From the IMG/VR virus record IMGVR_UViG_3300045836_000130, positions 1-38,108 of that record: DNA of 38,108 bases. The stretch is one strand, 5' to 3'. Both the position numbers and the translations under genes were made by a program. The stretch comes from a virus. This document shows, one piece after another, positions 1-38,108 of the stretch. The notes beneath the pieces were generated by a model, which made no database searches, was not told where the DNA came from, and saw only the letters and a list, made by a program, of their open reading frames with translations. The number at the start of each line of letters is the position of its first letter. The first letter of the stretch is position 1.

Positions 1-357
1 GGCTACTCCCAGGGCGCGATGGTGGCCAACTACATCGGGGTCAACTACCTGCTCGACCCCAACGGTCCCCTGCATGATCGTTACCTCAACGGCGATCTGG
101 TGGCGATCTGGAACGTCGGGGACCCCAACCGCTGCCCGGGGATCGCCAACGGCAACCTGGAGGTGGGGCTGTCGCTGCCGCCCACCGTGGATGGGGCGAT
201 GACCGGGGGCATCTGTGGTCCCGGGGTGCCTTCCCAGGGCATTCTGCCGTGCCTGACTCCCACCCAGACTCAGGATCTGCACGTCAACTCCATCGTGTTG
301 CCCGGCGATCTCTATGCCGATGCCCCGGTGGGCAACCTCTACGGGGTGGCGGCCTAA
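1..357 (+). CDS. LysB-like/cutinase-like serine esterase, C-terminal part (5' end outside window)
   Basis: The reading frame is open from the first base, and its first visible residues are GYSQGA, the nucleophile elbow (G-x-S-x-G) of alpha/beta hydrolases. The next ~110 residues contain WNVGDPNRCPGIANGN and, near the end, GDLYAD. Mycobacteriophage LysB enzymes, which cleave mycolic acids from arabinogalactan at lysis, have the same layout: GYSQGA, then a G-(N/D)-P-x-R strand, then an Asp-containing D-x-Y segment. PE-PPE-type and cutinase hydrolases share the elbow. The ORF ends about ten residues after GDLYAD, whereas LysB enzymes continue to a catalytic His well beyond that point. It may therefore be a short variant, use an earlier His, or be impaired. 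It ends 69 bases before the next gene, which is preceded by a bipartite intergenic element. The hydrolase fold is fairly sure; LysB function is less so. Confidence 0.75.
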   Translation, partial: GYSQGAMVANYIGVNYLLDPNGPLHDRYLNGDLVAIWNVGDPNRCPGIANGNLEVGLSLPPTVDGAMTGGICGPGVPSQGILPCLTPTQTQDLHVNSIVLPGDLYADAPVGNLYGVAA

Positions 358-358
358 C

Positions 359-391
359 CCTGTAACCTGCGCGGCTCCATCGCTCAATAGG
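359..391 (+). promoter_or_regulatory. Bipartite intergenic element, copy A
   Basis: CCTGTAACC at 359-367 is followed by AATAGG at 386-391, a start-to-start distance of 27. It begins directly after the stop of the hydrolase gene and precedes the 1167-aa gene, whose SD (AAGGGAG) lies separately near 415. The same pair recurs at three other block starts in this window. CCUGU and AUAGG could form a 5-bp stem, so it may act as DNA (phage-specific promoter) or as RNA. Confidence 0.5.
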
Positions 392-426
392 CAGAAAGTC
401 TTTCCGGCTGGATTAAGGGAGCTGAC

Positions 427-3400
427 GTGACGTTTGGTGTGTTTGAGGCCGCAGTAAGCAGTGAGGCCGAGGCGGGTCTGGCCCGCACCGCCGCCCAGGA
501 CAAGATGGCCGCTGCCGTCTATGACGTGCGCGAGAAGCTGGGCCCGTTCTTGTTCGCGGCCACCAGTGTCGAAGACTTCCGCGACCGGGTGGCGATGACC
601 AAGAACGACCAGAGCCTGTTCCGGGTGATCGAGGGGGCCGGGCTGCACCCGGCCACTGGCACGGTGCGCCGCATTGCGGGCAAGAACTCGATTCTGGAGA
701 ACGAGTTCAAGGCCAAGCTGGCTTCTCCCGGGTTGGCCCCCGCCCCCACCGTCAATCCGGCCATCGGCCCTTATGAGGACCCGGGCAGTCGGTTCACTAC
801 CGAGCACCTGGACAACAACTACGGCCCGGAGACCGATCTGGGCCGGGCACTGCCCAATCAGGCACTGACTGGTCGCCGCCACCGGGCCGAGATCACCGAG
901 GACGGCGGGGGTTTTGATGGCGAAGTGGACACCGATGCCACCTTCAAGCCCTCTGAAGGGGAGTTGAAGCCCGAGGGTGATTTCGAGAAGTACAAGAACA
1001 AGGTCGATCAGGACGCCCCGTCCAAGGTTCAGCGCAACTTCGCCTCCAAGATGGCCTGGAACATGTACCTGTCCTGGTGCGAGTGCAACGGCAAATCCCC
1101 GGCCCGGCTCTCCTCCCTGGACGCCTACGGTGCCAATCTGTCCGACGCGCAGTATCTGCGGCTGGCCAACACGATCACGGCCTGGGCCAACGAGCACAAG
1201 CCCACGGTGCCCGACACCAAGCTGAAGAAGAAGGACAAGGTGGCCGGGCAGCATGATCCGGCTGTTGGCCGCCCCAACGTCAGTGACTATTACGGCAAGC
1301 CCGACTGGGTACCGATGAGACCCACTCGTCACGACCAGGGCGGGGTGCGCAAGTACCCGGCCGAATACCCTGAGCCCGAGCTGGGTGAGATGGACAAGCT
1401 GCGTGACAACGCCAAGATCTCAGTGTTGCGCCGCTACGTGTCCTACTGCGACGCCAAGGGCATCAGCAAGGTCTCCAAGCGCAATGTGGACCGCTATGCC
1501 GACTGGCAGGGTCTTTCTCCGGTGCTGCGCCGTCACCTCTACGCCCAGATGGCCACCACGATCCGGTGGGCCAAGAAGACCGCCTGCTGGCCGGGCTGCC
1601 ACGAGAACGAGGCGCACGCCAAGAAGTTCCACAACAAGGAGTCTCGCCGTCGCACCGCCGGTCCCGACTACCTGCAGAAGGCTGACGACGCGCTGACTCA
1701 GCTGCTCAACCAGAAGGCCGAGGAGTTCCAGGAGACCATCGCGCCGCTGCAACAGGCCCTGCAGACCGTGCAGCAGGCCGAACAGCTACAGGCCCAGCAG
1801 AACCCGCTCAATGTCTTACCGCCCGCAGGCACCGTCAACGTGCTGCCCGGCGGCGGCGGTGGCGGCGGTGGGCTGCCCGGCGCAGGACCGGGCGGGGGTC
1901 CCTCCACCGCCCAGCAGGTTGGCATGCCTGACCCCAACTCCCCCGACATGTCCGGGCTGGCTCAGATGTTGGCCCAGGGAGCCGGAGCGGGTACCGGGGT
2001 CAACGATGCCCCCACCGGGGGTGGCCAGGACGCTCCACCGCCCGCAGCGGCCGGTGCCGGGGCACTGCCCGACGACCTGACCCAAAAAGCCGCCCGGCGC
2101 AAGCGCCGCCGGGTCACCCGGCCGCGTCAGGCCGCCGGGGTCGGCGAGCAGTGGGACCGCTGGCGCAACCAGAAGGCCCAGCAGGGTGACGTGTTGCGCG
2201 GCGGGGACGTGGACTACGACCAGTTCGCCAACGAGCGGGGCGTCGGGCAGCGGGCGTTGCAAAAGCTCAAGCAGCGTAACGAGACCCCCGATTTCGCTCC
2301 GATCAACCAGCCCGAGCATCAACTCTCGCCGCGTAACCGTGCCGCTGTGGGTAACCGGCGGCGGGCTTACTACGACGATGACGACTACGAGCCGGGTGGC
2401 ACCAGCGACGACTTCCACGACTACAACTCCGGCCACGCACACGAGCAGCAAGACCGCTCCCAGCAGAACGGCTGGAAGCTGACCCATGCCGATGACGAGG
2501 GTCACGCCAGCTGGTCACACCCCTCGGGTCACTCGGTGACCGGGCGCGACGGCCCCAACGGCGGCTCCTGGCAGCTGCACGGTCCCAAGGGACCGATGGG
2601 TCATCCCCAGCGTGATCCGGTGGACGCTCAGCGCCTGATGCCCAAGCAGGCCCGGAGGACGACCCGGGGAAAAGCACGAGGGGCCGCTAGGCCCCGCCGG
2701 GCCGAACAGCTGACCGGTCCCTTCGCCGGATACCAGGACTTTGAGGATTGCGAGTCCAAAAACTCCGACAAGGGTCGTCCCGACGCCTACTGCGGCGAGA
2801 TTCACCACCAGGTGGAGAAGGGCCGCAAGCGCAAGGGCGAGCCGCTGCACGACTTCCAGGACAAGCAGTCGATGCGCAAGGGTGCCCCGTTCGCCGGGTA
2901 CGACGACTTCTCCGACTGTGAATCCCAGAATAGTGATAAGGATGATAGCGGCGCTTATTGCGGAGAGATAAAGCATAAGACTGAGGACAAGAAGAAAAGC
3001 TCGCGGCGCAAGCGCGGTGGCCCCAATGACATTCCTGCTCCAGCTCCTGCCCCCGGGCTGGCCGGGCAGTACATGCCGTTGCCGCAGACCGGGGAAGCTA
3101 ACGCCACCAACGCCGGTCCTGATAAGCCCGCTCCGCAGGAGAGCAACCTGCCCCGCACCGGTCGGCGCAAGCAAGCTGACCGACGCCTTTCGTGGTCAGG
3201 GTGGGGTCCCGCTCAGTTCCCCAAGACCCGCAAGGTGGCGGGCTGGGACTGGGATGATCATCTACAGGCCTACATCGCCAATGCACCGCGCAAATTCGCC
3301 TGCAGCTGCGGTGAGGAGCACGACACCCCCTCGGGCTATCAGCGCTGCAAGTGCGGCAAGGCCTGGCACTCCTATGTGATCGGCACCGGGGGTTCCAACC

Positions 3401-3930
3401 GCGAGGCGGCCGCCGACAAGTTCTTGGTCAGGGAAATCCAAGTTCGACCCGATGTGATCGTGGCCAGCCGCAAGCAGGCCGGAGAGTGGGAAACTAGCCC
3501 CCACGAATCTGAAGGCAGCTTTCTTGGACACACCCCCGATCACAAGATCCCCCAGTATCTGGAGCATCTACGGGGTAAGGTCCGGGGCCAAAACATCAGC
3601 ATGGGTGAGCTATCAGACCTGCAGGGGCTGGCTGAGCACGGCTACGTCCACCCCGACGACATGGAGCTGCACGAGGCGGCCGGGACCCCGGAAGAGGACT
3701 TTCATAGAGGATCGAACCGCGACTGGGACAACGACGCCTTCGACCCTCGGGAGTTCGGGGCCAGCATCACTTTGCTTGATCCACGTACCGGTAACTACCA
3801 CCGGCTGATCGATCCCGGCGAGCTGGACGACGGCGAGGACCCCGGTCACCCCACGTTCCGTAAGCCACCCAAGGACTGGGCACGCAGAGGGGATGGTGCG
3901 AAGTGGACCAAGAGTCCCATCGGCAGCTGA
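427..3930 (+). CDS. Large multi-domain head-region protein, 1167 aa, function unknown
   Basis: GTG start with AAGGGAG upstream. I do not recognise the whole protein. Visible parts: an N-terminal helical region; two divergent copies of a ~55-residue helical unit (about residues 204-258 and 325-383) sharing Y-x-S-x-C-x-x-x-G-x-S, then LS, then a T-I-x-W-A end; a Gln-rich coiled coil (~425-460); Gly/Pro-rich linkers (~470-550); two copies of a 33-residue Cys motif (PFAGY-x-DF-x-DCES-x-NSDK, ending AYCGEI) at about 763-795 and 819-851; and a CxC-x12-CxC zinc-ribbon candidate with Cys at 959, 961, 974 and 976. RRHRAE, RRRAYY, RRAE and RRKQAD segments separate some of these parts, as in the protease/scaffold protein downstream. 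It lies upstream of the portal, and its last 28 bases overlap the next gene. A virion or assembly role is inferred from position only. Confidence 0.82.
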   Translation: MTFGVFEAAVSSEAEAGLARTAAQDKMAAAVYDVREKLGPFLFAATSVEDFRDRVAMTKNDQSLFRVIEGAGLHPATGTVRRIAGKNSILENEFKAKLASPGLAPAPTVNPAIGPYEDPGSRFTTEHLDNNYGPETDLGRALPNQALTGRRHRAEITEDGGGFDGEVDTDATFKPSEGELKPEGDFEKYKNKVDQDAPSKVQRNFASKMAWNMYLSWCECNGKSPARLSSLDAYGANLSDAQYLRLANTITAWANEHKPTVPDTKLKKKDKVAGQHDPAVGRPNVSDYYGKPDWVPMRPTRHDQGGVRKYPAEYPEPELGEMDKLRDNAKISVLRRYVSYCDAKGISKVSKRNVDRYADWQGLSPVLRRHLYAQMATTIRWAKKTACWPGCHENEAHAKKFHNKESRRRTAGPDYLQKADDALTQLLNQKAEEFQETIAPLQQALQTVQQAEQLQAQQNPLNVLPPAGTVNVLPGGGGGGGGLPGAGPGGGPSTAQQVGMPDPNSPDMSGLAQMLAQGAGAGTGVNDAPTGGGQDAPPPAAAGAGALPDDLTQKAARRKRRRVTRPRQAAGVGEQWDRWRNQKAQQGDVLRGGDVDYDQFANERGVGQRALQKLKQRNETPDFAPINQPEHQLSPRNRAAVGNRRRAYYDDDDYEPGGTSDDFHDYNSGHAHEQQDRSQQNGWKLTHADDEGHASWSHPSGHSVTGRDGPNGGSWQLHGPKGPMGHPQRDPVDAQRLMPKQARRTTRGKARGAARPRRAEQLTGPFAGYQDFEDCESKNSDKGRPDAYCGEIHHQVEKGRKRKGEPLHDFQDKQSMRKGAPFAGYDDFSDCESQNSDKDDSGAYCGEIKHKTEDKKKSSRRKRGGPNDIPAPAPAPGLAGQYMPLPQTGEANATNAGPDKPAPQESNLPRTGRRKQADRRLSWSGWGPAQFPKTRKVAGWDWDDHLQAYIANAPRKFACSCGEEHDTPSGYQRCKCGKAWHSYVIGTGGSNREAAADKFLVREIQVRPDVIVASRKQAGEWETSPHESEGSFLGHTPDHKIPQYLEHLRGKVRGQNISMGELSDLQGLAEHGYVHPDDMELHEAAGTPEEDFHRGSNRDWDNDAFDPREFGASITLLDPRTGNYHRLIDPGELDDGEDPGHPTFRKPPKDWARRGDGAKWTKSPIGS
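2713..2979 (+). repeat. Duplicated Cys-containing peptide motif inside the 1167-aa gene
   Basis: Two copies encode P-F-A-G-Y-x-D-F-x-D-C-E-S-x-N-S-D-K followed by A-Y-C-G-E-I, at 2713-2812 and 2881-2979. A basic linker separates them. The copies differ strongly in codon use: the first is GC-rich, while the second contains runs such as aatagtgataaggatgatag. This suggests an old duplication or a different origin for the second copy. Confidence 0.75.
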
Positions 3931-4292
3931 GTACCGTGGCCCAGGGGTTGTGCGAGGTCTGTAAAGAACTCAAGGAGCTGGCCTACACCGATCCGGTGGG
4001 CCGGGAGTACTGCCTGGACTGCTTTTCCACGCTGCCGATCCCCACCGCCAGTCGCATAGTCGAGTACCTGATGCTGACCATCCCGTTCGCCATCGGGGAT
4101 CGTGTCGAGTGCCGCACCGCCGGGGTGCTCTACGACGGCATCGGGGTCATCGAGGACATCTCGATTGAGCTGGAGCACTACGGGACGCCGACGTTCCCCT
4201 CCTTCAAGGTGCACCTCACCGAGAAGGCCTACCCGGAGTGCCCGGACTACGTGTGGTATATGGAGTCGCAGCTCAAGAAGGTTGAGGAGTAA
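3903..4292 (+). CDS. Small zinc-ribbon protein, 129 aa, function unknown
   Basis: GTG start at 3903 with AGAGGGGA nine bases upstream, overlapping the previous gene by 28 bases. An alternative GTG at 3936 lies just past the previous stop. The N-terminal third has two CxxC pairs (Cys17/20 and Cys37/40), a treble-clef or zinc-ribbon pattern. The remainder is predicted beta-rich (FAIGDRVECRTAGVLYDGIG), resembling an SH3-like barrel of the kind that recognises short peptides or nucleic acids. It ends in TAATG, where its stop overlaps the portal start by one base, so it is translationally coupled to the portal. A role in portal or packaging assembly is a guess from position. Confidence 0.75.
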   Translation: MDQESHRQLSTVAQGLCEVCKELKELAYTDPVGREYCLDCFSTLPIPTASRIVEYLMLTIPFAIGDRVECRTAGVLYDGIGVIEDISIELEHYGTPTFPSFKVHLTEKAYPECPDYVWYMESQLKKVEE

Positions 4293-6787
4293 TGGCTTCT
4301 CCCCTCGTGCCCGCCAGCGGCAACTGGAGCAATGAAGCGGCCCGGTTGCGTTCAGCGGGTTACACCATGCCGCGTAGCCCCGTGCAGGCCCGGCTAGAGG
4401 CCAAGAAGGTGGCCGATACGGTGGCCTCGGGCTCGCTGACCGACATCGCCAACCGCAAGGCCACCGCCGATATGCGCCGCGCCCGGATGGCCGCCAACCG
4501 GGGTGCCAGCATGGGCATGACCCGCACCGCTTCCGACATGATGATGGCGCTGCCCAAGATGCGCTTGCCCGGGGCCTCCCTAGTGGACAAGGGCATCCCG
4601 ATCAACGTCTCCGACCCCAAGGAGCTGATCGAGATCCGGCGCTGGGCGCGGCTGTTTTACTCCACCCACGACCTGATCCCGCTGCTGATCGACATCTACG
4701 CGCGGTTCCCGGTGGTAGGATTAGAGTTTCAATGTAAAGATCCATCCATCGAGAAGTTCTATACCTCTATGTTTCTCGATGAACTCAACTATGAAGAATT
4801 TCTCCCAGAATGTATTGGTCGAGAATACTTTGTGGCCGGAGAAGTCACGACACTCGCTCATTTCGATGAGTCGCTGGGGATGTGGACGGCCGAAGAGATC
4901 CTCAACCCCGATCACGTCGCGGTGTCCAAGAGTCTGTTCGTTCAGCAGGAGCGAGTGCAGCTGCTGGTCAAGGAGATGGTCGAGGGCCTGCGCAACGGCC
5001 CGATGGGTCGTCTGGATGCCGACGAGCGTCCTTCTGAGCGACTGGAGCGCAACTGGGAGTACAAGCAGCTGGCCCGCAACTACCCCGAGATCTTAGAGGC
5101 TGCCGCCCGCGACGACGGGCTGGACATCGATGAGGCGGTCTGGAGCCGCTTGGTCAACAAGGCCAACCCGTGGGACAACCGGGGCACCCCGTTTTTGCTG
5201 CGCTCCTTCCGCACGCTGCTGATGGAGGAGAGTCTCAACGCCGCCCAGGACGCGGTGGCCGATCGGCTTTACTCCCCGATGGTGCTGGCCACCATGGGCA
5301 TCGAGAACATGGGTGACGGCGAGCCCTGGATTCCCTCCCAGGCCGAGCTGGACAACCTGCGCGACGACATGCAGACCGCGCTGTCGGCCGACTTCAAGCT
5401 GTTGGTGCACAACCTGGGTGTGGAGGTGCAATCGGTCTTCGGCCGCGAGAGTGTCCCCAACTTCGATAGTGATTATGACCGTATTGATGCCAAACTTATG
5501 CAGGCATGGGGTATTGGTCAAGCACTTATTATGGGTGGTACTGGGGCTGGTGGAACATACGCATCTTCTGCATTGAACCGTGAAGTGTGTGAATTGTTGA
5601 TGAAAGGCTTTCAGAAGAAGGTCATTCGTCATATGCGCAAGCGCATGGAGGTCATCGCCGAGGCCCAGGAGCACTTCGACTACGAGCTGAAGGGTGGCCT
5701 GCGGGTGCCGCTCTACCGCGAGATTGTCGAGGATATCCTCGATGACGACGGCAACCCGACCGGTGAGCAGCGCATCGTGCGTGCGCCCAAGCTGTTGATC
5801 CCCGAGGTCAAGTTTGACTCGCTTAACCTGCGCGACGAGGCCACCGAGCGTGCGTTCATCGGCCAGCTCAAGGCCTACGGGGTGCCGGTCAGTGACAAGT
5901 CGCTGGCGGTTAACATCGAGGTGGACTTTGAGCAGGAGCTGGAGCGCGAGGCCGAGGAGACGGTCAAGAAGGGCCTGGCCAAGGCCCAGGCTTTTGCCAA
6001 GATGCAAAAGCTCTGCGACGCCCAGCAGCTACCTTACCCGCCTGAGCTGGTGGCTCATCTGCAGGCCACCCTGCAGCTGCGTCAGGGTCTGGCCCAGACC
6101 GACGAGCTAGAAGACCAGGCCAAACAGATGGACATCCAGACCAAGCAGATGATGCCCGCCGGGCAGCTGGGCGTGATGCCCGGGTATGCCGCTCCCCCGC
6201 CCGAAGAGGGCGTAGAAGGCCAGGACCCCGGCATGGGGGCGATGCCCCCACAGGGGGCGCTGCCACCGGGCTCGGACATGCAATCGGCCCCGCCGATGAT
6301 GGGCTCCCCGGGCGGCTATCCGATGGCCGCCGATCCCTCGATGATGGAGGGGCAATCTTCAGCTGAGACTCCCGTAAATCGTAGCCGTCCGGTAGAGTCC
6401 GACGAGCAACGTGCCAATGCCCCCCGTGCCGCTTCGGCGACCCAGCGGTGGGCAGAGCGGGTGAACGGCTCCCGGATCAAGAAACGGTCCAGGTCCAAGT
6501 TTGAGATCGGTCCCTCTAGCCGGGGTCATTCTCGCCACGTCACCCCCGAGCAGGTTGAAGCGGCGGTACGACGGCGGGAGATGTATGCCAAGGGGGCCAT
6601 CAGTGTTTCACAACTGGTTGATTCGCCTGATTTTTACCGTATGATCAATATGACTGGCCATCGTCACGAGATTCAGGCGGATTGGCCGGAAATCCGAGCA
6701 GGTGGGGCCAAGGAAAGTGCTGACCTGCTCAAGGACATGGTTGAGCAGTACGTGTACCTTACGGGCGATTCAGTAGTGTGGGATTAG
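4292..6787 (+). CDS. Portal protein (831 aa)
   Basis: Portals form the dodecameric ring at one vertex of the head through which DNA enters and leaves. The assignment rests on length, on position before protease and major capsid genes, and on sequence layout: RRWARLFYSTHDLIPLLID near residue 115; a central region with AAQDAVADRLYSPMVLATMG; then LMQAWGIGQALIMGGTGAGG with a following helix (SALNREVCELLMKGFQKKV). The last part is the usual portal wing/stem pattern in large tailed phages. The C-terminal ~250 residues are Met/Pro/Gly-rich and low in complexity, ending in a basic tail. ATG at 4292 overlaps the previous stop and has GAGGAG upstream. Two stretches (about 4720-4860 and 5461-5640) are much more AT-rich than the rest, without frame damage. 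Confidence 0.8.
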   Translation: MASPLVPASGNWSNEAARLRSAGYTMPRSPVQARLEAKKVADTVASGSLTDIANRKATADMRRARMAANRGASMGMTRTASDMMMALPKMRLPGASLVDKGIPINVSDPKELIEIRRWARLFYSTHDLIPLLIDIYARFPVVGLEFQCKDPSIEKFYTSMFLDELNYEEFLPECIGREYFVAGEVTTLAHFDESLGMWTAEEILNPDHVAVSKSLFVQQERVQLLVKEMVEGLRNGPMGRLDADERPSERLERNWEYKQLARNYPEILEAAARDDGLDIDEAVWSRLVNKANPWDNRGTPFLLRSFRTLLMEESLNAAQDAVADRLYSPMVLATMGIENMGDGEPWIPSQAELDNLRDDMQTALSADFKLLVHNLGVEVQSVFGRESVPNFDSDYDRIDAKLMQAWGIGQALIMGGTGAGGTYASSALNREVCELLMKGFQKKVIRHMRKRMEVIAEAQEHFDYELKGGLRVPLYREIVEDILDDDGNPTGEQRIVRAPKLLIPEVKFDSLNLRDEATERAFIGQLKAYGVPVSDKSLAVNIEVDFEQELEREAEETVKKGLAKAQAFAKMQKLCDAQQLPYPPELVAHLQATLQLRQGLAQTDELEDQAKQMDIQTKQMMPAGQLGVMPGYAAPPPEEGVEGQDPGMGAMPPQGALPPGSDMQSAPPMMGSPGGYPMAADPSMMEGQSSAETPVNRSRPVESDEQRANAPRAASATQRWAERVNGSRIKKRSRSKFEIGPSSRGHSRHVTPEQVEAAVRRREMYAKGAISVSQLVDSPDFYRMINMTGHRHEIQADWPEIRAGGAKESADLLKDMVEQYVYLTGDSVVWD

Positions 6788-6794
6788 AGATACC

Positions 6795-7451
6795 ATGGGA
6801 CTGATAAGTGATGTCAGGTCGGTAAGTATGGCATTGGCGGCAATCCCGTTCCGGATCATCGGCGACTACCTCAATCGGCCGCCGACCATCCCTCCGGCAG
6901 TGATCTCGTCATCGGGACAACTGGAAAGCGGAGATGTCGATCCCCTCGGCAGTGACGAGAGCGAGCTTGCCGGTCAATGGCCCGAGGAAGAGTGGAAGTC
7001 CATTCAGCGCTGTGAGAGCATCCGGTGGCGGAATTTCCTTCCCGAGGAACCAGACAAGAGGCTTGCTGAGGAGAAAGTTGTCCGAATTCAATGGGGTCTT
7101 CGGCTGCCGAATGGCGAGGTGCATTGGGATACCTGGAGCGGTATCTCTTTTTTTACACCGCTGGATCGTCTGAAGATGGTGGCCACACTACAGAAGACTG
7201 CATTGGATATGGGGTTAAATGAGGGTGATCAGACAAAGGAGTTTCTAAATAAGTATAGTTGGCAGACACGAGAGCAAACGAGTAGGATCAGTTACTGCAA
7301 TACTGTGTCCTATGCTCTGACCGATCCAGCGGTCTCTGCTGCTCCTGAGGAAATTCCCAATGATGACGACCCCCAAGGCAATTCACCCCATGACAACTCC
7401 TTCTATCCCCATCGAGACCTTCACCCGGGATTTGTGGGAGGCGATGCGTGA
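6795..7451 (+). CDS. Hypothetical protein, 218 aa
   Basis: ATG start seven bases after the portal stop, without a strong SD, so coupling to the portal is likely. A short hydrophobic N-terminal segment (VSMALAAIPFRIIGDYL) is followed by an acidic middle. The second half has alternating aromatic and charged residues (VRIQWGLRLPNGEVHWDTWSG) and a helical segment. No family recognised. Base composition drops within the gene (about 7140-7320 is AT-rich). The 3' end overlaps the next gene by about 90 bases, more than anywhere else in the window, so one of the two boundaries may be off. Confidence 0.65.
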   Translation: MGLISDVRSVSMALAAIPFRIIGDYLNRPPTIPPAVISSSGQLESGDVDPLGSDESELAGQWPEEEWKSIQRCESIRWRNFLPEEPDKRLAEEKVVRIQWGLRLPNGEVHWDTWSGISFFTPLDRLKMVATLQKTALDMGLNEGDQTKEFLNKYSWQTREQTSRISYCNTVSYALTDPAVSAAPEEIPNDDDPQGNSPHDNSFYPHRDLHPGFVGGDA

Positions 7452-7650
7452 TGAGATCCACGAGCAGGTCGGGTCCCGGTTCACCCCCGAGATCTTCGAT
7501 ACTCAGTTCCCCACCTGGGAGAACCTCTCTTCTGAGATTCGGCATCAGAAAATCATCATCGCCCGTGATGAACTGCTGAAAGTTCTAGACCGGGCCGGGT
7601 ATCGAGTAACACGAAAGGGAAAGGGAGATGGGGCGCACGGAAAAGAGTAA
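7360..7650 (+). CDS. Hypothetical protein, 96 aa
   Basis: The first ATG (7360) has GAGG nine bases upstream; ATG 7390 is an alternative that would shorten the overlap with the previous gene. The product is mainly helical with a basic C-terminus (LLKVLDRAGYRVTRKGKG). It ends 12 bases before a small membrane-protein gene, with GGAGGTG between them. No family recognised. Confidence 0.6.
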   Translation: MMTTPKAIHPMTTPSIPIETFTRDLWEAMRDEIHEQVGSRFTPEIFDTQFPTWENLSSEIRHQKIIIARDELLKVLDRAGYRVTRKGKGDGAHGKE

Positions 7651-7662
7651 GGAGGTGGCGCG

Positions 7663-7776
7663 GTGAGTGACTTTCGTTGGTTGCTGATCGAGCTGATTCC
7701 GGTCTCGCTGTATTATTTGATCGCGCTGATCCGCTTATTGGTCAGCGGTCCTGCTGGGTGGAGGAGAGTGCCGTGA
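7663..7776 (+). CDS. Very small membrane protein, 37 aa
   Basis: GTG start preceded by AAGGAGGTG, one of the better Shine-Dalgarno sites in the window. The product has one hydrophobic segment of about 20 residues (LIELIPVSLYYLIALIRLLV) and a short C-terminus ending WRRVP. Its TGA overlaps the GTG of the next membrane-protein gene by four bases (GTGA). The coupling pattern, SD and hydrophobic helix support a real gene. A role in lysis or membrane interaction is possible but unproven. Confidence 0.6.
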   Translation: MSDFRWLLIELIPVSLYYLIALIRLLVSGPAGWRRVP

Positions 7777-7952
7777 TTATTCTCGGAATTATTCTGTTGG
7801 TGGCCGGGTATCTGATCCCGTTGCCGATCCTGATTACCATTGGCTGGATTCTGGTGGTCGTCGGGGCAATTCTGTGGATTCTGGGCGCGGTGGGACACGG
7901 TGTCGGCCCGGGCTGGGGCCCGCGCGTAGGGGGACGGCGGTACTGGTGGTGA
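7773..7952 (+). CDS. Small membrane protein, 59 aa
   Basis: GTG 7773 is chosen over an upstream start in the same frame (7677) because it forms a GTGA overlap with the preceding stop and has GGAGGAGAG just upstream. Two hydrophobic segments (residues ~2-16 and ~18-42, separated by LPLP) are followed by a Gly/Trp/Arg-rich tail ending RRYWW. It is one of two adjacent membrane proteins; a paired holin-like arrangement is conceivable, but the lysis hydrolase is about 7 kb upstream. Confidence 0.7.
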   Translation: MIILGIILLVAGYLIPLPILITIGWILVVVGAILWILGAVGHGVGPGWGPRVGGRRYWW

Positions 7953-8215
7953 CCTCTACCAACACAGCACGAAAGATTACTGATCTGTTTTATTACGCTC
8001 AGCCTGTTGAGAGTAATGATCAGGTTGTCTCATTAACGGAGTACCTCAATCGCCATGGGGTGACGGCCTACGCCGAAGGCAACGATCAGGTGATCGTTCC
8101 GCTGGACAAGCCGTCTAAGACCATTGAGGTCTATACGCTGGTCCAGACCTGGCGCAAGTTCTGGGAAAGCTCCGACAAGGGTGTATTCAGTCTCCCGATC
8201 TACGCCAAGGACTAA
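7949..8215 (+). CDS. Hypothetical protein, 88 aa
   Basis: GTG 7949 gives a four-base overlap with the preceding stop, and AGGGGGA is upstream. The longer in-frame start (7874) would run through the membrane-protein gene. The product is a small alpha/beta protein (VVSLTEYLNRHGVTAYAEGNDQVIVPL, then a helical segment with VQTWRKFWES). No family recognised. The stop lies two bases before the start of the 2H phosphoesterase gene. Confidence 0.68.
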   Translation: MTSTNTARKITDLFYYAQPVESNDQVVSLTEYLNRHGVTAYAEGNDQVIVPLDKPSKTIEVYTLVQTWRKFWESSDKGVFSLPIYAKD

Positions 8216-8216
8216 G

Positions 8217-8792
8217 GTGACCTTCTGGCTGGTCGGTCCCGACCATCTGGATACCGGTCATCGGTACGCCGACGCCGATCAGGCGAAGGAAACCGGTGGA
8301 ATGGTGGCCTTATACCCCCGGGCCGACGATGCCGACAAGCTCGCCGTGCCCGGGGGAGAGCCCCCCGAGGATCTGCACGTCACCCTGGTCTATCTCGGTG
8401 AGGACGTGTCCGATCTGGACCCCACCGACCTCTACCATGCGCTGGATCGAGCTTTAGACACCACGACCGTGATCACCGCCCGTATCCTGGGTCATGCGCT
8501 GTTCAACCCCGATGGGGGTGTGGACGGGGAGCAGGAGCCGTGCGCGGTCTATCTGATCTCGGATGCCGAGCAGCTCGATGAGCTGCACACCGCCGTGCTG
8601 GCGGCGGCCCAGGACACCGTGCCCCAGCTGCATGCGCAACATAAACCCTGGATTCCCCACATTACCGCCGGGTATGATCTTTCTCCCGGCACACTCAGCT
8701 ATACCGGTCCTATCCTGTTCGACCGGGTGGGTCTGGATTTTGCCGGGCAGACTCATTTCTTCCCGCTCATGGGTGCCACCAACACCTACTGA
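8217..8792 (+). CDS. 2H phosphoesterase (2'-5' RNA ligase-like), 191 aa
   Basis: The two H-x-T signatures of the 2H superfamily are visible: HVT at residues 54-56 (DLHVTLVYLG) and HIT at 148-150 (PHITAGYD). Family members cleave 2',3'-cyclic phosphodiesters or 2'-5' bonds; some viral members destroy 2'-5' oligoadenylate or other cyclic nucleotide signals. GTG 8217 lies two bases after the previous stop with AAGGAC upstream; the longer frame start at 8124 is rejected. It sits among structural genes rather than with nucleotide metabolism. A role in RNA repair, or in degrading a host cyclic-nucleotide alarm signal, is inference. Fold assignment is confident, substrate unknown. Confidence 0.82.
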   Translation: MTFWLVGPDHLDTGHRYADADQAKETGGMVALYPRADDADKLAVPGGEPPEDLHVTLVYLGEDVSDLDPTDLYHALDRALDTTTVITARILGHALFNPDGGVDGEQEPCAVYLISDAEQLDELHTAVLAAAQDTVPQLHAQHKPWIPHITAGYDLSPGTLSYTGPILFDRVGLDFAGQTHFFPLMGATNTY

Positions 8793-8825
8793 CCTGTAAC
8801 CCCCGCGCCAGCTTCCCCCAAAAGG
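8793..8825 (+). promoter_or_regulatory. Bipartite intergenic element, copy B
   Basis: CCTGTAACC at 8793-8801 and AAAAGG at 8820-8825, start-to-start 27, directly after the 2H phosphoesterase stop and 33 bases before the start of the 1102-aa gene. GGTAGGGA follows the second box. The second box differs from copies A, C and D by one base. Confidence 0.5.
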
Positions 8826-8857
8826 TAGGGACATCCCTATCGCCAGAGGAGGCTGCC

Positions 8858-11800
8858 GTGCACACAGAGGGAACTCGCGTTCACACCCCTCACGGCATCG
8901 GAACCATCACCGAGGTGGACAAGGTACGCGGGTTCACCCAGTACCGCATCGCCGGGGCGGGCTTCAACGTCTGGCTGGATGCCACCAAGGTGCACGCCGC
9001 CGGGCTGGAGACCACCGTGGACCCCGGGCGGCCCTACGAGGTCAACCGGGACAACTCCACCACGCTGCCCTACGACCCCTCGCCGCAGTACCACACCGAC
9101 CTCTTTCGCCAGGAGCAGACCATCCTGCCCGGTGACTACGAGATCGACCCCGAGGACCGGCTGCGCTCGTCGGACTCGCTGACGCTGAACAAAAAGAGCC
9201 CCAACCGCCCCTACCCCGGCCCGAACCCGGACTTGTTCGCCAAGACCTCGGCCTACCACTACAGCGAGTTTGAGGACACCGATCCCGAGCGCCCAGAATG
9301 GGGTAGCGACGAGTGGCACCGCGACCTGCCCGACGTGGAGCGCACTTTCGACGCCGCCTGCCGCCCGGCCGGGCTCTCGGATCGCTACGCGCACATCATC
9401 GAGGCCGCCGACCACTCTGAGGTCGGCCAGTTCCGTGCCGACCCGCTGGGGTATCTGCAGCGCACCGCGCACGTGCACATCGCCGGGGAAGAGGGCTATC
9501 TAGAGCAGAAGTTTGCCGACTACACTCACTTGCTCGACGCCGATCCGGCGATGCGCACCGCCGCCTGGAAGGACGTGGCGGCCAAGGCCAAGGCTCTGCG
9601 CGCCGAGGGCCGGGTGCACCCCGAGGACATCGGCCCCAACCGGATCATGGCCAAGGTCGAGGGCGACAACGGCACTTATCAGACGCTGGTGCTGCGTGGT
9701 CCCGGTTATGCCGGGATTGGCAAGGGGGCTAACTCGGCCACCTTCTCCTGCACCTGCCAGTGGGGCAAATGGGCGTTCAAGCGCCAGTTCACCTTCGTCG
9801 GGCGGATGTGCAGCCACGCCCTGGCCACGCTTTGGGAGCTGCAGAGCCACTCTGCCAAGGGCAACTCCGGAACCTTCAAGGCTGCCGGGGTGGTGGAGGA
9901 CTTTAAGAAGTGGGCCGAGGAGAACAATGACGGCCACTTGGACGACACTTCGATTGAAGACTTCATCAATACCTCCGAGGACGACGTGTCGCGCGAGGAT
10001 GCGGCCAAGCTCTACGAGTACCTCGATGAGCACCTGCAGGAGGCTCCTGAGCGCGACTACGACATCCCCTACACCCTCGATAATGACGAGGCCTACAAGA
10101 CCGCCGCCGACGCCGAGGTGGCGGTGCTGCGCACCCGCCCGGAGAGCCTGACTCCCGATCTGCGCATCGTGCCGCAGAACCGTGAACACGACTGGACCGA
10201 TGTCACCGAGGACGACCGCACGACCACCGGCCCCGGCCAGATCATGACCGGCTCGCAGGACGGGCACTTAGAGATCGACTGGGAGGGCGAGCATCACCCC
10301 GACGTGCCGCAGTGCCCGTCAGACGGTCATGAGGACGTGGGAGAGATCCTGCACTTCGCCAATTTCACGGCCCGGCTACACACCGCTGATGACGGTGGGT
10401 TTGAGCACAGCGACACCGATGTGGGCGGCAATCCCCATCTGCCGGGCTGGCTCAAGGGTATCGGCCATGGTCTCGCCGAGGCTTTCGATCCCAATCCTGC
10501 CCACAGCTATGGCACCGATCCCCGCAGTGGGCTGGAGAAGCCCTCTGCTCCCGCAGACACCTCGACCGGACTGGATCTCTCGGGCGTGGAGACACTTAGC
10601 GGTGAGCATCCGGGCACCTCGGGCGTGGATACCTCCTCGGCCAGTGGGATCGGCAAGAATACCGGTGGAGATCTGAGCATCACCGATTACCTGCACCCCC
10701 AGGGCGCTCCGGCCGCTTCTGCGGGGACTGCCGCTCCCGCTGTGCCCGCCCCGGCTGGTCAGGGAGCACCCCCGGCTCCCGGTGCTCCTCCGGCTCCTGC
10801 CACCCCGGGTTCACCGGGCGCTCCCGGGACTGCGCCTGCAGGGGGCTCCAGCGCCGGGCACTTCAACGATGCCGGGGATTATGTGGTCGGTCAGGGGGAC
10901 ACGCTCTCGGGCATCATGCAGTCCCACGGCGGGGGTGACTGGCACTCGTTGGTGAATCAGAACAAGGGGGACATCGGCACCCAGGGCACCAACATCGAGA
11001 CCAATCCCGATCTGATCCACCCCGGTGACGTGTTGCACGGGGTGCCCGGTGCGCCCAAACCACCGGCTGCTCCGGGGACCGACACCTCGGGCAATGCCGC
11101 CTCGGGAGCCGGGGACGAGACGTTGTTCGGCCAGGACAACAAGCCCGGCAATGCCGGTGCGCCCCCGGCAGCCCCCGCTGCTCCACCACTGCCCGCAGGG
11201 GTCGGATCGACCGGCGGAGGCGCTAACCCACTGGCCAACCAGGCCTTGCCCAACGACGCCAAGGCGGGGCAGTCCCCCATTGACAACACCAATCACAGTA
11301 AGTCGGGTCGTCGCCGTTACAGCGAGGACATGCGTCCCGACACCGGGGAGGCCGCCGGGAAACTTGATCAGCTCCGGGAGAAGTCGCAAGACGACTTCCA
11401 CCCTCAGCACATGGATTCCTACAATGACGAGATCCGCGACCTGGTGGATGATCTCCAAGACGCCGGGGTGGATGCCAGCCCGATTGTGGCCCGGCTGCAC
11501 CAGGCCGACAACCCCGCCGATGGCAATCCCGACTTCGCCGGGATCTCCTCGCCGGGCTGGGCCGACGAGCCGTTCTCGGGTTCGGGGCCCGATCACCGCC
11601 GCTATTTCTCGGACTCGGCATCCTATGTCGCCGACCATGAGCGTCCGCACATCGAGGACGACTGGTATGACGATGATGGCGAGGACATCGTGAAATTCAA
11701 CGACTCACGCAGCCGTCCCCAGCAGGGGCCCCGACACTCCTCGGCCACCGTTAAGCGCCACGGCGGCCCGCGTCGCTCCCCGCGCATCGATCCCGGAACA

Positions 11801-12166
11801 CGCCAGCAGCGCCAGATGCTGCGCCATGCCGAGGGCATTGCCCCCGCCGAGGAGGATGCCACCTCGCTGCCCATCCCCGATACCGCCGATCCGCTGGCCG
11901 ACTCCACCGACATCGTGGCCAATTTCCAGCGCTCTGCGGCGGCTGCCGACCTGATGAGCAATGCCCCCTCCGGGGGTGGCGGCGGTGGCCGGTTCTCCGA
12001 TGACGACATTGCCAACCATGCCCGCGAGGCGATGTTGCGCACTGCCGGGCGCAAGTTCACCCTGGCCGAGCAACGGGAGCTGGAGGAGGAAGAACACCAT
12101 CTCGGGGCCAGGAACATGCCCACCGACGCTGATCTGGCCGGGACGCACTACCTCATGGGCCGCTGA
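8858..12166 (+). CDS. LysM- and SWIM-domain head/virion protein, 1102 aa
   Basis: GTG start with AGAGGAGG upstream. Domains seen: an N-terminal segment (HTPHGIGTITEVDK) resembling small beta barrels; a SWIM-type zinc motif CxC-x17-CxH (Cys298, Cys300, Cys318, His320), a fold usually binding nucleic acid or protein; an acidic helical stretch; a Pro/Ala/Gly-rich linker (~625-670); a LysM domain (~674-730, DYVVGQGDTLSGIM ending HPGDVLHGVP), which binds peptidoglycan-type glycans; a second low-complexity linker; and a charged C-terminus with GRRRYSED and HRRYFSD motifs. LysM in a phage protein of this region suggests a virion component that touches the cell wall. SWIM plus LysM in one chain is unusual. 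The TGA overlaps the protease ATG by one base. Function is inferred from domains and position. Confidence 0.8.
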   Translation: MHTEGTRVHTPHGIGTITEVDKVRGFTQYRIAGAGFNVWLDATKVHAAGLETTVDPGRPYEVNRDNSTTLPYDPSPQYHTDLFRQEQTILPGDYEIDPEDRLRSSDSLTLNKKSPNRPYPGPNPDLFAKTSAYHYSEFEDTDPERPEWGSDEWHRDLPDVERTFDAACRPAGLSDRYAHIIEAADHSEVGQFRADPLGYLQRTAHVHIAGEEGYLEQKFADYTHLLDADPAMRTAAWKDVAAKAKALRAEGRVHPEDIGPNRIMAKVEGDNGTYQTLVLRGPGYAGIGKGANSATFSCTCQWGKWAFKRQFTFVGRMCSHALATLWELQSHSAKGNSGTFKAAGVVEDFKKWAEENNDGHLDDTSIEDFINTSEDDVSREDAAKLYEYLDEHLQEAPERDYDIPYTLDNDEAYKTAADAEVAVLRTRPESLTPDLRIVPQNREHDWTDVTEDDRTTTGPGQIMTGSQDGHLEIDWEGEHHPDVPQCPSDGHEDVGEILHFANFTARLHTADDGGFEHSDTDVGGNPHLPGWLKGIGHGLAEAFDPNPAHSYGTDPRSGLEKPSAPADTSTGLDLSGVETLSGEHPGTSGVDTSSASGIGKNTGGDLSITDYLHPQGAPAASAGTAAPAVPAPAGQGAPPAPGAPPAPATPGSPGAPGTAPAGGSSAGHFNDAGDYVVGQGDTLSGIMQSHGGGDWHSLVNQNKGDIGTQGTNIETNPDLIHPGDVLHGVPGAPKPPAAPGTDTSGNAASGAGDETLFGQDNKPGNAGAPPAAPAAPPLPAGVGSTGGGANPLANQALPNDAKAGQSPIDNTNHSKSGRRRYSEDMRPDTGEAAGKLDQLREKSQDDFHPQHMDSYNDEIRDLVDDLQDAGVDASPIVARLHQADNPADGNPDFAGISSPGWADEPFSGSGPDHRRYFSDSASYVADHERPHIEDDWYDDDGEDIVKFNDSRSRPQQGPRHSSATVKRHGGPRRSPRIDPGTRQQRQMLRHAEGIAPAEEDATSLPIPDTADPLADSTDIVANFQRSAAAADLMSNAPSGGGGGGRFSDDDIANHAREAMLRTAGRKFTLAEQRELEEEEHHLGARNMPTDADLAGTHYLMGR

Positions 12167-15117
12167 TGGATGTCGAAGATCTGGCCCTGAATCCGGCGGA
12201 GTTGGTCCAGGAGCGCGAGCGCCGTGAGATCCATGCCGCACATGCCCGATGGGCCGAGTCCGATCAGGCCAAACAGCTGCTCATGCCGTATCGGCATGGT
12301 AGGTATGCGGCTATTGAGCCGGGCTTTGAATTCAAGCCAGGTTTTATTTACACCCAGGTTCGGGCCATCTCGGCCCGCATCAACCAGAATTACGATGCGT
12401 GGCCCAGTGAGGAACTCAAGAAGTCTTTTCGGACTTTTATCGGCAAGCCTATTTTTGTCAATCATCAGAATTTCGATCATCGCAAGGCTCGCGGCAAAGT
12501 GGTGGCTGCGCGCTATGTGGATGCTGGTGATGACCGCTATGTCGATACCGTCATGGAAGTGGACGCCCAGCGCTTCCCCAAGCTGGCTCACGAGTTAAAG
12601 ACCGGGGGCCTGGACTCGGTGTCCATGGGTGTGGAGGCCGGGTTCACCAAGTGCTCGATCTGTGACAACAAGGCCGTCGATGTCCCGGACTTCTGTGCGC
12701 ACGTCAAGTACCACAAAGGCTCCACGCTGCCGCACGCCAAGACCGGCAAGCCCACCCTGGTCTATGAGAACTGCTACAAGCTCGCGTTCTTTGAGCTGAG
12801 CTATGTCTTCGACCCGGCCGATGAGACAGCGGTGGTGTCGCGGGTGATCGCGGCCAGTAACAAGAAAGCTCAGGCCGAGGAGGAGCCCATGCCCGACGAG
12901 ATCGTGGAAGGTCAGATGCCAACCGGACAGATGCCCACCGCGCGCCGTCGCCGCGCCGAGACCTATCACGGCGAGGGCGACGTGGAGAAGAAGTCGGGAC
13001 CGTTCCTCGGTGAAGATGGGTCTTTCCCGGTCGGTACCCAGAAGGACAAGAACGACGCCAAGGACGTATGCAACTTCCCCTCGGTGCGCTCCAAGAACCC
13101 CGAGGAGTGTGCCAAGGCCGACAAGCTCTCTCGGGTGGAGGCGCGGATCAACCGACTGGCTTACGGCGAAGTGGAAGCGCCGGAGGACGTAGACACTCTC
13201 AGAGATGAGTCTGAGGATGACAATGATGATTTCAAGCATTATGTGGAGTCTCCCAAGGAACTCCAGCAACCCAACTTAGACCGCACCCAGCAATTGGACC
13301 GCACTCAGGAGTCCGAAGGCCTTGATACCCCTCGGCGGGTGGAGCAGGTCGAGGACGTGGGTGGTCATTTGATGGGCCAAGAACCAAGAAATAGTGACCG
13401 CCGCGATATTGAGGAGATCAAACTCATGGCTCATACACTGGTCGATCCCCGCACCGGGAAGCGCTATGTCGCGGCCGACGAGGACGAGCAAGGCCCCCCG
13501 CCCGACTTCGGTGGCGAGGACGAGGCTGGTGACGACGACGACTCCTACATGGAAGGCGACGACAGCAGCGACGACGACAGTGGCGGTGATGACCTGTCGG
13601 GCAAGTCGGATGCCGAGCTGCTGGCCGAGGCCGAGGAGGACCTGGGTCGTGCCGAGGCCGAGATGGGCTCCGAGGACGACGGTGGCGACGAGGGCGACTG
13701 GGGCAGTGATGACTCCGGTGATGACGCCGCTGACGACTTCTCCGGTGACGACGACCTCGATGACGCCGGGGGCACCCCCGATGAAGACGTGCCGCCGTTC
13801 GGCCGGGACGAGGACGAGGATTCCGGCCCCCCGCGTGAGGGCCGCCGCCGCAACCGTAAAGCCAAGAAAGGACGCCAGCCCATGGGCCTGCAAGCACGTA
13901 ACCGGGTGGCCACCGCTGGCCGCCGCCGCCACTACGCCGATGACCAGGGCTACACCGATGGCGGTCCTTATGGGGAGAACGACCAGGGCGAGCAGGAGGA
14001 CGTGTTCATCTCCCAGACGCCGGGCACCGAGCCGGTGGCCGCACCCACCCCGGGTGACGACACGATCTCCAATACCGAGAACAATCTGGTGGAAGCCCGG
14101 TTGCGTCGCCGCATCCAACAGCGCAATGCCGAGTTGAAGCGCGACATCATCGCCTATGAGCAGATCACCGGCCGCCGGGTGGCCAACCGCCGCTACGCCG
14201 AGGATGACAACCTGCCTAACCTGCCCGATCAGTCCACTGGTGGCACTGAGACCCCCGACCAGGTGGACCCTACCGTGGATGACCCGGCCGGAGAGGACCT
14301 CACCGGTGACAACTTCACCTCGGTGGCTCTCGATGGTGGCTCGGGTGCCGAGACCCAGCCCAAGGACGCCAGCGTGCGTGCCTTCAAAGCCTTCGACAAC
14401 TGGCTGGCCCGCACCACCGGGCGCACTGCTGCCCAGCATGGCAACCCCAACTTCATTCGGCGCAGTGCCGCGCACTACTGCCAGGCCGCCGGGGTCCCGG
14501 TGGAGTCGCTGTTCCCCAAGCTGGGATCTGTGTTGCGGCAAGCCAGAAAGAATGAGAGGAGTGGCTCCATGAGACGACGTGCGGATGAGAAGCTGGATGT
14601 TGCGGCTCCGCAGGATCGTATTGATGTGGAGGCTCCGGTCAGTGATGTCACTGATCAAGAGGCACAGGCCAGTCAGTACAGCCTCAGTGACTTTGGCGAT
14701 AACGCCGGAGACAATGTGGCTGATCCTGAGCTGAGCCCGGACTCGCAGATCTGGGCACCGGGGGAAGGTGACTCGGCAGCCGGATCGAACCGGGAGTCCA
14801 ACCGCAAGGCCAGCGGCATTGCTGCGGTGCGTTACGCAGAAGCCTTCATCAAGGCCGGTCTTGCGCCTGACACCCCCGAGGAAAAGTGGAAGATCGCCGG
14901 GCTCGCGCAGAACATGCGTCACGCCCAGATCGTGGACCGGACGAACCTGCTGGATGCTGTCAATCAGGTCAACCGCGCTCGCACCGCTCGCCGCACCGCC
15001 GCCACCAACGGCTCGCGTATCCCGCAAGGGCTGACGCAACGTCAGCTGACGGCCGGTAGCCGCAGCGCTGCCGCCAACGACCCGTCTAGTGACTTCGCCC
15101 TCTTCATGAAGGGCTAA
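12166..15117 (+). CDS. Prohead maturation protease fused to acidic scaffold-like region, 983 aa
   Basis: The first ~215 residues look like a phage prohead protease: FIGKPIFVNHQNFDHRKARG (His100, His105) and, about 50 residues on, GLDSVSMG (Ser151/Ser153), matching the His/Ser spacing of T4 gp21-type serine proteases. A zinc-like Cys163/166/177-His179 cluster follows. A small Cys-containing segment (GPFLGEDGSFPVGTQKDKND) is at ~280-300. Residues ~430-560 are extremely rich in Asp, Glu, Gly and Ser, as in scaffold proteins. The remainder is helical with RRRHYADD, RRYAEDD and RRRADE motifs. Good internal SD/ATG pairs occur at 13426, 13882 and 14569, so shorter in-frame products are likely. The protease would cleave scaffold and capsid proteins during head maturation. 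It lies immediately upstream of the capsid genes. Confidence 0.8.
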   Translation: MDVEDLALNPAELVQERERREIHAAHARWAESDQAKQLLMPYRHGRYAAIEPGFEFKPGFIYTQVRAISARINQNYDAWPSEELKKSFRTFIGKPIFVNHQNFDHRKARGKVVAARYVDAGDDRYVDTVMEVDAQRFPKLAHELKTGGLDSVSMGVEAGFTKCSICDNKAVDVPDFCAHVKYHKGSTLPHAKTGKPTLVYENCYKLAFFELSYVFDPADETAVVSRVIAASNKKAQAEEEPMPDEIVEGQMPTGQMPTARRRRAETYHGEGDVEKKSGPFLGEDGSFPVGTQKDKNDAKDVCNFPSVRSKNPEECAKADKLSRVEARINRLAYGEVEAPEDVDTLRDESEDDNDDFKHYVESPKELQQPNLDRTQQLDRTQESEGLDTPRRVEQVEDVGGHLMGQEPRNSDRRDIEEIKLMAHTLVDPRTGKRYVAADEDEQGPPPDFGGEDEAGDDDDSYMEGDDSSDDDSGGDDLSGKSDAELLAEAEEDLGRAEAEMGSEDDGGDEGDWGSDDSGDDAADDFSGDDDLDDAGGTPDEDVPPFGRDEDEDSGPPREGRRRNRKAKKGRQPMGLQARNRVATAGRRRHYADDQGYTDGGPYGENDQGEQEDVFISQTPGTEPVAAPTPGDDTISNTENNLVEARLRRRIQQRNAELKRDIIAYEQITGRRVANRRYAEDDNLPNLPDQSTGGTETPDQVDPTVDDPAGEDLTGDNFTSVALDGGSGAETQPKDASVRAFKAFDNWLARTTGRTAAQHGNPNFIRRSAAHYCQAAGVPVESLFPKLGSVLRQARKNERSGSMRRRADEKLDVAAPQDRIDVEAPVSDVTDQEAQASQYSLSDFGDNAGDNVADPELSPDSQIWAPGEGDSAAGSNRESNRKASGIAAVRYAEAFIKAGLAPDTPEEKWKIAGLAQNMRHAQIVDRTNLLDAVNQVNRARTARRTAATNGSRIPQGLTQRQLTAGSRSAAANDPSSDFALFMKG
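13411..13428 (+). promoter_or_regulatory. Internal ribosome binding site and ATG in the protease/scaffold gene (codon 421)
   Basis: GAGGAG at 13411-13416 followed after nine bases by an in-frame ATG (13426). A product starting here (MAHTLVDPRTGKRYVA) would begin just before the acidic scaffold-like region and lack the protease domain, analogous to Nu3 nested in gene C of lambda. Confidence 0.5.
13867..13884 (+). promoter_or_regulatory. Internal ribosome binding site and ATG in the protease/scaffold gene (codon 573)
   Basis: AAAGGA at 13867-13872, nine bases, then an in-frame ATG (13882) beginning MGLQARNRVATAGRRR. It falls at the junction between the acidic region and the helical C-terminal part. 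Confidence 0.4.
14554..14571 (+). promoter_or_regulatory. Internal ribosome binding site and ATG in the protease/scaffold gene (codon 802)
   Basis: GAGAGGAG at 14554-14561, seven bases, then an in-frame ATG (14569) beginning MRRRADEKLDVAAP. This is as good a Shine-Dalgarno site as any at a gene start in the window, in the middle of an open frame. The codons around it (aagaatgagaggagt) are not those preferred in the flanking sequence. Confidence 0.55.
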
Positions 15118-15152
15118 TCGGTCTATTTCTTAATTGAAAGGCTAAGGAGACC

Positions 15153-15692
15153 ATGTTCTACGCACCGATTTCCAACCCTGCGCTGAAGAGAAGCATTCGG
15201 CCGATTTTCGCGCAGCACCAAGCGACCACCTGGCCGGGCTTTTTGGACCCGAACTGGAATCGCAGTTTCGACATCTATCCGGGCACCGTGATGTGCCGCC
15301 TGGAAAAGGAGATCTACACTCCTTACACCGGGGCGGGCAATCAGCGTCCGTTTGGCCTCTCGGCCTTCTTCGTCTCCCCGCAACTGGGGGTGGACGAGGT
15401 GACGGCCACCGGCACCAACCTGTTCACGGTATGGGTCGGCGGCGAGCAAGCGGTCTTTGAGATCCTGGCTCCCGGTTTCGACCAGACCGCGAACTGGACG
15501 GCGGCCAATGTCACCGATGGTGGCTACCAGCTGCTGACCGCCACCAACCAGGGTCTGCTGACTCCCACGGGTGTCACCGAGGCCAATGCCATCGCCGAGC
15601 TGATCGACGTGGAGTCCACCGACAAGATCCTGATCCGGATGAACCGCTTCGCCTTCGGCGGTGCGACGACTCCGACCCTGCCCACCCCGTAA
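15153..15692 (+). CDS. Capsid-associated (possibly decoration) protein, 179 aa
   Basis: ATG preceded by AAGGAGA. The product is beta-rich (TVMCRLEKEIYTPYTG, NLFTVWVGGEQAVFEIL) with a Pro/Thr end. It lies between the protease/scaffold gene and the major capsid gene, a common place for head decoration or stabilising proteins, and is separated from both by short leaders with strong SD sites, as expected for abundant products. No sequence family recognised, so the decoration role is positional inference. Confidence 0.7.
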   Translation: MFYAPISNPALKRSIRPIFAQHQATTWPGFLDPNWNRSFDIYPGTVMCRLEKEIYTPYTGAGNQRPFGLSAFFVSPQLGVDEVTATGTNLFTVWVGGEQAVFEILAPGFDQTANWTAANVTDGGYQLLTATNQGLLTPTGVTEANAIAELIDVESTDKILIRMNRFAFGGATTPTLPTP

Positions 15693-15714
15693 GAAAGCTA
15701 AGGAGACAACCACC

Positions 15715-16722
15715 ATGACTGCCGCTATTCCGCAGGCTCTCGGTTCGGGGTTGCAGCGCACTGCACGCCATTCCGAGGACTACGTGGCCGATATCCAGTC
15801 CATGATGGACAAGATGGGCGGCCGCAAGCTCTCACACCGCCAAAAGCAGGCCAAACTGCAGCACATCCTCGCCGACCGTCAGCATGGCATCATGCGCCTC
15901 GGTCAGTCGATGATCGGCCCGATCCAGCTGCAGCTCCGCTACCAAGGCATCCTGCGCAATGTTTTGCTGGAAGACACCCTGACTCCAGGCGTGCCGATTC
16001 AGTACGACGTGCTGGACGACCTCGGTCAGGCCTACATGCTGCACGGCGATGAGGGTGAAATCAAAATCACCCCGTTTGAAGGAAAGCGCGTTGAGGTGCG
16101 TCTTTTCCGCATCGCGTCGTTCCCGAAGATCAAGAAGGAAGACCTCTACTACCTGCGGTCCAACATCGTGGAGTACACCCAGGACTACACGAAACAGGCC
16201 ATCATGCGCCAAGAGGACTCCCGCCTGATCACTTTGCTGGAGGTTGCGGCAGCAAACTACCAGCTGGTGGACACCTCGGCCGTGCCCGGCACCGGCTCGT
16301 TGCCCAACGAGATCACCATCGCCGGGTCCACGCTGATGCCGAGTGATCTCTACACCGCCGTGACCTTCACCGACCAGCGCATGCTGGATTCCTCGCGGCT
16401 GCTGTGCAATCCGCAGGAATACCGGGACTTTTACCGCTGGGACATCAACACCACCGGCTGGGCGTTCAAGGATTCGGTGGTCGCGGGCGAGAAGATTGTC
16501 CAGTTTGGTGAATTCCAGATTGGTAAGTCAATCATCATCCCGCGCGGCACGGTGTACCTCACGCCTGAGCCAGAATTCCTCGGCGTATTCCCGGTGATGT
16601 ACTCGCTGGATGTCGAGGAGAACAACCAGGTGGAACAATTCCACAAGGGATGGGTCATGGATGAGTTGGTTGGAATGGCGGTGCTTAACCCCCGCGGTAT
16701 CATAATTTTACGCAAGAGTTAA
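15715..16722 (+). CDS. Major capsid protein, 335 aa
   Basis: ATG 15715 (MTAAIPQALG) is chosen over an upstream frame extension because AAGGAGA lies just before it and the extension overlaps the previous gene. It is a soluble protein with an N-terminal helical arm (residues ~20-60, many Lys/Arg/Gln) and mixed alpha/beta body, without membrane or low-complexity parts. Position after protease/scaffold, strong SD, and an intrinsic terminator right after the gene fit the major head subunit. An HK97-type fold is expected from the family context but cannot be shown by eye. The gene uses a highly regular codon set, consistent with strong expression. Confidence 0.8.
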   Translation: MTAAIPQALGSGLQRTARHSEDYVADIQSMMDKMGGRKLSHRQKQAKLQHILADRQHGIMRLGQSMIGPIQLQLRYQGILRNVLLEDTLTPGVPIQYDVLDDLGQAYMLHGDEGEIKITPFEGKRVEVRLFRIASFPKIKKEDLYYLRSNIVEYTQDYTKQAIMRQEDSRLITLLEVAAANYQLVDTSAVPGTGSLPNEITIAGSTLMPSDLYTAVTFTDQRMLDSSRLLCNPQEYRDFYRWDINTTGWAFKDSVVAGEKIVQFGEFQIGKSIIIPRGTVYLTPEPEFLGVFPVMYSLDVEENNQVEQFHKGWVMDELVGMAVLNPRGIIILRKS

Positions 16723-16744
16723 TTTCTGACCTGCGTAAACGCTT

Positions 16745-16777
16745 AAGCCCCGTACCTCACAAGGGTGCGGGGCTTTT
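16745..16777 (+). terminator. Intrinsic terminator after the major capsid gene
   Basis: A 12-13-base stem (AAGCCCCGTACC paired with GGGTGCGGGGCTT, one G-U pair) with a six-base loop, ending in TTTT. It lies 22 bases after the capsid stop and ends the capsid transcription block before the endonuclease gene. Confidence 0.88.
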
Positions 16778-16857
16778 GCATGTCAAGATTAAGTATTGCC
16801 CGAATAACCAGTGCGTCCATAGGCCAACCCTTCCGTAATGAAAATGTTCAATCCTCG

Positions 16858-16873
16858 TGCTATACTGACCGCA
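16858..16873 (+). promoter_or_regulatory. Extended -10 promoter giving a leaderless endonuclease mRNA
   Basis: TGCTATACT (extended -10: TGn-TATACT, hexamer at 16861-16866) ends six bases before the ATG at 16873. A transcript from this -10 would start at or within a base or two of the ATG, and no Shine-Dalgarno sequence precedes the ATG. Leaderless mRNAs with this geometry are common in mycobacteria. No clear -35 is visible, as is usual for extended -10 promoters. Confidence 0.62.
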
Positions 16874-17871
16874 TGGCACCAGGGCTGAAACATCCACGAC
16901 GGGACGAGGGGCGAGAGCTATGGCTCCAAGGTCACTCGTTGAAGCATATTGCCGACATTCTCGGCGTCAGTGATCGTAGTGTGCGAGATTGGCGAGATCG
17001 AGATAAATGGCCTGAGCGAGATTACGAATTGCCTCAGCGATACTCAGATTCACGTCGTAAAAAAGCCGATGCTGAATTTGAGGCTGTAAAAGATGAGCTT
17101 GCCCAGGTATGGAAAGATTCCTTTCAGCCCAAGACTGTGGGGCGTACTAATGGCGTGATCATGCAAGGGTCTGCTCAGCGCGTAGCCGAGCATTTTGGTT
17201 GGTCCCCTAGTAAGGCCAACAAGTTCCTGAAGCGTGCAGGGTTGATGCAAGACAGACCCTCTAGTAAGAAGCAGGGCGAGGAGGCTATGCGGCTGTTTAA
17301 GTCTGGATGGTCGGTACCCAGAATTACCGAGCATCTGGAGGTCAACCAAGACTCTGTTCGTAACTGGCTGAAGGAGCGCGGTGTGGAGCTGTCTGCGGTC
17401 TCTCATACCACCCGGATGAGTCACGAGGAGAAGATGGCGTGGCGGCGCTCTATCAGCGCCGGGAAGGTCGCCTCTGTTGCTGGCTCTGGCCGTTTCAACT
17501 ACAACGGCCACCGCATGGACTCTACCTATGAGGTTAGGGTTGCGGCCGCGTGTGATCGTCTAAATATCCCGTGGCGGCTCTATGACCGTGCCGCTGACGG
17601 CGTGTTGGAGTATGAAGCCGAGGGCGGGGCGATTGTGCGCTACGCGCCCGACTTCTGGGTGATGGATCTGCCTGTTGAGGTCAAAGGAATTTTTGATGTG
17701 ACTGCACACACCAAGGTAACCAAGTGGCGTGAGCAGAAGGGTAAGCTGGCAATGATTATGAAGCAGGAACTACTTGATTTAGAGGATGCTCGCACACCGA
17801 GTGACGCCAACTCGATACTGGTGGCTGCCTGTTATCTAGACCCGCCGACAGACCCCGCGTATTGGGATTAG
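16873..17871 (+). CDS. PD-(D/E)XK endonuclease with N-terminal helix-turn-helix domains (homing-type), 332 aa
   Basis: ATG 16873 is chosen because of the promoter directly upstream; the frame is open earlier but would run into the terminator. Two helix-turn-helix segments are visible: residues ~18-45 (GHSLKHIADILGVSDRSVRDW) and ~140-170 (SGWSVPRITEHLEVNQDSVRNWL). The C-terminal part has the nuclease core: STYEVRVAAACDRLNIPW, then RYAPDF (Asp260) and, nine residues on, E269-V-K271, i.e. PD-(x)8-E-x-K. The combination resembles free-standing phage endonucleases that spread by cutting unoccupied sites. Lower GC and different codons (cga, gat, aaa) than neighbours, its own promoter, and insertion between terminator and next block all suggest a mobile gene. 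A DNA-binding regulator or a terminase-like protein is less likely. Confidence 0.75.
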   Translation: MAPGLKHPRRDEGRELWLQGHSLKHIADILGVSDRSVRDWRDRDKWPERDYELPQRYSDSRRKKADAEFEAVKDELAQVWKDSFQPKTVGRTNGVIMQGSAQRVAEHFGWSPSKANKFLKRAGLMQDRPSSKKQGEEAMRLFKSGWSVPRITEHLEVNQDSVRNWLKERGVELSAVSHTTRMSHEEKMAWRRSISAGKVASVAGSGRFNYNGHRMDSTYEVRVAAACDRLNIPWRLYDRAADGVLEYEAEGGAIVRYAPDFWVMDLPVEVKGIFDVTAHTKVTKWREQKGKLAMIMKQELLDLEDARTPSDANSILVAACYLDPPTDPAYWD

Positions 17872-17881
17872 TATCAACTCC

Positions 17882-18490
17882 ATGACAGTCCAGACACCTG
17901 ATCCTGACGACGAGTTGCGCATGGTGGAGAATCAGGACGACTTTGATCCTCAGCTTCAGTCTGCGCAGCAAGATTTCTTTGCCGATAAGGATGGTCTTAC
18001 TCTGAGACAGAGGCAGAATGCTGAGTTTCTTGAGCGCAAGAAGAAAACCATGCCGCCTAACCCCACCCAGGAGAAGGGGCGCAAGCTCTATGAGTGGTGG
18101 CGATCTGGCTGTGGGGTGCACGATCCCGCGCTGACCGAGATGACCCAGGACATGCGCCCGTTCGACAGGCTGAACCCCTACGAGCGGGCACGCTGGGTAG
18201 TGATGGCCAAGGCCCTGGGCGACCGCTTCCCGCACCACGAGCGGGTCCGGGGATCAAGGTTGACCGTGCCCGAGCAGGAGCAGCGCTACGCCGCCATCCC
18301 GGCGGGCACCGGCTGGGCCGAGTACGACAGCGCCCTCAACCCCGCCGAGAAGTGGAACGGCCAGTCCTGGAGCACCCGCAAGGTGCGGGTCTACTGGTGG
18401 CAGCTGTGGCGGCCGCTACCGGAGAAAACTGGGTACTCCCTGAGCTACGGGGATCATCTGGCTCCTGTCGCTCGCCGGGGGGACCTGTAA
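17882..18490 (+). CDS. Hypothetical protein, 202 aa
   Basis: Starts ten bases after the endonuclease stop, with no evident SD. The first ~56 codons are AT-richer and acidic/helical, like the endonuclease gene. From ATG 18050 (MPPNPTQEKGRKLYEWW) the composition returns to the GC-rich pattern of the region, so 18050 could be the ancestral start. The C-terminal half is Trp/Tyr/Arg-rich (VRVYWWQLWRPLP). No family recognised. The stop lies within the start of bipartite element C. Confidence 0.62.
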   Translation: MTVQTPDPDDELRMVENQDDFDPQLQSAQQDFFADKDGLTLRQRQNAEFLERKKKTMPPNPTQEKGRKLYEWWRSGCGVHDPALTEMTQDMRPFDRLNPYERARWVVMAKALGDRFPHHERVRGSRLTVPEQEQRYAAIPAGTGWAEYDSALNPAEKWNGQSWSTRKVRVYWWQLWRPLPEKTGYSLSYGDHLAPVARRGDL

Positions 18491-18517
18491 CCCCATAGCG
18501 GCCGATAGGATAATAGG
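18484..18517 (+). promoter_or_regulatory. Bipartite intergenic element, copy C
   Basis: CCTGTAACC at 18484-18492 and AATAGG at 18512-18517, start-to-start 28. It sits immediately upstream of GTG 18519. ACCUGU and AUAGGU could pair over six bases. If it acts as a promoter, transcription would start downstream of GTG 18519, favouring the SD-preceded ATG at 18645 as the real start of the next gene. Confidence 0.5.
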
Positions 18518-18518
18518 T

Positions 18519-19535
18519 GTGGGAGAACTCTCCAGAGACCTTGAAGGTCTTTTTGAGCTGTTGACCTCTCGCCACGAGCCCCCTTGGTGGGTCGGCGTGG
18601 TCCTAAAGAAACTCGATCACATCCAGATCAAACAGGAGAGAATCATGGCACTACAAGATGACTTGGCCAACCTGCTGAGCACCCTGCAGACCGACATCAG
18701 CAACTTAAGCAGTGGTCAGCTCGCGGATCAGACCACGATCACCAACCTGCAAAACCAGCTCGCCGACGCGCAAAGTCAGCTGTCGGCCGCCCAGGCCACC
18801 GCCGCCAGTGACGAGTCGCAGCTGCAGACGGCTCAGGGCGTGGTGACCCAGTTGCAACAGACGGTGACCGACCTGGGTAATCAGATCGCGCAGTTCACCC
18901 CGCAGACGCCACCTCCGGGTCCGACGCCCACCCCGGCACCTGCTCCGACACCGGCACCGACCGACCAGCCTCCGGCCCCGGCTCCCACTCCGGCTCCCGA
19001 CCAGCCGCCGACGCCCGCACCGACCCCGGCTCCCACTCCGACGCCTGCGCCTGCGGCGCTGCCCACCGTGACGGGGGTCAGTGCCCCGGCCGGTGGTGGT
19101 AACCCGGCAGGTGGTGACTCGGTGACGATCAGCGGCACCGGATTCACCGGAGCGGCGGCCGTGCAGTTCGGTCCCACTCCAGCCACTTCGTTCACCGTGG
19201 ATAGCGACACTTCCATTACTGCGACCTCTCCGGCGGGGTCGGGTGTCGTGGACATCACCGTGGTGACTGCCGATGGCACCTCGGCGGCGGTGCCGGAGGA
19301 CCAGTTCACCTACGCGGCCGCACCGGCCGCCCCCACCGGAGGTGACACCACCACGACCACCACCCCGACTCCGGTAGACCCCAACGCCGCCCCGGTGACG
19401 GCCGGATCGCTGCCGCAGGACACTCAGGTGGTCGAGGTTCCTGCTGACGTAACGCCAGTAGTGGTTCCGGCTGGCGCAGTGGCGGTGGCGGCTGGTAGCC
19501 TTCCTCCTGACGCAACGGTCACACCAGTTCAGTAA
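18519..19535 (+). CDS. Coiled-coil, Pro-rich, IPT/TIG-domain surface protein, 338 aa (or 296 aa from ATG 18645)
   Basis: The longest frame starts at GTG 18519. ATG 18645 (MALQDDLANLL) has AGGAGAGA five bases upstream and may be the real start. Domains: a coiled coil (residues ~45-125, heptads rich in Leu, Gln and Ala), a ~55-residue Pro/Thr/Ala linker of TPAPAPTPAP type, an IPT/TIG immunoglobulin-like domain (~185-265, VTGVSAPAGG, VTISGTGFTGAAAVQFG and TSPAGSGVVDITV), then a Thr/Pro/Val-rich tail. Coiled coil plus Ig-like domain fits a trimeric virion surface fibre or head decoration. A strong hairpin follows 17 bases after the stop. Specific role unknown. Confidence 0.72.
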   Translation: MGELSRDLEGLFELLTSRHEPPWWVGVVLKKLDHIQIKQERIMALQDDLANLLSTLQTDISNLSSGQLADQTTITNLQNQLADAQSQLSAAQATAASDESQLQTAQGVVTQLQQTVTDLGNQIAQFTPQTPPPGPTPTPAPAPTPAPTDQPPAPAPTPAPDQPPTPAPTPAPTPTPAPAALPTVTGVSAPAGGGNPAGGDSVTISGTGFTGAAAVQFGPTPATSFTVDSDTSITATSPAGSGVVDITVVTADGTSAAVPEDQFTYAAAPAAPTGGDTTTTTTPTPVDPNAAPVTAGSLPQDTQVVEVPADVTPVVVPAGAVAVAAGSLPPDATVTPVQ

Positions 19536-19552
19536 GGGTTTTTCACAACAGC

Positions 19553-19607
19553 ACGCAGCCCAGCATGGGATGAAGAACACAGTTTTTCATCCTGTGTTGG
19601 GCTGTGT
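19553..19607 (+). terminator. Very long hairpin (25-bp stem, 5-base loop), likely terminator or structured RNA
   Basis: Left arm 19553-19577 and right arm 19583-19607 pair along their whole length with five G-U pairs and no bulge; the loop is CACAG. T5 lies within the right arm at its base near the loop and no T run follows, so it is not a textbook intrinsic terminator, though mycobacterial terminators often lack the U tail. It separates the IPT-protein gene from the next gene. The alternative is a processed or regulatory RNA. Confidence 0.6.
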
Positions 19608-19703
19608 CGCATTGACAAAGGTTAAGATTCTCATCCAAAATGGGTAGTGTCAGCTAGCCAAGAAGTTGTGCTGGGGAGAGGCAACCCGAACGGAGGAGAA
19701 CAA

Positions 19704-19988
19704 GTGGCCATTGACATGACCGCTTCTTCACCGCTGTCTCCGAAGAAGCACAGTTTTCTGGTTACCTTGATCGATGCCGAGACCCTGGAAGAGGGGGTCA
19801 CCGTCGTGCAGGCGGTCTCGGCTGATGACGGCCTGCAGGAGTTCCTCCAGGGCATCGCCACCTATAGCGGTGGTCTGCTGGTGGGTCGCTCGCTGCAATC
19901 CGATGAGCGTTTTCTGATGTATCACCCGGTGATCGTGGACATTGATGCCGACGCGGCCGCCCACATTCCGCTGGTTGACCCCGTTTAA
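19704..19988 (+). CDS. Hypothetical protein, 94 aa
   Basis: GTG 19704 is chosen over GTG 19647 because GGAGGAGAA stands just before it. The product is a small alpha/beta protein (HSFLVTLIDAETLEEGVTVVQAVSADDGLQEFLQGI) with no Cys and no membrane segment. The layout (strand, strand, helix) could be a ferredoxin-like or ubiquitin-like fold. No family recognised. It lies alone between the long hairpin and a TATAAT promoter. Confidence 0.68.
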   Translation: MAIDMTASSPLSPKKHSFLVTLIDAETLEEGVTVVQAVSADDGLQEFLQGIATYSGGLLVGRSLQSDERFLMYHPVIVDIDADAAAHIPLVDPV

Positions 19989-20025
19989 TTAACTGTAGAT
20001 CCCGTCAATTAAAAGCGCCATGCCC

Positions 20026-20031
20026 TATAAT
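20026..20031 (+). promoter_or_regulatory. Sigma-70-type -10 box TATAAT
   Basis: A perfect TATAAT 42 bases before the ATG at 20068, in an AT-rich intergenic stretch of this GC-rich genome. The best -35 at 16-18 bases spacing is weak (GTCAAT or CCGTCA). A GGGGGAA Shine-Dalgarno lies between it and the gene. Confidence 0.5.
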
Positions 20032-20067
20032 GGGTGTGCAGCCGATGATTGGGGGAACTCTACTGCC

Positions 20068-20589
20068 ATGCCCTACCGCCGCCGCCAGCCCGAGATGGTG
20101 ACCTGGCATTCACAGCTGATCTTTTTGCTGATCGCGCTGTTCTGGGGACTGAGCTACCTGATGCCCCCGCACGGGCGCATCCCGTTTTCTGAGGTGTTCC
20201 CCGATACCATCGAGCGCGGTGTGGCCAAGGGGATGTGGATCTGGGGACTGCTATTGTTTACCCCGGCGCTGGTGGGGTTCATCGGAGACATGTTCCTGCG
20301 GTTCACCAGCTGGATATGGTCCTGGCACATGGCGCTCTGGGCGCACTTTCTGCTGACCGCCACTTACGCCAGCTTGACCGCGTGCGCGTTGTGGGAGGGC
20401 ATGGAGCAGGTCACCCGCTTCCCCTGGCCGTGGACGGTATCGGCAACCATCAGCGCCTTGTCGCGTCCGCTGCTGTGGGGCGGCATCACCTACGTGCACT
20501 GGACGTATGCCCGGCTGCCAGCCCCGGCCAAACCTGCTCCGGTCACCGAAAAGGAGCGAGAGTGGCCCACACCCTCTTCAACACATTGA
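20068..20589 (+). CDS. Membrane protein with about four transmembrane segments, 173 aa
   Basis: ATG 20068 (MPYRRRQPEM) has GGGGGAA about 12 bases upstream; the longer frame start at 20020 would precede the TATAAT box. Hydrophobic segments lie at about residues 16-33, 55-75, 84-107 and 118-140, many rich in Trp and Phe, with a basic N-terminus and a Pro/Lys-rich tail. Its end overlaps the start of the next small membrane-protein gene. A holin or a membrane anchor for assembly is possible, but no diagnostic motif is seen. Confidence 0.75.
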   Translation: MPYRRRQPEMVTWHSQLIFLLIALFWGLSYLMPPHGRIPFSEVFPDTIERGVAKGMWIWGLLLFTPALVGFIGDMFLRFTSWIWSWHMALWAHFLLTATYASLTACALWEGMEQVTRFPWPWTVSATISALSRPLLWGGITYVHWTYARLPAPAKPAPVTEKEREWPTPSSTH

Positions 20590-20744
20590 TCGTCTTCGGG
20601 CCGTTCAGTGCGATCCTGATTCTGCTGGGATTCATGCGCGCTGCGCGCATCCAGCGCGCCACTCCTCAGCCGTTGCCGACCGTGTGCCCGACCTGCAAGC
20701 GCCCGTTGAGCGCCCGGCTGGCTCAGCAGCTGATCGCGCGCTGA
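20562..20744 (+). CDS. Small membrane protein with CxxC, 60 aa
   Basis: GTG 20562 with AAGGAGCGAGA upstream, overlapping the previous gene by 28 bases; the longer start of the frame (20235) is rejected because it would lie entirely inside that gene. One transmembrane segment (~7-25, LIVFGPFSAILILLGFM), then a basic stretch and VCPTCKRP (Cys42, Cys45), which may bind metal on the inner face. Followed directly by bipartite element D. Confidence 0.7.
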   Translation: MAHTLFNTLIVFGPFSAILILLGFMRAARIQRATPQPLPTVCPTCKRPLSARLAQQLIAR

Positions 20745-20777
20745 CCTGTAGCTCATGGCTTCCTGCCCATCAATAGG
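20745..20777 (+). promoter_or_regulatory. Bipartite intergenic element, copy D
   Basis: CCTGTAGCT at 20745-20753 and AATAGG at 20772-20777, start-to-start 27, then TAGGAGG as Shine-Dalgarno and an ATG at 20793. TGACCTGTA begins at the stop codon of the upstream gene, as in copy B. Confidence 0.5.
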
Positions 20778-20792
20778 TAGGAGGTCGGAAGG

Positions 20793-21092
20793 ATGAGACT
20801 GCAGCTCGGTGTCCAACCCGCGCGCCCGGACGACGCCACCACCAAAGAGTACGTCGATGCCCTGCACACGATGGTCAACCGCGAGGTGCCCACCGGGGTG
20901 ATCGATGGGACCAATGCGGTGTTCACTTTGGCGCACACCCCCGAGCCGGGGACCGAGATGGTATTTATGAACGGGCTGGTGCAGCAGGCCGGGGCAGGTG
21001 ATGACTACACGATCTCCGGGCCGACGATCACCTTCCCGGTGGCTCCGCCACTTAACACCACGCTGTCGGTGACCTACTGGTATAACGCCTGA
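20793..21092 (+). CDS. Short fibre/appendage-associated protein, 99 aa
   Basis: ATG with AGGAGG and GGAAGG upstream. The N-terminus (LQLGVQPARPDDATTKEYVDAL) has the A-x-x-K-x-YVD helix seen at joints of phage fibre proteins, and the same pattern opens the 1830-aa protein downstream (LQLGGTPTRLQDAADKAYVD). The rest is a small beta domain (GTNAVFTLAHTPEPGTEMVFMNG, ending SVTYWYNA) common in phage tail and fibre proteins. The stop overlaps the next ATG by one base. It probably joins with, or attaches, the long fibre encoded next. Confidence 0.75.
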   Translation: MRLQLGVQPARPDDATTKEYVDALHTMVNREVPTGVIDGTNAVFTLAHTPEPGTEMVFMNGLVQQAGAGDDYTISGPTITFPVAPPLNTTLSVTYWYNA

Positions 21093-24000
21093 TGGCCCAG
21101 CTTCAGCTGGGGGGTACCCCGACCCGTCTGCAGGATGCCGCCGACAAGGCCTATGTCGATGTCATCTCGGGCAATCTCAGTCAGCTCACTCAGGATCTCT
21201 ACACCGGGCTACAGGGCACCGGCAGCGCCAGCAGCTCCAACGTCCAGATCCTGCTCAACAATTTCTTCGGGTCCTCGGGGTCGTGGCTGTCGATGGTGGC
21301 CAACCTGTTCGGGGCGGGTGGCAATTCGGCCACCGGCAAGGTGTTACCCAGCAGCGTGGGCAATGTGCTCGGCGGGGCGCATCTGGCGGCCGATCTGACC
21401 AACCTGATGGCTCCGTTCACCAGCATCGGGGCGCTAACCTCGATGACCGCCTGGCAACAGTGGCAAAGCGGGCTGATGAACCTGCTGGGGGCCACCACCA
21501 CCACCGTGGCCACTGGGGCGGCCACCCAGGTCCCCTCCACCAAGATCACCAACGTCTTGGGCGGGGGCAGCCTGGGTGCTGACGTGACCGCGTTGCTGTC
21601 CTCGGTCTTTGGTGGAGTAGGGGGCACCGGTACGGCCTCCACCAGCGCGCTCAACACCCAGCTGACCAACTTCATCACCAACCTGTTCGGTACTGGTAAC
21701 TCTCCGACCTCTTCCACTCTGCATATCGGGGTATTGCCCACCGGTATCCCGCAGTCCTACATCCAGGATCTGGAGACCGATCTCTCCAATGCGATCACCA
21801 CCGGCAATTGGAATCCTCTTCTGCAGGCGTTGTTTGGCACCACCACTTTCACGACTACCACCCCCATTCAGGTCAGCGCGGTGCCTACCGGGGTTCCGGC
21901 CGCCAACATCGCCAACATCTTCGGGGGAGCGACGCTCGGGGCTGATTTGACTAACTTGGCCAATGCGCTCTTTGGCAGCACGTCGGTCACTTCGACCAGC
22001 AAAGTTAGTAATACCAGCATTACTAACATCTTTGGTGGTGCAACGCTAGGTGCTGATCTCACCAATCTGGCCAATGCTCTTTTCGGTATCACAACAGTCA
22101 CCAATACCAGTAAGGTGAACGCCTCCAGCGTGGCCAACGTGTTGGGGGGAGCCAACCTGGGAGCCGACCTTACCTCGGTGAACGGGGCCACGGTTACCAA
22201 CGCCACCAACATCAACAGCACCTGGAGCTGGCTGTTTAACACCACTACCCCCACCAGCTCATCGCTGGTCAGTCCCACCAAGCTTTCCAATATCTTCGGG
22301 GGAGCCACTCTTAATGCCGATTTGACCAACTTGGCCAACGCGCTCTTTGGTATCACGTCGGTCACTTCGGCCAGCAAGGTCAAGAACACCAGTGTAGCCA
22401 ACATCTTTGGTGGCGCGACCCTCGGTGCCGACCTCACCAACCTCGCCAATGCCTTATTCGGCACCACGGCGGTGACCGCCACGATCAAGGCTCTGCCCAC
22501 TTCTATCGCCAATGTGCTCGGGGGGGCAAACCTCAGTGCCGACCTCACCTCGGTGAACACCACGGCTGTCAACGCGCTGCCGCAGCTCCTGTGGCAGACC
22601 GCCACCGGCAGCGGCACCAACCTGGTGATCAGCCCGCAGTTCGATGACTCGACGGTGGCTCGGGAGACGGCAAGCGCTGGGACCGGATCGGCATTCGGCT
22701 ACACCACCGCGCAAGCACGCAGCGGCACACAGTCCTACCGGATTCAGACCTCTACGCTTACCTCCGGCCAGTCCGATACGTTTTACCTGTCCTCCAACAC
22801 TCTGGGTGGTGGGGTTGCCAAGACCACGGCTTCAGCGCTGAAGGTTCAGTCAGGCCAGTGGTTCTACGGCGAGATCTATGTCCGGGCGGCAGCGGGCAAC
22901 ACCACCACAGCGGGCTCCATCAACCTGGAGATGACGCTGCATGACTCCACGGGGGTCAACGCGGCGCTCAATCACGCCATCGCCAGTGTGTCGATGTCGG
23001 GCTTGTCCAGTTCGGCGTGGACGAAACTCAGTGGCTGGTATCAGATTCCGGCCGGGTATGACCTGGCGTGGACCTTTGTCTGGACGCTCAACCAGAACGT
23101 GGCCACCCAGACGTTCTATTTCGATGACGTGCGCCTGGTCGAGGAGACTCTGGCCCAGGCGCTGACCCAGCAGCTGTTCGGTGGCAGCAGCATTTTGACT
23201 TCGATTTTGCCTGCGGCGGTGCCCAGTCTCGATACCTCCAAGATCACCACCGGCACCTTCCCCCAGTCAATGATCTCGGGACTGACCAGCGCACTGAATA
23301 CTCTGTTGCCCACCACCACCTACCAGTCGCTGGTGGACGCCCTGGCCAATGGACTGGGACATTCCGGAACCGGGCATACCTGGACCGACATCGAGACCTA
23401 TGTGGGCATCATCCCGCCCGCCAACATCACCAATGTCTTGGGTGGGGCCAACCTCGCCGCCGACCTGTCCTCGGTCAACACCACGACCAATACCAACACG
23501 ACTAATCTGTCTAATACGTGGTCGTGGCTGTTCAACACCACGACTCCGACCTCTAGTTCGCTGGTGCAGACCGCCAAACTCTCCAACATCTTCGGGGGAG
23601 CCACTCTCAGCGCCGATCTCACCAACTTGGCGAATGCTTTGTTCGGGGGGACGACTGTCACCAATACCAGTAAGGTTAATAATACTAGTATTGCCAACAT
23701 CTTTGGTGGTGCAACACTAGGAGCAGATCTTACCAACCTTGCCAATGCGCTCTTTGGTACTACTGCTGTTACTAATACCAGCAAGGTCAACAACACCAGT
23801 ATTGCCAATATCTTCGGAGGAGCAACGCTGGGGGCTGATCTCACTAATCTCGCTACTGCACTTTTCGGTGGGACCACGGTGACCGCGACCACCAAGGCGC
23901 TCCCCACCTCTATTGCCAATGTCTTGGGCGGAGCCAATCTCAGCGCGGATTTGTCTTCGGTCAACTCCACCACAAATACCAACACCACCAACCTGTCGAA

Positions 24001-26584
24001 CACTTGGAGCTGGCTGTTTAACACCACTACGCCCACCAGCTCATCGCTGGTGCAAACGGCCAAGCTGACCAATATCTTCGGCGGTGCGACGCTCAGCGCC
24101 GATCTTACCAATCTGGCTAATGCGCTCTTTGGCAGCACGTCAGTCACCAACACCAGTAAAGTAAACAATACCAGTATTGCCAACATCTTCGGTGGGGCCA
24201 CTCTCGGGGCTGATCTCACCAATCTGGCCAATGCGTTGTTCGGGACGACGGCCGTCACCGCCACCATCAAGGCGCTGCCGACTTCCATTGCCAACGTGTT
24301 GGGCGGAGCCAATCTTGGTGCCGACCTCAGCGCAGTGAACACCACGGCGACCACGAACACCGGCAACATCAACAACACGTGGTCGTGGCTGTTCGGCACG
24401 ACTTCGCCGACCAGTTCAACTCCCGTGCAGAACACCAAGATCGCCAACATCTTCGGGGGGTCCAACCTGGGTGCCGATCTCACCAATCTGGCCACCGCAC
24501 TTTTCGGGGCGACCACGGTCACCAGCACGACCAAGGCACTGCCGACCAGCATCGCCAATGTGCTCGGGGGAGCCAACCTGAGCGCTGATCTCAGTGCGGT
24601 GAACTCCACGACGAATACGAACGCGACCAACGTCAGCAATACCTGGAATTGGTTATTCGGGACCACCAGTCCCACCAGTTCAACTCCGGTCCAGAACACC
24701 AAAATCGCCAACGTGTTCGGCAACGCCAACCTCGCTGCCGATCTCTCCGCGCTGGCCACTGCGCTGGGGATGGGTGCCACGGTCACCAATACCAGCAAGG
24801 TGGCTCCGGCCAGTGTGGCTCAGGTGCTGGGGCAGGGCAGTCTCAGTGCTGACTTGACCGCATTGGGGAATCTGTTCTTTGGCTCACCCACCGTGGGCAC
24901 GGCGGTGCAGTCTTCGGCACTCCCTAATATCCCGGCGGGCAGCGGGCCGGGACAGTCCGGGGATCTACTCACCCACTTCAACGACATTGCCGCATTGGGT
25001 AACACCACGGCCACCACCGCGCTGGCCGCCGCGCGGGCCGCCTTGCAGATGCAAAGCAACACCCTGAGCTATGTCGCGTCTCAGATCCAGGGCCAACAGA
25101 CCAGCCAGACGGCTACCAACCTCTATGGGCAGGCCTACAACGTCTACTTCTACAACTATCCCGACACCGTGGCGGGAACCACCGGGCTGGCGGCCTTCGC
25201 TCAAGCGCCGTTCATCCTCAATCAAACCGGTGCGGGCAACGCCTATCTGTCGATCCTCAACGGCAACGCGCACTGGGTGAAGGCCACTAACAGTGCCGAC
25301 AACACCGTGGTGGGGATCTATGTCTGCGCCTATCTGGTCACCCTCAACGGTCCCCCCACCGGGGGCACCTTCACGATTTCCTACAACGGGACCGCCACCT
25401 CAGCCATCACCTACAACGCCACGGCGGCGACCGTGCAAAGTGCACTGCAGGCCATCGCGGGGATGCCCGCCAACAATGTCACCGTCACCGGCAATGCGGG
25501 CGGTCCCTACACCATCACCTTCATCGTCTGGCCGACCAGCGTCCTTACCGCCGCCTCGTCGCTCACCGGTACCGGAGCAGGTGTCGCGGTCAAGCCGCAG
25601 GGTTACACCAACACTGACTCCCAGAAGCTCTCGGCCACCATTGCCACGCTGCCCAGCGGGACCAATTCTCGCAACTACGCCATCGTGCGCTCCGATGCGA
25701 CCGGTCAGAACTTCACCTATGCAGGTGTCTATCTCAACTCCAGCAGCCAATTGTGCTGGGAGGTCGGCTATGTCGTTGGTGGTGTTGATCAGGGCATCAT
25801 CCCGGGATGGAGCGGAGTCAATGCCCCGTTGAGCTTCAGCTTTGAGTTACGTGCCGGGGTGGGTGGTAACTCACGCCGATTTCAGGGCGTGTCGGGCTCC
25901 CAGATCGTGTTCGACAAGATCGATACCGGCGCGGTCACGCCGCTGGGCGTCAACAACCGCTACTTCGGCTTCCGTTCGCAGACGGCCAGTTCCGGGGCCG
26001 CCACTCCGGCTGATGCCAGTTTTGTGGGATGTTCCGACAATGCGCTGCCGATCACCCAAGGTTCGGGCTTCCGGTTGTCGTGCTCCTCGACCACACAGCA
26101 GGCAATCAGTGTCGGCACCAACACCTCACCGCCCGGGGCGAACCCGGCCTGGGGATATTTCCCGGTCGGATTCTTCGACACCGCTACGAACATCACCGCC
26201 GACATGGTGCAAAGCAGCTGGAGCGGGCTCGACGCGATCACCGTGCTCACCGAGGGGAAATACCTGTTCAGCCTGCGCGCGCAGATGATGGCTACGGCTG
26301 CTACCGGGGTGGTATCGATCTACTGTGCCTATCTGCGCAATGGTGTCTTTGAGCAGATCGCCAATGGTCCTTCGGTGACGGTCAACGTGTTCTCCACCAC
26401 CTGGGCACCCACTGCGCTCGGCGGCACCGCTCCGGTGTACTGCAAGTCGGGCGATCAGATCGTGCCGATCATCTACGTGGACACCCAGCCGGGCACGGCC
26501 AACGCCTTGTCGTCGCTGAAGGTGTTTGGTGAGGCCAACCACCGGCTCACCTACTGGTCGCTTGATCGCATGTTCGGCACCTAA
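21092..26584 (+). CDS. Giant repeat-containing fibre protein, 1830 aa
   Basis: The N-terminus copies the LQLG...AYVD attachment motif of the previous gene. From about residue 75 to 1270 there are ~20 copies of a unit centred on I-F-G-G-A-T-L-G-A-D-L-T-N-L-A-N-A-L-F-G or the variant V-L-G-G-A-N-L-S-A-D-L, spaced by Thr/Ser/Asn-rich segments and NTWSWLFNTTTPTSSS. A ~190-residue beta-sandwich domain (~510-695), resembling carbohydrate-binding modules, splits the repeat array. After the array come a helical segment, a region containing the ~85-residue beta module (~1415-1500), a lectin-like region, and a C-terminal jelly-roll-like domain (from ~1650) typical of fibre tips. Likely a trimeric receptor-binding fibre or whisker. 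Domain limits are estimates. Confidence 0.78.
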   Translation: MAQLQLGGTPTRLQDAADKAYVDVISGNLSQLTQDLYTGLQGTGSASSSNVQILLNNFFGSSGSWLSMVANLFGAGGNSATGKVLPSSVGNVLGGAHLAADLTNLMAPFTSIGALTSMTAWQQWQSGLMNLLGATTTTVATGAATQVPSTKITNVLGGGSLGADVTALLSSVFGGVGGTGTASTSALNTQLTNFITNLFGTGNSPTSSTLHIGVLPTGIPQSYIQDLETDLSNAITTGNWNPLLQALFGTTTFTTTTPIQVSAVPTGVPAANIANIFGGATLGADLTNLANALFGSTSVTSTSKVSNTSITNIFGGATLGADLTNLANALFGITTVTNTSKVNASSVANVLGGANLGADLTSVNGATVTNATNINSTWSWLFNTTTPTSSSLVSPTKLSNIFGGATLNADLTNLANALFGITSVTSASKVKNTSVANIFGGATLGADLTNLANALFGTTAVTATIKALPTSIANVLGGANLSADLTSVNTTAVNALPQLLWQTATGSGTNLVISPQFDDSTVARETASAGTGSAFGYTTAQARSGTQSYRIQTSTLTSGQSDTFYLSSNTLGGGVAKTTASALKVQSGQWFYGEIYVRAAAGNTTTAGSINLEMTLHDSTGVNAALNHAIASVSMSGLSSSAWTKLSGWYQIPAGYDLAWTFVWTLNQNVATQTFYFDDVRLVEETLAQALTQQLFGGSSILTSILPAAVPSLDTSKITTGTFPQSMISGLTSALNTLLPTTTYQSLVDALANGLGHSGTGHTWTDIETYVGIIPPANITNVLGGANLAADLSSVNTTTNTNTTNLSNTWSWLFNTTTPTSSSLVQTAKLSNIFGGATLSADLTNLANALFGGTTVTNTSKVNNTSIANIFGGATLGADLTNLANALFGTTAVTNTSKVNNTSIANIFGGATLGADLTNLATALFGGTTVTATTKALPTSIANVLGGANLSADLSSVNSTTNTNTTNLSNTWSWLFNTTTPTSSSLVQTAKLTNIFGGATLSADLTNLANALFGSTSVTNTSKVNNTSIANIFGGATLGADLTNLANALFGTTAVTATIKALPTSIANVLGGANLGADLSAVNTTATTNTGNINNTWSWLFGTTSPTSSTPVQNTKIANIFGGSNLGADLTNLATALFGATTVTSTTKALPTSIANVLGGANLSADLSAVNSTTNTNATNVSNTWNWLFGTTSPTSSTPVQNTKIANVFGNANLAADLSALATALGMGATVTNTSKVAPASVAQVLGQGSLSADLTALGNLFFGSPTVGTAVQSSALPNIPAGSGPGQSGDLLTHFNDIAALGNTTATTALAAARAALQMQSNTLSYVASQIQGQQTSQTATNLYGQAYNVYFYNYPDTVAGTTGLAAFAQAPFILNQTGAGNAYLSILNGNAHWVKATNSADNTVVGIYVCAYLVTLNGPPTGGTFTISYNGTATSAITYNATAATVQSALQAIAGMPANNVTVTGNAGGPYTITFIVWPTSVLTAASSLTGTGAGVAVKPQGYTNTDSQKLSATIATLPSGTNSRNYAIVRSDATGQNFTYAGVYLNSSSQLCWEVGYVVGGVDQGIIPGWSGVNAPLSFSFELRAGVGGNSRRFQGVSGSQIVFDKIDTGAVTPLGVNNRYFGFRSQTASSGAATPADASFVGCSDNALPITQGSGFRLSCSSTTQQAISVGTNTSPPGANPAWGYFPVGFFDTATNITADMVQSSWSGLDAITVLTEGKYLFSLRAQMMATAATGVVSIYCAYLRNGVFEQIANGPSVTVNVFSTTWAPTALGGTAPVYCKSGDQIVPIIYVDTQPGTANALSSLKVFGEANHRLTYWSLDRMFGT
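21340..24900 (+). repeat. Array of about 20 peptide repeats within the giant fibre gene
   Basis: Units of roughly 37 codons, type 1 with IFGGATLGADLTNLANALFG and type 2 with VLGGANLSADLSSVN, arranged in a higher-order order of one type 2 followed by one to three type 1. The array is interrupted at about 22620-23170 by the beta-sandwich domain. Nearly identical peptides use different synonymous codons from copy to copy; the copies at about 23660-23860 are clearly AT-richer. Confidence 0.85.
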
Positions 26585-26609
26585 GAAAGAGGCAAGAAAG
26601 GATATTGGT

Positions 26610-26849
26610 ATGCCTGAGGACAATGGCACCGCAAGTGGTAATGATGAGCTGGCGCAGGCACGTGCCGAGGCGCACTTCTGGCGCAGTCAGTACCTGGAGC
26701 AACACGCGCACTACAGCAAGACCATTGCGGCACTGAGTGCCCCCACGATGCTGGAGAGTGCCCTACGCCAGATGATGGCCAATCAATCGGCCCCGGCGGC
26801 CGCTCCTGAGGAGAACGGCAGCGCGGTGGACTCCTCCGTGAGCGGCTGA
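26610..26849 (+). CDS. Small helical protein, 79 aa
   Basis: ATG 26610 (MPEDNGTASG) with AAAGGA upstream; the longer frame start (26526) overlaps the fibre gene. A central helix (ELAQARAEAHFWRSQYLEQHAHYSKTIAAL) could be a coiled coil, followed by a Met/Ala segment and an acidic Ser-rich tail. It sits 18 bases before the PPE gene, where mycobacterial genomes usually have the PE partner, but it lacks the PE N-terminal pattern. It may be a chaperone or partner of a neighbour; unproven. Confidence 0.7.
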   Translation: MPEDNGTASGNDELAQARAEAHFWRSQYLEQHAHYSKTIAALSAPTMLESALRQMMANQSAPAAAPEENGSAVDSSVSG

Positions 26850-26867
26850 CCCATGCGGGGATAGACA

Positions 26868-27965
26868 ATGGCGGCCTGGGGAGGAGTGCCGCCCGAGATC
26901 ATCTCGGGACAGCTCTACGCGGGGCCTGGGTCGGGGGGACTGCGGGAGGCGGCAGCGGCCTGGGCAGAACTGGCCGGGGAACTGGAGGCGGCAGCGCGCG
27001 ACTATCAGACGGTATTGACCGGGATTGTTCAGGCCTGGCAAGGGCCTTCGGCTACGGCCATGGCCACGGCGGTGACTCCCTATATCGCTTGGTTGCAGAG
27101 CACTGCCGAGCAAGCTCGTCTAACCGGGGTAAGTGCGGCGGCGGCCGCCAGTAGTTACGAGACAGCCCTGGCCGCAGCGGTTCCTCCGCCGACCATCGCT
27201 GCCAACCGCTCATTACTCCTCCAACTGATTACTACCAACATTCTTGGTCAGTATACAGGACTAATTGCTGCCCTGGAAGCTCAGTATGCCCAAATGTGGG
27301 CTCAAGACACTGCCACGATGAACACTTACGAGGTCTCTTCTTTAAGCGCTATCGCACAGCTACCTGCTCTTCAGCCTGCGCCGCAGGTCGCTAATTTAAC
27401 AGCTAACCCGGCAGCCGTCATCCCAGCACAGGTTACTCCCATCGACCTGATCAACGCGATCCTGACACTGCTCGGATTGGACGGCAGCTCGCCGCTGTCG
27501 CTGCTGACTTATTCACTCATCCAGGGCCTGGGCACATTGCCCGTGGACATCCTGGGGTTGTTCACCAGTTTATTGGGCCCCATCGCGGGAGCCTCGATGA
27601 TCGCCAACCAGATCGGTATTCAGAACTCGATCATCGCCGCCAAGCCCAGTGCGCCGATGGCGGTCTATCCGCCCACCGAATCCAAAGCTGTCCCCACTGT
27701 CAAGGCCAGTGCGGGGACAGCCCCCCGGCTGGGACCGATGCGGGTGCCGCCGAGCTGGGCCCAGCCTCAGTCTCCCCAGGCGGCTACTGCGCTGCCTGCT
27801 TCCCAGGGGGGTGAGAAAGAGGAGGTCCCGATTGGGTTGCCGGTGATTCCTGCGGTTCCTGTCACAGGCGGCAAGGGTGGTCAGAAGAAGGGGACCAAGT
27901 TTGAGGATATGGATTATGGCCGCCCGATGCCTCCGATATTGAACCGTCATCCCTCCGGTGGATAG
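26868..27965 (+). CDS. PPE family protein, 365 aa
   Basis: The first ~165 residues are a complete PPE domain: GGVPPEI with Pro8-Pro9-Glu10, YAGPGSG, AAAAWAELAGEL, the W-x-G turn at Trp57-Gln-Gly59 (QAWQGPSATAM), PYIAWLQ, and the helix-tip region TNILGQYTGLIAALEAQY followed by MWAQDTATM. In mycobacteria such proteins pair with PE proteins and are exported by ESX systems; the tip after the helices binds EspG chaperones. The C-terminal half carries GPMRVPPSW (residues 289-297), close to the GxxSVPxxW hallmark of the PPE-SVP subgroup, then a Lys/Gly-rich end unlike host proteins. It lies between fibre genes on the same strand with GGGGA upstream. A virion component or exported envelope-modifying protein acquired from the host are both possible. 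Confidence 0.9.
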   Translation: MAAWGGVPPEIISGQLYAGPGSGGLREAAAAWAELAGELEAAARDYQTVLTGIVQAWQGPSATAMATAVTPYIAWLQSTAEQARLTGVSAAAAASSYETALAAAVPPPTIAANRSLLLQLITTNILGQYTGLIAALEAQYAQMWAQDTATMNTYEVSSLSAIAQLPALQPAPQVANLTANPAAVIPAQVTPIDLINAILTLLGLDGSSPLSLLTYSLIQGLGTLPVDILGLFTSLLGPIAGASMIANQIGIQNSIIAAKPSAPMAVYPPTESKAVPTVKASAGTAPRLGPMRVPPSWAQPQSPQAATALPASQGGEKEEVPIGLPVIPAVPVTGGKGGQKKGTKFEDMDYGRPMPPILNRHPSGG

Positions 27966-27973
27966 GTGATCTG

Positions 27974-27991
27974 TTGGCCCAGCGCGGCCAA
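27974..27991 (+). promoter_or_regulatory. Perfect small hairpin after the PPE gene
   Basis: TTGGCC-CAGCGC-GGCCAA, a six-base perfect stem with a six-base loop, eight bases after the PPE stop and followed by ATAGATGAGG. No T run follows. It may be a weak terminator or mRNA stabiliser. Confidence 0.35.
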
Positions 27992-28040
27992 TAGATGAGG
28001 AGACTACCCCCTGAACGTCTCCCTGAGGAAAGGCTGTCGC

Positions 28041-28649
28041 GTGACATCCACCGAGCACGACATCGAGCATGACGAGAAGAAGACCTGGACGCTGCCCGAA
28101 CTCAGGAAGTTTGACGGGCAATTGTTCATCCAGAACAACACGGCCAAGTTCATCACGTTCCGTGACCGCATTGGCGACAAGACCGTGGATTTTGAGCTGG
28201 AACCGGCCGGAGAGCCCGACTCGATCACGTTTCTCCCCAAGCTGGCCTTGGACATGCGCGGGCTGCAGAAGCTGTGGATGCGCGGTGCGGTCACCATTTC
28301 CACCGATCCGGAGATGGAAGACCAGATCATGCTGGCCAACGCTCAGGCGGTCGGGGTCTCTGAGCAGCGCATGCGCGAGATCATGGGAAAGCAGACCGAA
28401 AACGAGGCGCACAAGGATCTGGAGGAGCGCCCCTGCCTGGTTTGTGGTGCCAAAGACCGTACTACCGGGGTGATCACCCGGGGCCGGGTGCTGCAGAACC
28501 GCCGGGCGGTCAAGGAGGGGGTACCCCCGCTATGCGAGGCACACCAGGACGCCAAGCACCAGTTCGTCCCGCGTTTGACCCAAGATGCCAAGGGCGAGGA
28601 GCACTGGGAATTCGACAAGATGGAATTCACTACCGTTTTGAAAGGGTAA
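28041..28649 (+). CDS. Zinc-knuckle tail-region protein, 202 aa
   Basis: GTG with GAGGAAAGG upstream. An acidic N-terminus is followed by a beta-rich domain (LFIQNNTAKFITFRDRIGDKTVDFELEPAG, then SITFLPKLAL), a helix with two arginine-rich turns, and a CxxC...CxxH metal site (Cys132, Cys135, Cys165, His168). The C-terminus is charged. The beta part could be a small virion adaptor domain. No family recognised. The stop overlaps a possible ATG of the next gene (TAATG). Confidence 0.72.
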   Translation: MTSTEHDIEHDEKKTWTLPELRKFDGQLFIQNNTAKFITFRDRIGDKTVDFELEPAGEPDSITFLPKLALDMRGLQKLWMRGAVTISTDPEMEDQIMLANAQAVGVSEQRMREIMGKQTENEAHKDLEERPCLVCGAKDRTTGVITRGRVLQNRRAVKEGVPPLCEAHQDAKHQFVPRLTQDAKGEEHWEFDKMEFTTVLKG

Positions 28650-28654
28650 TGATC

Positions 28655-28951
28655 ATGACTGCACCAACTCCGTTGTATGGATCTAATCCCTATACCGGTG
28701 CTTACCAGAAGTCTCAGTTCGACAGCTGGGCCGGGGGTGGCAACACCCCCTGGTCCAATGGCACGATCTTCGACACACTGGTCAACCCGCCTGCTGGTGC
28801 GGTAGCGGCCGCTACGTCACCTGACAAGGTGTTCGCGGCCAACACCAGCCCTCCGGTGGGAGCCGGGGACAACGAGCCCGCCACTCCCAACCCGATGATC
28901 GATCCCCTGTATCCGGACGCCACCGGTACAGAGGGTGTGACGACCCCGTAA
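28655..28951 (+). CDS. Small structural protein, 98 aa (paralogue set member 1)
   Basis: ATG 28655 is preferred over ATG 28649 because GAAAGGG then lies eight bases upstream. The product has Y-Q-K-S-Q-F-D-S-W-A-G-G-G-N near the start, FDTLVNPPAG in the middle and a Pro/Ala/Asn-rich end. The YQ-x-SQF and FxxLxxPPxG elements recur in the next two genes, so the three genes look like duplicates. Small, uncharged, low-complexity; a virion component is likely. Confidence 0.68.
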   Translation: MTAPTPLYGSNPYTGAYQKSQFDSWAGGGNTPWSNGTIFDTLVNPPAGAVAAATSPDKVFAANTSPPVGAGDNEPATPNPMIDPLYPDATGTEGVTTP

Positions 28952-28957
28952 TAGACG

Positions 28958-29206
28958 ATGACCAATCCGTTGACGGCCCACGGCCCCGACTACAACCCCG
29001 ACACCTGGGCAGGGGGATATCAAACCCGCCAGGTCGGGGTGGCCGTCGATGTGCTACCTGCCTCCACCACCAATGCGGCGAGCCCGCAATACCACGAGGC
29101 CCCCTACCCCAGCGTCTACTCCGCGCTGGCTAATCCACCCGCTGGTATGACCACCGCCGTCGAGATGGCGCTGCCTGCAGTCCCTGTTATCACCCCGGAA
29201 GAGTAA
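28958..29206 (+). CDS. Small structural protein, 82 aa (paralogue set member 2)
   Basis: ATG 28958 six bases after the previous stop; no strong SD, so coupling is likely. The product has DTWAGGYQTRQV and later VYSALANPPAGMTTAVEMAL, matching the GGYQ-x-x-Q and LxNPPAG elements of the previous gene. No other domain. Confidence 0.65.
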   Translation: MTNPLTAHGPDYNPDTWAGGYQTRQVGVAVDVLPASTTNAASPQYHEAPYPSVYSALANPPAGMTTAVEMALPAVPVITPEE

Positions 29207-29221
29207 GTAGGAGACACGTTC

Positions 29222-30169
29222 ATGAGCATGCCGATCATCCCGCCGTTCGCCATCAAGGCCTCCTACCAGAACTCGCAGTTCGGGGGTGGCTCGATCTACA
29301 CCCCGGGAGTACCCAGTGTGTTCGCTCACCTGGTCACTCCACCCACCTCGGGCACCGACGCGGAGAATGCGGCGATTGCCAACGCCGAGGCCAAGGGCTT
29401 CGCTGGCTACAGCGCGGCCAATGAGGTCATCGTGGTCACGGTGGTCGGCGCACCGACCGGCGGCACGTTCACGCTGCTCTTCGGGGATGATGAGACCACT
29501 CCGATTGCCTACAACGCTTCGGCGGCCACGGTGGCCTCGGCGGTCAACGCGCTGCCGTCTATCGGAGTGGGCACCGGGGGCACCAACGAGGTGCAGACCG
29601 TCACCGTCACCGGGGCTCCCACGGGCGGCACGTTCACGCTGACCTACTCTGGACAGACCACCGGCCCGATTGCCTACAACGCCACCGCTGCGGCGGTGCA
29701 GACCGCGTTGACGGGACTGTCGAACGTCGGTACCGGCAATGTGGCGGTGACCGGTGCCAGTGGAGGTCCTTACACGGTGACCTTCCAGGGCACGCTGGCC
29801 GACACCGATGTGGCGCAGATGACCGCTACCGCCTCGCTGACCGGCGGCACCACTCCGGGTGTCACGGTGGCTACCCAGACCGCCGGGGTGGCGCGCACCC
29901 CCAACGTGGCGGCCAGCGGCTCGGCAGGGGGTCCCTACACCTTGACCTTCAGTGGACAGCTGGCCGACGAGGCCCTGGAGGGCTTCTCCGCCGATGGTTC
30001 GGGGCTGACCGGCGGCACCGATCCTGGCGTCACTGTGGCGATCACCACGCTGGGGACCGGTGCGTTCGTCAACGAGCCCAAGGCCAACGTCACCCGTCAG
30101 TTCGACCCGCTGGTGAACTTCTACGACAGCGCGTCCAACAACTTCGGCCAGTGGGATGTCACTGCGTAA
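29222..30169 (+). CDS. Structural protein with paralogue N-terminus and nested beta modules, 315 aa (paralogue set member 3)
   Basis: ATG with GTAGGAGA upstream. The N-terminus (ASYQNSQFGGGSIYTPGVPSVFAHLVTPPTSG) is the third copy of the small-protein pattern of the two genes upstream. It continues into a ~85-residue beta module beginning V-x-G-A-P-T-G-G-T-F-T-L and containing IAYNATAAAVQ, GGPYTVTF and SLTGGTTPGV. One complete module (about 29591-29890) is flanked by the first half of a second module (about 29425-29590) and its second half (about 29900-30060). The end (REFDPLVNF-like, KANVTRQFDPLVNFYDS) is unique. Likely a virion surface or fibre-related protein. Confidence 0.75.
   Translation: MSMPIIPPFAIKASYQNSQFGGGSIYTPGVPSVFAHLVTPPTSGTDAENAAIANAEAKGFAGYSAANEVIVVTVVGAPTGGTFTLLFGDDETTPIAYNASAATVASAVNALPSIGVGTGGTNEVQTVTVTGAPTGGTFTLTYSGQTTGPIAYNATAAAVQTALTGLSNVGTGNVAVTGASGGPYTVTFQGTLADTDVAQMTATASLTGGTTPGVTVATQTAGVARTPNVAASGSAGGPYTLTFSGQLADEALEGFSADGSGLTGGTDPGVTVAITTLGTGAFVNEPKANVTRQFDPLVNFYDSASNNFGQWDVTA
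29425..30060 (+). repeat. Beta module inserted within another copy of itself
   Basis: The first half-module ends near SIGVGTGG; the complete module follows; then the chain resumes with NVAASGSAGGPYTLTF, which matches the second half of the complete module. Further modules lie at about 25336-25590 in the 1830-aa gene and 30448-30730 and 30745-31005 in the 958-aa gene. Confidence 0.7.
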
Positions 30170-30171
30170 CT

Positions 30172-30212
30172 CGTCCTCCCCGGGATGCCAGTAACTGAGT
30201 GAGGAGGGGACG
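30172..30212 (+). promoter_or_regulatory. Hairpin that could hide the Shine-Dalgarno of the 958-aa gene
   Basis: CGTCCTCCCC (30172-30181) can pair with GGAGGGGACG (30203-30212) in nine of ten positions, counting one G-U. The right arm contains the GGAGGGG Shine-Dalgarno and ends at the TTG start codon. Together with the rare TTG start this suggests restrained or conditional translation. Confidence 0.4.
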
Positions 30213-33089
30213 TTGGGCACCAATTACCCGGGTGGAATCGATGCTTTTAACGTCCCTGGTGATCCCCAGGATGTTCCGCTCTCCGAGGCGGGCACGTCCA
30301 CCCGTAACCATGTGCAGTCGCATGCCGATCTGGGCGCGGCCGTTACTGCGCTGGAGCAAAACGCCGCTCAACTCTCTCATGATCATTCCGGGTCAATTGG
30401 CGTCTCTATCGGGGTAACCCAGCCCAACCCGGGCACGCTGGCAGTCAACGACCTGCAGACGGTCACGATCATCGGCACGCCCAGCTCAGGCACGTTCAAT
30501 CTGACCGTCAACGATCAGACCACGGTAGCCATCGCCTACAACGCCACCGCTGCTGCCGTGCAGGCCGCCCTGGTCACGATCCTGGGTACCGGCAATGTGT
30601 CGGTCTCTGGCCCCAATGGTGGCCCCTGGGCAGTCACTTTCATCGGGGCTCTGGCCGATACTGCGGTCCCCACGATGAGCGCACAGTCCTCGCTGATCGG
30701 GGGCAGCGTCAACGTCACCCACACCACGGTGGGTACGGCGGGTACGGCCAGCGTCCAGGTCATCGCGTTCTCCACCACTCCGTCCTCGGGGACCTTCACC
30801 CTGTCTTTCGGCGGCCAGACCACCGCTGCGCTGCCGTTTGACGCCTCATCCACCACGGTGGAAAACGCGCTGACCGGACTGTCCTCCATCGGGGCCAACA
30901 ACGTCAGCGTGACCGGGGATGGCCCGTATACGGTGACCTTCCAGAATGCGCTGGCCACCACCCCCCAGCCGCTGATCACCGCCGTGTCCAGTCTGTCCTC
31001 GGGGTTGTTCGCCACCGGCAAGCTTAAGCAGGTCAACACTCACCAGAGTCCCGATACCGACACCTCCACCTCGGCGCTGCACCACACCATCGGCCCTGGC
31101 CCCACCCAGGCGGCGGCCGGGAACCACACCCACGACTACAACGGGCCGACGATCACCAACAAGCCCTACGTCATCTGCACCTCCTCCACCCGGCCGGTGC
31201 CCACTGAGATCGGGATGAAGATCTGGGAGACCGACACCGCCCGGGAGCGGGTGTGGGCGGCCTTCCCCAACAACGTCTTGCAGACCGGCACCAGCTTCAC
31301 CGACACGTTCAACCGGGTTTCGGGGATCGCGGCATTCAGCGCACAGGCCACCTCCAGCCTCTCGGGAGGCAACAACGGTTCGGCGGTGATCACCTTCGGA
31401 GCCAACGACACCGCACTGCTGGTGGGGCTGACCAACTACAGCAGTTCGGCTCCCTGGCATTCCGGCTGGGCCACCACGGTCACCGTCGCCGGGCATCAGC
31501 TCACTCAGCTGGGTGTGATGGACTGCCTGGGCAGTCTCACCGGGTTTCTTACCGTGTTCGGGCTGATCTTGCCGCCGGGGCTGGCGGGGACCGAGCAGAC
31601 CATCAACGTCAACGTCACCAACGGCTCGGACACCGCTGATCTGGTGATCGTGGCCAACAGCTACACCAATGTCGGGGCGTTCGGTCAGGTGGTCACCAAT
31701 GCCGGGGCGCTGGGATTCGGTTTCCCGGTCAATCTTCCTTCGTCTCCCGGGGATTTGGTGGTGGGCTTCTTCGCCGGAGGGCAGGGTGCGCTCTCTGCCC
31801 CCACCGGGGGTGCTCAGCGGTCCTACCTCTATCCCGGCAACCCGTTCGTGTCACTGCTGGTTCAGGACTCCCAAGGAGCGATTCAGACTCCTGCCAATCC
31901 GGCCACCGTGTTGGGGGTGACCTCCACCGCGCTGACCAACGCCAGCATCGGGGTCAACCTGATCCCCGCCTCCTCGGGCCTGGGCACCAATTACAACCAG
32001 GCCTATGTGGTCGGCTCCACTCCGGCCTGCGGGTTGATGGGGGTGCCGTCCTCCGGTGCGGCCAGCTGGTTGGTGGGTCAGAATGTCCCCGGGCGCTGCA
32101 TTGCCCACAGCGTGGCCCCGGGAGCCTCCACCACGGTGGCTGACGACCAGGACTTCACGTTCACCACCGGGTCGGCGATGCCCACGTTGTTCAGCAGCCA
32201 AAGCCCCACCGTGGATCTCTATGCGCGGATGAGTGCTGATGGCAACTCCTATGTGCGCCTGGCGCTGACCTATGGCGGTGCCCAGCTGTGGTATAGCCGC
32301 ACCGGCCCGACCGGTGAGCAGCCCCTGGGCAGCGTGTCCACCGGCACCCAGTCTCCCAACATCGAGTGGGAGTACAAGATCACCGGCAACACCTTCACTC
32401 TCTACCGAGGCGGAGTGTCGGTGATGAACATCGTGGACGACCAGAACCTGGCGGCCAGCGGTCCCAGTAACCGGGGCTGGGCCCTGGGCATGTCGGCCAT
32501 CGCGGGCCCCACTGCCCAGATCCCCCCGGCCACGCTGACCCAGCTGACCGTCAACGATCTGCCGATCTATGGCACCCAGCCGATCTGGCAGCTGACCAAC
32601 GGCGGGTCGGTGCCCCATGTGCTGGCCGAGACTCACGTGGGCCAGCAGGTCGCGGTCAACAGCGTGGTGGCGGCCTTCTTCGACACGATCCTAGAAGACC
32701 TGTGGGGGTATTTTGGGCACGGTTCCATCGGGGTGCAGACCACTGTCCCGCAGACCACCGGGATCACGATCACCGAGGCCGGGAACTACGACCTGCATGC
32801 CTCGGTGCCCTGGGACCCCTCCTACTACGGGTTCGACTGGGCCAGGATTGGGTTCACCGTCAACGGCCAGGACATCGGTCGCAACAAGATGCAGTTCATG
32901 GTCGGCAACGGCACCGCCCCGGGTTTTGCCCAGACTCTGGAGATCTTCGCCAGCTGGCACTTCGCCGCCGGAGACGTACTGCGGGTGGTGGTCAGTCATA
33001 ACTCCTCCACCGCCGCGTGGCTGTTCTACAACCCCAGCTCGCCTACCTCGCAGACGGCATGGGTCGATGTGAAATTTACGGGGCCGTAG
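30213..33089 (+). CDS. Fibre/appendage protein with beta modules and C-terminal jelly-roll-like tip, 958 aa
   Basis: TTG start directly after GAGGAGGGG; no other start with an SD is near. After an N-terminal segment (PGGIDAFNVPGDPQDVPLSEAGTSTRNHVQSHADLGAAVTALE), which is a common phage fibre attachment pattern, come two ~85-residue beta modules (about residues 79-173 and 178-265). Then a link with DTSTSALHHTIGPG, beta domains (~365-580 and ~615-780, the latter lectin-like with DLYARMSADGNSYVRLAL), and a C-terminal domain (~800-958) resembling C1q/TNF jelly rolls (ITEAGNYDLHASVPWD). Likely a second fibre or baseplate-attached receptor-binding protein, sharing its modules with the neighbouring genes. 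Domain limits are estimates. Confidence 0.75.
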   Translation: MGTNYPGGIDAFNVPGDPQDVPLSEAGTSTRNHVQSHADLGAAVTALEQNAAQLSHDHSGSIGVSIGVTQPNPGTLAVNDLQTVTIIGTPSSGTFNLTVNDQTTVAIAYNATAAAVQAALVTILGTGNVSVSGPNGGPWAVTFIGALADTAVPTMSAQSSLIGGSVNVTHTTVGTAGTASVQVIAFSTTPSSGTFTLSFGGQTTAALPFDASSTTVENALTGLSSIGANNVSVTGDGPYTVTFQNALATTPQPLITAVSSLSSGLFATGKLKQVNTHQSPDTDTSTSALHHTIGPGPTQAAAGNHTHDYNGPTITNKPYVICTSSTRPVPTEIGMKIWETDTARERVWAAFPNNVLQTGTSFTDTFNRVSGIAAFSAQATSSLSGGNNGSAVITFGANDTALLVGLTNYSSSAPWHSGWATTVTVAGHQLTQLGVMDCLGSLTGFLTVFGLILPPGLAGTEQTINVNVTNGSDTADLVIVANSYTNVGAFGQVVTNAGALGFGFPVNLPSSPGDLVVGFFAGGQGALSAPTGGAQRSYLYPGNPFVSLLVQDSQGAIQTPANPATVLGVTSTALTNASIGVNLIPASSGLGTNYNQAYVVGSTPACGLMGVPSSGAASWLVGQNVPGRCIAHSVAPGASTTVADDQDFTFTTGSAMPTLFSSQSPTVDLYARMSADGNSYVRLALTYGGAQLWYSRTGPTGEQPLGSVSTGTQSPNIEWEYKITGNTFTLYRGGVSVMNIVDDQNLAASGPSNRGWALGMSAIAGPTAQIPPATLTQLTVNDLPIYGTQPIWQLTNGGSVPHVLAETHVGQQVAVNSVVAAFFDTILEDLWGYFGHGSIGVQTTVPQTTGITITEAGNYDLHASVPWDPSYYGFDWARIGFTVNGQDIGRNKMQFMVGNGTAPGFAQTLEIFASWHFAAGDVLRVVVSHNSSTAAWLFYNPSSPTSQTAWVDVKFTGP

Positions 33090-33101
33090 GGGAGGTGAAT
33101 C

Positions 33102-34226
33102 ATGCCCGAGGAGCCTAGCGGCGTCAGCATCTGGTCGCCCAAGATCGCCAACGAGGCGTTGGTGCGTAAGTTCATCTCCCGGGGCGGGCGCGGCTATGTG
33201 GCCATCGCCATTCAGGATTCCACCACCGGCAGCCAGGCGGTGCCGGTGGACCCTGATCCCGGCACGCTGACACTCAACGTGTGGTTCAACGACGTGTTGA
33301 CCCCGCCACTGCCCACCAACCCCTACGGCACCAACGTGCTGACAGTGACCGCCGACTCGATCACCCGCATCGACACCGGGATGTACTTCTACGAGCTGGG
33401 ACCGGCCCAGACCGCCAACCGGGGGCTACTGACGGCGATCTGGACCTACACGGTGGGGGGCACGGCGTTCCAGTTCATCGATCATCTGCAGATCCTCGAC
33501 CCGATGCCGCTCTATGACTCACTAAGTGATCAGGAGAAGTATGTGGTCGAGCAGGTCAGCTGGATGTTCGGGGACCTTTACGACTCCACCGAGGGCGGTC
33601 CGCACCTGATCGAGGAGTTCCAGACGCACTGGAACTACGAGCGCATCGCCCAGATGCAGCAGGTCACCGTGATGCGGATGAACATGATCGGCAACTACGG
33701 TAACCCGCCTACCACCTGGGCCATCGGCAGTGCGGGCAACCCCGCCTACACCGTGGCGGGCAAACAGGTCACCATCACCCAGAAACTGCCCGATGGCTCC
33801 TCCACCACAGTCAGCTATTCCACCCCGTCGTCTACCACCGGCACCGGCACCGGGGTCCCGGCGCAGTTCGCACCGCTGGTGGTGATGGGTACCTACATCG
33901 AGTGCATGCGCCATCTGGCCCGGTCCTACACCGAGATCCCCCAGCGCCAGGGGATGGACGTGACGTTCACCGACCGCCAGCAATACCAGCAACGCTGGAT
34001 GAGCCAGGTGCAAGACGAATACCCGCGCTGGGAGCAGCAGGTCAAACGGGCCAAGATGAGCCTACTGGGCATGAGCCGGGGCAAGGCCCTGGTGGCGGGG
34101 GGCATCTACGGTGGCTCGGCGATGGGCATCTTCCAGTACGGCCAGTACGCCGCCCAGGTGCGGTCCTGGCGGATGTATCCGGCTGCCCCCGCGATCATGT
34201 GGGGGGCCACCCATGGCAATTCCTAA
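33102..34226 (+). CDS. Putative neck/head-tail connector protein, 374 aa
   Basis: ATG with GGGGAGGTG upstream. The N-terminal ~130 residues are beta-rich (YVAIAIQDSTTGSQAVPVDPDPGTLTLNVWFND), like an Ig or beta-barrel domain; then come two helical regions (YVVEQVSWMFGDL, and TYIECMRHLARSYTEIPQ followed by RQQYQQRWMSQVQDEYPRWEQQV) and a basic, Gly-rich C-terminus. It opens the coupled series of small genes that leads to the tail sheath, the usual place for neck and tail-completion proteins. No family recognised, so the role is inferred from order. Confidence 0.68.
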   Translation: MPEEPSGVSIWSPKIANEALVRKFISRGGRGYVAIAIQDSTTGSQAVPVDPDPGTLTLNVWFNDVLTPPLPTNPYGTNVLTVTADSITRIDTGMYFYELGPAQTANRGLLTAIWTYTVGGTAFQFIDHLQILDPMPLYDSLSDQEKYVVEQVSWMFGDLYDSTEGGPHLIEEFQTHWNYERIAQMQQVTVMRMNMIGNYGNPPTTWAIGSAGNPAYTVAGKQVTITQKLPDGSSTTVSYSTPSSTTGTGTGVPAQFAPLVVMGTYIECMRHLARSYTEIPQRQGMDVTFTDRQQYQQRWMSQVQDEYPRWEQQVKRAKMSLLGMSRGKALVAGGIYGGSAMGIFQYGQYAAQVRSWRMYPAAPAIMWGATHGNS

Positions 34227-34241
34227 GGAAGGGGTAAGTAC

Positions 34242-34430
34242 ATGACCTCACCAGCACTGGCACCAGTTCATAACTCGGCCAAGCGGGCTCAGGTAGCGCA
34301 ATTCATCGAGGGCAGCGGCTCCGGGTTCTACAACCAGGCCAACACGCCGCTGAACACTGTGGCCGAGGTGCACCCCGGAGCCACCGCCGTCACTTTGTCC
34401 CGCCTTCCCACTCTCACCGAGAATCCTTGA
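34242..34430 (+). CDS. Small structural-region protein, 62 aa
   Basis: ATG with AAGGAAGGGG upstream. The product has no Cys or membrane segment and resembles a short capping or linking peptide (VAQFIEGSGSGFYNQANTPLNTVAEVHPG). Its TGA shares a base with the next ATG (TGATG). No family recognised. Confidence 0.65.
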   Translation: MTSPALAPVHNSAKRAQVAQFIEGSGSGFYNQANTPLNTVAEVHPGATAVTLSRLPTLTENP

Positions 34431-34615
34431 TGACTTCTCGCCAGTCGTCGCGTAGAGATCATCTGATCTACTACGTCGGCGTGGCCGCCCTGGTGGCGGT
34501 CGGAGTCCTGGACTGGCCGGTGGCGCTGGTGGTGGCCACTGGGCACATCCTGGCCACCCGGGGCAATTCCAAGGTGACCCGAGAGCTGGGTGAGGCCCTG
34601 GAGGCCGGTGGCTGA
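34430..34615 (+). CDS. Small membrane protein, 61 aa
   Basis: ATG 34430 overlaps the previous stop. The N-terminus is basic (SRQSSRRDH), then two closely spaced hydrophobic segments (YYVGVAALVAVGVLDWPVALVVATGHIL) and a charged helix. Its TGA overlaps the ATG of the next gene. A membrane protein inside the neck-gene series is unexpected; function unknown. Confidence 0.7.
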   Translation: MTSRQSSRRDHLIYYVGVAALVAVGVLDWPVALVVATGHILATRGNSKVTRELGEALEAGG

Positions 34616-35499
34616 TGGCCGAAATCAAACTGGTCGAGGATTACGCGATCACGACGCTGCGCAACGACGTGCGCGACTCGTTGATGATGGCTGGAGAGCA
34701 GTCGATTCTGCTGCAGCTCTACCACGCCGGGGATACCGACGCGGTGCCTTGCAGCGTATGTGGGGATGACCTCTATAAGTCTCCGGAGGTGCGTTGCACG
34801 AGCTGCTACGGCACCATGTTTGAGGGCGGGGTGCGAGTGGCCATGCTGGTCTGGTCGCTCTACACCGACCGCCCGGCCAAGGAGCTATTGGCCAAGACCG
34901 GTCAGTACCGCCCGGATGCCCGCGAGGTGCAGCTGGAGGCTTTCCCCATCGTCGGTGAGCACGATGTGATCGTGCGCGTGTCCTCCTGGTCCTCGGTGGG
35001 GGTGCCCGCTACTGTCTACGGCTTTTATGAGCTACAGGCCGTGCAACAGCGCTCGTTGCGCACCGGCAACCGATTCGGACAGTCCAGCTCTGACATCGTG
35101 GCTCAAAAGGCCAGTCTCACCGAGGTGGCCACCGATGCCGGGATCACTGCGTATCCGATCACCGGCCGCACCTTCACCGCTTCCTCGGCGTTGCTCCCGG
35201 CTAGTGGCAACCTGCCCGCCCAGAAGGTCATCGAGCCCGACACCCGGGTGGTGTTTTTGCCGATTGAAGCCGCCCAGGGCTCGGCGCGCAGCTATCGGGC
35301 CACCATTGGAGACGGCACCCACACCAGTTTCATCGTCACTCACGGGCTCAATAACAAGTGGGTGGTCACCAGCGTGGTCAACACCGCCACCGGGGAGGTA
35401 GTGGAGCCCGACGTGACCAACACCGACGCCAACGCGGTCACGGTCACCTTTGATGCGCCTCCGGCCCCGGGGGCCTATACCGTCACGATTCTGGGATAG
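34615..35499 (+). CDS. Zinc-ribbon neck/tail protein, 294 aa
   Basis: ATG overlaps the preceding stop by one base. Residues 40-66 carry two CxxC pairs (Cys46/49, Cys61/64), a zinc ribbon, after an N-terminal helix (DYAITTLRNDVRDSLMMAGEQSILLQLYH). The middle is beta-rich (VQLEAFPIVGEHDVIVRVSSW). The C-terminal ~70 residues (ATIGDGTHTSFIVTHGLNNKWVV, ending PPAPGAYTVTILG) form a beta domain common at the ends of phage tail and fibre proteins. Similar zinc-ribbon proteins occur in actinophage neck regions. Likely a head-tail joining or tail-completion protein. Confidence 0.72.
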   Translation: MAEIKLVEDYAITTLRNDVRDSLMMAGEQSILLQLYHAGDTDAVPCSVCGDDLYKSPEVRCTSCYGTMFEGGVRVAMLVWSLYTDRPAKELLAKTGQYRPDAREVQLEAFPIVGEHDVIVRVSSWSSVGVPATVYGFYELQAVQQRSLRTGNRFGQSSSDIVAQKASLTEVATDAGITAYPITGRTFTASSALLPASGNLPAQKVIEPDTRVVFLPIEAAQGSARSYRATIGDGTHTSFIVTHGLNNKWVVTSVVNTATGEVVEPDVTNTDANAVTVTFDAPPAPGAYTVTILG

Positions 35500-35502
35500 C
35501 TC

Positions 35503-35967
35503 ATGAGCAAAGTTCCGATCCCGCGCCAGCTCGCGCTGAAGATCTCCACCGAGGCCGTCGCCAACGCCCGTAACCAGATGGCCGGATTCGGGTGGTCGGA
35601 TCGGGCTTTAAGTGCGCTACAACCGATGGCCGATGACGGGCTGGTGGGCATCCGCACCACCCAGAAGTACCTGATGTATCAGGAGCGCGGCACGCGGCCG
35701 TTTCTGATGAGCTGGGTGGCCGGGCGTACCGTGCCGCTGGGCTGCAAGATGGGCGACGGCCCGCACTTTCGCCGGGGCGGGCACGTCGGCGAGCCCGGGT
35801 ATGTGGACATCCCGCATGTCGGCAAGGTCTGGCGTGAGCAGCGTTGGCGACACCCGGGCATCAAGGCGCGCAACTTCATGCGTGAGGGGCTGACTCAGGC
35901 CATCTCCGCCAATCAGCCGGTGATCAAGCAGTATGTGGCCAGTTTGTTGCGGGGTCTCGTGGCATGA
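35503..35967 (+). CDS. HK97-gp10-like tail completion/joining protein, 154 aa
   Basis: ATG 35503 three bases after the previous stop. The pattern QERGTRPFLM (a short E-x-GT-x-P strand) followed by HPGIKARNFMREGL near the C-terminus is that of the HK97 gp10 family of tail-completion proteins, which cap the tail tube and meet the head. Length (~150 aa) and position before sheath fit. Its TGA overlaps the next ATG by four bases (ATGA). Confidence 0.75.
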   Translation: MSKVPIPRQLALKISTEAVANARNQMAGFGWSDRALSALQPMADDGLVGIRTTQKYLMYQERGTRPFLMSWVAGRTVPLGCKMGDGPHFRRGGHVGEPGYVDIPHVGKVWREQRWRHPGIKARNFMREGLTQAISANQPVIKQYVASLLRGLVA

Positions 35968-36086
35968 CTGGGGTCATCAAGAGATGTGAGGTGTGTGGGT
36001 CCATCATCACTGATGAGGATGAGGATTTCCAGGTAGGGAAGGATGATCCCGATCTCTGTGAGCTGTGTCAGGAGGTGGCCTCGTGA
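35964..36086 (+). CDS. Tiny zinc-ribbon protein, 40 aa
   Basis: ATG 35964 and TGA 36084-36086 overlap both neighbours by four bases (ATGA upstream, GTGA downstream). The product has CEVCG at Cys8/Cys11 and CELCQ at Cys32/Cys35, an almost minimal zinc ribbon with an acidic connecting loop (DEDEDF). Its length is near the lower limit for such a fold. The tight coupling and paired CxxC argue for a real gene. A structural clamp or partner of the adjacent tail proteins is a guess. Confidence 0.7.
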   Translation: MTGVIKRCEVCGSIITDEDEDFQVGKDDPDLCELCQEVAS

Positions 36087-36925
36087 GCACTCCGCCGCCA
36101 CCCCCGCCAGGGGTCAACTTCCTCACCGCCGACCCGGCGGGGACCACCTATGGCCCCAACATGTTCTACTCCCAGGTCGATCAGCCTGCTCCGCCCACTC
36201 CTCAGCTCAATGAGCCGCTGCCCAAGGCCTGGAGCCAGGGCGGAGTTATCGAGAGTGTCAAGCGTGCGGTGGTGGCCAGCGTGCGCACCGGGCTGCGTGG
36301 CACCTCGCTAGGGGCCAGCTTGGGAGAACAAGAGCAGTTTGAGGTGGATATCGAGTATCCCGTCGATACCACCAAGTATCCGGCGGTATGGGTGCAGTTC
36401 TCCATCGAGAGCCTCAAGCGCGCGGGGATCGGCATGGCCACTCCGGTGCAGGACGATGACGGCAACTGGGGACTGATTCAGGAGTGGATGTTCACCGGCC
36501 GGATCACGCTGACTATCGCTGCGCTGTCCTCCAAGGACCGCGACCGACTGGCTGACACGGTGATCTCCTCGCTGGCATTCTCGCGGGCCCCAGACCTGGT
36601 GATCCGCAAGCCCGGTCAGGACGCTGCGCAGGGGCGGGGGCTGATCACCGCGATCAACAACAACCCCTATGTGGCGATGACGCTGGATACCGACGAGATC
36701 CAGTCGGGTGGACAGACCACCACCGGAGGCACCCCCTGGGCACCCAACATCCTGCTCTACGAGGACAACTACGCCATCGGCTGTCTGGGCCAGTTCAACA
36801 TCCTGCGCGGCTACGACGGGGTGTTCACGCTCTCGGCGATCAACGCGGTGGGCACGATCAACCCCAACATCCCCTATCACCCTGAGCACTGGCTGGGCAG
36901 CGTGCCTCCCGACGAGATCATGTAA
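36083..36925 (+). CDS. Putative tail terminator/neck protein, 280 aa
   Basis: GTG 36083 is chosen over 36065 because it forms the GTGA overlap and has AGGAGG seven bases upstream. The Pro-rich N-terminus (STPPPPPPGVNFLTADPAG) is followed by an alpha/beta domain (VIESVKRAVVASVRTGLRG, FEVDIEYPVDTTKYPAVWVQFSI, MFTGRITLTIAALSSKDRDRLADTV) in which a helix is followed by strands, as in tail terminator proteins. The order gp10-like, this gene, sheath supports that role. The C-terminal ~100 residues are unique. Confidence 0.68.
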   Translation: MSTPPPPPPGVNFLTADPAGTTYGPNMFYSQVDQPAPPTPQLNEPLPKAWSQGGVIESVKRAVVASVRTGLRGTSLGASLGEQEQFEVDIEYPVDTTKYPAVWVQFSIESLKRAGIGMATPVQDDDGNWGLIQEWMFTGRITLTIAALSSKDRDRLADTVISSLAFSRAPDLVIRKPGQDAAQGRGLITAINNNPYVAMTLDTDEIQSGGQTTTGGTPWAPNILLYEDNYAIGCLGQFNILRGYDGVFTLSAINAVGTINPNIPYHPEHWLGSVPPDEIM

Positions 36926-36973
36926 AGCCCAATGCCGCCCCCAGAAAGAGTAGAAGGCTGGCTAGGAGGCACA

Positions 36974-37045
36974 GTGGGTTTGAGGTTGCTCCCCCCTGAC
37001 TCTGTTGACGTTTCTCTCAACACTATCAAAGGAGGGGTATTGTGA
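36974..37045 (+). CDS. Possible 23-aa ORF coupled to the sheath gene
   Basis: GTG 36974 preceded by TAGGAGG, and its TGA (37043-37045) overlaps the sheath GTG as GTGA. The peptide (VGLRLLPPDSVDVSLNTIKG, then GVL) has no known domain. Either a tiny gene or a translated leader that helps load ribosomes on the sheath gene, whose own SD (AAGGAGGGG) is inside it. Confidence 0.45.
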   Translation: MGLRLLPPDSVDVSLNTIKGGVL

Positions 37046-38108
37046 GCACTCCCTTAGACTTTTCGCACTATAACCCACCTGGTGTTTATACCGATGCTCT
37101 TCCGGGCCCTCAATTAGCTGTCAATAGCAATATCCCCTATGCGGTGGGGATTATCGGTCAGGCGTCTGGATTTATGAACTATATCCAGACTGTTCAGATC
37201 AACCCGGACACCAACGAGACCACCCCATCGCCGACTCAGACGCTGGCCAAGTCCGGGATCAACACCGCCACGCTGACGGTGCAAAACCCCAACTCGCTGG
37301 CTCCCTACACGCTCAACACCGACTACACGCTGGATCTGGTGGCGGGCACCTCGGGCACCTCTTCGGCGCAGTACGCGATCAAGCGAGTGATCGGCGGCCA
37401 CATCAACCCCGGGGATTACATCCAGGTCTCCTATCAGTACACCGACGCCACCTACTACGCTCCGCGCAATTTCTACACCTACACCGACATGGTGAAGGCC
37501 TATGGCGAGCCGTTCAACACCGTCACCGGCACGATCTCCTCGGGCATTTCTCTGATGGGTCAGTTCGCCTTTGAGAACGGGGCCTATCTGGTGGTGGCGT
37601 GCGCGGTGGAGTCCACCAACGGCCCCGGCAACGCCAGCGTGGGCGACTACACCAACACCTTGGCCCAGCTGACCGACAACCCGCTGGTGGCGGTCGTGGT
37701 CACCGACTCCGGAGCGCAGCCGCTGCACCAGTTCGTTCAGCAGCACGTCGATCAGCAGTCCTCCAACCGCCACGAGCGCCGGGCCATCGTGGGCCTGGAC
37801 GGCACTTCGGTGCCGGTACCTTCTTCTCAGCGCATCATCGACGCACAGGCCATCACCGACCAGCGGGTAATGCTGGTGAGCCCGGCCACCTTCAAGCACT
37901 TCTCCCCGGAGCTATCCACCACGGTTACCCTGGGCGGGCAGTACATCGCGGCGTGTCTGGCCGGGATCACCGTGCGCCAGGGCTTTGAGATGCCGCTGAC
38001 CCGCAAGAGGCTCACGGGCTGGACCGACATTGGCGAGGTGGAGCCCGAGGGCCAAAAGAACCTGGAGTCCGAGAACGGGCTGTGTGTGGTGGAAAAGACC
38101 GCCACCGG
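37042..38108 (+). CDS. Contractile tail sheath protein (3' end outside window)
   Basis: GTG 37042 with AAGGAGGGG upstream; the frame stays open to the window edge (355 codons). The N-terminus (FSHYNPPGVYTDAL) and the first domain (VNSNIPYAVGIIGQASG) are typical of phage tail sheaths; the later GQYIAACLAGITVRQGFEMPLTRKRLTGW fits the conserved sheath AG-x-x-A...PLT-x-K-x-L-x-G region. Sheath subunits wrap the inner tube and contract to drive it through the cell envelope; hence a myovirus morphology. It is the last gene of a chain of overlapping genes. Confidence 0.88.
   Translation, partial: MSTPLDFSHYNPPGVYTDALPGPQLAVNSNIPYAVGIIGQASGFMNYIQTVQINPDTNETTPSPTQTLAKSGINTATLTVQNPNSLAPYTLNTDYTLDLVAGTSGTSSAQYAIKRVIGGHINPGDYIQVSYQYTDATYYAPRNFYTYTDMVKAYGEPFNTVTGTISSGISLMGQFAFENGAYLVVACAVESTNGPGNASVGDYTNTLAQLTDNPLVAVVVTDSGAQPLHQFVQQHVDQQSSNRHERRAIVGLDGTSVPVPSSQRIIDAQAITDQRVMLVSPATFKHFSPELSTTVTLGGQYIAACLAGITVRQGFEMPLTRKRLTGWTDIGEVEPEGQKNLESENGLCVVEKTAT

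Follow-up and report, generated by a model that had tools for sequence, protein, structure and literature searches.

Known promoter systems and the present element

The late promoters of T4 (TATAAATA, gp55/gp33) and SPO1 (gp33/gp34) are repeated at the heads of late blocks, are unlike host promoters and involve a phage sigma-like factor, and lone region-4-like proteins serve as activators of late genes in phages infecting low-GC Gram-positive bacteria. Many mycobacteriophages use host SigA promoters for their early genes; few of their late promoters have been characterized, and more work has been called for (PMC9262239). Two other kinds of repeat, the stoperators of cluster A and the start-associated sequences (SAS) of cluster K, are asymmetric, intergenic and mostly one-directional (PMC9262239, PMC3203893), the SAS being a single 13-bp sequence, GGGATAGGAGCCC, beside start codons (PMC3203893). 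The consensus of mycobacterial sigma-H promoters is GGAAYA-N17-GTT (PMC6411747, PMC10012870).

Here we analyzed a 38-kb IMG/VR virus record (38,108 bases; the window), which is kin to the Bxz1-like phages, its named kin being Mycobacterium phage Alice, Gordonia phage Skog and Rhodococcus phage Finch; two contigs, G2 (71.7 kb) and G4 (150 kb; IMGVR_UViG_3300042907_001596), are closer relatives. Its genes, including those for portal, major head, minor tail and tail sheath proteins, all lie on one strand according to a custom gene-calling script, with which individual start codons may be wrong. Several gene blocks of the window are headed by a two-box element, and each copy is most likely a phage-specific promoter for a late (virion and lysis) block of a Bxz1-like myovirus. 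The element is real, has a direction and a fixed spacing, lies between genes and is conserved at orthologous operon heads. It is a conserved, probably late promoter family and as such a known kind of thing; in the open-licence papers searched, no description of this promoter class was found for Bxz1-like phages.

Like the promoters of T4 and SPO1, the element is repeated at the heads of putative late blocks, and a candidate sigma-region-4-like protein occurs in these phages; unlike them, it joins a strong box 1 to the box 2 GAAWAGGT, and no region-2 protein was found in five relatives. With SigA promoters it shares two boxes about 17 bp apart, although neither box is TTGAC-like or TANNNT-like, and with mycobacterial sigma-H promoters, which are of the ECF type, it shares stringent boxes and rigid spacing but not the sequence. 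Several known signals do not match. The T4-type motif TATAAATA gives five one-mismatch matches, none at the copies; box 2 is not TANNNT, and SigA-like sites in the window stay at the level of shuffled sequence; no GGAAT-N16/17/18-CGTT, as expected of ECF (sigma-H/E) promoters, occurs in the window; the SAS, with up to 2 deviations allowed, is absent from the window; and matches to a cluster A stoperator pattern are at chance level.

The element in the window

A search of both strands of the window for CCTGTANCY-N16..22-AAWAGG returned four matches and none further, at 359, 8793, 18484 and 20745, all on the plus strand, all intergenic and with start-to-start distances of 27, 27, 28 and 27, in agreement with the original prediction. 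The chance expectation for this pattern is 0.01 (mean of 100 dinucleotide shuffles), and four matches were reached in 0/100 shuffles. Box 1 alone, with one mismatch allowed, is not enriched in the window (43 matches vs 48 expected), so that the pairing of the boxes at a fixed spacing is what matters. A check proposed along with the original prediction, namely whether the pair is missing elsewhere or equally common within genes, was also run, and its outcome favors the element. In addition, a fifth good copy at 36919 and a weak candidate at 29174 had been overlooked.

Copy 1, a putative late promoter (359-392, plus strand; 20.8 bits), consists of box 1 CCTGTAACC (359-367) and box 2 CAATAGGC (385-392) and precedes a gene (427-3930, plus strand) for a 1167-aa protein of phrog_2922, of unknown function. 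The portal gene (4292-6787, plus strand) lies inside this first block without an element upstream. On the other side of copy 1, a partial ORF (window 1-357) carries the serine-hydrolase-like motif GYSQGA, possibly of a lysin B or cutinase. Putative copy 2 (8793-8826, plus strand; 25.8 bits), with box 1 CCTGTAACC and box 2 CAAAAGGT (8819-8826), stands before a LysM-family gene (8858-12166, plus strand; 1102 aa, phrog_2940), the ortholog of Alice gp89, "LysM domain".

Putative copy 3 (18484-18518, plus strand; 26.7 bits) has box 1 CCTGTAACC and box 2 TAATAGGT (18511-18518) and precedes a proline-rich ORF without PHROG match (18519-19535, plus strand). Because its GTG at 18519 abuts box 2, either this start codon or a transcript start there is uncertain. 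Just 3' of this copy, within the ORF, a putative short hairpin followed by T, AGACCT-TGA-AGGTCTTTTT, was observed at window 18532-18558. Putative copy 4 (20745-20778, plus strand; 21.6 bits), with box 1 CCTGTAGCT and box 2 CAATAGGT (20771-20778), precedes a block (20793-26584, plus strand) formed by a 99-aa tail-fibre-like ORF (20793-21092) and the gene of an 1830-aa minor tail protein (21092-26584). Putative copy 5 (36919-36951, plus strand; 22.7 bits), CATGTAAAGC-N15-GAAAGAGT, lies before the tail sheath gene (37042-38106, plus strand), which runs past the contig end. The weak candidate (29174-29208, plus strand; 12-15 bits), CCTGCAGTCC-N17-GAGTAAGT, precedes an ORF at 29222-30169 and has no counterpart at the G2 ortholog.

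That each of the four exact copies precedes an uncoupled gene was confirmed, the next starts being 427, 8858, 18519 and 20793. The claim that each directly follows a stop codon stands for 8793 and 20745 only: a 1-nt gap intervenes at 359, and the box 1 at 18484 shares bases with the stop codon TAA of ORF 17882-18490.

Anatomy of the element

Among about 75 candidate sites from ten genomes, the consensus is CCTGTAAcC-N16/17-GAAWAGGT. Information is confined to the two boxes and a short purine run after GAAWAGGT, with uninformative flanks, the figures being somewhat inflated since the sites were chosen by matrix. The spacer is 16-17 in most of the 75 sites (TGTAAC to GAAWAG, 16-19 bp, mostly 18) and has little sequence content, which confirms the original remark that the sequences between the boxes are unrelated. 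Box 2 and the start codon are separated by a highly variable stretch, about 11-60 nt in most sites. At some sites a Shine-Dalgarno sequence follows box 2 by 1-2 nt and the start codon lies within 11-14 nt; such short leaders count against a promoter, because transcription beginning about 7 nt downstream would truncate the ribosome site. Several late sites of Alice (51714, 139962, 25195) have an inverted repeat whose loop contains box 2, e.g., CCTCCTC-GAATAGGT-GAGGAGG. A search of Rfam gave no match.

Conservation at operon heads in related phages

A weight matrix derived solely from the four exact copies of the window was used to scan other genomes regardless of their genes. Above 14 bits, 10/11 sites in G4 and 6/7 in G2 were intergenic on the coding strand, positions that make up about 6-7% of both strands in these contigs (binomial p ~2e-11 and ~2e-7, respectively). 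With a refined matrix, 10/14 sites in the relative G6 and 10/12 in Phrappuccino were plus-strand and intergenic; neither genome was in the training set, and the background fraction in their binomial test is a rounded estimate. The signal is weaker yet present in Alice, Skog and G10, and doubtful in Finch and G5. A lightly constrained motif search of upstream regions drifted to Shine-Dalgarno-rich solutions and left several genomes unseparated from their reverse-complement controls, and for these reasons it is not taken as evidence; a seeded rerun served to list sites.

In diverged relatives the element is found again at matching operon heads (the phrog_2922, LysM, phrog_2784 and tail sheath genes), the families with a conserved head element being those of the window genes at 427, 8858, 28041 and 37042, and it stays in place while the surrounding sequence diverges. 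Orthologous copies of copy 1 are present in G2, G4, Phrappuccino and Skog (weaker in Alice and G10), those of copy 2 in G2, G4, G6, Phrappuccino, G10 and Alice, and those of copy 5 in G2, G5, G6, Skog, Alice and G10; copy 3 has a counterpart at G2 39694, before the G2 ortholog at 39751. For the gene at 28041, the window copy is poor, and the orthologs in G2, G4, G6 and Phrappuccino have one. In G4 and Phrappuccino, where the ortholog of the gene at 12166 is preceded by a gap, it has a copy, and weaker ones occur in Alice and G10. Scores are close to zero at portal, major head and other coupled genes, apart from single cases such as the Skog portal (11.5 bits), and the element is rare before the remaining late genes; the coupled major head gene (15715-16722, plus strand) is without an element upstream in any relative.

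Since the same signal precedes matching genes in several related phages, the copies are most likely late promoters. The relatives, moreover, carry a different promoter-like element before non-structural genes and the late element before virion and lysis genes. Of the late-block promoter originally proposed, the direction, spacing, intergenic placement, conservation and the virion and lysis genes downstream have held, and promoter activity and late timing remain putative. Finch, the most distant relative, speaks against the promoter reading: its genome encodes the region-4 protein, yet the presence of the late element there is doubtful.

Proposed mechanism and alternative explanations

In the proposed mechanism, box 1 (CCTGTAAcC) would occupy the -35 position and box 2 (GAAWAGGT) the -10 position, RNA polymerase would start just downstream of box 2, and transcription from the element would happen late in infection. 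As the boxes match the promoters of neither SigA nor ECF factors, recognition would need a phage-encoded factor. The best candidate is a sigma-region-4-like protein of phrog_2931, which would contact box 1, box 2 being read by some other partner.

The alternative that survives best, though we regard it as fairly unlikely, is that a phage activator binds the element and works with the SigA holoenzyme of the host, with box 2 as a degenerate -10, as in Ltr/ArpU-like systems. The failure to detect a phage region 2 in five relatives fits this reading, as does the use of lone region-4-like proteins as late activators described above; however, box 2 lacks the A and T that define the SigA -10 (TANNNT), and its conservation equals that of box 1, something a model with an activator only does not require.

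An RNA element, in which CCUGU would pair with AUAGG in the 5' leader and control translation or stability, is very improbable. In the window copies the two boxes could pair as a short stem, as first suggested, and box 2 adjoins a Shine-Dalgarno sequence in several sites, but the supposed pairs break without compensation across the 75 sites: base G4 of box 1 is nearly invariant (74/75), whereas T, A and G occur opposite it at similar frequencies, 47/75 sites have a non-standard middle pair, C2 in the second outer pair faces a non-partner in 32/75, and there is almost no compensatory change between the boxes. The varying gap between box 2 and the start codon also argues against it, and the stem was rejected because the opposing bases do not covary. 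Equally remote is another one-directional, intergenic protein-binding site of the stoperator or SAS kind, for although the element is, like the cluster K SAS, asymmetric, mostly in one orientation and just 5' of gene starts, and the SAS contains ATAGG (PMC3203893), it has two boxes at a fixed spacing, its copies are concentrated at operon heads and the window holds no SAS match.

The candidate factor

Returning to a phage-specific late promoter, four of the five relatives tested (G4, Alice, Skog and Finch) encode a region-4-like domain, with a Pfam match below the cut-off in G4, Alice and Skog and above it in Finch; in the same five, no sigma region 2 was detected. The phrog_2931 family, with Phrappuccino gp130 and Alice gp204 among its members, is present in 14 viral contigs and carries a sigma factor annotation in Phrappuccino and Finch, and 207 phage records hold a relative of the G4 protein (tblastn). 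Its gene sits in the replication module, after phrog_2769, a region that lies outside the window fragment. From co-occurrence and sigma biology, phrog_2931 perhaps reads the late element. With about 200 phage records holding the candidate factor and Mycobacterium smegmatis as a routine host, the predicted promoters, the candidate factor and the timing are directly testable; if the reading is right, it would chart the promoters of a large group of phages and supply tools in the form of infection-dependent promoters. Homologs of phrog_2769 lie just upstream of the region-4-like gene in 14/14 viral contigs, although in one of them (L056) the distance is about 680 nt greater. Considered as the missing region 2, phrog_2769 matched nothing in PDB and nothing notable in Pfam.

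A second class of sites and other repeats in relatives

In the seeded rerun of the motif search, G4 drifted to a GGAAT...GCGTT class, and a second element class was thereby discovered. G4 has 25 exact GGAAT-N17-CGTT sites, all plus-strand and intergenic, between 22987 and 109416, against 0.7 expected from simulation; a spacer of N16 gave no site and N18 a single antisense one. This element has the consensus and spacing of sigma-H promoters (PMC6411747, PMC10012870). The sites precede mostly short genes without Alice orthologs in the non-structural region, and the late element of G4 often stands before genes with virion or lysis orthologs, and before some genes without an Alice ortholog. Alice has 12 such GGAAT-N17-CGTT sites, all intergenic and mostly followed by ATACT, and G6 and G10 have a few.

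We tentatively propose, as a speculative scheme, that Bxz1-like phages may run a two-step sigma program, in which promoters matching the host stress sigma factor, sigma-H, would serve non-structural (probably early) genes, their early timing being assumed, and CCTGTAAcC/GAAWAGGT would serve late genes, read by a phage factor that keeps only sigma region 4, together with a partner.

Other repeated elements were observed in two of the relatives. Finch has GTAAC-N17-19-CGA[TC], with 21 sites plus-strand and intergenic, 4 plus-strand within genes and 0 on the minus strand. In Skog, at about 8-17 kb, a repeated CCTGTAAAGT followed by a GGCGGGAACGGCCCGCC-like hairpin lies before small genes.

What the first reader, a model, noticed from the sequence alone, without database searches (positions are those of the whole stretch)
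16745..18060. Self-contained mobile-looking cassette: terminator, leaderless promoter, HTH-endonuclease
An intrinsic terminator ends the capsid block. 84 bases later an extended -10 (TGCTATACT) sits six bases from an ATG with no SD, giving a leaderless mRNA that hosts of this type translate well. The PD-(D/E)XK gene and the first ~56 codons of the next gene share lower GC and different codons. Composition returns to normal near ATG 18050, so the insertion may have replaced the original start of that gene.
Basis: partly seen in the sequence, partly recalled or inferred. Interest (0 to 1): 0.7.

Follow-up and report, generated by a model that had tools for sequence, protein, structure and literature searches.

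The report
Capsid-gene homing nuclease with rescue tip
Next to the main shell-protein gene of this actinobacterial virus sits a selfish DNA-cutting gene; in related viruses such genes insert inside the shell gene itself and bring a re-spelled copy of its end that keeps the protein whole, which looks like a natural version of an engineered 'home-and-rescue' gene drive.

Summary
The terminator, leaderless-type promoter and HTH/PD-(D/E)XK gene are real. Related nucleases occupy the same slot, right after the major capsid gene, in relatives from IMG/VR, Bixzunavirus, Myrnavirus and one Gordonia phage, with exchangeable HTH or zinc-ribbon modules. A 98.9%-identical sister of the window carries a different nuclease; the switch begins inside the capsid gene, whose last 57 b differ at 16 positions, all synonymous. 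Among 17 Bixzunavirus phages the last 36 b of the capsid gene differ 20% between slot classes, against at most 2% elsewhere in the gene, with identical protein ends. The clearest case is Gordonia RedWattleHog versus Stormageddon: the 752-b cassette lies inside the capsid gene, brings a recoded capsid end, and the old capsid end now ends the nuclease gene. One cassette is 98-100% identical between phages whose capsid genes differ by 11%. Best reading: a free-standing homing endonuclease aimed at the capsid 3' end that carries its own cleavage-resistant rescue end. Cleavage is untested, and the window itself has no empty-site partner.

The parts
15715..16722 (+). major capsid (major head) protein gene, the proposed target gene
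   Evidence: PHROG 2522 E 8e-142; 72-85% aa identity to capsids of Bixzunavirus, Skog, Finch and others
16666..16722 (+). last 57 b of the capsid gene, recoded relative to the sister phage: 16 differences, all synonymous; left end of the exchanged block lies here or just upstream
   Evidence: same kind of tip in 17 Bixzunavirus and RedWattleHog
16745..16775 (+). intrinsic terminator separating capsid mRNA from the nuclease
   Evidence: a strong hairpin at the same place in all nuclease loci read
16838..16866 (+). promoter of the nuclease: weak -35 ATGAAA, 17 b, extended -10 TGCTATACT; start 6-7 b downstream would be at ATG 16873 (leaderless)
   Evidence: spacing recurs
16873..17871 (+). HTH-HTH-PD-(D/E)XK nuclease gene, 332 aa; HTH at residues about 10-44 and 133-168, nuclease domain about 206-305 with E220, D260, E269, K271
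   Evidence: homologues right after capsid in L036, L050, L060, L066
17882..18490 (+). 202-aa gene of unknown function; codons 1-56 low in GC, the rest high; possibly a passenger or just the next gene
   Evidence: only relative found is the left edge of the sister contig

Best explanation
The locus is a free-standing homing endonuclease unit dedicated to the 3' end of the major capsid gene. SHOWN by sequence comparison: the unit is [synonymously recoded capsid 3' tip]-[terminator]-[own promoter, usually leaderless]-[HTH or zinc-ribbon DNA-binding region fused to a PD-(D/E)XK nuclease]; it is swapped or inserted as a block with its left junction inside the capsid gene; in one pair the insertion is inside the capsid gene and the displaced original tip lies at its right end. 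INFERRED: on co-infection the nuclease cuts the capsid gene of a phage lacking it at the conserved codons near N-P/A-R-G, about 20-35 b before the stop (for the window's HTH type, up to about 57 b). The break is repaired from the carrier, copying the nuclease. The recoded tip keeps the capsid protein unchanged and, by altering the site, makes the carrier immune. The terminator plus leaderless promoter keeps the nuclease off the abundant capsid mRNA. The two HTH regions of the window's protein would read a different stretch of the site than the zinc-ribbon proteins do.
For: Same slot: the family HMM finds the nuclease directly after capsid, same strand, in 19 of the loci surveyed plus a remnant in L048. 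In the phage collection the RedWattleHog protein matches 139 records; those listed are Bixzunavirus-type phages plus Myrnavirus ScoobyDoobyDoo and RedWattleHog, in every locus read next to capsid. HTH-type relatives of the window protein were found only there, none in 84,980 bacterial and archaeal genomes by pattern scan. Swap: window versus sister, 16 synonymous differences in the last 57 capsid bases, then unrelated DNA with another PD-(D/E)XK gene. Tip linkage: 17 Bixzunavirus, last 36 b differ 19.8% between and 3.1% within slot classes, every other 36-b stretch at most 2.1%, 0 of 5000 permutations, encoded C-terminus identical in all; tip distance tracks nuclease N-terminal distance after removing capsid-body distance, partial r 0.48, p<0.001. 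Insertion inside capsid: RedWattleHog versus Stormageddon, 8 differences in the last 31 b, then the cassette, whose final 21 b ATCATCCTGCGCAAGTCCTAG are the original capsid end; Stormageddon resumes at its stop. Displaced capsid tips with a terminator also follow the cassette in L007 and L048. Recent transfer: Pier (L094) versus L024, capsid body 11.3% different, tip 0/36, block from the stop to about +840 98-100% identical, downstream unrelated. Recoding: the Arg codon of N-P/A-R-G is AGG/AGA/CGT in 21 of 21 zinc-a carriers and never CGC/CGG/CGA, against 40 of 58 non-carriers with those. Homing context: L051 joins a window-like HTH region to a nuclease matching PHROG 3339 'homing endonuclease', E 2e-45. 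Constraint: dN/dS about 0.11 for L010/L007.
Against: No cleavage data. The window has no empty-site partner and no detectable displaced capsid tip downstream. HTH-type carriers keep CGC at the Arg codon (6 of 7), so any immunity must come from other codons. Capsid tips also diverge in some nuclease-free pairs (L058/L062, L072/L077), so the tip is a recombination junction beyond nuclease carriers. FudgeTart and Pier share the same nuclease N-terminus but differ at 4 of 36 tip bases. Only one exact occupied/empty pair; L007 and L048 may be one event. Bixzunavirus phages lacking the gene retain sequence matching its 3' end, so they may be deletions rather than virgin sites.
Confidence: 0.72

Rival explanations
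1. Ordinary mosaicism: the conserved capsid gene is a frequent site of homologous recombination between phages, and whatever lies downstream, including nuclease genes, is carried along; the nuclease does not drive it.
For: Tip divergence with different downstream DNA also in nuclease-free pairs; the slot holds many unrelated genes in relatives.
Against: RedWattleHog/Stormageddon is an insertion within the capsid gene with the old tip kept at the far end and near-identical DNA on both sides, which simple allelic exchange does not give. Zinc-a carriers avoid CGC/CGG/CGA at one Arg codon.
Confidence: 0.2
2. The gene is a phage Holliday-junction resolvase or packaging nuclease (as some records annotate it) with a housekeeping role, placed near capsid by chance.
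For: Weak sequence similarity of the nuclease domain to T7 endonuclease I (E 1e-4 to 5e-4 in the PDB); annotation 'holliday junction resolvase' in several records.
Against: Absent from otherwise similar phages, swapped for a different allele in a sister, DNA-binding region replaced wholesale, replaced by an EDxHD/Vsr-like enzyme in L051.
Confidence: 0.05
3. A transcriptional regulator or passenger gene (moron) with its own promoter, the HTH regions acting on phage or host promoters; the nuclease domain is vestigial.
For: Own promoter and terminator; two HTH regions, the HTH being the strongest family match.
Against: Catalytic residues invariant across HTH and zinc types; the nuclease domain, not the HTH, is what the slot occupants share.
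Confidence: 0.03

Closest known systems
Free-standing (intronless-homing) endonucleases of T4-like phages, Seg and Mob (review PMC2988022)
   Same: Intergenic nuclease genes near essential genes; late or separate promoters; RNA hairpins hiding the ribosome site in read-through mRNA (compare L013, L025, L035); SegD lies beside T4 major capsid gene 23.
   Different: The review says their cut sites lie hundreds to thousands of bases from the gene; here the junction is inside the target gene and the unit carries a recoded end of it. Different catalytic family (GIY-YIG or HNH there); here leaderless starts; segD has opposite orientation.
Free-standing HNH homing genes of Cluster J mycobacteriophages (PMC3706429) and HEGs near phage essential genes with domain swapping (PMC10448857)
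   Same: Precise occupied/empty insertion in actinobacteriophages; HEGs enriched near capsid, terminase and RNR genes; domain shuffling of DNA-binding parts.
   Different: Searches of these texts showed no recoded target-gene end and no PD-(D/E)XK family at capsid.
T7 endonuclease I-type PD-(D/E)XK nucleases (PDB 1m0d, 3cae, 2pfj)
   Same: Catalytic motif Y-x-PDF...V-E-x-KG aligns.
   Different: T7 Endo I lacks the HTH and zinc-ribbon regions; its function is junction resolution.
Engineered home-and-rescue and Cleave-and-Rescue gene drives (PMC7968924, PMC7951863)
   Same: Nuclease aimed at an essential gene, linked to a copy of the gene that resists cutting and restores function.
   Different: Synthetic and Cas9-based; here natural, with only the last 10-20 codons recoded.

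Membership tests
Free-standing homing endonuclease | Nuclease domain with intact catalytic residues plus separate DNA-binding region | tested here: met
   E220, D260, K271 invariant; HTH or zinc ribbon; PD-(D/E)XK similarity to T7 Endo I
Free-standing homing endonuclease | Present/absent at a precise site in otherwise near-identical genomes | tested here: met
   RedWattleHog versus Stormageddon, 752-b insertion; shown in relatives, not for the window's own allele
Free-standing homing endonuclease | Horizontal spread independent of flanking genome | tested here: met
   Pier/L024 block 98-100% identical, capsid body 11% different
Free-standing homing endonuclease | Flanking sequence of the target gene converted with the nuclease | tested here: met
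   capsid tip linkage
Free-standing homing endonuclease | Not inside an intron or intein | tested here: met
   capsid ORF ends at its own stop with complete C-terminus before the nuclease
Free-standing homing endonuclease | Cuts the unoccupied site and not its own | not testable with these tools
   needs biochemistry or crosses
T7 endonuclease I / Holliday-junction resolvase | Sequence similarity over the catalytic core | tested here: met
   weak, E 1e-4 to 5e-4
T7 endonuclease I / Holliday-junction resolvase | Fold match of the nuclease domain | tested here: inconclusive
   whole-protein model, T7 Endo I at Foldseek E 0.2; VRR_NUC domain Z 6.6 by VIA-align 2
T7 endonuclease I / Holliday-junction resolvase | Resolves four-way DNA junctions | not testable with these tools
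   needs biochemistry
DNA transposon | Terminal inverted repeats | tested here: not met
   no inverted repeats that bound the window's unit

The most novel reading that the evidence does not exclude
A natural home-and-rescue gene drive: a nuclease cassette that cuts the 3' end of the essential capsid gene of competing phages, inserts itself inside that gene, and simultaneously supplies a synonymous, cleavage-resistant copy of the last 10-20 codons, so the capsid protein is unchanged and the carrier is immune. A family of such drives with exchangeable DNA-binding modules competes for one slot across actinobacteriophages.
Probability: 0.6. Interest if true: 0.85.

Novelty: new variant of a known kind. 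Interest (0 to 1): 0.75.

Why it matters
Homing endonucleases near essential phage genes are known, but a unit that inserts within an essential coding sequence and carries a recoded end of it is, as far as the searched literature shows, undescribed in phages. If true, evolution reached the design used in synthetic rescue drives. It also explains a gene annotated as 'holliday junction resolvase' or 'HNH endonuclease' in well over a hundred sequenced Bixzunavirus genomes, and gives natural donor/recipient pairs in easily grown laboratory hosts for direct tests.

Tried and rejected
Back-translated pattern searches with the single window protein found no relatives; relatives were found by fetching capsid neighbourhoods. 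A search of 84,980 genomes with the HTH alignment found none. The A2 alignment was too diverse for a collection search. Displaced capsid tip downstream of the window's nuclease: looked for and not found. The GACCTGC motif just after the capsid stop in HTH types looked like a binding site, but near-matches are only mildly enriched window-wide (25 versus 15 expected), so it is not used. Insertion end at 18050: rejected. Composition as the main argument for foreign origin: dropped, since other genes are as low in GC. Homologous exchange alone: kept as a rival.

Full report
WHAT IS THERE. The window is an IMG/VR virus fragment of 38,108 b with no larger assembly, a structural-gene block related to Bixzunavirus/Ceeclamvirinae and to large Gordonia and Rhodococcus phages. 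The capsid gene ends at 16722. A 13-bp terminator follows at 16745-16775 (-28.9 kcal/mol, z -6.05), then TGC-TATACT six bases before ATG 16873 with no SD, then a 332-aa protein with two HTH regions and a C-terminal PD-(D/E)XK domain. The next gene (17882-18490) has no family match and a real compositional step at codon 56 (GC3 0.55 to 0.88).

THE SLOT. I fetched capsid neighbourhoods from 80 IMG/VR loci and from named phages. The DNA after the capsid gene is highly variable: tail, fibre, RNR and unknown genes, or one of a family of nucleases. An iterated HMM of the window's nuclease domain finds it directly after capsid, 27-207 b past the stop and on the same strand, in 19 loci, plus a 59-aa remnant in L048. 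N-termini are of two unrelated kinds: HTH (window, L036 68%, L050 59%, L060/L066 42% identity) and multi-zinc-ribbon (the rest). L051 fuses a window-like HTH region to a different nuclease that matches PHROG 3339 'homing endonuclease' (E 2e-45) and weakly Vsr. So both halves are exchangeable. HTH-type relatives were found only at capsid, and none in 84,980 bacterial and archaeal genomes by pattern scan.

THE CAPSID TIP BELONGS TO THE UNIT. A sister contig, 98.9% identical over window 10721-16716, carries a different, zinc-ribbon nuclease here. The two capsid proteins are identical, yet the last 57 b of the gene differ at 16 positions, all synonymous, while the 900 b before that hold only five differences. 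In 17 Bixzunavirus phages of 10 slot classes the last 36 b differ by 19.8% between classes and 3.1% within; every other 36-b stretch of the gene differs by at most 2.1%; 0 of 5000 label permutations reach this; the encoded C-terminal 11 residues are identical in all. Tip distance follows the distance of the nuclease N-terminus after removing capsid-body distance (partial r 0.48, p<0.001).

INSERTION INSIDE THE CAPSID GENE. Gordonia phages RedWattleHog (with nuclease) and Stormageddon (without) are 99.8% identical up to the junction. Stormageddon ends ...CTCAACGC-ACGCGGTCTC-ATCATCCTGCGCAAGTCCTAG. RedWattleHog has ...CTCAACGC, a recoded synonymous tip ending in TAG, a terminator, TATACT six bases before ATG, and a zinc-ribbon nuclease whose last 21 b are exactly ATCATCCTGCGCAAGTCCTAG, the original capsid end; Stormageddon sequence then resumes. 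Thus the 752-b cassette entered the capsid gene within about ten bases around the Arg-Gly codons. In L007 and L048 a second capsid tip (GGIVILRKA-stop and GIVILRKA-stop), followed by a second terminator, lies after the cassette and a passenger gene; these two may share one event. In zinc-a carriers the Arg codon here is AGG, AGA or CGT in 21 of 21, never CGC/CGG/CGA, which 40 of 58 phages without a detected nuclease use. Because the sequences are related, this is a pattern, not a formal test.

TRANSFER. Mycobacterium phage Pier (L094) and metagenomic L024 differ by 11.3% in the capsid body, but share the 36-b tip exactly and are 98-100% identical from the stop to about +840, then unrelated. 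FudgeTart shows the same block with a partly different tip.

EXPRESSION. Every nuclease locus read has a strong hairpin after the capsid stop. TANNNT ends 6-7 b before the start codon in 20 of 29 nuclease genes read, against 2 of 56 other annotated genes; alleles are related, so the counts are not independent. Three others (L013, L025, L035) have a -35 upstream, the -10 inside the hairpin, and the SD in its 3' arm, the same logic as the T4 I-TevI and Aeh1 mobE hairpins described in PMC2988022. Either way read-through capsid mRNA should yield little nuclease (inference).

MECHANISM. Best reading: a homing endonuclease aimed at the capsid 3' end. One-sided homologous repair from the carrier's capsid gene, with end-joining at the right break, would give exactly the RedWattleHog structure; later exchanges between occupied phages give the allele swaps. 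The recoded tip keeps the protein intact and removes the site. Cutting and immunity are inferred, not shown. For the window itself the evidence is the swap with the sister and homology; no empty partner was found, and HTH carriers keep CGC, so their site must differ. Against: tips also diverge in some nuclease-free pairs, the linkage is not absolute, and Bixzunavirus phages lacking the gene retain sequence matching its 3' end.

NOVELTY. Free-standing homing endonucleases beside essential genes and domain shuffling are known (PMC2988022, PMC3706429, PMC10448857). A recoded end of the target gene as part of the unit was not found in the papers searched; the library holds open-licence papers only. 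The nearest design is the synthetic Cleave-and-Rescue drive (PMC7951863).

Noticed in passing
L013 6040-6095, L025 6036-6092, L035 6040-6098: Composite element: -35 upstream, -10 inside the capsid terminator hairpin, nuclease SD in the hairpin's 3' arm, so only own-promoter transcripts expose the SD.
   Followed up: partly
L093 5548-5985: RedWattleHog has a second difference from Stormageddon, an HNH gene between RNR and RNA ligase, probably another homing gene.
   Followed up: no
L009 5800-6190 (left end of contig IMGVR_UViG_3300044693_000328): Reverse complement of DNA 88% identical to window 18016-18101 (next gene, codons 46-73) abuts an HNH fragment upstream of a virion gene; assembly chimera or real rearrangement.
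   Followed up: partly
L007 5958-6356 and L048 6258-6635: Passenger gene starting M[RH]RIVTAREQAEMLLPWR sits between the nuclease (or its remnant) and the displaced capsid tip; similar N-termini occur in genes after capsid in nuclease-free phages (L062, L070).
   Followed up: no
window 16726-16734; L036, L050, L060 just after the capsid stop: CTGACCTGC-like motif, in either orientation, near the capsid stop in HTH-type loci; only mildly enriched in the window.
   Followed up: partly
L051 2650-4167: 505-aa slot gene joining a window-like HTH region to an EDxHD/Vsr-like homing endonuclease.
   Followed up: partly

What the first reader, a model, noticed from the sequence alone, without database searches (positions are those of the whole stretch)
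26868..27965. A full PPE-family protein encoded among phage tail-fibre genes
The N-terminal ~165 residues have the complete PPE architecture (PPE at 8-10, W-x-G at 57-59, EspG-tip region, MWAQD) plus a PPE-SVP-like GPMRVPPSW. PPE proteins are known as mycobacterial ESX substrates paired with PE proteins. Here it lacks a PE neighbour, has a phage-specific C-terminus, and lies in a virion operon. Inference: either a host gene captured to use or sabotage ESX export or EspG, or a virion protein that mimics the mycobacterial surface.
Basis: partly seen in the sequence, partly recalled or inferred. Interest (0 to 1): 0.95.

Follow-up and report, generated by a model that had tools for sequence, protein, structure and literature searches.

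The report
Phage-borne lineage of mycobacterial PPE proteins
A large virus of mycobacteria carries a complete gene for a PPE protein, a class of surface protein thought to belong to mycobacteria themselves, and eleven other mycobacterial phage lineages carry relatives that group apart from the bacterial ones, usually near their cell-bursting genes, which suggests that phages send their own proteins out through the host's type VII secretion machine.

Summary
Window 26868-27965 encodes a full PPE protein (Pfam PPE E 4e-56; predicted fold matches PPE15, PPE41 and PPE4). It lies between the capsid and tail-sheath genes of a Bixzunavirus-like myovirus, in an ~8 kb block absent from two relatives.

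The "phage-specific C-terminus" is only partly right: the end is a PPE-SVP type tail with phage-lineage marks. Nor is the gene a lone capture. I found PPE genes in eleven other phage or prophage lineages. Full-length trees put all twelve on one side of a strong branch, apart from 47 other PPE-SVP type proteins. Most sit near LysA-LysB-holin genes and most phages lack a PE gene. All twelve keep the hydrophobic EspG-binding tip; three bacteria carrying such prophages encode EspG5.

Best reading: phages maintain their own PPE as cargo of host ESX-5, paired with a host PE and delivered to the mycomembrane, where it changes the envelope for lysis or exclusion. Family and lineage are shown; export and role are inferred. 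A PPE in one M. avium prophage was mentioned in 2014, so presence alone is not new. The conserved phage lineage and its lysis-side position appear undescribed in the papers I could search.

The parts
26868..27965 (+). PPE gene, 365 aa
26877..27365 (+). PPE domain (PF00823), residues 4-166
   Evidence: E 4.2e-56; predicted fold matches PPE15/PPE41/PPE4
27240..27245 (+). hydrophobic pair I125-L126 of the EspG-binding tip, aligned with PPE41 residues 124-125
   Evidence: alignment; hydrophobic pair in 12 of 12 phage PPEs
27705..27962 (+). PPE-SVP type C-terminal region (residues 280-365) with the ending NRHPSGG
26610..26849 (+). 79-aa ORF between the tail gene and the PPE gene; no known family; not PE-like
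21092..26584 (+). 1830-aa minor tail protein (DUF7257, phrog_746/737)
19989..28040 (+). ~8 kb block with tail protein and PPE, absent from L038 and Phrappuccino at this place
   Evidence: gene-level synteny
28041..28649 (+). conserved phage gene (phrog_2784) downstream of the PPE
15661..16722 (+). major capsid protein, ~85% identical to Bixzunavirus phages
37042..38106 (+). tail-sheath homologue, cut by the record's end

Best explanation
The gene belongs to a phage-borne branch of PPE-SVP type proteins. During late infection or lysogeny the phage PPE is made in the cytosol, pairs with one of the host's PE proteins, is held soluble by the host chaperone EspG5 through its conserved hydrophobic tip, is exported by the host ESX-5 system and lodges in the mycomembrane. 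There it changes the envelope to the phage's benefit: by weakening or opening the outer membrane alongside LysA, LysB and holin, or by blocking rival phages. By position it would be a mycobacterial counterpart of lambda's lom and bor, outer-membrane proteins encoded beside tail-fibre and lysis genes (analogy from general knowledge). Shown: family, fold, phage lineage, genomic position, retained EspG tip, EspG5 in three hosts. Inferred: pairing with a host PE, export, mycomembrane location, benefit. The confidence given is for export to the envelope through host ESX with some benefit there; the choice between lysis and exclusion is open.
For: PPE family and fold. Twelve phage PPEs on one side of a branch in full-length trees: 98/98 with 8 rows, SH-aLRT 99 with 12 rows against 47 others. 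PPE near LysA/LysB genes in most of these phages, often as the last late gene. EspG tip hydrophobic pair in 12 of 12, and residues 105-133 the best conserved stretch. EspG5 encoded by the three genomes whose prophages carry such PPEs. Synonymous change exceeds non-synonymous change in a close phage pair, L053/L056, ratio 0.49. ESX-5 PPE substrates localise to the outer membrane (PMC10597459); PPE51 affects permeability (PMC12607722); the EspG-binding domain sets system choice (PMC5311947).
Against: No PE gene in the window or in most of the other phage records, so a host PE must be borrowed, which is untested. The window's PPE lies away from any lysis gene seen in the fragment, among structural genes. 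No expression, secretion or localisation data exist. The window is a long branch and the N-terminal domain alone does not resolve the phage clade. The host of this phage is unknown; its cultured relatives infect M. smegmatis, which lacks ESX-5 (PMC10597459).
Confidence: 0.5

Rival explanations
1. ESX saboteur: the phage PPE occupies EspG5, host PE proteins or the ESX-5 channel, so that host PPE export and envelope upkeep falter during infection.
For: A PPE rerouted to ESX-5 lowered secretion of the cell's own ESX-5 substrates (PMC5311947). EspG tip conserved in 12 of 12. PE gene usually missing.
Against: A decoy would not need the PPE-SVP C-terminal region, which is kept in recognisable form in several phage PPEs. 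Late position near lysis genes leaves little time for sabotage to matter.
Confidence: 0.15
2. Virion protein: the PPE is a minor tail or baseplate component, perhaps helping the particle to engage the mycobacterial surface.
For: In the window it sits between capsid and tail-sheath genes and follows a minor tail gene. In L053-L058 and L118 it is packed within a few bases of tail-region genes.
Against: In many phages it lies after the lysis cassette, at the end of the late operon. No PHROG tail family matches it. A virion role would not explain conservation of the EspG tip.
Confidence: 0.12
3. Lysogenic conversion gene: the PPE is expressed from the prophage and serves the lysogen, for example in nutrient uptake, surface change or host interaction, with no part in lysis.
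For: In the G124 prophages the gene lies next to the attachment end and integrase region; in L100 it is near the prophage end. Phage-encoded ESX-secreted toxins of M. abscessus prophages are lysogenically expressed (PMC10654092). PPE proteins serve nutrient uptake (PMC12607722).
Against: In several phages the gene is embedded in the late operon without an obvious separate promoter region. The cultured Bixzunavirus relatives are generally regarded as lytic (general knowledge), though Phrappuccino carries repressor and excisionase genes.
Confidence: 0.15
4. Assembly chimera or recent accidental capture of a host PPE without function.
For: PPE genes are numerous in hosts, 9-47 matches per genome tested. 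GC3 of the gene (0.67) is lower than in most neighbours.
Against: No host PPE sampled is above about 58% identity over a long stretch. The best full-length hits are prophage genes. The protein groups with other phage PPEs. Both flanks are phage genes in one operon.
Confidence: 0.05

Closest known systems
Mycobacterial PPE-SVP proteins (ESX-5 substrates; nearest solved PPE is PPE15, in complex with PE8 and EspG5, 5xfs)
   Same: Same PPE domain and fold, same hydrophobic EspG tip, same type of C-terminal region
   Different: Encoded by a phage, usually without a PE gene, shorter (335-372 aa against a median of 397 in the comparison set), separate branch in full-length trees, distinct C-terminal endings
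MAV_0790, PPE family protein in prophage phiMAV_1 of M. avium 104 (PMC3986857)
   Same: A PPE gene inside a mycobacterial prophage
   Different: Only mentioned in one sentence; no lineage, position or mechanism described. Whether it belongs to the phage branch was not tested
PEST, phage-encoded ESX-secreted toxin cassettes of M. abscessus prophages (PMC10654092)
   Same: Phage genes that appear to use host type VII secretion; the N-terminal domains resemble PE/PPE pairs in structure
   Different: WXG100 effector, polymorphic toxin and immunity gene beside the integration functions; here a true PPE, no partner, no toxin domain, late gene region
Lambda lom and bor (general knowledge)
   Same: Outer-membrane proteins encoded beside tail-fibre and lysis genes
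   Different: Unrelated in sequence and in export route; analogy of position only

Membership tests
PPE family (PF00823) | N-terminal PPE domain over its whole length | tested here: met
   189.9 bits against a cut-off of 26, profile positions 2-165 of 165
PPE family (PF00823) | Long helical PPE fold | tested here: met
   AlphaFold2 and Foldseek hits to PPE15, PPE41, PPE4
PPE-SVP subfamily (PF12484) | C-terminal GxxSVPxxW region | tested here: met
   25.3 bits against a cut-off of 23, so only just; the aligned segment reads GPMRVPPSW. Some other phage PPEs fall below the cut-off
ESX-5 PE/PPE substrate pair | Adjacent PE gene | tested here: not met
   No PE domain in the 38 kb record; none in 9 of 10 other records searched
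ESX-5 PE/PPE substrate pair | Hydrophobic EspG-binding tip | tested here: met
   I125-L126 aligned with PPE41 124-125; hydrophobic in 12 of 12 phage PPEs. Sequence only; binding not tested
ESX-5 PE/PPE substrate pair | Secretion through ESX-5 | not testable with these tools
   Needs a secretion assay; EspG5 is encoded in the three prophage-bearing genomes
PEST cassette | WXG100 effector, polymorphic toxin and immunity gene together | tested here: not met
   WXG100 search finds only a weak echo on the PPE itself; no toxin domain in P0001
Virion structural protein | Present in particles | not testable with these tools
   Needs virion mass spectrometry; no PHROG family matches

The most novel reading that the evidence does not exclude
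A phage-specific PPE branch acts as a mycomembrane-directed component of late infection: exported through the host's type VII secretion system, it opens or remodels the outer membrane together with LysB and holin, making type VII secretion a part of mycobacteriophage lysis.
Probability: 0.22. Interest if true: 0.92.

Novelty: new variant of a known kind. Interest (0 to 1): 0.74.

Why it matters
PPE proteins are described as exclusive to mycobacteria (for example in PMC12607722), and what they do in the outer membrane is an open question. A phage branch of the family, kept across diverse phages and mostly near lysis genes, gives a small, removable system in which PPE function, partner choice and outer-membrane effects can be tested. 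It also links mycobacteriophage biology to type VII secretion, and suggests that phages with such genes infect ESX-5 bearing, slow-growing mycobacteria. Such hosts are poorly covered by phage collections isolated on M. smegmatis, which may be why none of 50,697 phage records gave a match.

Tried and rejected
PE gene in the window: none. The 79-aa ORF upstream as a hidden PE: no sequence match, and the predicted shape is one long helix plus a short one, unlike a PE hairpin, though this is a single-sequence model. WXG100 partner: only a weak echo of the PPE itself. PPE in cultured phages: none with the protein or with a PPE consensus, while the same protein finds 40 plasmid records, so the search works. 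L002/L060/L113 (35% identity) looked like a phage PPE but lies beside an EspB-like gene and a prolyl oligopeptidase, apparently host flank of a prophage, and groups with the comparison proteins. L061 has a PE gene in its record and also groups with host proteins. A first tree with one very divergent host row drew the window to the root; it was rebuilt without that row. The N-terminal domain alone is too weak to place the window. Relatives of the end of the upstream tail protein in viral contigs: none. dN/dS between distant pairs is near saturation and is not used.

Full report
What is there. It scores 189.9 bits to the PPE family over residues 4-166 and narrowly passes the PPE-SVP cut-off over residues 280-337. 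Sequence search of solved structures gives PPE15 (E 4e-35), PPE41 and PPE4. The AlphaFold2 model is confident for the PPE domain and poor beyond residue ~165; Foldseek returns the same three proteins.

Setting. The window is a linear 38,108-base virus record. Its major capsid protein is about 85% identical to Bixzunavirus mycobacteriophages and 73% to Phrappuccino, and the order of portal, capsid and tail-sheath genes matches ET08 and Phrappuccino. The region between capsid and tail-sheath genes is variable. In the metagenomic relative L038 (capsid 90% identical) and in Phrappuccino, the homologue of ORF 19647-19988 is directly followed by the homologue of 28041-28649. The window has about 8 kb between them, holding an 1830-aa minor tail protein, small ORFs and the PPE. 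L038's record, Phrappuccino and ET08 have no PPE.

C-terminus. Aligned with host PPE-SVP proteins, the last ~90 residues match in order: the GxMxVPPxW segment, a proline-rich link, and YGRPMPPILNRHPSGG against YGFRPTVMARPPAAG. Only residues ~170-260 are freely divergent.

Not a lone case. Neither P0001 nor a PPE consensus finds anything in 50,697 cultured phage records, while 40 plasmid records match P0001. In uncultured and prophage contigs the picture changes. Profile-guided scans gave L051-L062 and L115, L116, L118. The best full-length matches among 396 Mycobacterium genomes lie in prophages: two in G124 (L063, L064), one in G276 (L100), and, at lower score, one in G206 (L101). All those tested are PPE by Pfam.

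One lineage. A full-length tree of eight phage rows and 26 SVP-type rows puts the phage rows on one side of a branch with 98/98 support. With twelve phage rows and 47 SVP-type rows, including host proteins that score closest to the phage profile, the branch keeps SH-aLRT 99 (short search, no bootstrap). The N-terminal domain alone does not resolve this but does not reject it either: p-AU 0.08 with L059, 0.38 without. The window is a long branch and its place inside the group is not resolved. The phage label was given from genomic context, except that G206 was added after its C-terminal ending was seen. C-terminal marks agree: an end in P[SAF]GG in 9 of 12 phage and 3 of 47 other rows, and R[PA][EQ]PEYG in 5 of 12 and 0 of 47; these patterns were chosen after looking at the sequences.

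Position. In L066, L067, L069, L116 and the G124 prophages the PPE follows LysA, LysB and small holin-like genes, usually as the last late gene. In L065, L102 and L118 it lies between tail genes and a phrog_19005 gene. L115 and L101 are also near lysis genes. L068/L100 and the window are exceptions. Gene calls in these loci are simple ORF picks of my own, checked by PHROG and Pfam for the named genes only; 'holin-like' rests on size and place, not on a family match.

Export features. EspG chaperones bind a hydrophobic tip of PPE proteins, and this domain decides which ESX system is used (PMC5311947). The pair aligned to PPE41 124-125 is hydrophobic in all twelve phage PPEs, and residues 105-133 are the best conserved stretch in them, though the same stretch is also the best conserved in the comparison set. 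The three bacterial genomes with PPE prophages all encode EspG5, at E 1e-157 or better to the M. tuberculosis protein. Most of these phages carry no PE, so a host PE would have to serve; L101 is an exception with a PE_PGRS gene on the opposite strand.

Mechanism. ESX-5 PPE substrates localise to the outer membrane in a reconstituted M. smegmatis system (PMC10597459), and PPE51 affects permeability in M. marinum (PMC12607722). I infer that the phage PPE follows the same path and modifies the envelope. The lysis-side position favours help with outer-membrane opening or exclusion of rivals, but no result here separates these, and sabotage of ESX, a virion role and benefit to the lysogen remain open.

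Prior knowledge. Fan et al. 2014 list a PPE family protein, MAV_0790, in the M. avium 104 prophage phiMAV_1 (PMC3986857). Links between phages and ESX are known from PEST cassettes (PMC10654092). I found no paper describing a phage PPE lineage, with the limit that only openly licensed papers are held.

Verdict. The finding is real and larger than reported: a phage-borne branch of a protein family described as exclusive to mycobacteria. I rate it a new variant of a known kind.

Noticed in passing
L101 7508-8230 (-): A PE_PGRS gene (PF00934 E 6e-27, PGRS repeats) lies beside the phage-type PPE between tail and lysis genes of the G206 prophage: the only phage record here with both a PE and a PPE of the phage branch.
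   Followed up: partly
L058 7030-7929, L118 9114-9908, L052 1057-2007, L063 14009-14758, L116 2521-3339: A gene of phrog_19005 (unknown function) recurs near the PPE and lysis genes in most PPE-bearing phages.
   Followed up: no
L063 15025-15573 (-): A phospholipase D-like protein (PF13091) is encoded in the late operon of the G124 prophage, next to phrog_19005 and the lysis genes.
   Followed up: no
L063 11297-12451 (-): The LysB-like lysis protein (phrog_102) also matches the Pfam PE-PPE hydrolase domain (PF08237), the enzyme domain attached to some PE and PPE proteins.
   Followed up: no
window 21092-26584, 29222-30169, 30213-33089, 37042-38106: Several tail genes share an ~80-aa segment related to a stretch of tail-sheath and major tail families (phrog_2839, phrog_10909); the 1830-aa tail protein carries it at residues ~1415-1493.
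   Followed up: no
window 16765-17871: A 368-aa protein with a terminase-like helix-turn-helix and a weak HNH endonuclease match lies right after the capsid gene; possibly a homing-type element.
   Followed up: no
window 18519-19535: A 338-aa protein with a coiled-coil-like N-terminal part and an IPT/TIG domain, between the capsid gene and the inserted block.
   Followed up: no
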